From Phycisphaerae bacterium (lineage in GTDB: Bacteria; Planctomycetota; Phycisphaerae; UBA1845; UTPLA1), in NCBI GenBank assembly GCA_019636475.1, contig JAHBXN010000013.1, positions 1 through 64,000 of the forward strand: 64,000 nucleotides of DNA, given 5' to 3'. The number at the start of each line of letters is the position of its first letter. Position 1 is the first letter of the stretch. The notes beneath the pieces were generated by a model, which worked only from the letters and a program-made list of their open reading frames with translations, searched no databases and was not told the origin of the DNA. This document shows positions 1-64,000 of the stretch, piece after piece. The position numbers were made by a program, and so were the translations under genes.

Positions 1-77
1 CCGAACGGATATGAGGAAGTCACCGCACTGGGCGGCCGGCGCGTCTGGCGGCGGATGGTGTTGCGATCGAGCGGTGA

Positions 78-791
78 TCAGACGCCGGCGGCATCGGCGG
101 CGGGGGATTCTGCGTTGTCAGTGGCGAGTCCGGGCGCCGATCGCGCCGACTTTTTCTTCGCGTTTCGCGCTTTCCAGAATTCGATCACCATGGGCATTAC
201 CGAAACGGCGATGATCGCGAGAACCGCCAGTTCGAAGTGGTTCGCGATGATGGGGATGCTCCCGAGAAAATATCCCGCAAGTGTGCAGATCGCGACCCAC
301 AGGATCGCGCCGACCACGTTGTACATGAAAAATCGTGAATATGTCATGGTTCCGACACCCGCGACAAACGGCGCAAAGGTTCGGACGATCGGCACGAAGC
401 GAGCGATGATGATCGTCTTGCCGCCGTACTTCTCATAGAAGGCATGGGTCTTTTCGAGATACTCCCGCTTGAAGATTCGACTCTTCTCGCGATTGAGAAC
501 CTTCGGCCCGAGGTATTTCCCGATTGAATAATTGACGGCATCGCCAATCACCGCGGAGATTGTCAGGAGAATAAAGATCCATGTCGCGCTGAGTGAGCCG
601 CGCGCCGCGAAGATGCCCGCGGCGAAGAGCAGAGAATCGCCCGGAAGAAACGGTGTCACCACCAGGCCGGTTTCGGCAAAGATGACGACGAAGAGAATCG
701 CGTAAGTCCAGTTGCCGTACTGGGCGATCAGTGTTTCGAGAGATTTGTCGAGGTGGAGAAAGAAATCGGTAAATTCGCGTAGGTATTCCAT
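78..791 (-). CDS. DedA/SNARE-associated family membrane protein
   Basis: This 237-residue protein belongs to the DedA family of polytopic inner-membrane proteins, several of which flip polyprenyl phosphate or phosphatidylethanolamine and support proton-motive-force homeostasis. Visible family features are the acidic residue and Pro/Gly re-entrant segment [11 protein letters not shown] near residues 47-57, the [12 protein letters not shown] segment after the second hydrophobic stretch, and the twin-arginine motif [18 protein letters not shown] around residues 130-147. Hydrophobic segments lie near 30-60, 70-90, 130-170 and 185-205. The C-terminal 30 residues are charged and disordered. The ATG at 791 begins [11 protein letters not shown], the usual amphipathic start of the family. 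The length is typical. The substrate cannot be read from the sequence. Confidence 0.93.
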
Positions 792-1144
792 GGATACTCT
801 GCGGGATTTAAGTCACGTGGCGGCGTGGTCGGACTCTCCTTGCCTCGCCGCAGAACTTCATATGCATGCATGTTAGTCGGGTTCCAGAGGGGGGTCGAGT
901 GATGAATCGTAAGGGAACCGGTTCGCTGCCGAGCTGCGTGACCCCGGCTCGGAGCCTTGGACATACCGCATGGGATCGTGCCGGGCGGTGTTTGGCCGCT
1001 CCACGGGTTGTTTCCAATGACGCGATTGGCGGCAGGTGAACTCACCAAATGCAAAGAAGTGCGAACGAGTTAATCGTCCGCACTTCTTGCGCCTCCGAAA
1101 TCTGAATTATAGCGCCTGCGACTCCACGCATCGCGGGGAAAGAC
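792..1144. other. Intergenic region upstream of the DedA gene
   Basis: This 353-bp stretch separates two minus-strand genes. It contains the strong hairpin at 1051-1090 and must hold the promoter of the DedA gene. No convincing -35/-10 pair and no conserved reading frame were found. The short open frames here have neither a Shine-Dalgarno site nor recognisable products. Confidence 0.4.
1051..1090 (-). terminator. Strong stem-loop after the small coiled-coil gene
   Basis: GAAGTGCG at 1056-1063 pairs perfectly with CGCACTTC at 1079-1086. GCAA at 1051-1054 pairs with TTGC at 1087-1090, leaving one bulged A. Inside the loop ACGA at 1065-1068 pairs with TCGT at 1074-1077, leaving a GTTAA loop. 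It lies 54 bp beyond the stop of the minus-strand gene at 1145. On that strand the hairpin is followed by a short ATTTGG run, so the U-tract is weak. Transcription termination is the simplest reading, and RNA stabilisation or attenuation ahead of the DedA gene is the alternative. Confidence 0.55.
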
Positions 1145-1429
1145 CTATTCGCCCTCGCCTCCCGACTGTTCGCCGTTGGCGTTCGGGTCTTCCTCAAGCA
1201 TCTTGCGAAGGTGAGCATTTTCACGCCGAGTGGCTTCGAGATCGAACAGCAGGTATTTCACCGTCAGACGCAGGTAATCGAGCGAGTCTTGCAGATTTGA
1301 AACGGCCTGATGAAGTTGATCGTTCTGAGTCGTGGTCTGAACGGCCGACGCGATTTCCGGCGCGGCCGAATTGATTCCGACGGTCTGAAGCAGTTCGGTT
1401 AGTGTTTTTTCGAGGCTTCGCTCGTCCAT
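1145..1429 (-). CDS. Small coiled-coil protein of unknown function
   Basis: This 94-residue acidic protein begins MDERSLEKTLTELLQ. The start is fixed by an excellent Shine-Dalgarno run (AAGGGGGG) a few bases upstream; a 38-residue extension of the frame has no such site. Residues about 35-75 form a predicted coiled coil (LHQAVSNLQDSLDYLRLTVKYLLFDLE...), followed by a short charged helix and a disordered Gly/Glu tail. There is no signal peptide or membrane segment, so it should be cytoplasmic. I do not recognise the family. It is divergent from leuS, with a 408-bp gap between them, which gives no functional hint. Confidence 0.7.
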   Translation of the reverse strand: MDERSLEKTLTELLQTVGINSAAPEIASAVQTTTQNDQLHQAVSNLQDSLDYLRLTVKYLLFDLEATRRENAHLRKMLEEDPNANGEQSGGEGE

Positions 1430-1837
1430 GGGTCTGTCCCCCCTTAGTTGACGGTTTATCGATTCTAGGCACTCGACCGCCGACGCATCGGAGCGACCGG
1501 CCGCCGCGAAGTCGGTTGACGGATGGGGCAGACGTCGTGCCAATCGTTCGAAATGGGTCGTGCGATATCAGGCAGGGCGTAAGCGATTGTCTTACAATGG
1601 CTTCGAATCAGCCGGACCGATATCGTGTCTCGTCGGTGGTGGTTGGGTGGTGCCGACATGATGCGCGGGGGCAACGCCGCGTGTGGAATCGGGCTGCGGT
1701 ATCCCGGTTGATGAGGGTCATACGCGCATGTCGTGACAGCGATTAGATTGTCGTGCTTTGACTCGCGAGGTTGGCTGCACGGCTCGGTCAGGGCGGGTCC
1801 GCTTCGAGCGGCGAAATGTGAATAAGGAAGCATTGGA
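1430..1837. other. Divergent intergenic region upstream of leuS
   Basis: These 408 bp separate the small minus-strand gene from leuS and should carry both promoters. No T-box specifier, leader peptide with Leu codons or clear attenuator hairpin was recognised. Open frames here on either strand lack ribosome-binding sites and have the Arg/Pro-rich composition of shadow frames. Confidence 0.35.
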
Positions 1838-4591
1838 ATGAGCGGCGAATACGCGCCAGGCGATATCGAATCGAAGTGGCAGAGCTATTGGGAGGCGAAC
1901 AAGACGTTTCGTACTTCCAATCCGGGAGAACCGGGCTTTGATCCTTCGAAGAAGAAATACTACGTGCTGGACATGTTCCCATACCCCAGCGGCGCGGGGC
2001 TGCATGTCGGACACCCGGAAGGTTACACGGCGACTGACATCATCGCGCGATATCGGCGAATGCGCGGATACAACGTCCTTCACACCATGGGGTGGGACGC
2101 GTTCGGCCTTCCGGCTGAACAACACGCCATTGACACCGGGCAGCATCCGGCGGTCACCACGGAAAAGAACATCAACAACTTTCGCCGACAGTTGAAGATG
2201 CTCGGCTTCTCCTATGACTGGGACCGCGAGATATCAACCACGGCCCCGGACTACTACCGCTGGACGCAATGGATCTTCCTCCAGATCTATAACGCCTGGT
2301 ATGACGAGAAGGCCAAGCGGGCGCGGCCGATCGCCGAGCTGGAAATACCTGACGACGTGAAATCGAGCGGCGAGTCGGCGGTTCGAGAGTTTGTCGATTC
2401 TCATCGATTGGCCTATCTGGCGGAGGTGCCGGTGAACTGGTGTCCTGCGCTAGGCACTGTGCTGTCCAACGAAGAGGTTACGAACGAGGGGCGCAGCGAG
2501 CGCGGAAACCATCCGGTCTATCGCAGACCGCTCAAACAATGGATGCTGCGAATCACCCGATATGCCGATCGGCTTGAATCGGATCTCGCCGAGCTGGACT
2601 GGCCCGAGAGCGTGAAACTGATGCAGCGCAATTGGATCGGACGCAGCGAGGGCGCACAAGTTCGATTCAGGCTGGCTGACCACAACGGACACATCGAGAT
2701 CTTCACGACGCGGCCGGATACGCTCTTCGGTGCGACATATATGGTTCTTGCGCCGGAACATCCTCTGGTTGATCGGATCACCACGCCTGATCGGCGCGAA
2801 GCCGTGCGTGAGTATGTCGCACAGGCGGCAAGCCGATCCGAACTGGACCGCACGGCCGACAATAAGTCGAAGACCGGCGTCTTCACCGGCGCGTTTGCGA
2901 TCAATCCGGCGAATGGCGAAAAGGTTCCCGTCTGGGTCGCGGATTATGTGCTGATGACCTATGGCACCGGTGCGATCATGGCTGTTCCGGGGCATGACCA
3001 GCGCGACCACGATTTTGCGACGACGTTTGATCTGCCCATACGCAAAGTGGTCGAACCGGCTGACGGCAACGGGACATTCAACATTCGTGACGCGGCGTAC
3101 GAAGGCGAAGGCACAGCGGTCGGTTCCGGGAATTTCGACGGCCTGTCCACGCGTGAATTCAAGAAGCGCATCACGGCCTGGCTCGAGGCGCAGGGCATTG
3201 GGCGCGGCACGGTCAACTACAAGCTTCGGGACTGGCTGTTTTCGCGGCAGCGTTACTGGGGCGAGCCGTTCCCGATCCTGCATGGAGCGGACGGACGGAT
3301 TGTCGCGCTTGAGGATAGCGAACTGCCGGTGACGCTGCCTCCGATGACGGACTTTCGCCCGGCGGTCGAAGTGGCGAACGCTGCAAGCCCCGTTCAAATC
3401 ACGGTGCCCGAGCCCCCGCTCGGACGCGCAAAGGACTGGGTGACAGTGCAGCGACAGGGTGCGAGCTATCAGCGGGAACTGAACACCATGCCCCAGTGGG
3501 CCGGCTCCTGCTGGTACTACCTGCGGTTCCTCGATCCGAAAAACAAGACGCGATTCTGCGGCCGGGACGCTGAGCAATATTGGATGCGATCGGCTCGCAA
3601 AGACGGCACTCCGCATGTCGGAGGAATTGATCTGTATGTCGGCGGAGCGGAACACGCGGTGCTGCACCTGCTATACGCCAGATTCTGGCATAAGGTACTC
3701 TTCGATCTGGGCCACGTCAGCACGCCGGAGCCGTTCGGCAAGTTGTTCAATCAGGGCATGATCCGCGCGTTCGCATATGTCGATGCGCGTGGCGCCTACG
3801 TCGGATACGACGATATCGACTTTCGTGAGGATGGCGCGTTTCACAGGGCCACCGGTGAGAAGCTGACCGGTGCGGTCGAGAAGATGTCAAAGAGCATGAA
3901 AAACGTGATCAACCCCGAGGAGGTGGTTCACGAATACGGCGGCGATTCGCTTCGGCTCTATGAGATGTTCATGGGGCCGCTGGAAGCGAGCAAGCCGTGG
4001 AATCCACGGGATGTCCCGGGCGTCTTTCGTTTCCTTCAGCGGGCCTGGCGGCTCGTCGTCAACGAGGCGACGGGCGAACTGTCCGCTATGGTGGCCTCGC
4101 GCGATGCCGAACCCGACGCCGCGCTCGAGCGCGTGCTCCATAAGACCATTCGCAAAGTCGGCGATGACATCGATCGAATGGCCTTTAACACGGCCATCAG
4201 CGCAATGATGGAGTTTGTCAACGAGGCATATCGACTTAAGTCGATCCATCCGTCGCAGGCTGAACGTTTCGCGCTGATTCTGTCGCCATTTGCGCCGCAC
4301 ATCGCCGAGGAACTCTGGGAGCGACTGCGCGGGACAATGTGGATCGGCAGCCTCGCTTATGAATCATGGCCGACATGGGATGCGGCCATGGTCGAGGATT
4401 CGCAGGTTGAGGTTCCCGTTCAGGTCAACGGCAAAATGGCGGGCAAAGTGATCGTCTCGAAGTCGGCGGATGAGTCGGCCGTGAGGTCGGCGGCTCTGGC
4501 TGATGACCGGGTGAAGGGGCGAATTGGCGAAGGTCGCATCGTCAAGACGATCTATGTCCCGGGCAGGATGCTGAACCTTATTGTGAAATAA
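1838..4591 (+). CDS. leuS: Leucyl-tRNA synthetase (class Ia)
   Basis: It charges tRNA-Leu with leucine using ATP in the cytoplasm. The HIGH signature is HVGH at residues 56-59, preceded by FPYPSGAGL. The KMSKS loop (EKMSKSMKN) lies near residues 682-688, and RDWLFSRQRYWGEP is the conserved catalytic-domain segment. The CP1 editing domain is intact, with TTRPDTLFGATY and the MAVPGHDQRDHDFA aspartate motif. At 917 residues it is longer than the E. coli enzyme. Part of the excess is a roughly 35-residue insert (KARPIAELEIPDDVKSS...) ahead of VPVNWCPALGTVLSNEEV. The CxxC zinc-binding ribbon of E. coli LeuRS is replaced by EGRSERGNHPV. The C-terminal tRNA-binding domain (VPVQVNGKMAGKV...) is complete. 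Confidence 0.98.
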   Translation: MSGEYAPGDIESKWQSYWEANKTFRTSNPGEPGFDPSKKKYYVLDMFPYPSGAGLHVGHPEGYTATDIIARYRRMRGYNVLHTMGWDAFGLPAEQHAIDTGQHPAVTTEKNINNFRRQLKMLGFSYDWDREISTTAPDYYRWTQWIFLQIYNAWYDEKAKRARPIAELEIPDDVKSSGESAVREFVDSHRLAYLAEVPVNWCPALGTVLSNEEVTNEGRSERGNHPVYRRPLKQWMLRITRYADRLESDLAELDWPESVKLMQRNWIGRSEGAQVRFRLADHNGHIEIFTTRPDTLFGATYMVLAPEHPLVDRITTPDRREAVREYVAQAASRSELDRTADNKSKTGVFTGAFAINPANGEKVPVWVADYVLMTYGTGAIMAVPGHDQRDHDFATTFDLPIRKVVEPADGNGTFNIRDAAYEGEGTAVGSGNFDGLSTREFKKRITAWLEAQGIGRGTVNYKLRDWLFSRQRYWGEPFPILHGADGRIVALEDSELPVTLPPMTDFRPAVEVANAASPVQITVPEPPLGRAKDWVTVQRQGASYQRELNTMPQWAGSCWYYLRFLDPKNKTRFCGRDAEQYWMRSARKDGTPHVGGIDLYVGGAEHAVLHLLYARFWHKVLFDLGHVSTPEPFGKLFNQGMIRAFAYVDARGAYVGYDDIDFREDGAFHRATGEKLTGAVEKMSKSMKNVINPEEVVHEYGGDSLRLYEMFMGPLEASKPWNPRDVPGVFRFLQRAWRLVVNEATGELSAMVASRDAEPDAALERVLHKTIRKVGDDIDRMAFNTAISAMMEFVNEAYRLKSIHPSQAERFALILSPFAPHIAEELWERLRGTMWIGSLAYESWPTWDAAMVEDSQVEVPVQVNGKMAGKVIVSKSADESAVRSAALADDRVKGRIGEGRIVKTIYVPGRMLNLIVK

Positions 4592-4805
4592 GCCCCCGGT
4601 TCGCTCGGTGCAAATCGGCCTGAGTGACGCCGGCCTGAATCAATTGGCATCTTGTTCGCGCCGAGTCCCCTCTTAGCGCGGGATGATGATCGGGTTCCGG
4701 AAATTCCGTCGCCTTCAAGACTTCGCTTGACGCATGGTGTACCATTCGGGACTTTGTCATGCCGCGGTGCGGGGTGCGCTCGCGCGGTTTGGTGGAGACC
4801 GTGAC

Positions 4806-6185
4806 ATGTTTGGGGCGCTTGTCGGTCCGGACATTCTGGAAATGCTGCACGCTCGGCAATTTGCCGAGCTGCGGAAATCGCTGTCAGCGCTGCCTGCGCA
4901 CACCGTCGCCGAGATCTTCACGGACATGTCGCCGCAGGACGTGGCCGTGCTGTTTCGAATTCTGCCCCGTGAGTTCGCCGCCGATATCTTCGAGTACCTG
5001 ACGCTCGAACAACAGGAGGAGATTCTTCGCGCACTGGGCAACGAAGGCGTCGCGGCCGTCCTGAACGAGATGGCACCGGACGACCGAACCGCGCTTCTGG
5101 AAGAACTGCCCGGCGCGGTCACCCAGAGACTCATCACACTGCTGTCGCCGGACGAGCGCAAGATCGCCACGACGCTGCTCGGCTATCCGGAGAGTTCCGT
5201 CGGCCGCCGCATGACGCCGGATTACATCGCCGTGCGGGAGAACATGACGGTCAGCGAGGTATTCGACCACATTCGGAAGGTGGGGCACGACAAGGAAACG
5301 ATGAATGTCATTTATGTTGTGGACGATCAGGGCCGCCTGATTGATGACATTCGCTTGCGTGAGCTGGTTCTTGCTGATCCGTCGCGCAGGCTGTCCGAGC
5401 TGATGGATCGCCGATACGACGTCCTTAGCGTGGAGCAGGATCAGGAAGACGCGGTCAGGGAGTTCAAACGCCTCGACCGGGTCGCTTTGCCCGTCGTTGA
5501 TTCCGCGGGTCTACTCGTCGGTATGGTGACGGTTGACGATATTCTCGACGTTGCCGAAGAGGAAGTGACCGAAGACATGCAGCGGATGGGTGCGGTTCAG
5601 GCTCTTGAAGCGCCGTATATGAACGTCGGTTTCTTCGAAATGGTCCGAAAGCGTGCGGTCTGGCTCGCGATTCTGTTCGTGGGCGAGATGCTGACGGCTA
5701 CGGCGATGGGCTATTTTGAGCATGAGATTGCGCGGGCCGTGGTCCTGGCGCTGTTCATTCCGCTTATCATCAGCAGCGGCGGCAACAGCGGCTCGCAAGC
5801 ATCGACGCTTGTCATTCGCGCATTGGCCATCGAGGAAGTCCATCTGAGAGACTGGTGGCGCGTGATGTATCGCGAGATCGGCGCGGGTCTGGCACTCGGC
5901 ACAGTGCTTGGCGGCATCGCCATGCTGCGCATCGTATTCTGGCCCTGGCGGGACGAGACTTACGGCGAGCACTACATGCTGCTTGCGTTGACGGTTTCAC
6001 TGAGCCTCATCGGCGTCGTCCTGTACGGAACCCTCACCGGCTCGATGCTGCCGTTGCTGCTCAAGCGAATGGGGCTTGATCCGGCCGTCATGTCGGCCCC
6101 CTTCGTCGCAACGCTTGTGGACGTGACCGGCATCGTCATCTACTTCTCAATCGCGGCCGTCATGCTCCACGGCACACTTCTCTAA
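4806..6185 (+). CDS. mgtE: MgtE-family magnesium transporter
   Basis: A Mg2+-gated channel/transporter of the inner membrane, 459 residues. Residues about 10-125 form the N domain of superhelical repeats, with ILPREFAADIFEYL and EMAPDDRTALLEELP. Residues about 125-250 are two CBS domains carrying the cytosolic Mg2+ sensor. The rest is five transmembrane helices, including the signature SGGNSGSQASTLVIRAL and the pore segment GLDPAVMSAPFVATLVDVTG, whose aspartate lines the ion path. The ATG at 4806 is preceded by GGTGGAGA, whereas an ATG 72 bp upstream lacks a ribosome-binding site and would add residues foreign to the family. The 214-bp gap after leuS holds no Mg2+ riboswitch that I can recognise. 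Confidence 0.95.
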   Translation: MFGALVGPDILEMLHARQFAELRKSLSALPAHTVAEIFTDMSPQDVAVLFRILPREFAADIFEYLTLEQQEEILRALGNEGVAAVLNEMAPDDRTALLEELPGAVTQRLITLLSPDERKIATTLLGYPESSVGRRMTPDYIAVRENMTVSEVFDHIRKVGHDKETMNVIYVVDDQGRLIDDIRLRELVLADPSRRLSELMDRRYDVLSVEQDQEDAVREFKRLDRVALPVVDSAGLLVGMVTVDDILDVAEEEVTEDMQRMGAVQALEAPYMNVGFFEMVRKRAVWLAILFVGEMLTATAMGYFEHEIARAVVLALFIPLIISSGGNSGSQASTLVIRALAIEEVHLRDWWRVMYREIGAGLALGTVLGGIAMLRIVFWPWRDETYGEHYMLLALTVSLSLIGVVLYGTLTGSMLPLLLKRMGLDPAVMSAPFVATLVDVTGIVIYFSIAAVMLHGTLL

Positions 6186-6318
6186 ACGCCTGCTCGCCGA
6201 CAATGTTCGCGATCGACGGTGCCGTGGTCCGATGGAACTCGACGCGTTAGGCTACGGCCTCTCGATCTGACGGGCGTGATCGGCGGCAGAACGTCGTAGC
6301 GATTCGCGGAGATGCGGC

Positions 6319-7851
6319 ATGAACAGACGCAACGGGATTCTATACGGCATCGACGACAAGCCGCCATTCGGCCGGGCACTGATCCTGGCGATTCAGCATG
6401 CGCTTACGATGTTCGGATCAACGGTGGCTGTGCCGCTGCTGCTCGGCCCGGCGATGGGCATGGATGCCGCCCAGACGGCATTGCTGATCTCAAGCGTGAT
6501 GCTTTGTAGCGGGCTGGCGACCCTCATCCAGTCCACTTTCGGGGCTCGTCTGCCGATCATTCAGGGCGTGAGTTTTTCGTTTCTTGCCGCATTTTTCGCC
6601 ATCATCGCGACAGGCAAACTGGCATCCAACAACTGGGACGCCGCGACAATGATGCAGTACATCGCCGGGACCATCATGGTCGGTGCCGTCGTGGAGATGC
6701 TCGTCGGATTCAGCGGATTGATGGGCCGGTTGCGTCGCATGTTGTCGCCGGTCGTGGTCGGCCCGGTGATCATGCTCATTGGACTGGCGTTATTCAAGCA
6801 TGGCGCGCCCAAGGCCGGAACGCATTGGCCGATCAGCGGCCTGACGATGCTGCTCGTCATCGTCTGTTCGCTGGGGCTTTCAAGACGATGGCGGTTTTTC
6901 AAGATATTCCCGATTCTGAGTGCCATTTGCGTGTCGTGCGGGGTCTGCTGGCTTCTGAGCGCGACGGGCGTTTTTGGTGAAGGACACCCCTCGCACGTCA
7001 ATCTGGACTACGTTCGACAAAGCCGCTGGCTGCGTATCAATCCGAGCGAGGTAGTCTTTCCATGGGGCCTGCCGAAGTTCGAGGTCGGTTTCGTCATTGC
7101 GGGCCTGGCGGCTTATCTCGCGTCGATGATCGAGTCGTTCGGCGACTATCACGCCTGTTCGCACATGGCCGGCGCGGGCGATCCGACGCCGAAGCAGATC
7201 TCACGCGGCATTGGGTGCGAAGGAATTGGCTGTTTTCTTACCGGCGTGTTTGGCGGGTTCAGTTCCACCTCGTATTCGGAGAATATCGGCCTCGTAGGGC
7301 TGACGCGCGTGGGATCTCGCCACGTGGTTCAGATCGCCGCTGTGCTGTTGGTCTTTCTCGGATTGTTTGCCAAGTTCGGCGCGTTTGCCGCGACGATCCC
7401 CGGCCCGGTCGTCGGCGGCCTGTACTGTGTACTCTTCGGACTGATCTCGGCCGTCGGCGTTCAGCAGCTTTCGAAGGCGGACCTGTCGAGCGAGCGAAAT
7501 CTGTTTATTGCCGGTTTCAGCCTGTTCATGGGATTGAGCGTGCCGGCCTATTTTGAAGGCGGGGGGACTTACTCGCCGGGATGGTCGTCGCTGTCGGAAA
7601 GCATGATGCAATGGATCGAAGGTTTCCTGTCGAAGTTCTCGTTTGTTCGGCGTCCGGATGAATGGGCGTTGTCCGTTAAGTCGATCATCGAGTCGATCGG
7701 CGTGACCGGCATGGGCATCGCGGCCATCGTTGGAATCCTGCTGGACAATCTGATTCCCGGCTCGGCGGACGAGCGCGGACTGCAAATTCCGAGTTTGATC
7801 GCGCCGGAGGGTGCGGACGCCGTCGAGGGCGGCCCGCCAGGTCGCCGATGA
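6319..7851 (+). CDS. NCS2/SLC23 nucleobase-ascorbate transporter family permease
   Basis: A 510-residue polytopic permease of the nucleobase:cation symporter-2 (NAT) family. Transmembrane helix 1 carries LAIQHALTMFGSTVAVPLLL. The family signature [QEP]NxGxxxxT[RKG] appears as ENIGLVGLTR. The substrate-binding helix 8 region reads MIESFGDYHACSHMAG. The helix 8, helix 10 and C-terminal segments (TRVGSRHVVQ, GLYCVLFGLISAVG, SERNLFIAGFSLFMGLSVP) resemble, from memory, plant NATs and animal ascorbate transporters more than E. coli UraA. The ATG at 6319 follows GGAG with good spacing. The downstream BtpA gene starts 6 bp after the stop, so the two are co-transcribed. The substrate could be uracil, xanthine, another nucleobase or ascorbate; the sequence does not decide. 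Confidence 0.92.
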   Translation: MNRRNGILYGIDDKPPFGRALILAIQHALTMFGSTVAVPLLLGPAMGMDAAQTALLISSVMLCSGLATLIQSTFGARLPIIQGVSFSFLAAFFAIIATGKLASNNWDAATMMQYIAGTIMVGAVVEMLVGFSGLMGRLRRMLSPVVVGPVIMLIGLALFKHGAPKAGTHWPISGLTMLLVIVCSLGLSRRWRFFKIFPILSAICVSCGVCWLLSATGVFGEGHPSHVNLDYVRQSRWLRINPSEVVFPWGLPKFEVGFVIAGLAAYLASMIESFGDYHACSHMAGAGDPTPKQISRGIGCEGIGCFLTGVFGGFSSTSYSENIGLVGLTRVGSRHVVQIAAVLLVFLGLFAKFGAFAATIPGPVVGGLYCVLFGLISAVGVQQLSKADLSSERNLFIAGFSLFMGLSVPAYFEGGGTYSPGWSSLSESMMQWIEGFLSKFSFVRRPDEWALSVKSIIESIGVTGMGIAAIVGILLDNLIPGSADERGLQIPSLIAPEGADAVEGGPPGRR

Positions 7852-7857
7852 AGGGCA

Positions 7858-8706
7858 ATGAAGGTCACTTATTTTGAGGACACCGCCTTGGTCAGGACAC
7901 CGCCCTCTCTTTCGTTCCTGCAATCGCTGAAGCGCCCTGCGTTGATCGCCATGATTCATGTCGGCGCATTGCCCGGTACGCCGCGCTCTCGGAAGCGCGT
8001 CGCGGAACTCTGCCGCGATGCCGTCTCGGAGGGCTTGCTGCTCGCCAAGGCCGGTGTCGATGCCATCATTCTGGAAAACATGCACGATGTGCCTTATCTG
8101 AATCGCTGCGTCGGTCCGGAGGTTGTCGCCGCCATGACCGCCGTATGCGCTGCGGTACGAGGCACGACCGATCTTCCGCTTGGTGTGCAGGTTCTGGCGG
8201 GCGCCAATCGTGAATCGATTTCAGTCGCGACCGCTGCCGGGCTTCAGTTTGTTCGGTGCGAGGGATTCGTCTTTTCTCATGTCGCGGACGAAGGGCTGAT
8301 GGCCGATGCGGACGCGGGCCCGCTGCTGCGTTTTCGAAGGGCGGTCAGCGCAGAGGATGTGGCGGTCATCGTGGATATCAAGAAGAAGCATTCAGCCCAT
8401 GCCATCACGGCGGACATTGAAATCGCCGAGACGGCGCGAGCGGCCGTTTATTGCGGGGCCCAAGGCGTCATTGTTACGGGGGGAGCAACCGGACATGCCG
8501 CACGCGTGGCGGACGTCGCCGCCGCGGCAGACTCGATCGATGAGCCGGTCTTTGTGGGCAGCGGTGTGACACCGGACAACGTGCGGGATTATGCCGATCT
8601 GGCGGACGGTCTGATTGTCGGAAGCTATTTGAAACGCGATGGCTGCTGGGAGAATCCGCCGGATCCGAAACGCGTTCGCGCAATGGTGCGTGCGGTGAGA
8701 GGTTGA
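7858..8706 (+). CDS. BtpA/SgcQ-family TIM-barrel protein
   Basis: A 282-residue member of the BtpA family, named for a cyanobacterial factor affecting photosystem I but found widely in non-photosynthetic bacteria. Visible family blocks are ALIAMIHVGALPGTP (about 29-43), AGVDAIILENMHDVPY (about 65-80), LGVQVLAGAN, VRCEGFVFSHVADEG, HSAHAITADIEI, GVIVTGGATG, PVFVGSGVTPDN and GLIVGSYLKRDGCW. The alternating hydrophobic strand pattern and glycine-rich phosphate-loop-like ends fit a TIM barrel. An AAGGG ribosome-binding site overlaps the stop of the permease, so translation is likely coupled. Its placement suggests a role in metabolism of the transported compound, possibly a nucleobase or nucleoside derivative; this is inference. 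The name should not be taken as evidence of photosynthesis. Confidence 0.92.
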   Translation: MKVTYFEDTALVRTPPSLSFLQSLKRPALIAMIHVGALPGTPRSRKRVAELCRDAVSEGLLLAKAGVDAIILENMHDVPYLNRCVGPEVVAAMTAVCAAVRGTTDLPLGVQVLAGANRESISVATAAGLQFVRCEGFVFSHVADEGLMADADAGPLLRFRRAVSAEDVAVIVDIKKKHSAHAITADIEIAETARAAVYCGAQGVIVTGGATGHAARVADVAAAADSIDEPVFVGSGVTPDNVRDYADLADGLIVGSYLKRDGCWENPPDPKRVRAMVRAVRG

Positions 8707-8775
8707 CCCACCGCCGAACCCCGGTGCGCCTCGCATCTCAGCCTCGCGGCGGCTGCGCGGGGTCCGGATCAAGAA

Positions 8776-8806
8776 CGAAACCGATCCGCGATGACGGTCG
8801 GTTTCG
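8776..8806. terminator. Stem-loop between convergent genes
   Basis: CGAAACCGA at 8776-8784 pairs perfectly with TCGGTTTCG at 8798-8806 across a 13-base loop. It sits 70 bp beyond the BtpA stop and 58 bp beyond the stop of the convergent lipoprotein gene. A bidirectional terminator is plausible, although neither side carries a long T run. Confidence 0.4.
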
Positions 8807-8863
8807 ATGGCACCGTAATTTCTCAGGCCAACGGAATCGAGCGGGAATTCGCTGGGATCGCGG

Positions 8864-9217
8864 CTACCGATCGATGGTCGTCGCGCCTTTGCCTTCGTAA
8901 ATCGTTTCGCCTTCGGGGCCGGCCTGCGAATCGTGCTCAAGCCCGCCGTCCCCGCTCCACCACTGCTTTCGAGTGACCACGCCGGACTTGTCGAACTCGA
9001 ACCAGACGGAGATATGACGGCTTTCGTCGTCATACTCCCACTGAGCGCCTCGGTCGATCAGATGTCTCTCGCCCAACGCGGACTTCACTTCTTCCTTCTG
9101 CGACGAACCGACTCGAATCAGGTCGTAGTTCTGGCGCGTGAGCTTATTCTCCGAACATCCCATCATCGTGCTGACAGCCAACGCGCCGGCGGTGACCAAA
9201 ACGTTTCGAAATCTCAT
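8864..9217 (-). CDS. Small lipoprotein, BamE/SmpA-like fold
   Basis: A 117-residue lipoprotein. The signal peptide MRFRNVLVTAGALAVSTMMGC ends in a lipobox with the acylated Cys at residue 21. The mature part has the architecture of small BamE/OmlA-like outer-membrane lipoproteins: an N-terminal helix (TRQNYDLIRVGSSQKEEVKSALGE) with the typical 'I.vG.s..eV...lG' spacing, followed by three strands (QWEYDDESRHISVWFEFDKSGVVTRKQW). This fold match is by pattern only. The ATG follows AAGGAG with 9-base spacing, and a TATACT element lies about 30 bp further upstream on this strand. The function is unknown; envelope assembly or quality control is possible. Confidence 0.72.
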   Translation of the reverse strand: MRFRNVLVTAGALAVSTMMGCSENKLTRQNYDLIRVGSSQKEEVKSALGERHLIDRGAQWEYDDESRHISVWFEFDKSGVVTRKQWWSGDGGLEHDSQAGPEGETIYEGKGATTIDR

Positions 9218-9369
9218 GATCCAGTTCTCCTTGCGGTGCCGGCTGAGTATACTCGGGCGCGGTGTCGGTCGGACGCCGACTGCACCTGCGGCCGCCGAAC
9301 ATCCTGCGGCACTCCTTTTTTCAGTAACGCGTCGCGTAGCTCCTCCTTGGACAAGCTTCCGCGTTGGAC

Positions 9370-9969
9370 TTACTTCGGAGCGGCGGCGCCCTTTCCGGCA
9401 TTGATGACATCCTCCCGCGTAATGCGGAATTCAAATTCGTACTCATCAAACAGTCGCTTGCTGCCGGGGGCTTCGAAGGATGCCACAAGGACATACTTCT
9501 CCTGCGGTGGAATGGGAGAGCCTGCCCAGTCGAGCCGAAACTCATACGTCGAGGTCACGCGCTCCCAGAATTTCTTCTGATCCTTCGGGCTGAGAATGGG
9601 TTGCGTCCACGTCTGTAGCAGCGTTCCGCGATGATCACCGGCTGCCTTGCGGTAGGAGTAGAGTTCAAAGTTAAACTTACCGTAGGCTTTTGTCGGATCG
9701 CCTGATTCATCGAGCGGTCGAAGCGAAACGGCGATGCCGTCCGGCAGATCGTCGGACATGTCAAAGCTGCGAGGCTTGGTGAATGGAAGGATCTTGATCG
9801 CACGCGGGCTGTAGTAACTGACCAACTCCTCAGCGGTCGGCCCACCGCTGCTTTCGCTGATCGAGCCGCGCTGGCAGCCCGCTAAAGAAAACGTCGCCGC
9901 CAGTCCGAAAGCGAGCATCGCGTGACGCGACACTTCCTGCAAAGTCGTGGCCCCGCCGGTATGTGCCAT
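9370..9969 (-). CDS. Putative lipoprotein of unknown function
   Basis: A 199-residue exported protein. Residues 1-32 form a signal sequence with a lipobox (FSLAGC) whose Cys is near residue 32; the start could also be the internal Met at residue 18, which gives a more ordinary signal length. The mature protein has repeated beta-strand segments (GIAVSLRPLDESGDPTKAYG, FNFELYSYRKAAGDHRG, YEFRLDWAGSPIPPQEKYVL, YEFEFRITREDV). These suggest a single beta-sandwich domain, perhaps a carbohydrate-binding or CARDB-like fold. I recognise no catalytic motif. It lies 152 bp upstream of the other lipoprotein gene on the same strand, so the two may share a transcript. Confidence 0.65.
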   Translation of the reverse strand: MAHTGGATTLQEVSRHAMLAFGLAATFSLAGCQRGSISESSGGPTAEELVSYYSPRAIKILPFTKPRSFDMSDDLPDGIAVSLRPLDESGDPTKAYGKFNFELYSYRKAAGDHRGTLLQTWTQPILSPKDQKKFWERVTSTYEFRLDWAGSPIPPQEKYVLVASFEAPGSKRLFDEYEFEFRITREDVINAGKGAAAPK

Positions 9970-10235
9970 TCGGACAATCCTTTATGAACGTTGGACTTAC
10001 GCCCCGTCCGCGACGTCGCGGATAATAGTCGGCGCGCCAGTATGCGTCAAACCGGGGCTCGGAGCGGGATTGCGCATATTTAACAGCGGTCCCAGGCCGC
10101 CCCGCCCATCCCATAACAGCGGATTTTGGAATGAAATTCGCCGCTTCATCGCCTGATCTGGAGTCGGCGCGCGAACAATAAGGAAGGGGCGGCTTCGATG
10201 CCCGCATCAGGTGAAGCAGACTGAATGGAGCACAT

Positions 10236-10970
10236 ATGAGGAGTGTAACAAGGTCTTTCATGGTGGGATTGGCGGTTGTCTTGATTTCGCAATCGAGCCT
10301 GAAGGCTGCCGAGGTAGTCGACCTTTTTGCGGTGGATGATGCTTTCGTGTCGGAATTGAGTCCGGCCAGCAATTTTGGCGGGGGCGGTGGTTTGTCGGTG
10401 GCGGCGAGCGGCCTGCCCAAAGGCAATTTTCAATCGGTGATTCGATTCGATCTCTCGGCAGCTGCAATATCTCTTGACGAAGCATTCGGCGCCGGCCAGT
10501 GGTCGGTGATCGCTGCAATTCTAGAACTCAACTCGAATGCGCCGGGTCATCCAATGTTCAATCCTCAGAGTTCCGGCCAGTTCTCGGTGAGCTGGATGCA
10601 GGACGATTCGTGGATTGAAGGCATAGGCCGGCCTCAATCACCGACCCCCGACGGAGTGACGTACGATTCGCTCCCCGGCTTCCTAAGTGCGGGGACCGAG
10701 TTACTCGGGACTTTTGCCTACGCGAGCGGCCCCAATTCCCCCGCGACCTACTCCCTGTCGCCGGAGGCCGGCTTTGCTTCTGATCTGGCGGCGGGCGGTC
10801 TGGTAAGCCTCTGGCTGGCTGCGGCGGATTCGAGCGTTTCCTATACATTCGTCGCCAGCGAACAAGGGGGGGACAACGGGGCGCCGAAATTGTCCCTGGT
10901 CGTCGTGCCCGAGCCGGCGGTCGGACTGCTCGTCTGCGCGGCAGCATTGATGCTCCGGCGTCGTCGGTGA
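10236..10970 (+). CDS. PEP-CTERM exported beta-sandwich protein
   Basis: A 244-residue exported protein with an N-terminal signal peptide (cleavage near SLKA-AEVV, residue 24). Residues about 25-215 have the pattern of a DNRLRE-like beta-sandwich: 'DDAFVSEL..ASNFGGGGGLSV', 'SVIRFDLSAA', 'AILELNSNAP', 'SLWLAAADSSVSYTFVASE'. The C-terminus is a clear PEP-CTERM sorting signal: VPEPA, a hydrophobic helix (VGLLVCAAALML) and a terminal RRRR. Such tails are processed by exosortases; none is encoded in the window. A GGAG ribosome-binding site precedes the ATG by 5 bases. Probable destination is the cell surface or extracellular matrix. Confidence 0.85.
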   Translation: MRSVTRSFMVGLAVVLISQSSLKAAEVVDLFAVDDAFVSELSPASNFGGGGGLSVAASGLPKGNFQSVIRFDLSAAAISLDEAFGAGQWSVIAAILELNSNAPGHPMFNPQSSGQFSVSWMQDDSWIEGIGRPQSPTPDGVTYDSLPGFLSAGTELLGTFAYASGPNSPATYSLSPEAGFASDLAAGGLVSLWLAAADSSVSYTFVASEQGGDNGAPKLSLVVVPEPAVGLLVCAAALMLRRRR

Positions 10971-11239
10971 TTGGTTGCGTGAACAGGGCGAAGCGATGTA
11001 AGCTTCTATATTGTAGTGGATTGTGGAATGTGGCAGGCGGGCTCGCCCATGTCTCAGTGAACCGATCGGCATGGCGTTCGAGCGATTGAAAGAGCCCGAT
11101 ACGCGAGAGATTCCGATGGGGGACTTGGCATGAAAAATACTCACGCCGGGTCTAGCAACCGCCGTTTGGCGACTGATATACTACGCCTACGGGTGTCATT
11201 TCTCGACATTTCGGGACAATTAGTAGGGAACGGGTTTTG

Positions 11240-12139
11240 ATGGACGCCAGTTCCGGCGAGTCAGTCGTCCTGCAAAGGCAGCGGGCGCGAGCATTTTCGT
11301 TGCTCGAGTTGCTCATTGTCATTGGTATCACTGCGCTCGTGCTGTCCATTCTGCTCCCTTCGTTATCGGCCGCCCGCGAGAGCGCGAACATCGCGAAGTG
11401 TCTCGCAAACATGCGGCAGATAGGCGCTTCCGCCCTGATGTACATGGAAGACGCGGGCGCGCCGACTCAACCCTGGCATCTCGGATTTCAGTACAACGGC
11501 GCGGATATTGAGCGGCTTTCCGAATATGTCTATGGCGGTTTTCAAGTCGATCGCGTGCATCCGATTCTCGGCCAGAAGGTTGATGTTCGGAAGGTGCAGA
11601 CGCATGAACGGCCATATAACCGCTACCTTGCTCCGATGATGTGCGAAGGACCGGTGATGACTTACATGTGTCCATCTGATTCCTTCACGCTGACAGCCTT
11701 CGCCGACGATCCGTGCGCCGTTCCGGTTCTGACGGCCAATGCCCCGACCTGGTCCCTCAACGGCAACAGCTACTCAATCAACTGGAATTGGCTTGCCTCC
11801 CCGCCCTGGAGCAACAAGGCGGGCATTTATCAGGATCTCGGGAAGATGAGCGCGGGCGGGCGTGAGCTGCTTCGCGACAAGATCGGCCGTCACGCTTCCG
11901 AGTTCGTACTCACGATGGAAGGTCCGATGAACGCGCTGATGCAGGATGCGCGGCCGTCGGATGGTTCCTATGGTCAGAGCTGTCTCCAGCAGCTCAGAAT
12001 GGGCTGGCACAAGCGATATTCACGCTATTCCGTCTCGTTCCTCGATGGGCACGCCGAGCATCGATTCATCGACACACGCTTCAGCCGTGCCGACGGTTAC
12101 GATCTCTGGGCCGAGCCGTACACTTCTCGCGGATATTGA
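11240..12139 (+). CDS. Prepilin-like protein with type IV pilin N-terminus
   Basis: A 299-residue protein with a prepilin processing motif: a short basic leader followed by RAFSLLELLIVIGI near residues 21-34, where cleavage before Phe and the Glu at position +5 are typical of type II secretion/type IV pilin signals. The globular part carries NMRQIGASALMYMEDAG, the helix extension common in the large planctomycete family of pseudopilin-like proteins. It ends with YSVSFLDGHAEH. The usual H-x9-DG motif appears here as a His followed by 11 residues and DG (HKRYSRYSVSFLDG). The ATG at 11240 directly follows an in-frame TTG. It is likely a surface pseudopilin; the partner secretion genes are not in the window. 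Confidence 0.85.
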   Translation: MDASSGESVVLQRQRARAFSLLELLIVIGITALVLSILLPSLSAARESANIAKCLANMRQIGASALMYMEDAGAPTQPWHLGFQYNGADIERLSEYVYGGFQVDRVHPILGQKVDVRKVQTHERPYNRYLAPMMCEGPVMTYMCPSDSFTLTAFADDPCAVPVLTANAPTWSLNGNSYSINWNWLASPPWSNKAGIYQDLGKMSAGGRELLRDKIGRHASEFVLTMEGPMNALMQDARPSDGSYGQSCLQQLRMGWHKRYSRYSVSFLDGHAEHRFIDTRFSRADGYDLWAEPYTSRGY

Positions 12140-12283
12140 GCGGCCGTCGTTCCTTTCACCCTGGCGATGAGCGATGAATGCGATCGGTCGCGATTGCGCG
12201 CCCCGGATTCGTGTGGCGATTTCCGCATTTTTTTCCCGATATGAACCCATAGAGCGCCGATTCCGCGCCGAAGGTTCGCGCCC

Positions 12284-13108
12284 ATGAAATGCCGAAACTG
12301 CATTCGAATGATCGAGCTTGACAGCCGTTTCTGTCGGCACTGCGGCCGGAAGGTGGCGCGCGTTCTCGGTGCGGGCATTGTAGCCGAGCCTGCGGTCGCT
12401 GCGACAAGTGGTCGTTCCACGGCGGAGCGGACGGCCATTCGCGCGAACGCGGAAAGCAGGGGCGAACATGCCATGAACCGGGTCGGAGCGGCGGCGTCTA
12501 CCGTGGCCGAGCATCCCATCGCGCGTGCGACAATCGGCGGACAGGCCGAATTAGCAAAGCCGGATGATGTCACGGTGAAGGCACCAAGTGCACCCATTGG
12601 GGATGTCTATCGCGATCCACGGCTTGAACAGAGCATCTGGCAGGCGCGACCCGCCTGGCGCGCGTCCACTGGATCGTGGTTCATGTTGATTCTGATCAGC
12701 GGTGGCGGGCTCTATGCCGCATCGCGTTTCGGGGGCGGGGACCGCTCGCTTGTGCAGGTTGCATGGATCTTTGTGGTCGGCGCGGCCGTCACGATGCTGG
12801 CGCGGGAGGCGCTCGTTGTGTTCGGCTTTCGATATCATCTGACGACGCAACGATTGTTCCTTCATCGCGGTGTCCTGACGCGCGTGACGGATCAGCTCGA
12901 GCTGATCCGTGTCGACGACGTCCGCGTGATCCAGGGCGTCATTGATCGAATCGTGAACACCGGACGGATCGAGATTTACAGTTCCGACGCCACCGATGAG
13001 AGTTTCACGCTGGAATCGATCTCCGCGCCGATGGAAGTGGCGGAGGCCATTCGGCTGCACGTTCGCGGAGCGCGGTCCAAGGGCACGCTATCAGTCGAGC
13101 AGGTCTGA
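12284..13108 (+). CDS. Zinc-ribbon and PH-domain (YdbS-like) membrane protein
   Basis: A 274-residue protein. Residues 3-24 form a CxxC...CxxC zinc ribbon (CRNC, CRHC). Residues about 30-110 are a low-complexity Ala/Glu-rich linker. Two transmembrane helices follow near residues 128-145 and 155-175 (WFMLILISGGGLYAAS; VAWIFVVGAAVTMLAR). The C-terminal part is a bacterial PH domain of the YdbS/YdbT type: FGFRYHLTTQRLFLHRGVLTRVTDQLELIRVDDVRVIQG, then IVNTGRIEIYSSDATDESFTLESI. The last motif closely matches the family consensus. GAAGG precedes the ATG. The role is unknown. It ends 12 bp from the convergent HD-GYP gene. Confidence 0.85.
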   Translation: MKCRNCIRMIELDSRFCRHCGRKVARVLGAGIVAEPAVAATSGRSTAERTAIRANAESRGEHAMNRVGAAASTVAEHPIARATIGGQAELAKPDDVTVKAPSAPIGDVYRDPRLEQSIWQARPAWRASTGSWFMLILISGGGLYAASRFGGGDRSLVQVAWIFVVGAAVTMLAREALVVFGFRYHLTTQRLFLHRGVLTRVTDQLELIRVDDVRVIQGVIDRIVNTGRIEIYSSDATDESFTLESISAPMEVAEAIRLHVRGARSKGTLSVEQV

Positions 13109-13121
13109 TCCAGCGCTTGAC

Positions 13122-14219
13122 CTACGCGGGGAGTTCCCGAATTGCCTGAAAGGCGTGTGTGTCCTGAATGCGCAGGAATACATCACAGATGGCAGGATCG
13201 AACAGGTTGCCGCGTCCCTTGCGGACGACGGCCACTGCATCTTCTGGCCGCCACGCGGGCTTGTATACGCGAGGACTCAGAAGCGCGTCGTACACATCCG
13301 CAAGCCGGACGATCCGTGCGGCGAAAGGAATCGCTTCGTTCGCCAGCGCATCGGGGTAGCCGGTGCCGTCCCAGTTTTCGTGGTGGCTCCGTGCAATCAG
13401 CCGGGCGATCTCAAAGAAAGGGGAATTGGAGAGAATGCGCTCACCAGCGAGAGTGTGGCTCTCGATGATCCGGCGCTCCTCGGGCGTGAGCGGCCCCGGC
13501 TTCTTCAGGACCTCGTCCGGCACGATCATCTTGCCGACATCGTGGAGGATTGCCGAATACCCGAAGCGATCAGCTGTCGCGGCCGGCAGCCCCAGCTCAA
13601 GCGCAAGTAGTTCGGTGTATCGTCGAATGCGCAGTACATGCGAGCCGGTATCCTGGTCTTTTGCTTCGCTTGCGACGGCCAGCATGTAGATGGCGTCCAT
13701 GTTGGCCTCATGGAGCTCACGGGTTCGCTCGCGGACCTTCTGCTCGAGACGCTCAGAGTGGTGCTTCAGTTCGATGGCCTGTTCGAGGACCGTGTCGCTT
13801 AATTTCGCGATCTGGCGGTAATCCTCTGTCAGCCGATCCTCCATGCGTTTTTGTGGCGTGATGTCGATGACCGTAATGACTTTGTAAAAGGATGCCACGA
13901 CGTCGGCATTACCAAGGGGGCGGCTTGAGATGATAACCGGTACCCGCGTGCCGTCGGGGCGTGCCACGTGAAATTCATCTTCAAACGCAGTGTCAAATCG
14001 TGCGATCCGGTCGCGAATGAAACTCACATCCGCCTCGATTTCGTACAGCGATTCGAGCGGGCGACCTACGATCTCCGACTTCGGCATCGAGCATATTTCA
14101 CCAAATCGGTCATTCGCGTGAACAATCGTGCCGGCACGGTTGATCATCAGCGCGCCGCAGTTCAGCGCATGGGTGACTGCTGCTATCGCCTCAAAAGGCA
14201 GTTCATGCGCGGCGCTCAT
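13122..14219 (-). CDS. PAS-HD-GYP cyclic-di-GMP phosphodiesterase
   Basis: A 365-residue cytoplasmic signalling protein predicted to hydrolyse cyclic-di-GMP. Residues about 10-125 are a PAS sensor domain (GALMINRAGTIVHANDRFGEICSMP..., ending ITPQKRMED). A coiled-coil linker follows (ELKHHSERLEQKVRERTRELHEA), and residues about 170-355 are the HD-GYP domain. Catalytic motifs are present: HVLRIRRYTELLA, SAILHDVGKM (the HD pair), HTLAGERIL, HHENWDGTGYPD (the GYP signature) and ADVYDALLSPR. The chosen ATG at 14219 has AGGAA upstream and overlaps the Nudix stop as ATGA; a 22-residue upstream extension of the frame lies within the Nudix gene. No transmembrane segment is present, so the input signal should be cytosolic. 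Confidence 0.93.
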   Translation of the reverse strand: MSAAHELPFEAIAAVTHALNCGALMINRAGTIVHANDRFGEICSMPKSEIVGRPLESLYEIEADVSFIRDRIARFDTAFEDEFHVARPDGTRVPVIISSRPLGNADVVASFYKVITVIDITPQKRMEDRLTEDYRQIAKLSDTVLEQAIELKHHSERLEQKVRERTRELHEANMDAIYMLAVASEAKDQDTGSHVLRIRRYTELLALELGLPAATADRFGYSAILHDVGKMIVPDEVLKKPGPLTPEERRIIESHTLAGERILSNSPFFEIARLIARSHHENWDGTGYPDALANEAIPFAARIVRLADVYDALLSPRVYKPAWRPEDAVAVVRKGRGNLFDPAICDVFLRIQDTHAFQAIRELPA

Positions 14220-14809
14220 GATCGGGTTCCTGACGCGGAATGGCGCTGCTCCTCGCCTTGAATGTATACTCTCCATTTCTCGCACATTCGCCGTACGGAC
14301 TGTCCAACCGGGAAGTCGGCAAGTTCTTCGAGGTTAAACCATCTCAGTTCGTGCGATTCATCGGATTTCACATGGTCGTCACTTCCCCTGGCCTGCAGAA
14401 GAAAGCGAATGTCGTAATGCAGATGAGCCGGGACATCGCTGCGCTGCGGGATCCAGTGCACGTCGAGGTCGAAGATTTCGGCTGACAGGGGAACAATGTC
14501 AGTCAGGCCGGACTCCTCGTGTGCCTCGCGAATCGCGACGCGAAGCGTGTCGGGGTCTCCATCGGCATGTCCGCCCAACTGCAGCCATTTGTCGAGTTTG
14601 GCGTGATGGGTGAGCAGCACCCGCCGAGCCGTGCGATCGATCAGCCAGCCGGACCCCGTGATGTGACCCGCCGCCAGGGACCTTTCGAAACACCGCGGTT
14701 CCGAGCGAACGAATTGGACGATCCGGTCCCGCTGGGCCGCATCGACGTCGTCGATCGGTTGGTAGGCCTCAAGGATTTTCAGGAGCGGAGTTCTGTGCAT
14801 GGAATTCAC
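14216..14809 (-). CDS. Nudix hydrolase
   Basis: A 197-residue Nudix-fold hydrolase, acting on an unknown nucleoside-diphosphate-linked substrate. The Nudix box begins at GGHADGDPD and ends with REAHEESGL, so the metal-binding REUxEExGU core is complete. The first conserved Glu of the Gx5E segment is Pro here, a variant seen in a subset with LGGHxDGD. The N-terminal 45 residues are a helical extension. Translation most likely starts at the GTG at 14809, which has GAGGGG eight bases upstream; an ATG nine bases later has no ribosome-binding site. The stop overlaps the HD-GYP start (ATGA), so both proteins are made from one message. The ribosome-binding site lies in a perfect hairpin. Confidence 0.9.
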   Translation of the reverse strand: MNSMHRTPLLKILEAYQPIDDVDAAQRDRIVQFVRSEPRCFERSLAAGHITGSGWLIDRTARRVLLTHHAKLDKWLQLGGHADGDPDTLRVAIREAHEESGLTDIVPLSAEIFDLDVHWIPQRSDVPAHLHYDIRFLLQARGSDDHVKSDESHELRWFNLEELADFPVGQSVRRMCEKWRVYIQGEEQRHSASGTRS

Positions 14810-14810
14810 G

Positions 14811-14835
14811 AATCAACCCCTCGGTTGGGTTGATT
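14811..14835 (-). promoter_or_regulatory. Perfect inverted repeat over the Nudix ribosome-binding site
   Basis: AATCAACCC at 14811-14819 pairs perfectly with GGGTTGATT at 14827-14835 over a 7-base loop. On the minus-strand RNA the arm nearest the GTG start contains most of the GAGGGG Shine-Dalgarno run, so folding would hide it. It could be a translational switch or an operator for a dimeric regulator in the 156-bp divergent region shared with the alpha/beta hydrolase gene. Confidence 0.45.
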
Positions 14836-14965
14836 TCCTGCCATTGTATCCGTAGGAGCGGCTATGAGAATTACCGCCTGCCTCCGAAACTCGGCCCGCC
14901 GGGGGATGGGTTTATTTTTGGGGACGGACAGATAAAATTCTGTTTCGTCGTTCGGAGACTCGCAC

Positions 14966-16177
14966 TTGACCGGACACCTCGCGCTGGCATCGCTGGGAAT
15001 CGATGGGTTGTGGGTGACCATATCCCACAACTGGGCATTGACGTCGATCCTGCTCACGATCGTGCTTCTGATCGTCGTTCCGGCGCTGATTCTCGGTAAA
15101 TACGTTCGAATCAGCCTCAATATTCTCCGCGATACCGAACCGCCGTTCTCGATGGTCCAGACGGGCTTCATTCCGTTGCGTGGTGAGGATCGGGACTTCT
15201 TCGCGGCCGACGGAATTCGATTGCGGGGCACGCTGATCCGGCCGGTTGGTCGCCGTTCACGCGGCTGCATTATTTTCGCACCGGAGTTCAAGAGCACGCG
15301 GCACAGTGCCGCGCGGTACTGCCGGCAGCTGGTTGCCGCGGGGTATGACATCTTCACGTTTGACTTTCGGGGGCACGGCGATTCGGCGCAGGAGGAGGGC
15401 TATACGCCGCGACAGTGGCCGAGCGATCGCGAAGTGATGGACATGGTTGCGGCGATTACCGTGACCGAGCAATGGCTGGAGGAACAGGGCCGGCCGATCG
15501 AGATCGGATTGTTTGGAATCTCGCGCGGTGCGTGCGCGTCGATTCTTGCGGCAGAAATCTGTCCTTCGGTGAAGACGATCGTGTGCGACGGAGCGTTTTC
15601 CTCCGACTGCACCCTTGAATACCTGATGCGAAAACTCGCAAGCGTGTTCGCGAAGGTCAAGGTGCTTTACGAGAATCATCCGCCGGAGTTCTGGCGATTC
15701 CTTCGCTGGTGCGTGGTGTTGACGTGCCGATTCAAGTTTAAATGCAGGTTTCCCTCCGTGCGCAAGGCGCTCGGACGGATGCGGCCGACGCCGATCCTGT
15801 TTATTCATGGCGAGCGAGACAGCTACATTCCAGTGGACCAGTCCCGCTTGCTTTACGCCCTTGCGCCGCAGCCGCGGTATCTCTGGATCGTCGCACGCGC
15901 CAAGCACAATCAATCCGTGGACCTGCAACCGGAGCAATATTGTCGCCATTCGACGCATTTCTTCGATCGCTATCTCTCTCGAGAATTTGAACCCGATAAC
16001 ATGTTCGTGAAGGCGCGATTCGGCGAACTTGCTCGCAGCGAACGGGCGTTCCACCATATCTCCGTGGCGGCCGGACGCGAGCCGACCGTCGACATGCGAG
16101 GCCGCGTCGTTCCCGAGGTGTTGGACGATGCCGAACCCGAGCTTCAGGCTGCACCGGTCGACGTGAGCAATAACTAG
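14966..16177 (+). CDS. Alpha/beta hydrolase with N-terminal membrane anchor
   Basis: A 403-residue serine hydrolase. A hydrophobic segment (LTSILLTIVLLIVVPALILG, about residues 30-49) anchors the protein. The hydrolase fold runs from about 70 to 340. The oxyanion region has FAPEFKSTRH, then YDIFTFDFRGHGDS. The nucleophile elbow is LFGISRGACAS (Ser in GISRG), the acid is in FIHGERDSYIP, and the catalytic His is in ARAKHNQS. The order and spacing match esterases or lysophospholipase-like hydrolases. The best start is a TTG at 14966, with GGAG nine bases upstream; no ATG gives the complete N-terminus. Downstream, 91 bp away on the same strand, is a GH3-type adenylating enzyme, suggesting joint action on an acyl compound. 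Confidence 0.85.
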   Translation: MTGHLALASLGIDGLWVTISHNWALTSILLTIVLLIVVPALILGKYVRISLNILRDTEPPFSMVQTGFIPLRGEDRDFFAADGIRLRGTLIRPVGRRSRGCIIFAPEFKSTRHSAARYCRQLVAAGYDIFTFDFRGHGDSAQEEGYTPRQWPSDREVMDMVAAITVTEQWLEEQGRPIEIGLFGISRGACASILAAEICPSVKTIVCDGAFSSDCTLEYLMRKLASVFAKVKVLYENHPPEFWRFLRWCVVLTCRFKFKCRFPSVRKALGRMRPTPILFIHGERDSYIPVDQSRLLYALAPQPRYLWIVARAKHNQSVDLQPEQYCRHSTHFFDRYLSREFEPDNMFVKARFGELARSERAFHHISVAAGREPTVDMRGRVVPEVLDDAEPELQAAPVDVSNN

Positions 16178-16268
16178 CGATCCGTCTCCGGTCGGACTCA
16201 GTTCGAGATTCGCGGATGGAATCCTGCCCGTCGTCCTCGGTTCGACAATCGACTATCATGCTCGCCTT

Positions 16269-17948
16269 ATGTCTGTCCGCCGTCCCTGGTACGATCGAAT
16301 CGTCTGCACGCTTGCGAGAGAGCACGCCGCAATCACCACGCGCGGGTTCTACCGGACCGTTCAACGTGCGACATCCGCACAGACTGATCTGCTCCTTGAA
16401 ATCGTCCGAAACCACGCTCTGAGTCGCTTCGGACGCGAGCATGGGTTCGATCGCATCCGATGCTACGAGGATTTTCGCAATCAGGTGCCCATCCGCACAT
16501 ACGACCAGAGCCGGGCGTATATCGACGCGGTCCGTCATGGCGACACATCGGCGCTGTTTCATCCGGCCGAAAAGATCCTCATGTTCGCACTCACGAGCGG
16601 CACGACTGCCGAACCGAAGTACATACCCGTCACGAAGCGCACACTGGCTCAGAGTCGCAACGGCTGGAACATCTGGGGCCTCCAGGCTCTGATCGATCAC
16701 CGCGGCACCTTTCTGCGACATATCGTGCAGGTTACGAGTCCCATGAATGATCACGCCGCGCCTTGCGGTGTGCCCTGCGGTGCGATCACCGGGCTGCTGG
16801 CATCCACGCAGAAATGGCTCGTCAAGCGCTACTACACTTCGCCGCTGGCGATCGCGGGCATCAGCGATCCCCGCTCCAAGTACTATGCCATCATGCGGCT
16901 CGCGATTCCGAAAGATGTGGGGTGGCTCGTGACCGCCAATCCATCCACGCTGTTGTTGCTTGCGAAGACCGCCCATGAGCATCGCGACGAGATGATTCGC
17001 GATATTCATGACGGCACGCTGTCAGCCGCATTGTCGATTCCCGAAGAAATTCGCAGGGCAATCTCGCCGCGATTGAGAGCCGATCCCGCGCTGGCGAGGC
17101 GCCTGGAGGCGATCGTCGATCGCACAGGCACGTTCTATCCGAAGGATTATTGGCGGCTCGGATTCCGCGCCCACTGGACGGGCGGCACCATGGGTCTCTA
17201 TGAGTCGCAGCTGCCGCGCTATTTCGGCGATGCACCCGTACGGGACATCGGCCTGATTGCAAGCGAAGGCCGCATGTCGATCCCGATCGACGACACGACG
17301 GCGGCGGGTATTCTTGCAGTGGCATCCCAGTTTTTCGAGTTTATTCCGGCGGATGAATACGGCTCGCCCACCGCGACGGTGCTTCGCAGCCACGAGGTGC
17401 GGGTCGATCACGAGTATTTCCTCGTGCTCACAAATCATAGCGGCCTGTATCGATACGACATGGGCGACCGAGTTCGTGTGACCGGTTGGCATGGCGAAGC
17501 GCCGATGATTGAGTTTCTCAGCCGTGACGCGCATACGGCATCCATGACCGGCGAAAAACTGACCGAAAACCAGGTTGTGTCGGCGATGCAGCGCGCGTTT
17601 CGGGAAGTCGCGTCGCCGCCGAACCTTTTCGTTTTGTCGCCGCATTTTGATGAAGTGCCGAGGTATCGCCTTTATCTGGAGCGTGGAGCGGCCGACCTGC
17701 TCGGACAGGTCGCGGATCGGTTTGATCGCGCGCTCTGCGACGTCAGCGTCGAGTATGCATCGAAGCGTCAGTCCATGCGTCTGCATTCCGTCGAACTGGC
17801 GGAATTGCCGGATGGCTATCTCTCCGAGCGGGAAAAGCGCTTACGCCGGCTTCGTTCGCGAACTGCGGAACAATTCAAGCATCAATACTTGCTTCCACGC
17901 CCGGGAATGGATGCGGAGTTGAAGGCTGTGAAGCACGAGAATGAATAG
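16269..17948 (+). CDS. GH3-family AMP-forming acyl-adenylating enzyme
   Basis: A 559-residue protein of the GH3 family in the ANL adenylating superfamily. Plant relatives conjugate amino acids to auxin or jasmonate through an acyl-adenylate; bacterial members are mostly uncharacterised. The phosphate-binding P-loop is LTSGTTAEPKYIPVT near residues 109-123. Other family blocks are FRNQVPIRTYDQSRAYI, LWGMTG-equivalent FRAHWTGGTMGLYESQLP, IASEGRMSIPID, YFEF-like FFEFIPADEYG, LTNHSGLYRYDMGDRVRVTG and LTENQVVSAMQRA. The tail LPRPGMDAELKAVKHENE is typical of the family. It probably ligates a carboxylic acid to an amine. The context with a hydrolase upstream hints at a make-and-break pair for an amide or ester metabolite; this is inference. 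Confidence 0.9.
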   Translation: MSVRRPWYDRIVCTLAREHAAITTRGFYRTVQRATSAQTDLLLEIVRNHALSRFGREHGFDRIRCYEDFRNQVPIRTYDQSRAYIDAVRHGDTSALFHPAEKILMFALTSGTTAEPKYIPVTKRTLAQSRNGWNIWGLQALIDHRGTFLRHIVQVTSPMNDHAAPCGVPCGAITGLLASTQKWLVKRYYTSPLAIAGISDPRSKYYAIMRLAIPKDVGWLVTANPSTLLLLAKTAHEHRDEMIRDIHDGTLSAALSIPEEIRRAISPRLRADPALARRLEAIVDRTGTFYPKDYWRLGFRAHWTGGTMGLYESQLPRYFGDAPVRDIGLIASEGRMSIPIDDTTAAGILAVASQFFEFIPADEYGSPTATVLRSHEVRVDHEYFLVLTNHSGLYRYDMGDRVRVTGWHGEAPMIEFLSRDAHTASMTGEKLTENQVVSAMQRAFREVASPPNLFVLSPHFDEVPRYRLYLERGAADLLGQVADRFDRALCDVSVEYASKRQSMRLHSVELAELPDGYLSEREKRLRRLRSRTAEQFKHQYLLPRPGMDAELKAVKHENE

Positions 17949-18013
17949 GGCGCCGCGTTGGGTCCGGGTGTTCGTTACGTTACCTTCGCCGCGGCATGTG
18001 AAAGAGCAATACA

Positions 18014-19195
18014 ATGAGAATCGGTGCGGCCGTTGCCCTCATGGGATTGGTTTCTCTCGAAATGTTCGGATGCGCGAGTCCGAATCCGGGGGAATTGATG
18101 CGTGCCAACGGCGGCAATCCGTTTCTGACCGAGCAGTTTCACGCCTTCGACGGCCGGACGGGAAGACCGGTCTCCTTCGGAACGATTGTGGAAATGGTAC
18201 GAAGCGCAGACGCTGTGCTCTTCGGCGAAGAGCATTCGAACGTTGTCTGTAATGCGCTCGAAGCCCAGCTTCTGGCCGCGATGCATGGTCGTGGGCGCCC
18301 TGTCACGCTGGCGATGGAGTTCTTCGAGCGTGATACGCAGTCAGCGCTTGATTCGTACCTGGACAAGCGAATCAACGAGGACGATTTTCGAGAATTAACG
18401 CGCCAGAAGCGAAACTACGCGGTATCGCATCGGCCGATGATCGAATATTGCCGTAGCGCGTCCATACCAGTCATTGCAGCGAACGCGCCTTGGCGGCTCA
18501 TGCGAGCTTTTGGCAAGTCCGGATTGCCGTTTGCGGCATATCGTGCGACGGTTGAGCCTGTCGATCAGGCGTGGCTGCCTCGGGAGTGCAGGCTGCTGGA
18601 TGGCGCATATCGTGAGCGATTCGAAGCGGTCATGTCGCATCATGGCGAAGATGGCGCCGCCACGACACAGCCCTCGACTTCACCGGCCGAGGTGTCCGAT
18701 TCTGAGGCCCCTGAGGCCGAATCGGCGGATTCCCAGCTCGAAATCGATCCTCAAGCCCTGAGCGAAACGGCAGCTGAGTTGACGGACGTGGCCGCGAATC
18801 CGGTATCCGAAGCCGAATCGCAGCCGGTCCACGGTCATTCGCATGGGCATGGCGAGCAGCCGGCCGAAGAAACGCCAAGTGCGTCCGGCATGATGCAGAA
18901 GGCTTACTGGTCCCAGTCGCTCTGGGACGATTCGATGGCCGAGGCCGTGGCAGATTACCGTGGGCGATATGCCGATCGACGGGTGATGCTGGTGGTCGGC
19001 GTGTTTCACGTCGAGCATGAGGGCGGGTTGCAAGTGAAGCTGCGGGAGCGACGCCCGAATGACACCCTCCTCACGATCGTGTTTCGCGGGGTGCAGAAGT
19101 TCGCCGATTTCGACCCAGAGGATATGGGAGCGGGCGATATCGTTATCTACGGCATGACACCGCCTCCGAAGACAGACGTAGCCAACCCCGGTTGA
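18014..19195 (+). CDS. ChaN-type lipoprotein with acidic/His-rich insert
   Basis: A 393-residue lipoprotein. The signal peptide ends in a lipobox (EMFGC, Cys near residue 20). The ChaN fold, which in Campylobacter binds haem as an iron-uptake lipoprotein, is recognised from AVLFGEEHSN (about 66-75), VTLAMEFFERDTQ, YLDKRINEDDF, HRPMIEYCRSASIPVIAANAPWRLMR and, near the end, RYADRRVMLVVGVFHVEHEGGL. Between these blocks lies an approximately 85-residue insert (about 205-295) that is rich in Ala, Glu, Ser and Thr and carries HGHSHGHG, a likely divalent-metal ligand cluster. The insert is low complexity and probably disordered. The ending GDIVIYGMTPP is typical of the family. Confidence 0.88.
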   Translation: MRIGAAVALMGLVSLEMFGCASPNPGELMRANGGNPFLTEQFHAFDGRTGRPVSFGTIVEMVRSADAVLFGEEHSNVVCNALEAQLLAAMHGRGRPVTLAMEFFERDTQSALDSYLDKRINEDDFRELTRQKRNYAVSHRPMIEYCRSASIPVIAANAPWRLMRAFGKSGLPFAAYRATVEPVDQAWLPRECRLLDGAYRERFEAVMSHHGEDGAATTQPSTSPAEVSDSEAPEAESADSQLEIDPQALSETAAELTDVAANPVSEAESQPVHGHSHGHGEQPAEETPSASGMMQKAYWSQSLWDDSMAEAVADYRGRYADRRVMLVVGVFHVEHEGGLQVKLRERRPNDTLLTIVFRGVQKFADFDPEDMGAGDIVIYGMTPPPKTDVANPG

Positions 19196-19241
19196 AGGTC
19201 TGCGGCGCGCGAAAGTACGGCTGGCCTGTCGTCCATCCGAC

Positions 19242-21158
19242 TCAGCCGCCGATCAGCCGCCGGACGAATTCGTTCACATGTTCCGCCATCGAGGCTGCCC
19301 CGAAGTTACAACAGTCCGGCCGATCACCGTCCATTGGCGCGCCGCACAGCGCGCGAACGAAGCCGGGTATGTCCTCGCCGTCCACGATTCCGTCGCCGTT
19401 GGCATCTCCCGGCGCGCATGGCGTTGGACATGGTGTGTTGCACGTCATGCCGGGCGTCCACGAAAGCGGCGCGGGATGGCTGTAGCACTGTGCCAAGGTT
19501 GTGACTTCACACAGCGGTTGCGCAGGGTTGAAACCAAGGAAACAACAGCGTCCAGATGGCTCCGCGCAGGGATTGTTCGGAACACATTCGGTGCCCACAC
19601 CCAGAAATTGGCCCTGAATCTGCAGACAATTCGCCGCAGTGGTAATGATGCAGCCGAGTGGATTGGCGAGAAGCGGACTGCAGCAAGCCCCGAGCGGTTG
19701 ATTCATGCAGGGTTCGATGGTGTTGTCCTCAATGCACCCATCGCCCTGCATGCAGAGAGTTGCACACGCCGAGTTCAGGCCGCCGCGAACGCGGACGTGG
19801 TCGCCCACCGCGTGGCCGCCGATGTGCTCAATCACATAAAGCCCGCCGCCGTCGGAACTGAATAAGATGCACTCGACGCCCTGAACGAGTACGCCGCACT
19901 GATCGAAACAGACTGAGAGGGTGTTGTTCACCAGGGCGGGCATCACGATCGGGAAACACAGATAGGAAAACGGCTCGATCACGCCGCGGACCCAGACGCG
20001 ATTTGCCGGCGCCGGACCGGCATTCTCGAGCGCGAATGTTTCGCCGTTGTCGGCATGGAAGAGGATGCAGGCCTGCGGTCCGGGACCGAGCGTGCCGCAG
20101 GCCGAGAAGATATCGCCGCCGGATGGCTCGCACGGAGAATCGCAGGTCAGATATGCCGTCCATGAAACGAAACCCGCATAATTCATGCACTCGGCCTGCG
20201 TCGTCACGTCGCAGAGAGTCGGAGATGGCGCAATCCCAACGAAGCAGCAGCGGCCGCTCGGAGGACAGGTCGCGGCCGAACTGCACAGCGTGCCATCGCC
20301 TTGATAACTGCCGCCGATTTCTCCGCATTGCTGGCTCGTGACTTGAACGCAGTGATTCGTCGTAGGCACGTTGGGTGTCAGGCAACAGGCACCTGTGGTT
20401 GGCGTCTGACAGGCCGTGGATGAGTCGCACGGCACATTTTGCGGTTGCCCGCCTGATGCCTCACAGCAGCGCGGGTCGGTATCCTGGCACCCGCCGTTCG
20501 GCAGACAGCAGGCTGCGAGGTGGCACTCTGTGCCGGCGCCCGCGAACGCACCGCCGCCGGCGGCACACTGCTCCGCGTTTGTCACAATACAGGTGTCATA
20601 CTGCAGAGGGCCGTCGTCGATGTCGATGCAGCAGGCGCCGTACGCGTTCTCACAGGGCCAATCGCAGGTCAGGCCGATCGTCCAGGTTCCGCCGATGTAC
20701 TCGCCGCATGATTCTTCTGTCGTGACGTCGCACAGGTACGGTGGATAGACGATGCCGAAAAAGCAGCATCGTCCCAGTGGCGGACAGGGTTCGATGTTGG
20801 AGCAGATTGAACCGTCTCCGTGGTAGTCGCCGCCGACAGACAGACATTCCGCCAACGTTGCCTGAATGCAGTAGGCCGCGCCGGGAATGTTCATCGGCAC
20901 GCAGCAGGCTCCGGCCGTGCCATTCGCACAGCCTTCGTCGCAGTCGGCGTTGGGAGTCCACGAAACTGGCGCGGCGAAGTTAAAGCATTCAAGCTCCGTC
21001 GTGACTTCGCACAGAATCGGAGTGGGAACAATTCCCAGAAAACAGCATCGGCCCAGCGTGTCATTGCCTCCGGGATTTGAGGGATCGCCCGCGCGTGCTG
21101 GACTTGCGGCCAGAGAAACGAGTGAGACGCAAAGGAGAATGAAGGGGCTTCCGTTCAT
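19242..21158 (-). CDS. Secreted Cys-rich repeat protein with C-terminal dockerin-like domain
   Basis: A 638-residue exported protein. The signal peptide ends near ASPARA-GDPS (residue 24). The rest is built from two alternating Cys-rich modules of about 40-50 residues. Type 1 begins GRCCFLGI or GRCCFFGI and contains LCEVTTxxEC and a SWT...C..PC end; it occurs four times. Type 2 begins GACC and contains C(I/V)Q(A/V)T..(E/Q)C...GG.Y.GDG..C. Between them (about residues 345-480) is a segment with few Cys and two repeated 'ANRVWVRGV / GDHVRVRGG' strands. The C-terminus (CAPGDANGDGIVDGEDIPGF...) is one dockerin-like calcium loop and a partner helix. A very strong GGAGGAGG site precedes the ATG. 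It converges with the ChaN gene, leaving a 46-bp gap. Dozens of Cys imply disulfide formation after export. Function unknown. Confidence 0.83.
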   Translation of the reverse strand: MNGSPFILLCVSLVSLAASPARAGDPSNPGGNDTLGRCCFLGIVPTPILCEVTTELECFNFAAPVSWTPNADCDEGCANGTAGACCVPMNIPGAAYCIQATLAECLSVGGDYHGDGSICSNIEPCPPLGRCCFFGIVYPPYLCDVTTEESCGEYIGGTWTIGLTCDWPCENAYGACCIDIDDGPLQYDTCIVTNAEQCAAGGGAFAGAGTECHLAACCLPNGGCQDTDPRCCEASGGQPQNVPCDSSTACQTPTTGACCLTPNVPTTNHCVQVTSQQCGEIGGSYQGDGTLCSSAATCPPSGRCCFVGIAPSPTLCDVTTQAECMNYAGFVSWTAYLTCDSPCEPSGGDIFSACGTLGPGPQACILFHADNGETFALENAGPAPANRVWVRGVIEPFSYLCFPIVMPALVNNTLSVCFDQCGVLVQGVECILFSSDGGGLYVIEHIGGHAVGDHVRVRGGLNSACATLCMQGDGCIEDNTIEPCMNQPLGACCSPLLANPLGCIITTAANCLQIQGQFLGVGTECVPNNPCAEPSGRCCFLGFNPAQPLCEVTTLAQCYSHPAPLSWTPGMTCNTPCPTPCAPGDANGDGIVDGEDIPGFVRALCGAPMDGDRPDCCNFGAASMAEHVNEFVRRLIGG

Positions 21159-21370
21159 ATCGTTGCCTCCTCCGGAAATTGAGATGTGGGGTAAATCAGC
21201 GACCGTGGCTCGTCAAATCTATTACACCGCGCTCAGGACATGGGTCAAGAAAAATCAGCCGCCTTTTGATGGAGGGCCATGGGAAGCGACTGCTCAGGAA
21301 GGCAGGGCGCCGATTGACGCATGGGGATCCGGAAGTGGCTTTCGCCCGCAAAGGGCACGGAATAAAAGCC

Positions 21371-21721
21371 TTACCGCTTGCCGAGCAGCAGCTTCTGATG
21401 CTCCTTCAGTCGTTGAGCCATTTGTTTGCGAACGGAACCACAAACGATGTCGCACAGTTTGAACACCAGGGGATCGATGACTTCGTAGATGATTCGGGTT
21501 CCGTCTCGGGTTCGTGAGAGGATGTCCGCATCGGCGAGCACCGAGAGGTGCTTGGACACGTTGGCTTGTCCTCTTCCTGTGGCTCTGATGACCTCGGTGA
21601 CTGTTGCGGGGCCGGCCAGGAGCGCCTGGAGGATGGTCAGGCGGGTGGGATCACCGAGCGTCCGGAATCTCCGGGCAACATGCTCGATCAGTTCCGGCTT
21701 CAGAAAAGCCTTGGCAGCCAT
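21371..21721 (-). CDS. ArsR-family thiol- or metal-responsive repressor
   Basis: A 116-residue winged-helix repressor. The DNA-binding core is LGDPTRLTILQALLAGPATVTEVIRATGRGQANVSKHLSVLADADILSRTRDGTRIIYEV. The N-terminal CxC metal site of classical ArsR is absent. Two cysteines, Cys90 and Cys94 (LCDIVCGS), lie in the C-terminal helix. The closest context parallel is E. coli YgaV/BigR/SqrR, which sense persulfide through two distant Cys residues; here the first of those positions is not Cys. The gene is divergent from the rhodanese operon and shares its promoter region, so autoregulation and control of that operon are likely. GGAG lies 5 bases upstream of the ATG. Confidence 0.9.
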   Translation of the reverse strand: MAAKAFLKPELIEHVARRFRTLGDPTRLTILQALLAGPATVTEVIRATGRGQANVSKHLSVLADADILSRTRDGTRIIYEVIDPLVFKLCDIVCGSVRKQMAQRLKEHQKLLLGKR

Positions 21722-21731
21722 TAATCGCTCC

Positions 21732-21784
21732 TTGCAATTATAATCATATAATTATATAATATATTGGTTGAACATGGTTGTCAA
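21732..21784. promoter_or_regulatory. Overlapping divergent promoters with AT-rich palindromic operator
   Basis: On the plus strand TTGCAA (21732-21737), a 17-bp spacer and TATAAT (21755-21760) form a good sigma-70-type promoter for the rhodanese operon, leaving a leader of about 64 bases. On the minus strand TTGACA (21784 down to 21779), a 17-bp spacer and TATTAT (21761 down to 21756) serve the ArsR gene. The perfect 12-bp palindrome ATATAATTATAT at 21746-21757 overlaps the plus-strand -10 and lies at the minus-strand -10/start point, where a bound ArsR dimer would block both. AT content here is far above that of the surroundings. Confidence 0.75.
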
Positions 21785-21830
21785 GCGGAGTGTTCGCTGG
21801 TGTAACGCAGGCAGGCCGCTGAGGAGTCGC

Positions 21831-22379
21831 ATGATGTTGCTCAATTGTACCCCGGGAAGAGCGAAAGAGTTGCTGGCGGAACGATCAGATTGTCAGCTTG
21901 TGGATGTTCGAGAATATGCCGAGTATGCCCAGGGCCATATGCCTGGCGCTCGTCACATTCCGCTGGGCGAGATCACTCGTCGCATGGATGAACTGGATCG
22001 GTCGCGGCCGATCGTGGTTGTTTGCAAGAGTGGCGGCCGGGCAGCACGCGCTGCGGACATGTTGATCAAGGCCGGCTGTCGCGAAGTGCTGAGTGTCGAT
22101 GGCGGAACTGACGCGTGGGTGTCGGCCGGCTTGCCGACGGAGTCAGAAAGGAATGCTCCCTGGAGCATGGAGCGACAGGTGCGTATCGTCGCCGGCGCGT
22201 TGGTCATCGTCGGCCTTTTCATTCCGCCTTGGCCGATTTTGTCGGCGATCGTCGGGGTCGGCCTGGTGTTTGCCGCGCTGACAAACACATGCGCGATGGG
22301 ACGACTTTTGTCGAAGATGCCGTGGAATCGACCGAAGTGTTCCGGTGGAATCAACGCGAGTTCGTGCTCATCCTGTTAG
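21831..22379 (+). CDS. YgaP-like membrane rhodanese (rhodanese plus DUF2892)
   Basis: A 182-residue sulfurtransferase. Residues about 5-100 are a rhodanese domain: CQLVDVREYAEYAQGHMPGARHIPLGEI, then the active loop VVVVCKSGGRAA (CxxxxR, Cys carries the persulfide) and AGCREVLSVDGGTDAW. Residues about 110-165 are the two-helix DUF2892 membrane hairpin (IVAGALVIVGLFIPPWPILSAIVGVGLVFAALTNTCAMGRLL), as in E. coli YgaP. The tail ends CSGGINASSCSSC, adding four Cys. The ATG at 21831 follows GAGGAG with 7-base spacing; frames starting at 21768 or 21774 would include the promoter region. Expected role: accepting or releasing sulfane sulfur at the inner membrane under ArsR control. Confidence 0.93.
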   Translation: MMLLNCTPGRAKELLAERSDCQLVDVREYAEYAQGHMPGARHIPLGEITRRMDELDRSRPIVVVCKSGGRAARAADMLIKAGCREVLSVDGGTDAWVSAGLPTESERNAPWSMERQVRIVAGALVIVGLFIPPWPILSAIVGVGLVFAALTNTCAMGRLLSKMPWNRPKCSGGINASSCSSC

Positions 22380-22424
22380 CGGATCGATTGGCTGCGACGC
22401 CTCTTCTGAATGGATGTGTGAACC

Positions 22425-24101
22425 ATGTCACTAAGAATTGCAATCATCGGCGGTGTGGCCGGCGGCGCCGGCGCTGCTGCCGCCGCACGACGTGCCAATG
22501 AAGCGGCACAAATTGATCTGTACGAAATGGGTGACTACATTTCTTTCGCGAACTGTGGTCTGCCTTACTATCTTTCAGGCGAAATTGAATCAAGGGATAA
22601 GCTGCTCGTGACCTCCCCGGAACAATTGCGGGAGCGGTTCAATGTCAGTGTCCATGTGCGGCATGAAGTCACCTCGATTGATCGAAAGCGAAGGGCCATC
22701 CGTGTTCGGCAGCTTGACACGATGCGAGAGTTCGAAGCGCCCTACGATCGTCTGATTATCGCGACCGGGGCGAAAGGATTTCGCCCGCCGACATTGGACT
22801 TCGAGCATCCGCGGGTCCATGAGTGCCGAACTCTCCATGACATCGATGCAATTGCCAATCTGATCGAGCGGCACACGCGGGGGCGTGCGCTTGTCATCGG
22901 AGGCGGATTCATAGGTGTCGAAGTTGCCGAGGCGCTGGTTCAGCGTGATCTCTCCGTCACGTTGGTTGATTTGGCGCCGCAGATTCTTCCGCCGCTCGAT
23001 CCGGAAATTGCGGCGGCCGGATTGGAGCCGTTCGCGCGCCGACACGTCTCGCTGCGATTGGGGACCAGGATTGAACGGGTTGTGCATGAGCGCGACGAGT
23101 CATACGCGATTCTATCAAACGGGGAACGAATCGCGTTTGATCTGGCCGTGATGTCGATCGGAGTGACGCCGGAAATCAGCCTGGCTAAAGACGCCGGCTT
23201 GGAAATCGGTGCGACCGGCGGCCTGGTCGTGGACGAATTTCAGCGGACCAGCGATCCGGATATCTTCGCGGCGGGGGACGTGACCGAGTTGCTTTATTGG
23301 CCCACGGGCACGCGCATGCGAATCGCGCTGGCTGGCCCGGCTAACAAGCAGGGGCGTGTCGCGGGCGCCAATGCGGTGAGCGACGACTGCTCGCTGCAAA
23401 CTCGCGGTGCGGCAGGCACGGCGATCGTTCGCCTGTTCGAGCTGGTAATCGGTATGACGGGTTTGTCTGAAAAGGCTGCTCAGGCCAGAAAAATTCCCTA
23501 CAAAGTGATTTACACCCAGAACAATCATCATGCAGGTTACTTTCCGGGTGCTCGGCCGATTTTCATTAAACTGTTATTCTCCCCGGAGACCGGCCGTGTC
23601 CTGGGGGGACAGATCTTCGGTGAGTCCGGAGTTGATAAGCGAATCGATGTGCTTTCGGTCGCGATTCAGGCAGGATTCACCGTGGATCAATTGGCCGATG
23701 CGGACCTCGCTTATGCGCCGCCTTTCGGTTCGGCCAAGGATCCGATCGTAATTGCCGGGATGGTGGCGTCAAATGTGTGGCACGGTCGGTCCAATGCGAT
23801 CACGCCGCGAGAGCTCCTCGCCGCAATGGAGTCGTCCACACCGCCCCTCGTGCTCGATGTCCGATCCTCGGCAGAGCACAACGCAGGTCGGATCGAAGGT
23901 TCGATCAATATTCCCGTAGACTCACTGCGCACGAATAGACCGGATGTGCCGCGCGACCGCGAGATCGTCGTCCACTGCGCCGTCGGCTACCGTGGGTATG
24001 TGGCAGAACGCATGCTGCGCCAGTTGGGATACTCCAACGTGCGAAACCTGAGCGGCGGCTTTCGAGCTTGGAGCCTTCACCATGCAGCCGAGGTCGGGTA
24101 G
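22425..24101 (+). CDS. CoA-disulfide reductase/rhodanese fusion (CoADR-RHD type)
   Basis: A 558-residue FAD enzyme of the single-cysteine CoA-disulfide reductase group fused to a C-terminal rhodanese. The N-terminal FAD site is IAIIGGVAGGAGAAAAARR, and the redox Cys is in FANCGLPYY near residue 43. The NAD(P)H site is ALVIGGGFIGVEVAEAL, and FAD binding is completed by IFAAGDVTEL. The dimerisation domain contains FPGARPIFIKLLFSPETGRVLGG. The rhodanese (about 465-555) has LVLDVRSSAEHNAGRIEGSINIP and active loop HCAVGYRG. Characterised relatives reduce CoA persulfide, polysulfide or elemental sulfur. It lies 46 bp after the membrane rhodanese, so the two form a sulfane-sulfur handling operon. 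The ribosome-binding site is weak. Confidence 0.94.
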   Translation: MSLRIAIIGGVAGGAGAAAAARRANEAAQIDLYEMGDYISFANCGLPYYLSGEIESRDKLLVTSPEQLRERFNVSVHVRHEVTSIDRKRRAIRVRQLDTMREFEAPYDRLIIATGAKGFRPPTLDFEHPRVHECRTLHDIDAIANLIERHTRGRALVIGGGFIGVEVAEALVQRDLSVTLVDLAPQILPPLDPEIAAAGLEPFARRHVSLRLGTRIERVVHERDESYAILSNGERIAFDLAVMSIGVTPEISLAKDAGLEIGATGGLVVDEFQRTSDPDIFAAGDVTELLYWPTGTRMRIALAGPANKQGRVAGANAVSDDCSLQTRGAAGTAIVRLFELVIGMTGLSEKAAQARKIPYKVIYTQNNHHAGYFPGARPIFIKLLFSPETGRVLGGQIFGESGVDKRIDVLSVAIQAGFTVDQLADADLAYAPPFGSAKDPIVIAGMVASNVWHGRSNAITPRELLAAMESSTPPLVLDVRSSAEHNAGRIEGSINIPVDSLRTNRPDVPRDREIVVHCAVGYRGYVAERMLRQLGYSNVRNLSGGFRAWSLHHAAEVG

Positions 24102-24516
24102 CGCCCCGGCTGCGGTTCATCCATCAACGAACTCGGTTAAGGCCGCGCGTCTCTTGCCACGATTAGCCGGTCTGTTCCAAGCCCCGATGCTGGCCAGACG
24201 GCGATCAGGGGGATAGTTCGGCGGCCCCCCTGCATCTCTACCTCGTTTCTGTTTCCCGAATCATTGTGGCACCCATAATTGCCTGCCCGTGTGGTCCGGT
24301 ACGGCGCGCCGGAGCCGTGATCGGCATATTCAATACGATCGATTCACGCCATTCATTCTTCCAGGTCGTTACCAGACGTCGTAATCCGGAAGGCCTGCGT
24401 ATTCTCCCTATCCGTTGGCTTGGCTCGACTCCTTAATCGTATCTTCACAATACCTCTCGGCTTGATTCGAAGCCTTGGGCTCATAAGTGGGCAATTGATA
24501 GTGTTTGAGGCAACCA
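24102..24516. other. Intergenic region before the surface-protein cluster
   Basis: This 415-bp gap marks the boundary between the sulfur operon and the surface-protein block. It holds the G/C hairpin at 24206-24232 and then a region that should contain the promoter of the thrombospondin-repeat gene. No convincing -35/-10 pair or conserved reading frame was found. Confidence 0.35.
24206..24232 (+). terminator. G/C stem-loop after the sulfur operon
   Basis: CAGGGGG at 24206-24212 pairs with CCCCCTG at 24226-24232 over a 13-base loop. It is followed by a pyrimidine-rich stretch (catctctacctcgtttctg). It sits about 105 bp past the reductase stop and is a candidate rho-independent terminator, although the T run is interrupted. 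Confidence 0.4.
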
Positions 24517-27500
24517 ATGCAGAGGCAGTGGCACTTGGACGTGATTCGGGTCGGCGTTTTGCTGTTCACGGCGACCGCGGCGACCGCGCAGCAGCCCTGG
24601 CCGGCCGAGAACTATTCAGACGCGGTGAATCTGACCAGCGTCGAAGGCCCGGGGGCGAATGATTTTCACGTCAACCTCAGCGGCGTTTTCTGGAATCCAG
24701 TCACACGAAAGTTGTGGACGTGCCGAAACGGCGGGCCGGACGGATCGAAGTTCTGGGTCCTGAAGGAGGACGGCGCCGGCGGTTTCGAAGTGGATACGAA
24801 AAACGGAAACCGCGGAGAATGGACCAATTTCGGCGATCTTGAGGACCTCACACAGGCCGATCTGAATGAGGAGACCATCTACCTTATTGTAGAGGGTGAA
24901 GAGCGAATCAAGGAATTTGATGTCTCCACCTATGGCACGGCCGTGCTGCGAAACAACTGGAACACCTCTCCGCACCTGCCGCTGTCCGGCGGCTCGGGCG
25001 CCGAGGGCATCGTGTTCGTACCCGATTCGTACCTGACCGCGGCCGGTTTCGTTGATCCCAGCGGAAATCCACGCGTCAGCCAGAACGGAATGGGAGGGTT
25101 GATGTTCGTGGCCCACCAGAACGGTGGGCGCGTGTACGTGTTCGATCTGAATCGGACAAACAGCACTTTCACGTACGTCGGCTCCTATAAGACAAACTTC
25201 AGTGAGAGTTGCGCTCTGGCGCTGGATCGATCAGACGGTCTTCTCTACATCTTCCACGGCGCAAACCACAATCGGACGGAAGTGACGACGATGGCCTCGG
25301 TGCCGTCGGGCGGTGAGCGACAGTTTGTCACGGTCACGACCTACCTGCCGCCGACCGGTTCACCTGGCAACAGCAACATGGAGGGAATCGCAGTCGTCTC
25401 GAATTCTGATTGTTCGAACAACCGCCGCAGGTTCTTTCTCGCGATCGACGATGGCGGTGCGGATTCTCTGTTCATGTTCGAGCAGTTTCCCTGCACCCAA
25501 TCGAATCCTGATGCGGACGGCGATGGTGTATTCGATGCGGACGATCAGTGTCCGAACACGCCGCCCGGCGCGACGGTAACTCCGAGCGGCTGCTCCTGCG
25601 CGCAGCTGGGGCAGACCGGACCGACGATTTCATCTCAGCCCTCTTCGGGGACTGTTTGCGCCGGCCAGACACGTCAGTTTTGCGTGGGCGCTTCAGGCAC
25701 CGGAGCGCTGAGCTATCAATGGCAGAAAGACGGCGTCAACATAAGCGGTGCAACGGCCGCTTGTTACACCGCGAATGGAGCGGGCGTTTATCGGTGCGTC
25801 GTGACCGATCTTTGCGGCAGTTCAACCAGTAACTCCGCGACGCTGACCGTCAACAGCGCGCCGAGCATCGCCTCGAATCCGAATAGCGCGGCGATCTGCG
25901 CGGGTCAGACAACGCAACTCTGCGTGAGCGCATCGGGAAGCGGAACGCTGACTTATCAATGGCGACGAGATGGCACGAACATCAGCGGCGCCACATCGGC
26001 ATGTTACACAACAGGCGCCGCGGGCAGTTACCAGTGTGTCGTGACGAACAGTTGCGGATCCGCGACGAGCGGTTCGGCAATCGTGACAGTGAATGCCGCG
26101 CCGTCGATTGATTCGCAGCCGGCGGGAGGCAGTGCGTGCAGCGGGCAGACCGTGCAACTCTGCGTGAACGCTTCGGGAACCGGGCCGATCACATATCAGT
26201 GGCAGTTGAACGGCTCTAACATTGGCGGCGCAACCTCGTCATGTTATTCCGCCGGGACGGCCGGTTCTTACCGGTGCGTCGCAACGAACGCATGCGGATC
26301 GACGACGAGCAACTCGGTCACGATCACCATCAATTCCGCGCCGTCCATCTCGACTCATCCGGCATCAGGAACGGTGTGTTCCGGTTCAACCCGGCAATTC
26401 TGTGTGACCGCGAGCGGCTCCCCAACGATGACATATCAATGGCAGCGGGATGGCGTCGATATCGCAGGCGCGACATCGTCGTGTTTTACAGCCGGACTGG
26501 CCGGCTCCTATCGTTGCGTCGTGACAAATGCCTGCGGCTCGGCCGTGAGCAATGCCGCAACTTTGACAGTAAACGGCGCTCCGGCGATTTCTTCGCAGCC
26601 GATCAGCGGAACCGCATGCAGCGGAAGCACCTTTCAATTCTGTGTGGCCGCCTTGGGCGCCGGACCTTTCACCTATCAATGGCAGCGCAACGGTGCCAAC
26701 GTGAGCGGGGCCAATTCATCCTGCTACACAACCGGCACGGCCGGTTCGTATCGGTGTGTCGTCTCAAACAGTTGCGGCAGCACGGCGAGTAATTCCGCGA
26801 ATCTCTCGATCGAAGCCACGATGCTCTGGTATCCGGACGCCGACGGAGATGGATTTGGTGCGGCCGGTGGAACAGCCCTCAGCGGTTGCACCCAGCCGCC
26901 CGGCTATGTTTCCAACAACCTCGACTGTGATGACGGGAACGCGAGTGTGAATCCGAACGCGTCTGACGTCTGCGGCGAAGATCGAAATTGCGATCGCGAG
27001 TTTCCGACCACCCGAACATGGTATCGCGACGCCGATGCGGACGGCTTCGGTGATTCTGGCACGACAGTCGTCGCCTGCGACCCGCCGAATGGCTATGTCG
27101 GCAACGCCGGCGACTGCGATGATTCAAATTCGATGGTCTATCCCGGAGCGACCGAGTTGTGTGATGGGCTGGACAATGACTGCAACCTCTTGGTGGACGA
27201 TCTGGGTGATTCGGACGGCGACGGCATCCCGGATTGCGAGGATGCATGTTCGGGTACCGCGGCCGGCCTGGTTGTCGATTCAGACGGCTGCGCATGTGAG
27301 CAGTTGAGTCCCGGAGACGACGACGGCGACGGCGTCAGCAATTGCGAGGACGCCTGCCCGTTTACTGCGGCGGGCGCCGGCGTTGATGCTCAGGGCTGCT
27401 CATGTCGCCAGATCGATTCTGGCGATGAGGACGGCGACGGTGTCGATAATTGCGACGATCAGTGCCCCGGAACTGTTGGGGGCGCGACCGTCGATGCCAA

Positions 27501-28044
27501 CGGCTGTTCGTGCACTCAGCTGGATCCGACCGACTCGGATTCTGACAGCGTACCCAATTGTGTTGACTTCTGCCCCGGAACCCCGCGTGGGGAGGCCGTC
27601 GACTCACGCGGCTGCTCGTGCAGTCAGAAGGGATCGGTGGACTCGGATTCCGACGGCGTCGATGACTGCAACGATCTGTGTCCTGGCACACGCTCTGGGA
27701 TGATGGTGGATCTGAATGGCTGCTCGTGCATACAACTCGACTCGGGAGACAGCGACCGCGATGGTGTGCCCAATTGCTTCGACGAATGCCCGGGCACTGC
27801 AATTGGCGTCGTCGTAAATGATGATGGCTGCCCCGTCGGTGAACTGACAATTCCCGACGGCGGCGGAATTAGTCCGCTTCCTCCCGATAACTCGGGCGAC
27901 TTATCCACAAGCCCGGAGCTTTCGATGCTTGGTGGATGCGGCGCGAGCAGCGCGACCTCGGCATCTGCGCTGATGCTCGCCATGCTGCTTTTTCCGTGGA
28001 AATCCTGCCGATCGCGATTTGAGAGAACAGGTCGTTGCGGTTGA
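24517..28044 (+). CDS. Surface protein: beta-propeller, five Ig-like repeats, MopE-like and thrombospondin type 3 repeats
   Basis: An exported protein of 1175 residues. A signal peptide ends near ATA-QQPW (residue 24). Residues about 25-330 resemble a beta-propeller of the esterase-like or SdiA-regulated type (LSGVFWNPVTRKLWTC, GAEGIVFVPDSY, GRVYVFDL, NMEGIAVVS). One thrombospondin type 3 loop follows (DADGDGVFDADDQCP). Residues 369-768 are five Ig-like domains of exactly 80 residues. Residues about 769-900 are MopE-like segments (WYPDADGDGFG...DCDD). Six or seven further type 3 repeats (DGDGVSNCEDACPFT) reach residue about 1108 and bind Ca2+. The C-terminus has a GGCG motif, a hydrophobic helix and a basic end, resembling Cys-containing C-terminal sorting signals. 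The ATG at 24517 has GAGG upstream. Likely function: calcium-stabilised adhesion or scaffolding. Confidence 0.85.
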   Translation: MQRQWHLDVIRVGVLLFTATAATAQQPWPAENYSDAVNLTSVEGPGANDFHVNLSGVFWNPVTRKLWTCRNGGPDGSKFWVLKEDGAGGFEVDTKNGNRGEWTNFGDLEDLTQADLNEETIYLIVEGEERIKEFDVSTYGTAVLRNNWNTSPHLPLSGGSGAEGIVFVPDSYLTAAGFVDPSGNPRVSQNGMGGLMFVAHQNGGRVYVFDLNRTNSTFTYVGSYKTNFSESCALALDRSDGLLYIFHGANHNRTEVTTMASVPSGGERQFVTVTTYLPPTGSPGNSNMEGIAVVSNSDCSNNRRRFFLAIDDGGADSLFMFEQFPCTQSNPDADGDGVFDADDQCPNTPPGATVTPSGCSCAQLGQTGPTISSQPSSGTVCAGQTRQFCVGASGTGALSYQWQKDGVNISGATAACYTANGAGVYRCVVTDLCGSSTSNSATLTVNSAPSIASNPNSAAICAGQTTQLCVSASGSGTLTYQWRRDGTNISGATSACYTTGAAGSYQCVVTNSCGSATSGSAIVTVNAAPSIDSQPAGGSACSGQTVQLCVNASGTGPITYQWQLNGSNIGGATSSCYSAGTAGSYRCVATNACGSTTSNSVTITINSAPSISTHPASGTVCSGSTRQFCVTASGSPTMTYQWQRDGVDIAGATSSCFTAGLAGSYRCVVTNACGSAVSNAATLTVNGAPAISSQPISGTACSGSTFQFCVAALGAGPFTYQWQRNGANVSGANSSCYTTGTAGSYRCVVSNSCGSTASNSANLSIEATMLWYPDADGDGFGAAGGTALSGCTQPPGYVSNNLDCDDGNASVNPNASDVCGEDRNCDREFPTTRTWYRDADADGFGDSGTTVVACDPPNGYVGNAGDCDDSNSMVYPGATELCDGLDNDCNLLVDDLGDSDGDGIPDCEDACSGTAAGLVVDSDGCACEQLSPGDDDGDGVSNCEDACPFTAAGAGVDAQGCSCRQIDSGDEDGDGVDNCDDQCPGTVGGATVDANGCSCTQLDPTDSDSDSVPNCVDFCPGTPRGEAVDSRGCSCSQKGSVDSDSDGVDDCNDLCPGTRSGMMVDLNGCSCIQLDSGDSDRDGVPNCFDECPGTAIGVVVNDDGCPVGELTIPDGGGISPLPPDNSGDLSTSPELSMLGGCGASSATSASALMLAMLLFPWKSCRSRFERTGRCG
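25621..26820 (+). repeat. Five in-frame 240-bp Ig-domain repeats
   Basis: Five tandem units of exactly 240 bp start at 25621, 25861, 26101, 26341 and 26581. Each encodes an 80-residue Ig-like domain beginning (S/T)I.S.P..G..C and containing YQW, a GA(T/N)S.CYT block and a RCVVT..CGS. strand. No insertion or deletion has occurred between units, although the bases have diverged. Confidence 0.9.
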
Positions 28045-28999
28045 ATCGTCGGAGAAACGAAATCGCATTGTCACATCTGCGGCATCGAATCGATCGCCAT
28101 TCGGCGAGTGCTGAGAAGATTGTGGAAAGGATCGCGATCGGTGTGCGAAAGTACACCGCCCCAGTTCTCAACATCCGTTAAGCTGCACCACGTAAACTGA
28201 TGTAGACCGCAGTCGTATGTCAGTCGTCCTGCTACTGATTGAGACGCGCTGCGAGAAATTTACCCGCTGTATCGGGAATTCGCCCTAATTGCGCTGGTGC
28301 CCCTCAATAAAAATGAAGTCAGGAAGGCAGTTTGAATGGCACACGTGCGTCAGTTGTTTTGCGGCCTTTCACGCTGACATCCGATAACTGACAAGTTCTG
28401 CGCGGCAAAACTCTGCTGACGCTATTCGAAACTTCTGCTGATTCCGAACACGCCAATCGCCTTCTTTCTTTTACTTTTTATTAAGAGATCGATAAGATAC
28501 GACTAACGTGGTGCCGGTGAACCGATCGTTTCGCGGCATCAAAATTGGCGGGCCGAGATGACATCTATGTGGCATCATAAATCACGAAGTTGGGAAAGTG
28601 GCGATCATGGCCGCCTGAATCTTGAGTGGGGGGTAGGGATTACATATTGCGGCGGCGTTGAAACGCCGAGAGCGAATACAGCATTTGGGCCAATGTGATA
28701 ACTCAAATCTGACTACCGCGCGGTTCATTTGACCGCCAGTCGCAGTGCGTGCGACTTTGACAGCGGACGCATGGGCTTCGTCCGCCATGCAAAGACGGCG
28801 GAACGAGCGCCGGTCCGATTTGAGTTGTCCGATCTTTTTGGAAATACCTGAAGCATCGTGGCGCGGCGCCTGGTTGTGTGCAGATTGGCACAACCCGGCG
28901 GCGCGTGCGGATCGCGCGGCATGGATCCGCACGTCGTTCTAGCGGTCAGTCAAGGCGTCGGACGGCGCATCTCTGCCAGGGAAAAAAGGAACGAAGAAA
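28045..28999. other. 955-bp non-coding spacer inside the surface cluster
   Basis: The largest gap in the window. It is locally AT-richer than its flanks (for example the run around 28460-28510), and no reading frame has a ribosome-binding site or recognisable product. It contains a small hairpin at 28653-28668 (CGGCGT/ACGCCG) and a 10-bp perfect hairpin at 28904-28933. It probably carries the promoter and leader of the first CotH gene; a small RNA or a decayed gene is possible. Confidence 0.35.
28904..28933 (+). promoter_or_regulatory. Perfect 10-bp inverted repeat upstream of the first CotH gene
   Basis: CGTGCGGATC at 28904-28913 pairs with GATCCGCACG at 28924-28933 over a 10-base loop, 66 bp before the ATG at 29000. 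It could be a leader-RNA hairpin or a protein operator. There is no T-tract, so a simple terminator is less likely. Confidence 0.4.
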
Positions 29000-31900
29000 A
29001 TGTGCAGCAATAGGATTCTCGGGGCGGTTGTTTCAGTGATCTCAATCGCGATGACGAGTGTGCATGCATTCGCCGACATCCGAATTACTGAATATATGTA
29101 CCAAGGACCGGACGGCGAGTTCGTCGAGTTGACGAATATCGGTGGGTCGGCCGTCGATATGACCGGCTGGAGTTTTGACGACAATTCGAATTTGCCCGGC
29201 TCGGTCTCCTTGTCAGCCTTTGGCTCAGTGGCTCCCGGCGAATCAGTCATTATCACGGAAAGTAGCGAGGCGGTATTTCGCGCGGCGTGGAACCTTGGTG
29301 CCGGTGTGAAGATCATTGGAGGATCGGGTGGCGCCGCCGGTCTCGGCCGCAACGATGCGATCAATGTCTGGGACGGTTCAAATACACTTATTGATCGTCT
29401 GCAGTACGGAGATCAGGACTTCCCAGGAAGCATCAGAACGCAGAATCCCAGCGGTTGGGTCTGCGCGGAGGGTGTTGGCTCAAATGATCCCTATCGATGG
29501 TTTCTCTCCGCCGTCGCGGACGCGCAGGGCTCTTTTGTTTCGACCGGCGGTGCGATTGGAAGTCCGGGAACCTATACGTCGGTTCCGTGTCCCAATGCGC
29601 CAATTCTCGACGATCGGCATCCACATCCGCAGTCCTCGGTGCCGTCACTTCCATCGGTAACCGTGACCTTCAGCGCTTCCGTGACCGGCGTAATCGCCGG
29701 CAATCTGACCGTGAATGGATCCGCTGCGACCAGTGTATCCGGCTCTGGCGCCGGGCCCTATGTGTTCACGGGTTATGCGGCGCCGGCGTCGGGTTCGGTC
29801 GCGATTTCGCTGGCATCCGGCGCGATCGTCAGCACGGTCGGCGCGATTCCGTTTGCAGGGGCCAATTGGACCGTCTCCGTCGGAATCTCGATTGTGATCA
29901 ACGAGCTGCATTATCATCCTTCCGATGCAGCGGTCGGGCCTGCCGAAGACCCTGAGCGATTGCAGTTTGTTGAATTACTCAACAACGGCGCCAGCGCCGT
30001 CAATCTGTCGGGCTGGAGTTTCTCCGGCGTGACCTATGTGTTTCCGGCCGCGACGTCGATTGCGCCCGGTGAGTACATTCTGGTCGGCGCCGACGCAGCC
30101 TTCCTCCTCTCGACGATCCCCACCATTCCAGGCGGCACGCAGGTATTCACGCTGACCTCCGGAAATTTCAGCAATTCCGGCGAGAACATCAGTCTTCGCG
30201 ATTCATCGATGAATGTGATCGACAGCGTGACCTATGCGGACGGCGGCAGTTGGCCTTCCACTCCGGATGGCGGCGGCCCTTCGCTGGAGTTGATCAACCC
30301 GTCCATGCCTAATCAGTTTGCAGGCGCCTGGCGGGCATCGGTCGGCATGAATGGCACGCCGGGCCAGCAGAATAGTCGATACGTCGCGCAGCCCGCGCCG
30401 ATTATCGATTCACCATCGCACTCGCCGTCGATCCCCGCTCCCAATACGCCGGTCACGGTTCGCGTTCAGGTCATCGACGACGGCATCGTTCCTCCGGCGG
30501 TCACGCTGAACTATCGCCAGGACGCGGCCAGCCCCGGAGCGTACTCCACGGTCTCCATGCTCGACGACGGTCTTCATGGTGACGGCGAGGCCGACGACAC
30601 GATTTACGGAGCGATACTCCCCGGATTGGCGAATAATGCCCAGTACGATTTCTTCATCACCGCATCGGACGGTAATTCGTTGTCGACCCATCCTCTGAAC
30701 CATCCGTCGGCAAACCCCCTGTGCAGTTCGATCGGTTGCGACACGGATGTGATTCCGGATTGCGTCGTGTGCCAGACCCTTCTGTGCAAGTTCTCGGGCG
30801 AGACGCTTCCGACGGACGCTCCGGTTTACCACATTCTCGTTCGGCTGGCCGACAAGGCTGTTCAGGAGGCACTGGTCTGCAACACGAGTTCCACCGCGTT
30901 TGATCCTTGCAAGAAGGAATTTGACGCCACCTTCATCGATCAGAACGGAAACGTCTTTTACAATGCAACAGAACGCTATCGCGGTCAGAGCAGCATCACA
31001 CTGTTTCCAAAGTCCTATCGCGTCGATTTTCCATCGAACAATCGGCTTCAATCCGTGCTGGGCTTTCCCGTGCGCAAGCTCGTGTTGAATGGGAATCAGC
31101 CCACGCGTCAGAAGCTGGGATTTGATATTTTCCGTAATGCCGGAGCGCCCGCGTCCAAATCCGAGTTTGTGCGCTTGCGCTACACAGGAATCAATTACGA
31201 CACCACCTCGATCGGTTCGAATGGTTTCAACGGCCTCTATGCCTGCATCGAACAGCCTGACAGTGATTTTCTGGATTCTCAGAACAATCTCGTCGTTCCC
31301 AACCGTGGGACGACGTCTGATGGAAATCTCTATCGCGGCGAAAACACGGCGAATTTCGACTGGCGCGGATCCGATCCCGCGCCCTATCGCGTCAACATGT
31401 GGGGACGCAACGGATACTCAAAAGAAAATAACGAGACAGAGGACGTCTGGACCGATCTGATTCCGCTGCTCGATGCCATGAACAACTCGCCGGCCGCGAA
31501 TTACGCGGCCAACGTCGCGGCACTACTGAACGAAGATGAGTGCCTTCAGTATTTTGCGATTCATAACATTCTCGCGAACAAAGAGGGCGGTATCTACCGC
31601 GACACCGGAGACGACTATTACCTGTATTTCAATCCGCCCGGCCATCCGGACGGTTACGACGCCCGGTTCATCACGTGGGATACCGACTCGGTCCTGATCG
31701 ATTCCAATACCGAAACGATCTGGCGAACCGGCAATCAGAATAACACCATCGCAACGATCCGAAACTTCATCCGCCACAACGCGTTTGCTCCGATCTTCGT
31801 GAAGGAGATTTCGGATCGGATCAACACCGGGTCATTGTCGATTGCAAACTTCAACGCCCTGATCGATTCCTATCCTGATGGCGCATTCTTCACATCCGGC

Positions 31901-34900
31901 GGCAGCGCCAGCCAGCCTAGGACCCGGCAGCAGTTCAAGGACTGGTATGCCGCGCGCGTGGCATTCATTAATAACGAGATCATCGACAACCTGACGTTGA
32001 CCGGCGTGCCCTCATCGCCGTATACCAATGCAAATCCCATCTTGAACCTGAGTGGTCAGCTCAATCAGGCCGGCACACACAACATCACCGTAAACGGCGT
32101 GCAGGCCGATTTCAGTGTGTTCGCTGGAACCTGGTCGTACGCTTACACGCTCTATCCCGGCATCAACAAGATCACCGTCAGGTCCTTCGATCGCGCCGGC
32201 GCGGAGATGCAGAGCATCACGAGCACGGTGCTCTACGAACCTCCGTTCGCAAATCCCGGGCTTCGACTCACCATGCCGACGCGCATGGTCGACAGCAAAA
32301 CGCTCACGATTCGCGCCGACATTCTCGACGCTCTCGGAGGCATTAACTGGACAAACTGCAACCAGCTCGGCACCGTCAGTGCGACGCGCCTGTCGGATGG
32401 CAGCAACGTGCCGACTTCGATCACCGTATTCGAAACCCTGAACGCCGGGGCCGGCGGCGGTACGCCACCAGCCGACTCAATCCGGTTCTATAACGGCGTT
32501 GGTAGCGTCTCAATCACGCTGGATCAAGGCGCTGCAACGCCGCCCGGTGACATCCTCGTGACCGTCACCGTCGGGGCGATGAGCGCGTCCAGGATCGTCG
32601 AAGTCCTCGATGGCGATGAGCCCGGCCTGTTCAGAAATCTCTCAGGCGCGCTCTCCGGTGCCGATCTCACGTGGGGACCCGGCGACGGTGTCATTCACCT
32701 GACGGGAGATGTGACGGTGAATGGCGGCAATACACTGACCATTCTGCCCGGCACGCTAATCATGGTGGATTCAGGACCGGTCAACAACGGCGTCGCCATC
32801 AATGCGACAGGGGGCGGGCGTATCAGTGCTCCGGGCACGCGATCGGAGCCGGTTTTCTTCTTTCCAACGGCCGGCCCGGCGGCCATGGTTCTGCCGCAAA
32901 ACGCTCAGAACAATGATCCTTCATGGCGTGGCATCTACCTGCAGGATAACGGGTCATCGACGTTTGCATTTACGATGCTCACGGGTGCGGGTAACGCGAT
33001 CGTGTCGAGCCATCCTCGACCGCCGATTATTCGAACGCTCAATTCCCACAATCTGACCATGACTGACTGCGTTTTCGCGGACTGCCCGGGTATGGTCACC
33101 TCGGCACTCAGCGGCGCAAGCGGCACCTATGTGTTCCAGCGGTGCCTGTTCTCGCGCGTCGGCATCGGCGGTGAATGGCTCGGCACCGGCGTCAGTCTGA
33201 CAATTGAGGACACTTGGTTCACCCGCATCGGCCGGGCGCCGGAACCCAATGGCGTCGATGGCGATATCCTTCACCTCGATCGGCCGGGTAATTCCTACAA
33301 CATTCGACGCTGCATCATGACCGACTGCGGCGATGACGCGATCGATCACAGCACGGGCGCGCAGCCTGTGATTCAGAGTTGCATCATCTACGACCTGCGT
33401 GACAAGGTCGTGAGTCTCGACGGCAGTGCCGGCGGCACCATCACGATGACGAATTGTCTGATGTTTAGTGCGCCGGGAGGCGTGCGGTGCGCCGGCGAGG
33501 CGGCCATTCTGACAAACTGTACGCTTGGTACGAACACAAACGTAAATGGCCAGGCCTGCGCCGGCTCATCCATTCAAAAGTGCATCCTGTGGACGAATAG
33601 CGCAGACACCTGCTGCGGCGCGGTCGATTACACGATTGTCGGTAATCCGGGCCATCTCGGCTGTGGTGTCGGCAACCTCTCCACCAATCCGCTCTTCGTC
33701 AACACCAGTTGTAACTACAACCTGCAAGCCGGTTCGCCGGCGCTCACAGCCGGTCCGGGCGGCAGCCGCATTGGCTGGCTTGGCTTCCCCTTCCCGACGG
33801 GCGGTTGTGCCGAAAACACGGACTGTGATGACGGTGACGTCTGCACGACGGATGTCTGCAACAGCGGCGTCTGCGAGAATACGCCGATACCCGGCTGCTG
33901 TCACTTCAGCGGCGACTGCGACGACGGCAATCCATGCACGATTGATGCCTGCGATGCCAACTCTTGCAGCTTTACCCCGACTGATTGCAGCGACAACGAC
34001 GCCTGCACGGTGGACTCATGTGATTCGGGCACGGGCTGTCAGCACGTCGCCGTCAATTGCGACGACAACAATCCATGCACCGTTGACACCTGCGATCCGC
34101 AGTTGGGTTGCGTGCATACACCTGTCCCCTGCCCGCAGGGCCAGTCCTGTAATCCCGTATCCGGGCAATGCGAGGCGGCGCCGGTCACATTGACCTTCCG
34201 TCAGGATGTCAACAGTTACGCCGGAACGCAGGACACATTCCTCCAGGAGGCGACGCCGACCGTGGTCAACGGCGCACTGGATCGCTGGGAATGGGACGCA
34301 AGCGATCCGGGCACAACCAATCAGCGGAACGTCGGCCTCATCCGATTCGACAACATCTTCGGACCCGGCGCCGCCCAGATTCCGCCGGGAGCGTCGATTC
34401 AGTCGGCGACGTTGACAGTCGTCGTGGTAGATGCCAGTGCGGGGTCGGCTGGAAGTGTTCACGAAAGCCTCGCGGATTGGGCCGAGGCGTCAGCGAATTG
34501 GAACAACTTCGGCGGCGAGCCCGGCGTTCAAGGCGACGAGACCGGCAGCCTGGTCGCCAGTGCTCCGACTGCACTCGGCTCGGCCAATATCAACGTCACG
34601 TCAAGTTTGCAGGCATGGATCAGCAATCCCTCGGCGAACTACGGATGGTTGTTCATCCCGAACGCGACGGACGGAGTCGAAGTGCATTCGAGCGAGGCCG
34701 CGGTGATTACGAATCGGCCGTTGCTGAGTGTGACATACACCTTGCCGTCTTGCGACGATCCTGGTGATTGCGATGATGGCGACCCATGCACCGACGATGC
34801 CTGCGTCAACAATCTCTGCGAGAATACACCGATCGACTGCGATGACAATGACGATTGCACCGCGGATACATGCGAAGGCGGCAACTGCGTTCACACGCCG

Positions 34901-37048
34901 ATCAACGGCTGCTGCGAGTCCGCCGCCGAGTGCGACGACGGAAACGCCTGCACGACTGACAGCTGCGTCGGCGGCCTCTGTCAGAATACGCCGATCAGTT
35001 GTGACGACGGCGATCCATGCACCGAGGATACCTGCAACCCGCTGACCGGCTGTGAGCACACGCCCACAAACTGCGACGACGGGAATCTCTGCACAATCGA
35101 CAGTTGCGACAGCGTCAACGGCTGCGAGCATGATCCGGTGACATGCCCGGTCGGCCAGGCCTGCAATCCAGCCAATGGACAATGCGAGGTCGCGCCTCAG
35201 ACAGTCACCTTCCGCGACGGCCTGGACGGATACGCCGCCACGGCTGATACGTTCATCCGGCAGACCAACGTGAACCAGAACAACGGCAGTACCCCCGATT
35301 TGCGATGGGACACCGAGGAATCCGGAGCGAATACGCCGCAGTACACACTGATTCGCTTCGACGACATTTTCGGAAACCAGATCGGCCAGATTCCGCCGGG
35401 CGCCGTGATTACGAGCGCCACGCTGGGATACACCGTCGGCGGTGACACAAACGCGATCGGCGATCCGGGCAATCTGCACGAATGTCTCGTCGCTTGGAAC
35501 GAAGCCACCGTTACCTACGCCAACTTCGGCGGCGACAGTGGCGTTCAGAGTGATGAGTATGCTCCATCCGTCGTCGCCGTGCTGACCGCGGCGACCACCT
35601 CCACTTTCTCCGTCAATGTGACGAGCAGTCTCTCGGCGTGGGCGGCGAATCCAGCCTCCAATCTTGGCTGGATCGTCGTGCCGACGGGCACCGACGGAGT
35701 GCAAGTCCGGTCAAGCGACTATGTCACGACGCCGACACAGCGCCCGACCCTCACCGTCACGTTCACACTGCCTTACGAGTGCTTGGACAACGGCGATTGC
35801 GACGACGGCCTGTTCTGCAACGGCGTGGAAACGTGCCTCAATAACGAGTGCGTCGACGGCACGAACCCGTGCCCGGGACAGGTGTGCGATGAGGACAACG
35901 ACACCTGCGTCGAGTGTCTCGTAAACGGCGATTGCGGCCCGGGCCAGGCCTGCAATCCGGTCACCCATGAATGCGAAACGATACCGCTCGCCCCGGCGGT
36001 TGAGGCCGAGGGTGCCAGATATCTGGCAGTGACTCCGGCTGCCGGCGCCGATGCAATTGCGCTTCGCGTGCATTCAAATGCGCTGGGATGCCTGCCGCTC
36101 TATGCGGATGCGGCCGGATATCTGGGTGAGTCGCCGGTCTATCAAACGCCCGCGGCGTGGGGCACGATCCACGTCGGCGATCGTGAGATCATGCCGGGTA
36201 TCTTGTATGAAGTCTATGCGGAGTCCGAGTCCGGGCTTTCGTCCACAACAGCCGGCTCCGCGACGACGCACGATTGGGGAAATGTCAATAACCAGAACGG
36301 CATTGACATCTACGACATCCTCTGCGTGCTCGATGGCTTCTCCGGCGATTTCAATGACTGCTCGCTCTACGCTGACGATCTCGCGGGTGAATTGGCCGAC
36401 GTACACACGCCCAATCGACTCATCGATCTGCTCGACATCGCCTCGGTGCTCGATGCCTATAGCGGTCTTCTCTATGCCGATCCCGATCCATGTGCGGGCG
36501 GCGGCGGCCGAGGCGGACCGTCGGGACCGCAGTCCGGTCAACTGGCCACGTTGTCGATGTCGCTCCGGTCGGGCGGTGTGCTGGAGGATGGCACGCGAAT
36601 CATCGATGTCTATGTCCAGGGGGCTGTCGATCTTCGCGGATATCAGCTCGGATTCGCCGTCTCCGGAGGGCAGTCCGGAAAGCTGAACGTCGTATCAATT
36701 GAAATGGATTCGACCCGGTCCGACTACGCCTTCGCCGGCTGGAGTGGATTCACGGCGATGGACATGTCACACCGTCGAATGGCAAATATCCTGCCAGGCG
36801 GTGGTGTCGAAGCCGTTGCACGACGCTATCTCGCCACGATTCGCGTTCGGCCGGGCCGACAGGCGTACGGTGTGTTCAACGTCACGCTGCTTCCCGGCGG
36901 CCGGACCTTCCTGATCGATTCCCAGACCCGATCGATTGAAGTCGGTGCGCTTCCCTCGTTCCCAATCAAGATCGCTCCCCCGTCGCCGACGCCCGTGGAT
37001 ACCGGCGGGATTAAGCCTTCGGGAATGGGTTCGGTCGAGCCGGGTTGA
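29000..37048 (+). CDS. Giant CotH-kinase surface protein with lamin-tail, beta-helix, DNRLRE, dockerin-like and cohesin-like domains
   Basis: An exported protein of 2682 residues; signal peptide ends at AFA (residue 25). Domain order: lamin-tail domain about 26-200, a Big_5-like segment, second lamin-tail about 300-430, a CBM/Ig-like segment about 467-570, and CotH kinase about 595-1000. The CotH region has ECLQYFAIHNILANKEGG, DYYLYFNPPG and the metal-binding FITWDTDSVL. A right-handed beta-helix-like stretch follows at about 1215-1594, then Cys-rich 'DCDDG.PCT.D.C' linkers alternating with two DNRLRE domains (about 1730-1915 and 2069-2257). A dockerin-like pair of loops lies near 2427-2497 and a cohesin-like beta-sandwich at about 2511-2654. 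CotH proteins are protein kinases that phosphorylate spore-coat or surface proteins. The stop is 33 bp from the TPR gene. Confidence 0.87.
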   Translation: MCSNRILGAVVSVISIAMTSVHAFADIRITEYMYQGPDGEFVELTNIGGSAVDMTGWSFDDNSNLPGSVSLSAFGSVAPGESVIITESSEAVFRAAWNLGAGVKIIGGSGGAAGLGRNDAINVWDGSNTLIDRLQYGDQDFPGSIRTQNPSGWVCAEGVGSNDPYRWFLSAVADAQGSFVSTGGAIGSPGTYTSVPCPNAPILDDRHPHPQSSVPSLPSVTVTFSASVTGVIAGNLTVNGSAATSVSGSGAGPYVFTGYAAPASGSVAISLASGAIVSTVGAIPFAGANWTVSVGISIVINELHYHPSDAAVGPAEDPERLQFVELLNNGASAVNLSGWSFSGVTYVFPAATSIAPGEYILVGADAAFLLSTIPTIPGGTQVFTLTSGNFSNSGENISLRDSSMNVIDSVTYADGGSWPSTPDGGGPSLELINPSMPNQFAGAWRASVGMNGTPGQQNSRYVAQPAPIIDSPSHSPSIPAPNTPVTVRVQVIDDGIVPPAVTLNYRQDAASPGAYSTVSMLDDGLHGDGEADDTIYGAILPGLANNAQYDFFITASDGNSLSTHPLNHPSANPLCSSIGCDTDVIPDCVVCQTLLCKFSGETLPTDAPVYHILVRLADKAVQEALVCNTSSTAFDPCKKEFDATFIDQNGNVFYNATERYRGQSSITLFPKSYRVDFPSNNRLQSVLGFPVRKLVLNGNQPTRQKLGFDIFRNAGAPASKSEFVRLRYTGINYDTTSIGSNGFNGLYACIEQPDSDFLDSQNNLVVPNRGTTSDGNLYRGENTANFDWRGSDPAPYRVNMWGRNGYSKENNETEDVWTDLIPLLDAMNNSPAANYAANVAALLNEDECLQYFAIHNILANKEGGIYRDTGDDYYLYFNPPGHPDGYDARFITWDTDSVLIDSNTETIWRTGNQNNTIATIRNFIRHNAFAPIFVKEISDRINTGSLSIANFNALIDSYPDGAFFTSGGSASQPRTRQQFKDWYAARVAFINNEIIDNLTLTGVPSSPYTNANPILNLSGQLNQAGTHNITVNGVQADFSVFAGTWSYAYTLYPGINKITVRSFDRAGAEMQSITSTVLYEPPFANPGLRLTMPTRMVDSKTLTIRADILDALGGINWTNCNQLGTVSATRLSDGSNVPTSITVFETLNAGAGGGTPPADSIRFYNGVGSVSITLDQGAATPPGDILVTVTVGAMSASRIVEVLDGDEPGLFRNLSGALSGADLTWGPGDGVIHLTGDVTVNGGNTLTILPGTLIMVDSGPVNNGVAINATGGGRISAPGTRSEPVFFFPTAGPAAMVLPQNAQNNDPSWRGIYLQDNGSSTFAFTMLTGAGNAIVSSHPRPPIIRTLNSHNLTMTDCVFADCPGMVTSALSGASGTYVFQRCLFSRVGIGGEWLGTGVSLTIEDTWFTRIGRAPEPNGVDGDILHLDRPGNSYNIRRCIMTDCGDDAIDHSTGAQPVIQSCIIYDLRDKVVSLDGSAGGTITMTNCLMFSAPGGVRCAGEAAILTNCTLGTNTNVNGQACAGSSIQKCILWTNSADTCCGAVDYTIVGNPGHLGCGVGNLSTNPLFVNTSCNYNLQAGSPALTAGPGGSRIGWLGFPFPTGGCAENTDCDDGDVCTTDVCNSGVCENTPIPGCCHFSGDCDDGNPCTIDACDANSCSFTPTDCSDNDACTVDSCDSGTGCQHVAVNCDDNNPCTVDTCDPQLGCVHTPVPCPQGQSCNPVSGQCEAAPVTLTFRQDVNSYAGTQDTFLQEATPTVVNGALDRWEWDASDPGTTNQRNVGLIRFDNIFGPGAAQIPPGASIQSATLTVVVVDASAGSAGSVHESLADWAEASANWNNFGGEPGVQGDETGSLVASAPTALGSANINVTSSLQAWISNPSANYGWLFIPNATDGVEVHSSEAAVITNRPLLSVTYTLPSCDDPGDCDDGDPCTDDACVNNLCENTPIDCDDNDDCTADTCEGGNCVHTPINGCCESAAECDDGNACTTDSCVGGLCQNTPISCDDGDPCTEDTCNPLTGCEHTPTNCDDGNLCTIDSCDSVNGCEHDPVTCPVGQACNPANGQCEVAPQTVTFRDGLDGYAATADTFIRQTNVNQNNGSTPDLRWDTEESGANTPQYTLIRFDDIFGNQIGQIPPGAVITSATLGYTVGGDTNAIGDPGNLHECLVAWNEATVTYANFGGDSGVQSDEYAPSVVAVLTAATTSTFSVNVTSSLSAWAANPASNLGWIVVPTGTDGVQVRSSDYVTTPTQRPTLTVTFTLPYECLDNGDCDDGLFCNGVETCLNNECVDGTNPCPGQVCDEDNDTCVECLVNGDCGPGQACNPVTHECETIPLAPAVEAEGARYLAVTPAAGADAIALRVHSNALGCLPLYADAAGYLGESPVYQTPAAWGTIHVGDREIMPGILYEVYAESESGLSSTTAGSATTHDWGNVNNQNGIDIYDILCVLDGFSGDFNDCSLYADDLAGELADVHTPNRLIDLLDIASVLDAYSGLLYADPDPCAGGGGRGGPSGPQSGQLATLSMSLRSGGVLEDGTRIIDVYVQGAVDLRGYQLGFAVSGGQSGKLNVVSIEMDSTRSDYAFAGWSGFTAMDMSHRRMANILPGGGVEAVARRYLATIRVRPGRQAYGVFNVTLLPGGRTFLIDSQTRSIEVGALPSFPIKIAPPSPTPVDTGGIKPSGMGSVEPG

Positions 37049-37081
37049 TTCAGTATCGTCCGGGACAGTGAGCAATAGGTA

Positions 37082-38089
37082 ATGATGATGCGGATTTTTG
37101 AATCAAAGGCTCAGGCAACCTTCGTCGGCGCAGCGATGATTGCGCTTGCGGCGGCAGCCCGGCCGATTCATGCCCATCCCGGAGCCCATCATGACATCGA
37201 GCGAGTCACAAAGCTCCTCGAGGCTCAGCCGGACGACGTCGAACGCCTGATCGAGCGGGCACATTTCTACCGATTGGATTATCAGCCGCAGGCCGCGCTC
37301 GCTGACTTGGCGCACGCCCGGAAACTGGCGCCCGATCGGCCGGACATACCTTTCCATGTTGGCATGGTGTACCTGGATCTGGCTCGCCACGCGGATGCGG
37401 ATGCGGAGTTCTCAATAGCGATCAAGTCGGGATTGACGACCAGTCGCGCCCATGCCGCAAGGGCTCGCGCCCGAACGGCCATGAAGGACTTCGAACTGGC
37501 CTTGGCGGACTATGCGCGAGCCATCGAAATCGAGCCTTCGCTCGAGCTTTACGCGGAACGCGGCGCTCTGCATGTGCAACTCAATCGACTGGACGACGCG
37601 GCGGCCGGCTACCAGGAAGCGATTAAGCGGCTGGGGAACGCGCCGATTCTGTCGCAGACTCTCATCGACGTCGAGATCCGGCGAGGTCGATATGACGCGG
37701 CGCTGACCTTGATCGACGAAGAGTGCAATCGCGCGGCCCTCAAAGCCGATTGGCTGCTGCTGCGCGCGGATGTGCTCGATCGAGTCGGCCGAATCAAGGA
37801 GGCCGCCGATGCACGCGCGACGGCGCTGGCCGAAGTGAACCGGGTTCTTGCCCGTCGTCAGATAGGCGTGCATCTGGTTACACGCGGCCGAATCCTGTTG
37901 GCGATGGGCCGGCTGGCCGAGGCCCGGTGCGATGTCGAACTTGCGCTGAAGAAGTCACCGAATTATTCGGCGGCTCAGATCCTGCTGGACAAGCTGGTTC
38001 AAACCGAGAAGGCCCGATCATCCTCGCCGGCAAAGTCGGTGGATGGGCCTGCGAAACATGGGAAAGAAGATGAAAATGCGAATCGATAA
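37082..38089 (+). CDS. Exported TPR-repeat protein
   Basis: A 335-residue protein with an N-terminal signal peptide (MIALAAAARPIHA, cleavage near residue 32 at IHA-HP). Residues about 38-320 form tandem tetratricopeptide repeats, for example RAHFYRLDYQPQAALADLAHARKLAPDRP and ARARTAMKDFELALADYARAIEIEPSL. TPR superhelices bind protein partners. Three consecutive ATG codons (37082, 37085, 37088) can start translation. The end overlaps the start of the phosphatase gene by about 20 bp, showing translational coupling, and the CotH gene ends 33 bp upstream. It probably serves as a periplasmic adaptor or assembly factor for the two giant proteins around it; that role is inferred from gene order alone. 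Confidence 0.85.
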   Translation: MMMRIFESKAQATFVGAAMIALAAAARPIHAHPGAHHDIERVTKLLEAQPDDVERLIERAHFYRLDYQPQAALADLAHARKLAPDRPDIPFHVGMVYLDLARHADADAEFSIAIKSGLTTSRAHAARARARTAMKDFELALADYARAIEIEPSLELYAERGALHVQLNRLDDAAAGYQEAIKRLGNAPILSQTLIDVEIRRGRYDAALTLIDEECNRAALKADWLLLRADVLDRVGRIKEAADARATALAEVNRVLARRQIGVHLVTRGRILLAMGRLAEARCDVELALKKSPNYSAAQILLDKLVQTEKARSSSPAKSVDGPAKHGKEDENANR

Positions 38090-41000
38090 TCTGATTCGAA
38101 CCGGAGGCGCTTTTGCCTTTTTGCTCGCCGCTGCCGTTCAGGCTTCTGCGGACACAGTGACATTCCGGGAGGGTGTTAATCTCACCGGCAGCGCGACGGT
38201 CTACAACGGAACGTCCGACACATACCTCCAGCAGAACCCCGCTTCGGTGAATACGAACAACGGCGCTGCCGCCGACTGGGGTTGGGATGGCGATGATCCA
38301 TCGGGAACCGGCTACGACATCTACGGCCTGATTCGGTTCGACGACATATTCGGCAACGCGACAGGGCAGATTCCTCCAGGCCAGGAGATCACCGAGGCCA
38401 CACTCTACCTGACGGTTTGGGACACCGGCGATGTCGGTTCCGTGCGGGAAGCCCTGATGCCGTGGACCGAGAGCTCGACTTTCGCGTCCTTTTGCGGCGC
38501 ATCATGTGATGACGGCATCGAGTGGGGGCCGCAGGTCGCAACGGCCACTGCAACATCGGCAACTGAAATCGCAATCAACGTCACAGCCAGCGTGGCGGCA
38601 TGGCAGGCGGGTGGTACGAATAATGGCTGGATTATTGTGCCCACCGGCAACGGCGGCGTCGATGTGCGATCGAGCGAATATGCGACGGTGTCGCAACGAC
38701 CGCGCCTCGTGGTTCGATACGGTGAAGGCGGACCGACTATCGGCACACTGATTCGCCAGCCATACCTCCAGTTGGGCACGCCGACCAGTATGACGATCTG
38801 CTGGCGCTCTGATGTTCCGACGAATAGCCGCGTCAACTACGGCACCGTCCAGGGATCACTGACCAGCACGGCGGACGATCTGACGATCACGTCCGATCAC
38901 GCAATTACGGTATCGAGTCTCACGCCGAATACGAAGTATTTCTACTCCGTTGGGTCGACGACCGGCGTGCAGGGTGGTGGCACCGCCGAACACTATTTTG
39001 TCACCTCCCCCGCGGGCGGGAGTTCGCAGCCTTTCCGAATCTGGGTTGTCGGCGACGGCGGAAATGGATCGTCGACGCAGGTCAGCGTAATGAACGCCAT
39101 GCTGACGGCCGCCGGAGTGAATCGTCCGAATTTTGCGGTCCATGTCGGTGATATCGCCTACACGAGCGGAACGGACGAGGAATTCACGAACAACCACTTT
39201 GCACCCTATTCGCCTGTCTTGCGCAACACCGTTCTCTGGCCGACGCTGGGCAATCATGAGGGCGCTTCGACAACTTCCGGCGGCTGCTGGCCGCTCCCGT
39301 GTTCTCCAGGTCCAACGGTGGGTCCCTACTACAGCGCCATGGTTCTTCCGACCAATGGCCAGGCGGGCGGTGTGCCGTCCGGCACGGAGGCGTATTACTC
39401 ATTTGATTACGCAAATGTGCATTTCATCTGCCTGAATTCATACGAAGTCAGCAGATCTCCTGCCGGCCCCATGGCCCAGTGGTTGCAGGCGGATCTGGCC
39501 GACACCACGAAGGAGTGGGTCGTCGCCTTCTGGCATCATCCGCCATATTCAAAGGGATCACACAACTCCGATACAGAGTCCGAACTCGTGGAGATGCGTC
39601 AGAACATCGTTCCGATTCTGGAAGCGGGCGGTGTCGACCTGGTCCTGTGCGGCCATTCGCACGCCTATGAGCGATCTTATTTGATCGACGGGTTCTATTC
39701 GACTCCGACCACTGTGCCGGGTGATGGCGAGATTCTCGACAACGGCGATGGCCGCCTCAGCGGCGACGGGGCATACCAGAAGCCGCCCGGAATCAGCGCG
39801 CGCGAAGGCGCGGTCTATGTCGTCGCGGGACACGGTGGGCAGAGCACGGGGGGATCGCTAAACCATCCTGTCATGTTCCATTCGGAGGCATCCTTTGGTT
39901 CCTGCCTTGTCGATGTGAACGGCAATGAACTTACTCTAAGAAACATCCGCATCGACGGACAAATCACTGACAACTTCACGATCATCAAAGGCGATCTGCC
40001 GCCACGCGTTGCGTCCGAATCTCCGCCAAAGGAGGCCGTCGTCAGTGCGCTGTCGAGTATTTCCGTGACTTTTGATCGCGCCGTGACCGGCGTGGATGCG
40101 GCCGATCTGACGGTCAATGGCTCACCCGCGTCCTCGCTTACGGTCAACAGCCCTTCGGAGTATGTGTTTGCCGGTTTCGCCGCGCCCGGCAACGGGGCGG
40201 TCGCCGTTGTCATCGCCCCGGGCGGAATTCTCGATGCCGGCAATCCGGCACTTGCATTCAACGGTGCGATGTGGGGCTACCACATTGACAATCAGCCGCC
40301 GGTTGTCGCATCGCGAACGCCCGCAGCAGGGGCGACCGTGGCTGTCCTGCCCAGCATCACGGTGCACTTCAGCAAGCCCGTAACCGGGGTGACGGCCGAC
40401 GACCTGCGGGTCAATGGGTCACCCGCGACCTCGCTCGTGGGCGTGCAGAACACGGCCGGTCCATTCATCTTCAGCGGCTATGCCGTTCCTCCCGCGGGGC
40501 CGGTGAACGTGGAACTCCTTGCCGATTCGATCGTGGACGACATTTCGCAGCAGTTCGCCGGCGCAAACTGGTCTTACACGCTGAAGCAGGGCCTTGTTAT
40601 CAACGAGTTTCTCGCGTCCAACAATACGGTCAATGCCGATCCGAACGGCGAATTCGAGGACTGGATCGAGATCTACAATCCCGGCACGACGACGGTCGAC
40701 ATGTCGGGCATGTACCTCTCCGATAATCTTGGATTTCCGTCGCAGTATAAAATCCCCGATGGCGTGACCATCGGTCCCGGCGCCTATCTCGTTTTCTGGT
40801 GCGACTCGACGCCTTCGCAGGGACCGCTGCATACCAACTTCAACATCAGCAGGACCGGCGAGGAACTTGGACTCTTCGATACGGCCGCCAATGGCTTCGC
40901 GTTTATTGACGGCTTCGCGTTCGGTGTTCAGACAACGGACATCAGTTCCGGTCGTTATCCGAATGGATTCGGCGATATCGTTGTTCTGGCGTCGCCATCG

Positions 41001-44000
41001 CCCGGCGCGTCGAACGGCGGCGAGCCAGCGACGATTGATCCGCTTCCGATTCTCGTCGGCGAAACCTGGAAATATTTCAAGGGCACGGCTGAACCAAGTC
41101 CGGGAAATCTCGCAGCGTGGCGACAGATCGCATTCGATGATTCGAGCTGGTCTGTCGGACCGACCGGCATTGGCTACACAGATTGTTCACCGGCGACCGT
41201 GCTCAACGACATGATCAATACCTACGCCAGTGTCTATCTGCGCAAAGCCTTTACCGTCGCAAGCCCGCAGCAAGTCACGTCCTTGACACTGACGATGGAC
41301 TATGACGACGGATTTGTTGCGTACCTGAATGGCGTGGAGGTCGCACGGCAGCATGTAACGGGATCGCCTCCAGCATACAATACGCTCGCCTCACCGCCGG
41401 GCGGAAATCACGAGTGCGGCACGGCTGAGGTTTTCGATATCAGCGCGTTCATCCCGGCTCTGGTTTCTGGAACAAACGTTCTTGCGATTCAGGGCCACAA
41501 TGCGACCCTCGCAAGCTCGGATTTTGTGCTGATTCCGACGCTCTCCAGCACCGAACTGCAGTGTTCCCAGCCATCGGAATGCGATGATGGCAACCCTTGC
41601 ACGATCGATTCATGCAATAACGGCGTTTGCGTCAACACGCCGGAGATCTGCCCGCCGGGGCAGGCCTGCAATCCGTCCAACGGCCAATGCGAGACGGCGC
41701 CGCAGACTCTCACCTTCCGCGACGGTCTGAGCGGCTACTCCTCGACGGCCGACACGTTTATTCGCCAGACGAATGTAAACCAGAACAACGGTTCAACGCA
41801 GGACCTGAGGTGGGACACCGAAGAGTCCGGCGCCAATACGCCGCAATACGCCCTGATCCGTTTCGACGACATTTTCGGCGGCGGCCCCGGTCAGATCCCG
41901 CCCGGAGCGACTGTTACGAACGCGACGCTGACCTACACCGTCGGCGGCGATACCAATGCGCCGGGCAATCCGGCCGGTCTGCATGAGTGCCTCGTCTCGT
42001 GGAATGAATCGACGGTGACGTACGCCAACTTCGGCGGTGACAGCGGCGTACAGAGTGACGAGTACGCGGCACCGACTGTTGCTACGTTGACGGCTCCTTC
42101 GGCGGCGACATTCACGGTGAATGTGACGAGCAGCCTCGCTGCGTGGAGTGCCAATCCCTCCGCCAATCTCGGATGGATTGCCGTCCCGTCCGGCACCGAT
42201 GGCGTACAGGTGCGGTCAAGCGACTATACGACGACACCGAGCCAGCGGCCGACTCTCGAAGTGACCTTCATGGTCGCGACGAATTGCGACGACGATCTGG
42301 ACTGCGAAGACGGCGATCCGTGCACCGTGGATGAATGTGTCGGTAGCGTATGTGTCAATACTCCGATTCCGGGTTGCTGCGACGAAGTCGCCGACTGCGA
42401 CGACGGCAACGCATGCACCATCGATGCCTGCGAAGCCGGCGCCTGCGTGCACACGCCGGTTTCCTGCGGTTCTGGTCTGGTTTGCAACCCGCAGAACGGT
42501 CTGTGCGAACCGCCCGCACCCATCGTGGTGACGTTCCAGCAGGGCGTCGGCGGCTATGTGTTGTCGCGGGATACGTTCCTGAATGCGAACGCCGTCACGA
42601 CAAGCAATGCGACGGTCACGCCGCTCATCATCGATGGCGGACCACCGGCAACGGATGAACGACATGCACTGCTGCGATTTGACGGGATTTTCGGCAACGG
42701 AGTCGGACAGGTGCCGCCGGGCGCGACGATTGAGTCCGCCACGTTGACGATCAATGTGACCAATGAGAGCACGACGGGTGCGAGCCTGCATCGGATGATC
42801 GGAACGTGGGAGGACTCGGCGACGTGGAGTTCCATGATTGGCGGCGTACAGGCGGACGGCATCGAGGCTGAAATCGTCGCCGACGTCAGCGGCGCCAGCG
42901 GCCTGGGAACGTATATGCTCGATGTCACCGCCAGTATCGAGGCATGGTCGGCCGGCGCGATCAACCGAGGCTGGGCATTTCTGCCCCTGGGCACGGATTC
43001 CTGGCAGTTCAGTTCAGCGGAGGCGACGACCGTGGGTCAGCGGCCGCTGCTGACCATCACCTATTCAGAAACGCCGGTCTCCGTCTGCGGCAATGGCACG
43101 CTTGAACCGGGGGAAGATTGCGACGACGGCGCTGGTAATTCCGATACCGATCCGGACGCGTGCCGCACCGATTGCACATCGCCCATGTGCGGCGATGGGG
43201 TCGTCGACTCCGGTGAAGCATGCGATGATGGTAATCTCGTCTCGCAGGACGGTTGCGAGCCCGACTGCACCCTCTCCCCGACTTTGACTATTCACCTGAG
43301 CATCGACGGTTTGATCGGCGATGGCGGTGGCGCGCCGTATGGCGTGACCGCGGCGCATCCGGACGGAAGTCAGCTTGATCGTTCAATCGAGCTCGTGCTT
43401 TCGCGCTGCACGCCACCAGCCGACGTTCGCAATGTTACGGTCACTTTCAGTCCGTCGGGACCAAATGGTGTGGGATCGGCCGTCCTGACGGGTCTCGGCA
43501 TCGACGAATCCATCGCATGGGTCAGCGCCCGCGAGGGTCACACACTTCGCACCCTGCGGGCCGTCACGTGGGTCAATGGCGAAGCCGTGGTCGAAATGCC
43601 GTTGCGCTCCGGTGACTTCCAGACCTCCGTCGCGCAGCAGGACGGCATCGTTGATATCGTCGATTTCTCAATTCTGTCAGCCCGATGGAATCAGTCGATC
43701 GACGCGTCGTCTGCGCTTGGCGCAGACGCCACGGGTGACGGCGACCAGTCAACGGCCGATTTCCAGGCCATTCAGGTCAATTTCTTCGCGACCAGCGATG
43801 CGCCGGACGGCTGTGGAAACGGCATCATCGATGACAGTCCCTTGCCTGACGAGCCGGTCGGACGGCCTTCGGACCGGCCGATCAAGGGCGAGTTCGGCGT
43901 GAATGCGGATGTCATCAATGCGGCATCCGGACTCGGAGTGAAGTCAGCCCGTCGCAGCATCAGCGTTGCGGAATTGAGCCTCCGAATCGGCAATGCGTCG

Positions 44001-44144
44001 AAGGCCGATCTGAATGGTGACGGCGTGGTGGATGTGAAAGACGTTCGTGCATTCGCGAACCGGCACCGTCTGCCGCTTTCGCAGAGGGTCATCGAAGAGC
44101 TGGAAGCAAGAACAAATGCATCTGACGGCGCGTTGAGGCCGTGA
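38070..44144 (+). CDS. Giant purple-acid-phosphatase-like surface protein with DNRLRE, lamin-tail and dockerin modules
   Basis: An exported protein of about 2024 residues; ASA-DT cleavage near residue 27. The start may be 38070 or the ATG 6 bp later, both following GGGAAAG. Order: DNRLRE about 28-220, FN3-like N-domain about 223-320, metallophosphatase about 323-640, two Big_5-like domains, lamin-tail about 842-989, a galactose-binding-like domain about 994-1164, Cys-rich linker, DNRLRE about 1211-1402, linker, DNRLRE about 1486-1668, Myxococcus-type Cys repeats (GNGTLEPGEDCDDG), then the shared C-terminal module from about 1739. All five phosphatase metal motifs are visible: VVGDGG, VGDIAY, LGNHE, FWHHPPY and CGHSHAYER. 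It should hydrolyse phosphomonoesters outside the cytoplasm. Gene overlap with the TPR protein implies joint function. Confidence 0.88.
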   Translation: MKMRIDNLIRTGGAFAFLLAAAVQASADTVTFREGVNLTGSATVYNGTSDTYLQQNPASVNTNNGAAADWGWDGDDPSGTGYDIYGLIRFDDIFGNATGQIPPGQEITEATLYLTVWDTGDVGSVREALMPWTESSTFASFCGASCDDGIEWGPQVATATATSATEIAINVTASVAAWQAGGTNNGWIIVPTGNGGVDVRSSEYATVSQRPRLVVRYGEGGPTIGTLIRQPYLQLGTPTSMTICWRSDVPTNSRVNYGTVQGSLTSTADDLTITSDHAITVSSLTPNTKYFYSVGSTTGVQGGGTAEHYFVTSPAGGSSQPFRIWVVGDGGNGSSTQVSVMNAMLTAAGVNRPNFAVHVGDIAYTSGTDEEFTNNHFAPYSPVLRNTVLWPTLGNHEGASTTSGGCWPLPCSPGPTVGPYYSAMVLPTNGQAGGVPSGTEAYYSFDYANVHFICLNSYEVSRSPAGPMAQWLQADLADTTKEWVVAFWHHPPYSKGSHNSDTESELVEMRQNIVPILEAGGVDLVLCGHSHAYERSYLIDGFYSTPTTVPGDGEILDNGDGRLSGDGAYQKPPGISAREGAVYVVAGHGGQSTGGSLNHPVMFHSEASFGSCLVDVNGNELTLRNIRIDGQITDNFTIIKGDLPPRVASESPPKEAVVSALSSISVTFDRAVTGVDAADLTVNGSPASSLTVNSPSEYVFAGFAAPGNGAVAVVIAPGGILDAGNPALAFNGAMWGYHIDNQPPVVASRTPAAGATVAVLPSITVHFSKPVTGVTADDLRVNGSPATSLVGVQNTAGPFIFSGYAVPPAGPVNVELLADSIVDDISQQFAGANWSYTLKQGLVINEFLASNNTVNADPNGEFEDWIEIYNPGTTTVDMSGMYLSDNLGFPSQYKIPDGVTIGPGAYLVFWCDSTPSQGPLHTNFNISRTGEELGLFDTAANGFAFIDGFAFGVQTTDISSGRYPNGFGDIVVLASPSPGASNGGEPATIDPLPILVGETWKYFKGTAEPSPGNLAAWRQIAFDDSSWSVGPTGIGYTDCSPATVLNDMINTYASVYLRKAFTVASPQQVTSLTLTMDYDDGFVAYLNGVEVARQHVTGSPPAYNTLASPPGGNHECGTAEVFDISAFIPALVSGTNVLAIQGHNATLASSDFVLIPTLSSTELQCSQPSECDDGNPCTIDSCNNGVCVNTPEICPPGQACNPSNGQCETAPQTLTFRDGLSGYSSTADTFIRQTNVNQNNGSTQDLRWDTEESGANTPQYALIRFDDIFGGGPGQIPPGATVTNATLTYTVGGDTNAPGNPAGLHECLVSWNESTVTYANFGGDSGVQSDEYAAPTVATLTAPSAATFTVNVTSSLAAWSANPSANLGWIAVPSGTDGVQVRSSDYTTTPSQRPTLEVTFMVATNCDDDLDCEDGDPCTVDECVGSVCVNTPIPGCCDEVADCDDGNACTIDACEAGACVHTPVSCGSGLVCNPQNGLCEPPAPIVVTFQQGVGGYVLSRDTFLNANAVTTSNATVTPLIIDGGPPATDERHALLRFDGIFGNGVGQVPPGATIESATLTINVTNESTTGASLHRMIGTWEDSATWSSMIGGVQADGIEAEIVADVSGASGLGTYMLDVTASIEAWSAGAINRGWAFLPLGTDSWQFSSAEATTVGQRPLLTITYSETPVSVCGNGTLEPGEDCDDGAGNSDTDPDACRTDCTSPMCGDGVVDSGEACDDGNLVSQDGCEPDCTLSPTLTIHLSIDGLIGDGGGAPYGVTAAHPDGSQLDRSIELVLSRCTPPADVRNVTVTFSPSGPNGVGSAVLTGLGIDESIAWVSAREGHTLRTLRAVTWVNGEAVVEMPLRSGDFQTSVAQQDGIVDIVDFSILSARWNQSIDASSALGADATGDGDQSTADFQAIQVNFFATSDAPDGCGNGIIDDSPLPDEPVGRPSDRPIKGEFGVNADVINAASGLGVKSARRSISVAELSLRIGNASKADLNGDGVVDVKDVRAFANRHRLPLSQRVIEELEARTNASDGALRP

Positions 44145-44187
44145 GACCTCGGGGTGGGAATAGGTTGGAGTATGGCGTGAATTGATG

Positions 44188-44222
44188 AATTCGGACCCGA
44201 GTCAAGGGCTGAGGTCCGAATT
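44188..44222 (+). terminator. 10-bp perfect stem-loop after the phosphatase gene
   Basis: AATTCGGACC at 44188-44197 pairs perfectly with GGTCCGAATT at 44213-44222 across a 15-base loop. It lies 43 bp after the stop and 31 bp before the next ATG. There is no long T run, so it could be a terminator, an mRNA-processing or stability element, or a leader hairpin for the next gene. Confidence 0.45.
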
Positions 44223-44253
44223 GAGTTGTCGCCCAACCTAACGAGGCATAGTC

Positions 44254-46311
44254 ATGGACATTGCGAAAATCAGAACCGCTTTGAAGGCAATCACTCTCGG
44301 GATCGGATTCAGCATCGCCGCTCCGGCGTTCGGCGCTACCGGCGAACTGCTGCTGCGAACCGGGAGCGAACCCGGCGCAGCCTGCCGCGAGGTCGGTAAC
44401 CAGGTGTTTGTCGAAGTGCAGGTAGACAACCTGTCAGATGCCATCAATGGTATTCAGGCGTCGATGACTTACGATGACAGTGTCATTGCACTCAATATCG
44501 CTGCTTCGACCGAGGAGGCCGGCTGGACCCTGATTTCGCTCACGGATAGCGGCGGATCGGTGCTCTATGCTGTGATCCGGCTGGGCGGGTCTGTCGGCCC
44601 CCTGTTGGGCACGCCGACAAAAGTGGCTACGCTCGTATTCGATGTCGTCGATCATGGTTCCACTGCGATCCAGCTTCAGAACTCCAACACGCTTCTGACG
44701 ACATCAGCCATGGACCCTGAGATCATCAACGGCGCCAACCTGACGCGCGTCGACTCGGGACTGGTCAGCGTGGATGGCGCGTCTGCTGGTAACAACGGCC
44801 CGGTTTGCGAAGGGACCGCCCTCTCGTTGAGTGCAACCGTTCCCGACGAATTTGCCAACCCGCCCTACACGTTCGTTTGGGCCGGTCCCGATGGCTTCAA
44901 CTCCACGGACCAGTCGCCGGAGGTATCGGCCTCTGCGACGCTTGCCATGGCAGGTGCCTACACGGTGACTGTCACAAATGACGATGGCTGCGAGTTCGTC
45001 GCGGAGACGGTCGTTACCGTCAATGCCAGCCCGACGCCGACGATCACGTCGGATCCGGGCGAGACGGTGTGCGCCGGGACGCCGGTGACGCTGGATGCCG
45101 GTGCGGGCTATGCGAGCTATCTGTGGTCTCCGGGTGGCGAGATCACGCAGACGATCGAGGTGACGTCGAGCGGCACATACTCGGTGACGGTGACGGATGG
45201 CAGCGGCTGCACGGGCTCGGACGACATCACGATCACGGTGAACGCGAACCCAACCGCGAATGCCGGTTTGGATATCGATGTTTGTCTTAGCGAAATCAAT
45301 CCCGTAATCGGTGGGTCACCGACCGCGGCGGGAGGCGAGGGCCCATACACCTACGCATGGACCGGCAGCGGCGCGTCGTTCCTTGATGATCCAGGCGATG
45401 CCAATCCGACCTTTGATGTTTCGGCAGCGGGTATCGGCTCTCATTTGATTTGCGTCGTTGTGACCGATCTCAACGCATGTATCAGCGCTTCTGATTGCGC
45501 GACCGTCGAGGTTCAGCCTTGCCTGACCGTGAATCTTACGATTCAAGGTCTTTCGGGCGACCCGAACAACAATCCGACTCCTTACGGCGCGCCCGGCGGA
45601 GCGGATCTGACGCGCGTGGTTGAGTTCGTACTGACGGACTGCGGTCTGCCGGTGGTCGCCGACAACCGAGCCGAGCCGGTGACGTTCGCCCCCGACGGCA
45701 CGGACGGATCGGCCAGCGTGGTATTGAGAAATGTTTCAACCGACGCGGTCTGGCTCAGCGCTCGTGAGGGTCATACCCTTCGACGGCTTGTCCCAGTCAA
45801 CCTGTCTTCGGGGACCGATGTCGTGGCGATGACACTAATCTCCGGTGATGTGCGAACTGCGACTGTCATGCAGGACGGCCTGATCGACATTGTCGATTTC
45901 TCGATACTTGCATCTCGATGGAACGAGAACATCGCCGCCGATCTGTCGATCGGGGCGGATGTAAATGGCGATGGCAAACAGAATACGAATGACTTCACCG
46001 CCATGCAGATCAATTACTTTATGACCGGCGATGAAGTGGACGGCTGCGGCGGGATGGGTGCCATTGGCCTTCCCGATGTGCCGACGAAGCCTGGAATACC
46101 GATCAAACGCGGCAAGAAAGAGGTCAGCGTTCGACGGCTTTCGGCGATCGCGCCGGATGCGGTATCGGCCGACATCACGGGTGACGGCATGGTTGATTCC
46201 AGGGACATCCGGCGATTTGCGGAGATTCATAATCTCCCCATCCTGCCGGAATTCGAGGCGAAACTGCGACGACTGGAGAATGGTGATTCGATTCGACTCA
46301 TAACGCCATGA
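44254..46311 (+). CDS. Exported cohesin-like, PKD/Ig and dockerin-like protein
   Basis: A 685-residue exported protein; signal peptide ends at PAFG (about residue 27). Residues about 30-175 are a cohesin-like beta-sandwich (VFVEVQVDNLSDAINGIQAS, TYDDSVIAL). Residues about 180-425 are three Ig/PKD-like or SprB-like repeats, the second being nearly identical in DNA to a repeat in the next gene. From about residue 423 is the C-terminal module shared with the two phosphatase proteins: a beta domain containing WLSAREGHTLR, paired calcium loops (QDGLIDIVDFSILASRW; DVNGDGKQNTNDFTAMQ) and a final EF-hand-like loop (DITGDGMVDSRDI). Carrying both cohesin- and dockerin-like parts, it could act as a connector. 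No catalytic motif was seen. Confidence 0.83.
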   Translation: MDIAKIRTALKAITLGIGFSIAAPAFGATGELLLRTGSEPGAACREVGNQVFVEVQVDNLSDAINGIQASMTYDDSVIALNIAASTEEAGWTLISLTDSGGSVLYAVIRLGGSVGPLLGTPTKVATLVFDVVDHGSTAIQLQNSNTLLTTSAMDPEIINGANLTRVDSGLVSVDGASAGNNGPVCEGTALSLSATVPDEFANPPYTFVWAGPDGFNSTDQSPEVSASATLAMAGAYTVTVTNDDGCEFVAETVVTVNASPTPTITSDPGETVCAGTPVTLDAGAGYASYLWSPGGEITQTIEVTSSGTYSVTVTDGSGCTGSDDITITVNANPTANAGLDIDVCLSEINPVIGGSPTAAGGEGPYTYAWTGSGASFLDDPGDANPTFDVSAAGIGSHLICVVVTDLNACISASDCATVEVQPCLTVNLTIQGLSGDPNNNPTPYGAPGGADLTRVVEFVLTDCGLPVVADNRAEPVTFAPDGTDGSASVVLRNVSTDAVWLSAREGHTLRRLVPVNLSSGTDVVAMTLISGDVRTATVMQDGLIDIVDFSILASRWNENIAADLSIGADVNGDGKQNTNDFTAMQINYFMTGDEVDGCGGMGAIGLPDVPTKPGIPIKRGKKEVSVRRLSAIAPDAVSADITGDGMVDSRDIRRFAEIHNLPILPEFEAKLRRLENGDSIRLITP
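45025..45254 (+). repeat. Copy 1 of a 230-bp near-identical repeat
   Basis: This 230-bp tract, encoding one PKD/Ig-like repeat, matches 47406-47635 in the next gene with two mismatches and no gap. Surrounding sequence of the two genes is much more divergent. Confidence 0.95.
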
Positions 46312-46397
46312 TGCTGTACGCGGGCGTCAGGGAAAATTGATCTGTCTTGCCAATCATCGTGCGGCGCATCGAACGATGCGATCAGGTGGGGCAACGT

Positions 46398-48305
46398 ATG
46401 AATACAAGGAGTCTTTCGTTGAATACGAGCATGCGAACGATAGGCGGCCTTAGCGCGATGCTGATTGCATTGGCTTGGGGTGAATCGGTGCGGGCCGGCC
46501 AGTCGGCGATGATGAGCTGTCAACTCACGAGTTCGACCGCTGCACCCGGTTCGTCGGTTGGGTGTGACTTGGTCTTGACAGACGCAGTCGGCGTGCGGGC
46601 GTATCAGACGCGCATTGCGATCACGCGCACGAGCGGCTCCGGCACCGTCTCAGTCACCTGCCCGGGCGGCGTTTCCATCGATTCGGGCCGTAGCGATTAC
46701 ATATTCTTCGGCCAGCTCAACGCATTTCCGACAACCAACTGCGGCGAACGGAAGGCTGCGTCGGCGTTGCTCTCGGGGGGGGTGACTGTGGGCGGATCGC
46801 CGGCGTATCTGTCGACGTATTCGCTGACTGTTTCGCCGGACGCCGCGCCCGGGAGCACTTTCGAGATTGAAGTTCTTCCTCTGAATGGATCAAATGGATC
46901 GCAACTTGCGAGTTCCACGAACGACCCGATTCCGTTCGGCGTTTCAAGTGCCTGCGTCCTCACGATCTCGTCGCCGACGCTTACGTTTCATGCGCCGGGT
47001 TCCACGCTGTGCACGCCGGCGCAGGCGTCTTTCGAAGTGACGCTTGAGGTATCGGCGCTCAACGATGCCATAAACGGTGTGCAGGCGCTTTTCAATTATG
47101 ATCCCAACAAACTCCTTCTCTCAAGCATTACTCCCGGCGACGGCGCGGGTTCGCCCTGGGATAGCGCAGCCCCGGTGCACTTCAATGACTCCAACGGCTC
47201 CGTGATTTATGCGCTGACATTGATCGGTTCTCAGTCCATGTCAGATGCCGTCGTCGCGACGCTTCATTTCAATGCGATTTCGTCCGGGAGCACCTTCGTC
47301 GAATTCGATGCTCCCTCGCCGCCATTTGAAACGAAACTGACCCGCGCGGTTGATAGCCTGACCATCACGCCGATCACCATTAATTCTGGGACCATTCAGA
47401 TTGCAGCCAGCCCGACGCCGACGATCACGGCGGATCCGGGCGAGACGGTGTGCGCCGGGACGCCGGTGACGCTGGATGCCGGCGCGGGCTATGCGAGCTA
47501 TCTGTGGTCTCCGGGTGGCGAGATCACGCAGACGATCGAGGTGACGTCGAGCGGCACATACTCGGTGACGGTGACGGATGGCAGCGGCTGCACGGGCTCG
47601 GACGACATCACGATCACGGTGAACGCGAACCCAACGGTCACGATCATGGCATCCTCGGAGGAGATTAACTGCGCGGGTACGCCGGTCATACTCGATGCCG
47701 GTCCGGGCTATGCGAGCTATCTCTGGTCGCCAGGTGGCGCGACGACGCAGACGATTCAGGCGCTTGTCCCCGGTCTTTATTCGGTGACGGTGACGAACGC
47801 GAACGGCTGCTCAGCGACCGACGATATCACCATCGTCGGCTCAAACGCACTGAGTTGCACCATCACGACCAATTCGTCTGTATGCCAAGGCTCAACATAC
47901 AATGTTGCGTCCGTGGCGGATGCCGGAGCCGGCGCCACGTACATCTGGGCCATTTCGGGCGGCGCGATTCAGTCCGGACAAGGTACATCGTCGATCGTGT
48001 ACAGCGCGACATCTCTTGGGCCGGTGGTCCTGTTTGTCTCAATCAGCACGCCCAGCCAGTGCTTCTGCCTGGGTTCCACACAGGCATCGGTTATTCCGAG
48101 TCGATGCGGAGACATGAACAATGACGGATTGCGTGATGGCCGAGACATTCAGCCGTTCACGAACGCGATCTTGAATCCTGGATCGCTAAGTCCTGGTGAT
48201 TTTTGTGCAGCGGACATGGATCATGATGGTGAACTGGAAATGACTGATGATCTGGCATTGTTCGTGAACTGTCTGCTGACGCAGTCGTGCAGTTGCGTTC
48301 CTTAG
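46398..48305 (+). CDS. Exported double-cohesin-like, PKD/Ig and dockerin protein
   Basis: A 635-residue exported protein. The ATG at 46398 follows a GGGG run and opens a plausible signal peptide (MRTIGGLSAMLIALAWGESVRA); an earlier TTG frame start lacks a ribosome-binding site. Two cohesin-like domains follow, about 35-195 and 205-345, the second with FNYDPNKLLL and PGDGAGSPWD. Three PKD/Ig-like repeats come next, the first almost identical in DNA to one in the preceding gene. The C-terminus is a standard two-loop dockerin-like domain (DMNNDGLRDGRDIQ; DMDHDGELEMTDD) ending CLLTQSCSC. The CLL...C.C ending recurs in the second CotH protein. No enzyme motif was found. Confidence 0.83.
   Translation: MNTRSLSLNTSMRTIGGLSAMLIALAWGESVRAGQSAMMSCQLTSSTAAPGSSVGCDLVLTDAVGVRAYQTRIAITRTSGSGTVSVTCPGGVSIDSGRSDYIFFGQLNAFPTTNCGERKAASALLSGGVTVGGSPAYLSTYSLTVSPDAAPGSTFEIEVLPLNGSNGSQLASSTNDPIPFGVSSACVLTISSPTLTFHAPGSTLCTPAQASFEVTLEVSALNDAINGVQALFNYDPNKLLLSSITPGDGAGSPWDSAAPVHFNDSNGSVIYALTLIGSQSMSDAVVATLHFNAISSGSTFVEFDAPSPPFETKLTRAVDSLTITPITINSGTIQIAASPTPTITADPGETVCAGTPVTLDAGAGYASYLWSPGGEITQTIEVTSSGTYSVTVTDGSGCTGSDDITITVNANPTVTIMASSEEINCAGTPVILDAGPGYASYLWSPGGATTQTIQALVPGLYSVTVTNANGCSATDDITIVGSNALSCTITTNSSVCQGSTYNVASVADAGAGATYIWAISGGAIQSGQGTSSIVYSATSLGPVVLFVSISTPSQCFCLGSTQASVIPSRCGDMNNDGLRDGRDIQPFTNAILNPGSLSPGDFCAADMDHDGELEMTDDLALFVNCLLTQSCSCVP
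47406..47635 (+). repeat. Copy 2 of a 230-bp near-identical repeat
   Basis: Differs from 45025-45254 at only two positions (T to G and T to C). A third, clearly diverged unit follows directly at about 47636-47830 in the same frame. Confidence 0.95.
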
Positions 48306-48392
48306 GAAGTGTAATGGAGATTGGGCGAAACGTGAGCGTCGATCGTCCTGCGGACCTGTAGAATCGAATTGTTCAGGCTGGTCGGAGGGGAA

Positions 48393-49139
48393 ATGGTTAT
48401 GCATTTCAGGATGTACCGGTTGATTGGAGTCCTGCTCGTCGCGGCGGCCAGTTTGGCGCATGCCGCCGACGTCAATCTCGAATTTCGACCGCTGTCGCAG
48501 TCGGCCGCGATCGGGGAGATCGTTCTTGTTCCGCTGTACGCGGTCTCTGCTGAGCCCGGTGTGAACCAGACGATTTCCGCGCTCGACGTGATCATTCAAT
48601 GGGACCCAGCCATACTGGTTTTACTTGGCGTCCAGAACAACGGACCCTATCCATGGCTGCAATCGACGTTTTTCAGCGACGCGAATCAGGACGGTCTGAA
48701 CAACACCTGGTTGGACGGGAATGCTTTCTACACCGCGCTGGCGAATTTCTCGACATCGGCGCTGGCGACTCCGGCGGGTCTGCATGTCACTACATTTCGA
48801 TTTCAGGTGATCGGGGAGGGGACTTCGCCGGTCAGCATACTTGCATCGTTTCCGCAGAGCACACACACCGTCGTTTTCGGCGGCGATTTTGTTGGTCAGC
48901 GCGTGACGGGGTCATTGGGATCGGCGTCGGTTTCCGTTTCCGCCTGCGCTTCGGCGCCCGATGGCGACATGAACTCAAACGGTTTGGCTGACGGCGAGGA
49001 CATCGAGTTCTTCGTTCCCGCGGTGCTCGGATCATCGACCGCGGCGGAGGACGTGTGCCCCGGCGACTTCAATGGAAATGGAGTGATGGATATTGGTGAT
49101 GTGAATGGGATGGTCAGTGCGCTACTTGGCGTGTCATGA
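48393..49139 (+). CDS. Exported cohesin-like/dockerin protein, minimal form
   Basis: A 248-residue exported protein, the smallest of the cluster. GGAGG lies just before two in-frame ATGs (48393 and 48399); either may be used. The signal peptide is IGVLLVAAASLAHA-ADVN. Residues about 30-185 form one cohesin-like beta-sandwich (LDVIIQWDPAILVLLGVQ, TTFRFQVIGEGTSPVSI). Residues about 190-248 form a dockerin-like domain with two calcium loops (DMNSNGLADGEDI; DFNGNGVMDIGDV). The stop overlaps an in-frame ATG of the next gene as ATGA, although the next protein probably starts 90 bp later. With only one of each domain, it is the simplest candidate for self-association. Confidence 0.82.
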   Translation: MVMHFRMYRLIGVLLVAAASLAHAADVNLEFRPLSQSAAIGEIVLVPLYAVSAEPGVNQTISALDVIIQWDPAILVLLGVQNNGPYPWLQSTFFSDANQDGLNNTWLDGNAFYTALANFSTSALATPAGLHVTTFRFQVIGEGTSPVSILASFPQSTHTVVFGGDFVGQRVTGSLGSASVSVSACASAPDGDMNSNGLADGEDIEFFVPAVLGSSTAAEDVCPGDFNGNGVMDIGDVNGMVSALLGVS

Positions 49140-49225
49140 CCTGTTTTCGCGATGATCAGATTGCATTCGTGTCGCGCGGATCAACATCCGGAGGGGTCAT
49201 CGTACGTTCGAGATGGAAATCGATT

Positions 49226-52200
49226 ATGACCAGAAGACTTGTATACATTCTAATCCTCACGCTTGGTGCCGCGCTATTCGAGCGACCTGCATCGGCGGAC
49301 GTCGTGATCAATGAGTTGATGTATCATCCCAATTCGCCGACCAACACCGACGAATGGGATTTCATAGAGTTGCACAATCCCGATGGAGCGGCCGTCGATC
49401 TGAGCGGCTGGTGCATCGACGGGGTCGGATTCTGTTTTTCGGCGGCCACGTCAATCGATGCCGGCGGCTTTCTGGTCGTTGCCAAAAACGCAGCCGCGTT
49501 TCAAGTGAAGTACGGCATTCCGGCGGACGGCGAGTTTCCGGGCACTTTGAGCAATGCCGGCGAACGGATTGTCCTGCGAAACGCGGCATCGACAATCGTT
49601 GACGAGGTGAACTACGACGACGTGCCTCCGTGGTCGCCCGTTGCGGATGGTGAAGGCCCCAGCATCGAGCGAATCGTCACGGGGAGCAATGGTGACACAC
49701 CGCGAAACTGGGCGGCATGCGTCGCTGTCGCGGGTCACACGGCGCGGGCGGTCAACAGCGTCACGGCCGCAGGACTTCCGCCGTGGATTTCGAACGTCAG
49801 CCACACGCAGGATGTCCAACCTTCGCAGGCGATTCAGGTCGTCGCGGACGTCGAGGACGGATTGACGATTCAACTGTTCTATCGGCTGGGGTTCGCCGCG
49901 GAAGTCTCGATCCCGATGCATGATGACGGCGCGCATGGCGACGGCGACGCGGATGACGGCCGATTCGGTGCGGAGATTCCGGGGCAGCCGGCAAACACCC
50001 TGGTGCGCTATCGAATCGTCGTCGTTGGAGCAAATGGCGAGATGCGGTATCCGCGGCTCGACGATACGGCCACTTATGATGGCACCGTGGTCGCGGACCC
50101 AACTTTGTCGAGCCAGTTGCCGATTTTTCACTGGTATGTCGATCCGGCCGTCTACGCTGCCGCGCTCTCGCATTTTCTCACCGATCAGACCGAACCGGCT
50201 GTTCTGTTTTTCAACGGCCGCCTTTACGACAACATTCGATTCCGGGTTCGGGGACAATCCTCTCGCTCGTTTCCGAAGAAACACTGGAAATTCCACATGC
50301 CGCAGGGGCATGATTTCAGCGAGCCGTCGTTAATACCGATTCCATTTGACCAGTTCAATCTTCAATCAAATTTTGCGGACAAGTCCAATCTTCGTGAGAT
50401 TCTCTCATACGAATCATTCCGTGATTCGGGCGCTCCCATGAATTCCGCGTTTCCGATTCGGCTTCAGCAGAACGGCAGCTTCTTTGGATTGTATACCTTT
50501 GTGCAGGCGATGGACGACGACTATCTGACGGTGAACCAGATCGATGAGAATGGCGCGTGGTACAAAGCGTTCGACGATTGCCGGCTTCGCCCGCTGAGCC
50601 AGTTGCCCGCGCGATATGAGAAAAATACGCGACTGTATGAAGGGTATGAGGACCTTCACGCCTTTTTGACCGGCATTAATGTGCCCAACACGCCGACCCG
50701 GCGCAATTTCCTTTTTGATAATCTGGATGTGCCCCAAACGCTGAACTATATCGCCGTCAACACGATCATTCACAACAACGATCAAGTGGCGAAGAACTAC
50801 TTCCTTTATCGGGACACGGAGGGGACGGGACGTTGGGCCATGCAGGCATGGGACAATGATCTGACATTCGGCCGTAACTACGGCGCGGGCGGCGCCGCGG
50901 TGCTCACCGACGGAATCTGGGCCGACAATGACGACATCGGCCTTCCGAACCGTTCACCGAGTCATCCGCTGTTCGGAGACAGCGAGCATCAGAAGTTTGA
51001 CGCACTATGGAATCAGCTGATTGATGTCATTCACGAGACACCTGAACTGCGCCAGATGTATTACCGGCGACTTCGGACGCTGGCGGATCAGTTACTGGCG
51101 AGTGACTACTACGAAACCCGAATCGCCGAATTGTCGTCGTTGATCGCACCGGAGGCGGCACTGGACGTGCTCCGTCCATGGGGCCAGTACGGACAGCAGC
51201 AGACTCTGTCGCAGGCCATCGCCTTGATCACGGACGACTATCTGCCCCGTCGGCGCAACCACCTGCTCAACACCCACCGCGTGCCCGGCGAAATTCCAGC
51301 CGCGCAGTCGCCCAATCCCAAGGTCGTGATCAACGAGATCATGTACAAGCCCACCAGCGGCGATTCGGCCGAGTTCGTCGAACTCTATAATCCGTCCGCC
51401 ACGGAGTCCGTGGACCTTTCCGGCTGGCGGCTGGACGGGTTGGCACTGACGATTCATCCCGGAACCGTCATTCTTCCGGGTGGTTACGCGCTCTTTGTCA
51501 AGCACGATCCGACCTTTCGCACCCATTACGGTGCCGGAAAGTACGTTGCAGCGCAATACAGCGGCAACCTGAGTGATTCCGGCGAGCGCATTGCACTCAT
51601 TGACCGCAACGGCAATGAAGTGGACGTCGTTGAGTATGAATCGATCTCGCCATGGCCGGCCGGTGCGAACGGCGGCGGCGCATCATTGGAGTTGATCGAC
51701 GCCTCGCGGGACAACAACCGGGTCGGAAACTGGGCGGCGAGCCTGGTCGCAGGCGGGACGCCCGGAGCCGCGAACAGCACCGCCGGCAGCATCGCAGCGC
51801 TCGCGCCCGTTTATGTCAACGAAGCACTGGCCGTCAACGACGGCGAGCACGTGGATGAGGCACTCGAAGCCGATCCCTGGCTGGAGATTTACAACGGCTC
51901 GCTGGAGCCGATCGATCTCGGCGGCTACTACCTTTCGGACAACTATGCCAATCCGATGAAGTGGCCTATCCCGCAGGGGACGATCGTTTGCGGAAAAGGC
52001 TGGCTGATTTTCTGGGCGGACTCCGACATTGATCAGGGGGCTTTGCACACGAACTTCACATTGTCGCCTTTGGGCGGGGCGATCGGTCTCTATTCGCCCG
52101 AGGGCATACTGATTGACTACCTGAACTATCCCGCCGCAATCGTCGGCATTTCCTATGGCAAGTTTCCGGATGGCGGGTCTCAGAAGAACAGCTTGCCGCG

Positions 52201-54070
52201 TGCGACGGCCGCCGCCGCGAACACTCAGGGAATCTCCGCGCTGATTCTGAACGAATACAACGGCGTATCGAGTACCCGATTCCTGAAAGATAATGCGAGC
52301 GACACCCATTTCGGCCGTGTCGTCGGCAATGGCGGTGACTGGTTTGAGTTGGTCGTGACACAGGACAATCTTGACATTCGCGGCTGGCAGCTTGAGGTCC
52401 GCGACAATGTCGGCAACGCCGCTGCGACGCTGGATGTACTGACGTTCACGCAACACCCGATCTGGTCGAACCTGCGGCGCGGCACGATTATCACTGTTGC
52501 CGAAGATGTGCCGGAGGACGTGAGTTACGATCCTGCCGGGGGGGACTGGTGGATCAATGTTCGCGCGAACAATTCCGGAACCGGAATCTACATCACCCCT
52601 GACAACTTTCCGGTCAGCAATGATAACTGGCAACTGACCATTGTGGACCAGAACGGCTTTGTGATATTTGGTCCGGCGGGTGAAGGGGTACAGCCTGTTT
52701 CTGGCATTGGTAACGACGAGGTATGCAAGCTCGAAGAGAATCCAAGCCAGTTCATCAGTCCGCAGTCCGATTATCGTGATGGTTCGTCCAGCACGTTCGG
52801 ATCTCCGAACATCTATTCCGGCGGAACTCTGGTGCAATCGTTCGACGCGCTCAGGAACATTTTCGATACATGCACGGGGCCGAACGAGTGTGACGACGAA
52901 GATCCCTGCACGGTCGACGCGTGCGATAACGGCGAGTGCACGCATACACCGATTGCACCCTGCTATCTGCTGACCGCACGCCTTACGGACCTTCAGGGGC
53001 CTTCAGCGGTTCTGCTCGCTGATACCGGCGATACGGTCGAGGTCGCGATTGACAGTTCGGGGCTTGGACAACCGGTTGCGGCCGTCCAGTTCACCCTGCA
53101 TTACGATCCAGCGAGGCTGCAATTCCTGAGCATGACGCCCGGCGACGGCGCGGGTTCGCCCTGGGATGGCGCATCGGTTCTGCTCGACAACGACAATCCA
53201 GGGACTGGATTGTATGCCTGCGATTTGTCACTGGGTGGCGGATCGACCGCGAGCGCTTCGACCGCGGCGAGGGTGTCCTTCGTCGTGATAGACGACGGGT
53301 CCATTGATGAGCCGACGCGCCTGGAGTTCATTCCCGGTTGCACTGCCCACATCGCCAAGTTCACGAATGCCGAGGGGGACGTGATTCTCCCGAGTTTTGT
53401 GAATTCCCCGTCGATTGTCACCGGGGCCTACCCGACGTTGTCGCTCGAGTTGTCGGAGTGTTCGCGATGCGTGCGGGTATTGGATTCTGTCACGATACAA
53501 CTCCGCGCCTCGGATCTGGATGATCCGATTAACGGCGTGCAGGCGCTGCTTCACTTTGATCCGGAAATTCTGGGTTCGCCGACCGTTCAGGCCGGCGATG
53601 GGGCGGGCTCTCCCTGGGATGCCGCGATCGTGACACCGATTGAATCGGCGCCCGGCGATCTGACGCTCGGTTGCGTGCTGCTTGGTTCGTCCGCCTCGAC
53701 CGATTCAGTTGTGGCGAGACTGACATTTCCGGTGGTCTCCAACGGAACAACGGCGATCAGTTTCCGTCAGGGGCAGGCGCCGTTCCACACGAAGTTGACG
53801 CTGTCTTCGGACAATACCACGGTCTATCCGCGGGAGTATGCGAGCCTGCCGATCCTGATCGATGGGGTGTCGAAGGCGGATATGAATGGGGACGCCCTCC
53901 GGGACGGTGCCGACATTCAGCGGTTCGTGGAAGTCATTGTGGATCCGTTTTCGGCCGGGGCCGCGGAGCGATGCGCTGCGGATATGAATCTTGACGGCGA
54001 ACTGAGTCTCGATGGTGACATCGAGCTGTTCGTCGAATGCCTGTTGTCCGAGGTTTGTCCCTGCCAGTGA
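49226..54070 (+). CDS. Second giant CotH-kinase surface protein with lamin-tail, cohesin-like and dockerin domains
   Basis: An exported protein of 1614 residues from the ATG at 49226, which directly opens a signal peptide (YILILTLGAALFERPASA). The frame can extend 30 residues upstream to an ATG overlapping the previous stop. Order: lamin-tail domain about 26-188, Ig/chitobiase-like segment, CotH kinase about 300-690, lamin-tail domains about 700-855 and 860-1000, a lamin-tail-related segment to about 1208, one Cys-rich linker, two cohesin-like domains about 1250-1405 and 1408-1545, and a two-loop dockerin. The CotH motifs are closer to consensus than in the first copy: IIHNNDQVAKNYFLYRD and MQAWDNDLTFG, with the two metal-binding Asp residues. 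Both cohesin domains carry a GDGAGSPWD motif. It should phosphorylate surface or secreted proteins. Confidence 0.88.
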   Translation: MTRRLVYILILTLGAALFERPASADVVINELMYHPNSPTNTDEWDFIELHNPDGAAVDLSGWCIDGVGFCFSAATSIDAGGFLVVAKNAAAFQVKYGIPADGEFPGTLSNAGERIVLRNAASTIVDEVNYDDVPPWSPVADGEGPSIERIVTGSNGDTPRNWAACVAVAGHTARAVNSVTAAGLPPWISNVSHTQDVQPSQAIQVVADVEDGLTIQLFYRLGFAAEVSIPMHDDGAHGDGDADDGRFGAEIPGQPANTLVRYRIVVVGANGEMRYPRLDDTATYDGTVVADPTLSSQLPIFHWYVDPAVYAAALSHFLTDQTEPAVLFFNGRLYDNIRFRVRGQSSRSFPKKHWKFHMPQGHDFSEPSLIPIPFDQFNLQSNFADKSNLREILSYESFRDSGAPMNSAFPIRLQQNGSFFGLYTFVQAMDDDYLTVNQIDENGAWYKAFDDCRLRPLSQLPARYEKNTRLYEGYEDLHAFLTGINVPNTPTRRNFLFDNLDVPQTLNYIAVNTIIHNNDQVAKNYFLYRDTEGTGRWAMQAWDNDLTFGRNYGAGGAAVLTDGIWADNDDIGLPNRSPSHPLFGDSEHQKFDALWNQLIDVIHETPELRQMYYRRLRTLADQLLASDYYETRIAELSSLIAPEAALDVLRPWGQYGQQQTLSQAIALITDDYLPRRRNHLLNTHRVPGEIPAAQSPNPKVVINEIMYKPTSGDSAEFVELYNPSATESVDLSGWRLDGLALTIHPGTVILPGGYALFVKHDPTFRTHYGAGKYVAAQYSGNLSDSGERIALIDRNGNEVDVVEYESISPWPAGANGGGASLELIDASRDNNRVGNWAASLVAGGTPGAANSTAGSIAALAPVYVNEALAVNDGEHVDEALEADPWLEIYNGSLEPIDLGGYYLSDNYANPMKWPIPQGTIVCGKGWLIFWADSDIDQGALHTNFTLSPLGGAIGLYSPEGILIDYLNYPAAIVGISYGKFPDGGSQKNSLPRATAAAANTQGISALILNEYNGVSSTRFLKDNASDTHFGRVVGNGGDWFELVVTQDNLDIRGWQLEVRDNVGNAAATLDVLTFTQHPIWSNLRRGTIITVAEDVPEDVSYDPAGGDWWINVRANNSGTGIYITPDNFPVSNDNWQLTIVDQNGFVIFGPAGEGVQPVSGIGNDEVCKLEENPSQFISPQSDYRDGSSSTFGSPNIYSGGTLVQSFDALRNIFDTCTGPNECDDEDPCTVDACDNGECTHTPIAPCYLLTARLTDLQGPSAVLLADTGDTVEVAIDSSGLGQPVAAVQFTLHYDPARLQFLSMTPGDGAGSPWDGASVLLDNDNPGTGLYACDLSLGGGSTASASTAARVSFVVIDDGSIDEPTRLEFIPGCTAHIAKFTNAEGDVILPSFVNSPSIVTGAYPTLSLELSECSRCVRVLDSVTIQLRASDLDDPINGVQALLHFDPEILGSPTVQAGDGAGSPWDAAIVTPIESAPGDLTLGCVLLGSSASTDSVVARLTFPVVSNGTTAISFRQGQAPFHTKLTLSSDNTTVYPREYASLPILIDGVSKADMNGDALRDGADIQRFVEVIVDPFSAGAAERCAADMNLDGELSLDGDIELFVECLLSEVCPCQ

Positions 54071-54108
54071 TCCGCGTGCCGGTGGAATCGCGACAGGCAA
54101 TCGGGAGG

Positions 54109-54131
54109 CGAACCGCTGACTGGGCGGTTCG
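54109..54131 (+). terminator. 8-bp stem-loop after the second CotH gene
   Basis: CGAACCGC at 54109-54116 pairs perfectly with GCGGTTCG at 54124-54131 over a 7-base loop, 38 bp past the stop codon. There is no clear T run, so a terminator or 3'-end stabilising hairpin is likely but not certain. Confidence 0.45.
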
Positions 54132-54251
54132 GAATAGTGCACGATTCGTCGTGCGGGGGAAAGGCTCGGTATCGCGCGCCGAGATCGTAAGCGCGCGTCG
54201 CCATCGAGTGCCTTTATTCGGGCAATCGTGAAAATCAGAGAAAGCGGAACG

Positions 54252-57200
54252 ATGATGAAATCGACAGGCGTGCGAACGATTGTATGCAGTTTCGTGTTTG
54301 GGTGCGTCGCGGCGCAGGCGATGGCCCAGTCCGCGCTACAGTTCAACGGAACCAGTCAGTATGCCACAATGGGATCGTCCTCGACGCTCAACGGCACCAA
54401 CTTCACGGTCGAGTGCTGGTTTCGACGAGACGGGGCCGGGACTGCCGTTTCCAGCGGCACCGGTGGTCTGCCCAACGCGGTCCCACTGGTGACAAAGGGC
54501 GCGCCAGAGGCAGAGGCGCCTGCAAACGTCAATGCGAACTACATGCTCGTGCTGAGCTTCAACACGCCGAATTACTTTCTTGCGGCGGATTTCGAGGACA
54601 CGAACGGCGGCGTGAATCACCCCCTTGTCGGCACTACGCCGATTGTGGCGGGAACATGGTATCACGCGGCGCTGGTCTCCAGTTTCGCCGGAGGCGATAC
54701 CACGGTCACGCTTTATCTTAATGGTGCCGTGGAAGCGACACAGACCTTCACCGGAGTTCAGCCAGAGTCTGCAAGTATTCAGCATTTCGCCCTGGCAACG
54801 ACTTTGCGCTCGAACGGAACGACCACGGCGGGTTTCTTCCAGGGCGTGATCGATGAGGCCCGATTCTGGAATGTGGCGAGGACGCAGGCGGAAATTCAGG
54901 CCACGATGAACTTTCCCGTTACCAGTGGCAGCGGCCTCGTGGCTCGATGGGGGTTGAATGAAGGCGCGGGTTTGGACGTGTTTGATTCCACGGGTTCTCC
55001 GGAAAACGGTACGCTCGTGGGTTCGCCGACATGGGTTTCGGGTGCGAATGCCGCGCCGGCATTGGCGGCCGCCGGGGAAGTGACCGTCACATTCCGACAG
55101 GGCGTGAACGGGTATGCCGGTGTGGTTGACACCACGCTGAACGCAAATGCGCCAGGCACCGCGCAGGACGGCGTAACCAGTCTGACGGTGGACGGCGGGG
55201 CGGATGGAGCGACCAACGAACGTCATGCGCTGATTCGGTTCGACAGCATCTTCGGAGAAAATGCGGGTCAGATTCCGCCGGGCGCGCTGATTCAGTCCGC
55301 CAATCTCACCGTATTCGTCACCAATATCACGGCCAATCAGACGACTCTGCATCGGATGCTTCAGAATTGGACGTCGGCTGCGACATGGAACAGTTTCACA
55401 AACGGCGTGCAGGCAAACGGCACGGAGGCCGCGGCCACGGCGGATGTCACGCTCGCGGCATTCGGTACTGCGGTTAATCAGGCTCGAAGCGCGAACGTCA
55501 CCAGCAGCCTGCTAACTTGGCATGCCAACCCTTCCGCGAATCTTGGATGGGCCTGGCTGCCGGGCGGTACCGACGGTCTTGTTTTCGACTCTTCCGAGGG
55601 TGCGTCCGGCAATCGCCCGCGACTGTCAGTGACCTATCTGTCCACGCCTGACTTTCCGCCGGCAACGCCAGTGCTCGTCAGCCCGGCCGACCAGGCCGTC
55701 GGTATCTCGACTTCGCCGACGCTGAGCGTCACCGTGGACGATCCGGAAGACGGTGCAATGGACGTGACCTTTTATGGTCGTGAGGCGGCCGGTCCCGTCG
55801 GCGAGGATTTCACGATCATCGCATTGCCCGATACGCAGTTTTATGCGTGCAACAACGGTTCCGGATGTCCGACGGTCACGCCGTCCGGTCCAGCGATCTA
55901 CAATGGTCAGACCCAATGGATCGTGAACAATCGCGTATCGAAGAATATCGTCTATGTCGCGCACCTCGGGGATTGTGTGGAGCATGGCAATGACGGGAAC
56001 GGAGGCGGCGACCCGGACTCGGAGTGGACAATTGCGGACGCCGCTCTGTCTCTGCTTGAGAATCCGCTGACCACGCTGCTGCCGGACGGCATTCCGTATG
56101 GTATTGCAGTGGGGAATCACGATCAGACGCCGATGGGCGTGGCCAGAAGCGGCGGCGACGAGGGCGCCACCACATCCAGTTACAACAATTTCTTCGGACT
56201 GTCGCGTTTCAACGGCCGATCCTATTACGGTGGTCGGTATGACTTCGGCGCGCCGGCCACCTACCCGAATAACAATGACAATCACTTCGATCTTTTTTCC
56301 GCGGGTGGGATGGACTTCATCGCCATCGCCTTCGAATGGGATGACACGAACAACGCGACGCGCACGGCGGTGCTGGCCTGGGCGAATAGTCTGTTGCAGA
56401 CCCACAGCAATCGCCGGGCGATCGTTTATGCGCACACGCTGATAGGCACGGGCAATCCCGGCGCCTTTGCCAATCAGGGCCAGGCTGTTTACGACGCACT
56501 GAAGGGAAATTCCAATCTATTTCTCATGCTTTGTGGTCACGTTCCCGGTGAGGGCCGGCGACAGGACACATTCAACGGGAATACGATTCATACGCTACTT
56601 GCTGATTATCAGAGCCGATCAAATGGCGGAGACGGGTTTCTGCGGATTATTGAGTTTTCACCGGCCAACAACGAAATTCGTGTCAAGACCTTTTCACCCA
56701 CGCGCAACGGCGGCGCGGGTGAGTTCGAGACTGACGCCGACAGCCAGTTCACCATCAGTTATGACATGGGTGGCGGCGCGGCGCCCTTCGTATTGATCGG
56801 CGCGCACAACAATGTGTCCGATGAATCGAACGCGAGCGTCGTCTGGTCCGGCCTTGATGCCAACAAGACCTATGAATGGTATGCCTCCGTGACGGATGGA
56901 TTGAACACCGTCACGGGGCCGGTCTGGAGTTTCACGACCACCTGCACGAACAACAGCGAATGCGACGACGGCAATTCCTGCACTGACGACATCTGCGACG
57001 ACGGCGCCTGCATTCACATCAATCACACCGGAGCATGTGACGATGGCGATGCCTGCACGACAGACGATACTTGCGCTGACGGCGCTTGTGCCGGAACTCC
57101 TGTGACGTGTCCGCCTGGGCAGTTCTGTGATGGGCTGACCGGTGACTGCGTCTTTCCTCCGGCGACGATCAGTTTCCAGAACGGCGATGTAAACGGCTAT

Positions 57201-60200
57201 GCCGGAACGGTGGACACTTACCTTCATGCCGGCAGCGCCAACACCAATCTTGGCGCGGCCGTTGAAGTTCAGGTCGATGCACCCGGCGGCACGCCCGCCG
57301 ATGCCAAGCACGGCCTGATCCGATTCAACAACATCTTCGGCACCGATGCGAACCAGATTCCGCCTGGCGCGACGATTACGTCGGCCGTGCTGACCGTGAA
57401 CGTGACGAACGCAAGCGTTGATTTGCGATCGTTCCATCGCATGTTGCAGACATGGGAGGCTTCGGACACATGGAACTCGCGCGTGAACGGTATTCAGGCT
57501 GACGATGTCGAAGCCCGGGCGGCCGCGGATTCCACATCAGCGTTTACGGGCACGGGTTTAACAAATGTCGATGTGACTGCCGATCTCGTGGCGTGGCAGG
57601 GCGGTGCCAGTCGCTATGGCTGGGCCATTTTCTGTGCCAATACGGATGGCTGGGCCTTTTCGTCCGCGGAGGCAGCGACGCAGTCCCTGCGTCCGAAGTT
57701 GACCGTGAGCTATCAGCCGGCGCCACCCTGCCTTTCCGACCTAGCGTGTGATGACGGCAGCGCCTGCACGGACGATGCGTGCGTTGATTACCTGTGTGTG
57801 CATACGCCGGTCGATTGTGATGACTCGAACCCGTGCACCGTTGACACGTGCGATGCGCAACTTGGTTGTCAATATGCGCCGGCATCCTGTGACGACGGTG
57901 ACGCCTGCACCGTTGACGACTGCGATCCGGAGGTCGGATGCACTCACGAACCAATCGATTGCGACGACGGTGATCCCTGTACCAATGATTCGTGTCAGCC
58001 CGCCAATCTTGCGGCACTGACTCTGTCGGGGACCGGCCAATATGTGAATGTCGGTACGGGTGCGGCCGTGACCAATTTCGGCACCGACAGTTTCACAATC
58101 GAGGGCTGGGTTCGCCCGGCAGCGAACGCAGGCGGAACGAGTGTCAGCCTGTTCCGGCTGGGGCGCACCGGCGCCTATTCGCAGGCCATCGTTCAACTGC
58201 TTGCGAATACCAACACCATTGCTGCCTCTGTTGAGACGACGACCGCGTCGACCCAGGTTGACACCGCGACGGGCATTGCGATTCCGCTGAATCAGTGGTC
58301 TCATTTTGCCGCGGTGGCCGACCGGACCCCGGGGGCCCAACGACTGCGGCTTTACGTGAACGGGAATCTCGTGAGCGATGTCAGTGCAACGGCATGGGGA
58401 AACAATCCGGTTTCCAGCAGCGACGCCAGTGTCATCGGCGCGACCCGTGCGGATACCGGCGCTCTCAACGCTTACTTCAACGGCGCGCTCGACGAGGTGC
58501 GTCTCTGGAGTACGGCCCGGTCACAAGCCGAAATTCAGGCCGGTATGAACATTCAGATCACTTCTGCTGCCGGCCTGGCCGCACGATGGGGACTCAACGA
58601 GGGCGCGGGTACGACGGCATCTGATTCCGTCAACGGTAATCACGGCGTGTTGACCGGAGGCGCCTCCTGGCTCACCACCGGTGTTGTCTATCTTGGGGCG
58701 GGCGGCTGCGTCAACGCGCCGATTCCGAATTGCTGTGCCGATGTTTCCGATTGCGACGATGGCGACCCATGTACGATTGACACGTGCGAGGGTGGATCGT
58801 GTGTCTTTACGCCGGTGGACTGCGGCATCGGCCAGGCCTGCAATCCGGGGACAGGACTCTGCGAAGTCGTGCCGATCGTCGTGACATTCCGGCAGGGCGT
58901 GAACGGTTATGCCGGCGCGATTGATACCTATATCGAACCGGCCAATCCGAATACGAATCGATCTGCGGCGACGCCGTTGATTGTTGATCTTTCGCCTCTC
59001 ACTCAAACTTTGATGCGTTTCGACGACATTTTTGGATTTGGTACTGGCCAGATTCCGCCGGGCGCGACGATCCAATCCGCCACGCTCACAATTAACGTGA
59101 CGAATGAAACGCAGGTCGGCGCGCGGTTGCATCGAATGTTGCAGACATGGTCATCGACTGACACGTGGAACTCACTGGTCGGCGGCGTTCAGGCTGACAA
59201 TGTCGAAGCGCTGGATACGCCCGATGTGACACTGACGGTTGTTCCGACGGGTACCCAGGTCGTGACCGTCACCAACAGTCTTCAGGCCTGGTCGGATCAG
59301 CCGGCAACCAATTTCGGATGGGCATGGCTGCCGCCGGCCGCGGACGATTCGTTGCAGTTTGGTTCGGCGGAGGCTTCGCCGTCATCCAACCGGCCGCTGC
59401 TCAGCGTGACCTATCTCTACACGATCGGATGTGACGACGCTTCCGATTGCGACGACGGCAACCCATGTACGGTTGACACCTGCGAGGGCGGATCGTGTGT
59501 CTTCACTCCGATTCCGGGTTGCTGCATCAATGCCGGACAGTGCGACGACGGGAATCCGTGTACCGACGACAGTTGCGTGGACAATGAGTGCGTTTTTGCG
59601 CCCAACTCGGCAACCTGTGACGACGGTGATGCGTGTACAGAGGATGATACCTGCTCGGAGGGCGCCTGTGCCGGCACGGCGATCGAGGACTGCTGCAACG
59701 ATTCGTCCGACTGTGACGACGGCAACCCTTGTACGATCGACGATTGCAGTCTGCCGAATATTGCGGCACTGTCGTTTGACGGCGTCAACGACTATGTGAC
59801 GATGGGCGTGGCATCCGGACTGGGGACAACAGCATTCACGGTCGAATGCTGGTTTAAGTGGACTGGGGGATCCGCCACGGCGTCGACCGGCTCGGGCGGA
59901 CTGGACAATGTCATTCCGCTCGTCGCCAAAGGGCGCTCAGAGCAGGACTCGCCGGCCAATCTCAACTGCAATTATTTCCTTGGCATTGGGAACAACAGGC
60001 TGGTCGCCGACTACGAAGATTCCGCCGCCGGCCTGAATCACCCGGTTGCCGGTTCGACGACGATCACTCAAAACGTCTGGCACCATGCCGCGTTGACGTT
60101 CGATCCGGCGGGCGGCGCTGTCACGTGGACCCTGTATCTCGACGGCGTCGCTGAAACACTGTGCAGCACCAGTTCCTGCACGTCGTGTAATACGAACTGC

Positions 60201-61901
60201 TCAATCAATCCGAGTGCAATACCCGAATCCCAGAGCATCCAGCATTTCTCCATTGCAACCGGACTGAATTCCACCGGCGTACCGGCCGGATTTTTTGGCG
60301 GGCTCATTGACGAGGTACGAGTCTGGAACTACGCGCGGAGCGCGTCCGAAATTCAGGGCGCGATGAACGTCGAAATCGAGACGGCTCCCGGTCTGCTCGG
60401 CCGATGGGGACTGAATGAGGGCACAGGCACGGTTGTCGCCGATTCGACGACTCTGGCTGAGAACGGCACGCTGACCTCCGGGCCGACCTGGGTTGTGAAT
60501 GACCTTCCGGCTTTCGGCGGCGGCGGATGCGTGCACACGCCGATTCCGAACTGCTGCCTCGGCGCCGGCGACTGCGATGATGGCAATCCCTGCACCGTGG
60601 ATGTTTGCGATAACGGTGTCTGCGTGAATACACCTGTTGCTGACGGCACGGCCTGTTCCAACGGCGAGTTTTGTGACGGCGTTGAGACATGCCAAGCCGG
60701 CGTTTGTGTTGACGGCGCCGATGCGTGCGTCGATCTTGCGCATTGCGATGAGATCAACGATCTGTGCCTTGAGTGCCTGTCAAACGGGGAGTGCGATGAC
60801 AGCAATCCATGCACGATCGACACATGCGAAAACAACACTTGCGTAAACACCCCAATCGCGCCGCCGGATGCGGCGATCTCGGTGGGCTTGACAATGTGTG
60901 TTGGCACGAGCGCGAGTGCCGCCGTCGCTGATGCCGGCATCGGTGCGACCTACGACTGGAGCATTCTCGGCGGCACGATTGATGCGGGACAGGGCACCCG
61001 CTCAATCACTTTCACGGCCAACTCATCGACGGGAGTGGACATCGGCGTGATCGTTTCTGATTCGGTCGGCTGCGCCGCCGCTGATTTCGCGAGTGTATCG
61101 ACAACGTATTGCGCGGACATCACCGTGGAGATTCCCGGATTGAGCATGAACCCGCCGGCGATCGTCGGTGTGACGCGCGAAACGATCTTCACGTTCTACA
61201 GGTGCGATACGGGATTGGTCGCCGACGTGCGTGTGGTCGATGTCGACTATGACGCTGCCGGCGCGATCGGCGCATCCACGGTACGGTTGACCGGGGTTCA
61301 TCCGAATACCACCTGGTTGAGTGTGCAGACGGGGCATACGCTTCGGAAAATGGCCGCTATTACGATCGCACCATCCAGCATCGCCGAGGCGACGGTGTCG
61401 TTGGTCAGCGGGGATCTTCGGACGCAACTGATGCCGCAGGACGGGATCATCGACATATTGGATTTCGCGATTCTGGCTTCGAGATGGGATTCCAATGTCA
61501 CAGATTGCCAGACCGGTTCTTCCGAGGACTGCGATTATGGCGCGGATGTGACCGGCGACGGAAAACAGAACACAGCGGATTTCCAGGCGATTCAGATCAA
61601 CTACTTCCTGACGAGCGATCCGCTTCCAGGTTGCGGCGGCGGCATCGGACTACCGCCGTCGGTTCCGGACGAAGGAATCGAGATCGGCGGGACGAGCCGA
61701 CCATTGCCTTCAAGGTCGCCGAATCGAAGCATCCGGACGACCGATGCGCTTCGTCTCATTCCACAAGCCGGTCTTGCCGATCTCACGAATGACGGCGTCA
61801 TTGACTCCAAAGATATTGAGCTGTTTGCCAGGAAGAAGAATCTGACGCTGCGGCCCGAGTTTCGAGCGAAGCTCGATGCGATCGGCGTCTCGAAGCAGTG
61901 A
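54252..61901 (+). CDS. Giant LamG/DNRLRE surface protein with calcineurin-like phosphoesterase and dockerin module
   Basis: An exported protein of 2549 residues; signal peptide ends at AMA (about residue 25). The ATG at 54252 follows AGCGGA; a GTG 24 bp upstream is less likely. Order: LamG-like domain about 28-270, DNRLRE about 277-465, metallophosphoesterase about 517-842, Cys-rich linker, DNRLRE, linker, LamG, linker, DNRLRE, linker, LamG, linker, PKD-like domain, then the shared C-terminal module (GHTLR beta domain, loops [10 protein letters not shown] and [13 protein letters not shown], final EF loop [13 protein letters not shown]). Phosphoesterase motifs are [23 protein letters not shown] and [10 protein letters not shown]. 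The usual GHxH ends GHVP, so one metal ligand is lost or supplied elsewhere. Each LamG pairs FTVECWF with ARWGLNEG. Confidence 0.86.
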
Positions 61902-62251
61902 GTATCGACAGTCCGATGGCAGCGGTGTTGAAGCCGTAACGGGCGCGTGGAATCAGTCATGGCGTCCGTGCGGCGACCGCCTGTGGCGTGCAACGGGCGG
62001 AGGCGAAAACCGCAGAGAATCCCCGCGCGGATCATCCGCGTCCTCACGCAAACCGATCCGCGGATATCGAACTGCTTCAACGGAGAGGGAGAGAATCAAT
62101 CTTGCTCGTTTTCTCAAACTCTATCGCGTGCTGAATTTGTCGCAGTACCTTCAAGCGCGACAACGACTTCGCGCGTCTCGCCGATGTCCTGTTCCTCCAC
62201 GTTTTTGCCGTCGTGTGATGCGTTTTGACGGCAGTTTTCTCAGGAGCGAAA
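61902..62251. other. Intergenic region between the surface cluster and the RND gene
   Basis: This 350-bp gap lies between convergent genes. It holds two short self-complementary elements built on ATCCGCG: one at 62026-62040 (arms of seven around a central C) and a 10-bp palindrome at 62056-62065. Either may help termination. No gene was seen. Confidence 0.35.
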
Positions 62252-64000
62252 TCATTGAACGGCCACTTGTAACTCATCCAGTTCGTTGTATCGCTGTTGC
62301 GTTCGAACGAACCCGCGGATGACGTAATAGAACACGGGCGTAAGGAAGATGCCGAACAGGGTGACGCCGATCATGCCGGCGAACACGGCCATTCCCAGCG
62401 TCTGCCGCATCTCGGCGCCAGCGCCGTGCGCGATCACCAGCGGGAATACGCCGAGGATGAACGCGAAGCTGGTCATGAGGATCGGCCGCAGACGCACGCG
62501 GGCAGACTCGACGGTTGCGTCGAATCGGCTTGCGCCCTGGTCTTGCTGATCGCGGGCGAACTCGACAATCAGGATTGCGTTCTTGGCCGCCAGGCCGACA
62601 AGCACCACGAAGCCGACCTGTACGAAGATGTTGACGTCCATGCCGGCAAGGAACAGTCCCGCCAGCGCGCTGAGCAGGCACATGGGCACAACGAGAATCA
62701 CCGCCCACGGCAGCGACCACCCCTCGTATAGGCCGGCCAGCACGAAGTAGACAAGCATCACGCCCAGCGCAAATGCGCTGAAGGGGTTTTTCTGCAAGTC
62801 GCGGAACTGCTCGAGCTTGCTTGCCTCCTTCTGGAGGTAGCTCACTTCGGTCCATTCAGTGGCCATGTTGCGCGGCAGGTCTCGGCTGAGTCGCTCCATC
62901 GCTGCCAGCGCGTCGCCCATACTTGTTCCGGGCAGCGGGGTTCCGGTGATCGCGGCGGCGGGGAACATGTTGTAGCGCGTGACCTGAACCGGCCCCGTGG
63001 AATCGCGCACCTCGGCCAGTGCGCCCAATGGCACCATCTCGCCTTCGGCATTGCGAACCTTGAACTGCCGGAGGATTTCCGCATCGGTGCGGTACGCCGC
63101 GTCGGCCTGCACATTCACCTGCCAGGTGCGACCGAATCGGTTGAAGTCGTTGACGTAGTAACTGCCCAGGTATGCCTGGAGCGCGTCGAACACATCGGTG
63201 AGTGGCACGCCCATCGATTTGACCTTCTCGCGGTCGATGTCCACGTAGAGTTGGGGCGTACTGGCGCGGAAGCCGTTAAACAGACCGACGAGGCCGGGCT
63301 GTTGGTTGCCCTTGGCGGCCAGATCGTCGGCACGGGCCTGAAGCTCTTGGAAGTTCACGTCGCCGATGCCTTCCACCATCAACTTGAAGCCGGCAGATTT
63401 TCCAAGGCCCGAGATTGGCGGTGCCCCGAAGACTAGCACCTGCGCCTCCAGCACCTCACGTGAAAGGCGCTCGCGGATCCGGGCCGCAACGACCTCAGCG
63501 CCAAACTCCTTGTCAAGGCGCTCTTCGAACGGCTTGAGGATGACGAAGACGTTGCTGTAGTTAGAGCTGTTGGCGTTCAGGACGTACGACATGCCCGGCA
63601 GTGACAGCGTGTGGGCGACGCCCGGCGTCTCCAGCGCGATCCGCTCGACCGCATCGGTAACTGCAAGCGTGCGCTCCAGCGATGCCGAGTCGGGCAACAC
63701 GATGTTCGTCACCAGATAGCCCTTGTCCTGTATGGGGATGAACCCGGTGGGGATGCGGCTGAAGCCGAAGCCGGTCAGGCCGATCATCCCGACGTAGATC
63801 AGGAGCACGACAGCGCTGAGGCGAAGGCACCAGCCCACGCCCGCGCCATAGGCCTGCGTCGTCCGCTCGAAGAGCCAGTTGAAACCGCGGAAGACACGAC
63901 TTAGCACCCAGTTCACCGGGGGGATCAGCAGTCGACCGATCATGCCACCGGCGACGGCGCCGGGGAGGAAGAAGAGCAGGTGCGCGCCGAAGGATTGCAC
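62252..64000 (-). CDS. RND efflux transporter permease subunit (C-terminal part, cut by window edge)
   Basis: The last 582 residues of an inner-membrane RND drug/proton antiporter of the HAE1 (AcrB/MexF-like) group; the 5' end lies beyond the window. Visible are the segment after the central loop (FSRIPTGFIPIQDKGYLVTNIVLPD), the second periplasmic porter subdomains (FGAPPISGLG, PQLYVDIDREKVKSMGVPLTDVFDALQAYLGS, ITGTPLPGTSMGDALAAMERL) and helices 8-12, including FVVLVGLAAKNAILIVEFARDQ and RPILMTSFAFILGVFPLVIA. The C-terminus is ordinary for the family. The proton-relay Asp pair of helix 4 is not in the window. Its substrates and its membrane-fusion partner cannot be inferred here. Confidence 0.95.
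   Translation of the reverse strand: MQSFGAHLLFFLPGAVAGGMIGRLLIPPVNWVLSRVFRGFNWLFERTTQAYGAGVGWCLRLSAVVLLIYVGMIGLTGFGFSRIPTGFIPIQDKGYLVTNIVLPDSASLERTLAVTDAVERIALETPGVAHTLSLPGMSYVLNANSSNYSNVFVILKPFEERLDKEFGAEVVAARIRERLSREVLEAQVLVFGAPPISGLGKSAGFKLMVEGIGDVNFQELQARADDLAAKGNQQPGLVGLFNGFRASTPQLYVDIDREKVKSMGVPLTDVFDALQAYLGSYYVNDFNRFGRTWQVNVQADAAYRTDAEILRQFKVRNAEGEMVPLGALAEVRDSTGPVQVTRYNMFPAAAITGTPLPGTSMGDALAAMERLSRDLPRNMATEWTEVSYLQKEASKLEQFRDLQKNPFSAFALGVMLVYFVLAGLYEGWSLPWAVILVVPMCLLSALAGLFLAGMDVNIFVQVGFVVLVGLAAKNAILIVEFARDQQDQGASRFDATVESARVRLRPILMTSFAFILGVFPLVIAHGAGAEMRQTLGMAVFAGMIGVTLFGIFLTPVFYYVIRGFVRTQQRYNELDELQVAVQ

Follow-up and report, generated by a model that had tools for sequence, protein, structure and literature searches.

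Cohesins, dockerins and X-dockerins encoded in a collinear gene block of a Phycisphaerae genome: a candidate planctosome-like surface assembly

Organization of the gene block

A collinear block of 37 kb, located at 24505–61901 in the window (the 64 000 nucleotide stretch analysed here, from contig JAHBXN010000013.1 of the Phycisphaerae bacterium assembly GCA_019636475.1), contains nine open reading frames, P1 to P9, all on the plus strand (Table 1). The preliminary description had recognised this arrangement but counted eight genes, as P7, which encodes a small protein with a cohesin and a dockerin, had been overlooked. It had also proposed that the proteins are exported, and a start resembling an export signal was seen by eye in all nine rather than in eight, though in several reading frames this requires translation to begin downstream of the first start codon.

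P1 is separated from P2 by a gap of 955 bp and its homologue in a related genome (G014) is on the opposite strand. P1 is therefore not obviously a member of an operon with the other genes, and it probably lies outside it. No match to a cohesin or dockerin was found in P1 using Pfam or the profiles described below. The region 24000–64000 contained no known RNA element at gathering score. A terminator scan of 44000–62400 found no plus-strand site inside any of the intergenic gaps from P4 to P9, a result of little weight because 22 sites were found over both strands where 15.1 (sd 3.8) are expected. The GC content in 4 kb steps was even (0.56–0.61), and hence there is no sign of recent import.

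Table 1. Genes and modules of the block, with positions in the window
Feature	Length (aa)	Position	Strand	Content
P1	1179	24505..28044	+	Signal-peptide-like start, five Ig domains, MopE-type metal-binding repeats
P1 C-terminus				Cys, hydrophobic and Arg tail, sorting-signal-like by eye
P2	2682	29000..37048	+	LTD x2, CotH, beta-helix, Dicty_CTDC repeats, DNRLRE x2
P2, further modules				Dockerin-like stretch by eye; COHL2 module at C-terminus (candidate cohesin only)
P3	335	37082..38089	+	TPR protein, export-signal-like start; homologue at equivalent place in G013
P4	2033	38043..44144	+	DNRLRE, PAP N-terminal domain and purple acid phosphatase, LTD, DNRLRE x2, X-dockerin (C-terminal)
X-dockerin X4 of P4		43272..44141	+	
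P5	685	44254..46311	+	N-terminal cohesin, Ig/PKD-like domains, X-dockerin (C-terminal)
Cohesin C5 of P5		44341..44778	+	
X-dockerin X5 of P5		45514..46308	+	AlphaFold target; type II X-dockerin match
P6	652	46347..48305	+	COHL2 module, cohesin, PKD-like, dockerin (C-terminal)
Cohesin C6b of P6		46956..47411	+	
P7	256	48369..49139	+	Small cohesin (COH7), dockerin (C-terminal)
P8	1644	49136..54070	+	LTD, CotH, LTD x2, cohesin x2, dockerin (C-terminal)
Tandem cohesins C8a and C8b of P8		52964..53866	+	
P9	2557	54228..61901	+	LamG x3, DNRLRE x3, metallophosphoesterase-like domain (motif only), Dicty_CTDC repeats, X-dockerin (C-terminal)
X-dockerin X9 of P9		61104..61898	+	

Cohesins, dockerins and X-dockerins

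Five cohesin modules were supported, one each in P5 and P6 and two in P8 by sequence, and one in P7 by fold. The Pfam cohesin family (PF00963) was above cut-off in P6 and P8, and these are the only places in the 4.4 Mb genome where it was found at E≤1e-3, while the P5 module was identified by its similarity to the cohesin of P6 (BLASTP, 1.1e-10). When a profile of 15 modules (COH) was compared with the PDB, 21 sequences matched at E≤0.01 (best 2.9e-6), every one of them named as a cohesin or cellulosomal scaffoldin. For the fold of P7, every one of the 27 top Foldseek hits and of the 50 VIA rows (Z up to 15.9) was a cohesin-bearing chain by title. The COH modules, by profile, and the COH7 module of P7, by fold, can be assigned to the cohesins. 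A profile link between the COHL2 modules of P2 and P6 and the cohesins was also sought but failed, as the hhalign comparison with COH, made with a shallow alignment of two sequences, was not significant.

Dockerins were found on six proteins, P4 to P9. Dockerin_1 was above cut-off in P4, P5 and P9, and slightly under it in P6 (21.9 against 22.9). The dockerins of P7 and P8 had no Pfam match and were identified by BLASTP similarity to the P6 dockerin (2.7e-8 and 1.7e-21, respectively). The presence of cohesin-like and dockerin-like domains in the same proteins, as well as in the same locus, had been claimed in the preliminary description and was borne out by P5 to P8, which carry both; profile searches, the check that the description itself had named, placed both folds.

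The C-termini of P4, P5 and P9 consist of an X-module and a dockerin followed by a third EF-hand, a configuration overlooked earlier. An AlphaFold model of X5 had a pLDDT of 83 and a pTM of 0.80, and all eight of its Foldseek matches at E≤0.001 were chains containing type II X-dockerins. In the VIA comparison, eight type II X-dockerin rows had Z values of 11.8–13.1 and the next had 6.5, values that refer mainly to model residues 1–174 and scarcely cover the third EF-hand segment. The X-module is thus predicted to be packed on the dockerin as one folded unit, as in type II X-dockerin dyads. By eye, the first EF loop is degenerate in all three X-dockerins of the locus.

Elsewhere in this genome, 28 dockerin loci were used as a control for the adjacency of COH7 and X-dockerin genes described below, with stretches of about 3 kb that are shorter than most of the COH7 stretches and in some cases overlap one another. 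Eleven of these touched the X-dockerin profile, in the EF-hand part only.

Conservation in the family and order

P5, P6 and P7 were found clustered in four of the 17 genomes of the family, namely this one, G013, G014 and G015. The cohesin in the P5 protein of G013 was found using a profile search with the filters off. Of the 16 other family genomes, 13 lack the strong cluster, among them G016, a member of the same genus as G014 and G015. The presence of COH depends on the threshold (E≤1e-8 is the main cut-off), and when a broader COH profile was used with the filters off, G005, G006, G010 and G012 proved to have weaker COH modules (3e-4 to 9e-14) in their X-dockerin clusters. This favours a link between COH and the X-dockerin.

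Dockerins as such prove nothing, because family genomes lacking COH at 1e-8 are just as rich in them (13–76 matches per genome, compared with 37–92 in those with COH, some of these counts being minima). As the counts are alike with or without COH, the idea that the cohesins of the locus form a hub accepting all dockerins of the genome was unsupported. The abundance of dockerins where strong COH-type cohesins are missing would also suit a reading in which the genes encode neighbouring but independent adhesins, with the cohesin-fold modules serving as beta-sandwich spacers and the EF-hand tails as calcium staples. Large surface proteins built from Ig, PKD, LTD and LamG modules are, moreover, widespread. 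We consider this reading quite improbable, given how closely COH and the X-dockerin keep together. In this genome they are confined to one locus, as neither profile had a significant match beyond its source modules (next best E 0.39 for COH and 0.006 for the X-dockerin). Across the order, 37 of the 38 genomes with COH also have an X-dockerin (both at E≤1e-8). Against this, an X-dockerin is also present in 22 of the 76 genomes without COH at 1e-8. A listed X-dockerin starts within 10 kb of at least 80 of 102 COH matches and within 1.5 kb of at least 54, though relatedness among the genomes, and a single genome that supplies 25 of the 102 matches, keep these counts from being independent; several of the loci also fed the profiles.

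The COH7 loci of the family were examined in the same light. Among 17 searched, a full-length X-dockerin gene adjoins COH7 in 12, the match is split and weak in four and one locus is cut by a contig end; this set leaves out G014:C1:3144771-3148300 (two matches), and G004:C338, at a contig edge, offers only 1.5 kb. PEP-CTERM-like tails occur on small COH7 proteins in G005, G010, G013:C19 and L087, and Cys/TM/Arg tails on larger ones in G015 and G016. Many other COH7 proteins have dockerin-like tail ends, which are not anchors. The 12 loci with an adjoining X-dockerin gene, together with the sorting tails in relatives, make the P7-type proteins look like anchor receptors.

Enzymatic and other domains

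The two CotH domains claimed in the preliminary description were above the Pfam cut-off in P2 and P8, and the lamin-tail, LamG and DNRLRE modules that it listed were all present (LTD in P2, P4 and P8, LamG in P9, DNRLRE in P2, P4 and P9), accompanied by CBM96 in P2 and P4. The LTD, LamG and DNRLRE modules are plausible, putative adhesion modules. The P8 CotH domain aligned with the spore-coat kinase CotH (5jd9) at 1.2e-10 and, by our own mapping from this alignment and the 23-residue spacing, keeps Asp at both essential positions (D228 and D251), at which mutants are inactive according to PMC7821199. In P2, the D228 position is occupied by Glu and the D251 position by Asp. Phosphorylation may tune the assembly, as the preliminary description put forward, but this idea is speculative. 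Unlike the spore-coat kinase, the P8 domain is embedded in a very large LTD, cohesin and dockerin protein. CotH proteins with dockerins occur in clostridial and fungal cellulosomes, and this pairing alone is therefore not new, but P8 combines CotH with cohesins and LTDs as well, and its locus encodes no glycoside hydrolase. CotH and the lamin tail domain are named together in a synthetic-cellulosome paper.

Of the two phosphoesterases previously proposed, the one in P4 is clear and the one in P9 is recognised by motif only. Purple acid phosphatases have five metal-ligand motifs, DxG, GDxxY, GNH[DE], xxxH and GHxH. P4 matched the purple acid phosphatase 6gja in the PDB at 9e-23 and by eye has DGG, GDIAY, GNHE, WHH and GHSH, so that it is predicted to belong to this group. 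G013 shares this pattern, as does G015 with GNHD in place of GNHE. In P9, the pattern D-x-Q, GD, GNHD, H and GH was recognised by eye, but neither a metallophosphoesterase Pfam match nor a PDB hit was found at E≤1.

The metal-binding motifs in place in P4, the conservation of the P9 domain in G013 and G015, and a further phosphatase protein with a Dockerin_1 match encoded directly downstream of the cluster in G015 would all fit a phosphate-scavenging complex. Here, the phosphatases would be central, the lectin-like modules would hold phosphorylated polymers near the cell and CotH would be accessory. This is unlikely, as the five cluster proteins of G014 include both CotH domains and neither phosphatase, indicating that the phosphatases are dispensable. 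CotH (E≤1e-3) is the enzyme common to all four family genomes with COH (1e-8), with a marginal hit in one of the 13 others. Against a general role for CotH, it is absent from the X-dockerin-bearing genomes G005, G006, G010 and G012.

Comparison with known systems

A cellulosome was rejected for the locus. As the preliminary description had noted, no catalytic glycoside hydrolase domain was over cut-off in the nine proteins, and there is no multi-cohesin scaffoldin, with no more than two cohesins standing side by side anywhere in the locus (P8). No CBM3 Pfam match was found in the nine proteins at E≤1.

A closer counterpart is the planctosome, a hypothetical model of a cohesin, dockerin and LTD surface complex without cellulases that was proposed for the Nemodlikiaceae, in the Phycisphaerae, in 2019 (Andrei et al. 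2019, PMC6461901). The two share their class, large exported LTD, cohesin and dockerin proteins, cohesin and dockerin in one protein (here P5 to P8, with LTD and cohesin combined in P8) and a lack of evidence for cellulose degradation. The published planctosome features TSP3, P-domains, a hyaline repeat (HYR) domain and peptidases, for none of which was a Pfam match found in the nine proteins at E≤1, whereas the block described here has X-dockerins, CotH, a purple acid phosphatase, LamG and DNRLRE. The earlier suggestion of a candidate new extracellular complex is hence reasonable as regards a complex, because the P5–P7 trio is clustered in three other family genomes, but "new" needs tempering in the light of the planctosome. 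We read the locus as a CotH- and phosphatase-bearing variant of a planctosome-like surface assembly.

In the published sense, the locus would instead be a scaffold for dockerin-bearing peptidases or hydrolases encoded elsewhere. An X-dockerin cluster elsewhere in the order, in the relative L087, resembles the published model and includes a protein that combines TSP3 and HYR with COH7, a cohesin and an X-dockerin, and 35 of the 39 Dockerin_1 matches (E≤1e-3) in the genome studied here are outside the locus. We regard this degradative version as having a small chance of being correct, since the planctosome's peptidase, TSP_3, HYR and P-domain are missing from the nine proteins at the threshold given above and dockerin numbers are independent of COH presence.

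In clostridial cellulosomes, the X-dockerin sits on the primary scaffoldin. The X-dockerins of the locus share the C-terminal X-module and dockerin fold of the type II pairs (2b59, 4wi0, 5m0y), but are found on three proteins, two of more than 2000 aa, are followed by the third EF-hand and have a putative partner. P7 resembles the autonomous cohesin ScaG of Ruminococcus flavefaciens (4wkz, titled as a cohesin with X-Doc domains; Z 11.9). Both are small single-cohesin proteins, but P7 also has a dockerin, and some relatives have PEP-CTERM-like tails instead. Neither the X-dockerin nor the X-module was named in the planctomycete literature among the matches listed, which is weak evidence of absence.

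A model for the assembly

Building on the computed domains, predicted folds, gene order and co-occurrence, we favour, with some reserve, a model in which P2 to P9 are a single operon encoding a non-cellulosomal surface complex that depends on calcium and consists of plugs, sockets, anchors and cargo. The plugs would be the plain dockerins (P6, P7, P8) or X-dockerins (P4, P5, P9) at the protein ends, and the sockets would be COH7, the small cohesin of P7, and the COH cohesins of P5, P6 and P8. As P5, P6, P7 and P8 (four of the nine proteins) each have a socket and a plug, these could be joined head to tail, with P4 and P9 as branch ends. Proteins of the P8 type carry a C-terminal dockerin in this genome but an X-dockerin in G014 and G015, as though their tails could be swapped. 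COH7 is most likely the receptor for the X-dockerins, and the two are probably the anchoring pair, as are the type II cohesin and X-dockerin in cellulosomes, because COH7 proteins in some relatives carry membrane-sorting tails. P7 itself lacks a membrane tail here, and among the nine proteins only P1, which has neither cohesin nor dockerin, perhaps bears a recognisable anchor. The cargo would be the CotH kinase-like domains, the purple acid phosphatase and the LTD, LamG and DNRLRE/CBM96 modules. These may serve in adhesion or matrix work together with local phosphate chemistry, either phosphorylating partners in the complex or stripping phosphate from organic matter.

For years, to our knowledge, cohesin–dockerin pairs have been known outside cellulosomes with no obvious function. 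The conserved gene set described here has a nameable socket, plug and likely anchor, and a clear partner prediction, COH7 with the X-dockerin, is open to simple binding assays. X-dockerin dyads are extended to non-cellulosomal planctomycetes, with the profile matching 59 of the order's 114 genomes at E≤1e-8, and CotH kinase-like domains are linked to an extracellular scaffold. A bolder and doubtful proposal is that the locus represents a distinct class of cohesin–dockerin machine. It would be a daisy-chained polymer at the cell surface, tuned by phosphate, with both socket and plug on several of its subunits. The X-dockerins would lock onto the small anchor cohesins (COH7) and the two CotH domains would act on the polymer, controlling assembly or adhesion through extracellular phosphorylation.

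Organization of the gene block

Nine ORFs, detected in an ORF scan of the window and numbered P1 to P9 in order, occupy the block. The preliminary description had proposed an extracellular complex encoded here by eight genes. The collinear plus-strand set was correct but the count was not, as it left out P7, a 256 aa protein with a cohesin and a dockerin that is a member of the set. Pfam and NCBIfam placed LTD, CotH, CBM96/DNRLRE, LamG, purple acid phosphatase, cohesin and dockerin domains in the proteins, in line with that description. When examined by eye, all nine ORFs had a signal-peptide-like stretch near the start. P1 lies 955 bp from P2, and the successive spacings from P2 to P9, computed using the first possible start for each ORF, are 33, -47, 109, 35, 63, -4 and 157 bases, small gaps and overlaps that would be compatible with an operon. 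The interval before P2 has no ORF as long as 150 aa and no Rfam match; it is a possible promoter region.

Positions of the block and associated features
Feature	Location	Position	Strand
Block P1-P9	window	24505-61901	+
P1	window	24505-28044	+
Interval before P2	window	28045-28999	
P3 (TPR protein)	window	37082-38089	+
Dicty_CTDC repeats	window	33821-60857	
GH3-domain protein	window	16269-17948	
P1 homologue	G014:C2	477104-480598	opposite to cluster
P3 homologue (TPR protein)	G013:C58	24250-25245	

A long homologue of P1 adjoins the related cluster in family genome G014, and both proteins have a C-terminal Cys/hydrophobic/Arg tail (by eye). P3 and its homologue in family genome G013 are TPR proteins with the start 'HPGxHHDIERV' in common, and each lies between a P2-type and a P4-type protein. 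Of 22 genome-wide matches to the Cys-rich repeat Dicty_CTDC (E<=0.01), 20 are inside the block. Elsewhere in the window, a protein contains the three GH3 domains, which are of the plant auxin-conjugating type and not glycoside hydrolase family 3.

Cohesins and dockerins

Pfam cohesin matches were found at two places in the whole genome, both within the block. A profile built from four modules of one type (COH; in P5, P6 and twice in P8) recovered these four and had no further significant match anywhere in the source genome. Enlarged with relatives, it matched 21 distinct PDB sequences (E<=0.01, best 2.9e-6), all named cohesins or cellulosomal scaffoldins. The N-terminal part of P7 (COH7), which had no Pfam cohesin match, was linked to COH by hhalign (1.8e-5), and for its AlphaFold model (pLDDT 84) all 27 best Foldseek matches were cohesin-bearing chains, as was every one of the 50 rows from VIA, where Z reached 15.9. 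For a third module type (COHL2, in P2 and P6), an hhalign comparison with COH, using a shallow two-sequence alignment, gave no significant link to cohesins.

Dockerins related in sequence form the ends of P6, P7 and P8, with only that of P6 near the Pfam cut-off. P4, P5 and P9 share a C-terminal module of 265-290 aa that had no other significant match in a profile search of the same genome. The model of the P5 module (pLDDT 83, pTM 0.80) had eight Foldseek matches at E<=0.001, all to type II X-dockerins (X-module plus dockerin), with which VIA aligned 135-142 residues (Z 11.8-13.1, rmsd 2.3-2.6; next row 6.5). By eye, the three locus X-dockerins are missing the usual first ligands of their first EF loop, and all 20 aligned sequences show another EF-hand motif, the third (ADxxxDGxxDxxD type), after the dockerin. 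The NCBIfam 'GC-type dockerin' model also matches P5, below its cut-off. The set is well supported as one genetic unit whose cohesins and X-dockerins are genuine, and the proteins may assemble head to tail.

Enzymatic domains

CotH joined to dockerins is already known from cellulosomes. The P8 CotH matches the spore-coat CotH 5jd9 (1.2e-10). The CotH mutants D228Q and D251A are described as inactive (PMC7821199). Using the 23-residue spacing, we assigned the two positions in 5jd9 to the Asp residues within 'NFDG' and 'WDYD'. Both are Asp in the P8 CotH and its G014 and G015 counterparts, and the P2 CotH, like its G014 counterpart, has Glu at the D228 position and Asp at D251. Purple acid phosphatase motifs are present in P4, and P9 contains a conserved metallophosphoesterase-like motif pattern that found no profile support in Pfam or a PDB sequence search. 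The locus enzymes might carry out phosphate chemistry.

Conservation within the family

Among the 17 family genomes, COH (1e-8) and strong X-dockerin matches were found in the source genome (G000), G013, G014 and G015. COHL2 (E<=1e-5) was confined to the same four, and CotH was found in these and, as one marginal match (3.8e-5), in G009. The cluster was not found in the other 13 at these thresholds; weaker COH modules lie within X-dockerin clusters of G005, G006, G010 and G012. The G013 order is P2-P3-P4-P5-P6-P7-P9, and the G014 cluster contains P2-type, P5, P7, P8-type and P6 genes and neither phosphatase. The G015 contig begins within a P5-like protein, of which the X-dockerin part alone is visible, followed by P6, P7, P8-type, P9-type and a phosphatase protein. 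P5, P6 and P7 are therefore the constant trio, clustered in all four (P5 partial in G015), and the enzyme-bearing giants are variable. Additional CotH domains of G013 and G015 are on other contigs. The P8-type protein ends in a dockerin in G000 and an X-dockerin in G014 and G015.

Distribution in the order and COH7 loci

Across the order, 38 of 114 genomes have COH and 59 have X-dockerin (both E<=1e-8). X-dockerin was present in 37 of the 38 genomes with COH versus 22 of the 76 without (Fisher 3.8e-13, kinship ignored). By listed starts, an X-dockerin begins within 10 kb of at least 80 of 102 COH matches and within 1.5 kb of at least 54. The relatives found carry the labels Planctomycetota or Phycisphaerae. 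One, G067 (isolate RS_12_20), has 25 COH and 23 X-dockerin matches in open frames up to 7590 aa, so that the system is greatly expanded there.

COH7 is present in 12 of the 17 family genomes (E<=1e-5). With filters off, 17 of 18 COH7 loci were searched for X-dockerins. Twelve contained a full-length X-dockerin. In four the match was weak and split, with E 2e-6 to 3e-4 for the EF-hand part and 5e-4 to 0.07 for the X part, and the last locus was at a contig end. The control was a set of 28 dockerin loci from outside the block in the source genome, each of about 3 kb and some of them overlapping. Of these, 11 touched the X-dockerin profile at protein E 1e-2, in the EF-hand part only (best 2.3e-4). 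COH7 protein ends vary. Some have a dockerin or dockerin-like end, as in P7; small proteins in G005, G010, G013:C19 and L087 (a relative in the wider order, isolate RS_12_20) carry a PEP-CTERM-like tail and two larger ones in G015 and G016 a Cys/TM/Arg tail. We liken these tail types to PEP-CTERM and MYXO-CTERM. Because of such tails, COH7 is read as a putative anchor socket, through which the complex could be anchored.

Dockerin_1 matches (E<=1e-3) number 29-92 in 16 of the 17 family genomes, some counts being lower bounds, and G009, which is incomplete, has 13. COH at 1e-8 is absent from most of these genomes. That dockerins are common without COH, that the cluster is patchily distributed and that P7 in G000 has no anchor all speak against overstating the case.

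Comparison with known systems

Andrei et al. 2019 (PMC6461901) proposed a 'planctosome' for Nemodlikiaceae (Phycisphaerae) that comprises an anchor with LTD, TSP3, P-domain and cohesin, an adaptor with dockerin, hyaline repeat and cohesin, and peptidases. A single L087 protein carries COH7, TSP3, COH, HYR and X-dockerin and resembles this architecture. The present locus is therefore read as a variant of that wider system that carries CotH, phosphatase, LamG and DNRLRE where the model has TSP3, HYR and peptidases. Other non-cellulosomal cohesin/dockerin cases come from ANME archaea (PMC9012536) and Cloacimonadota (PMC8542988).
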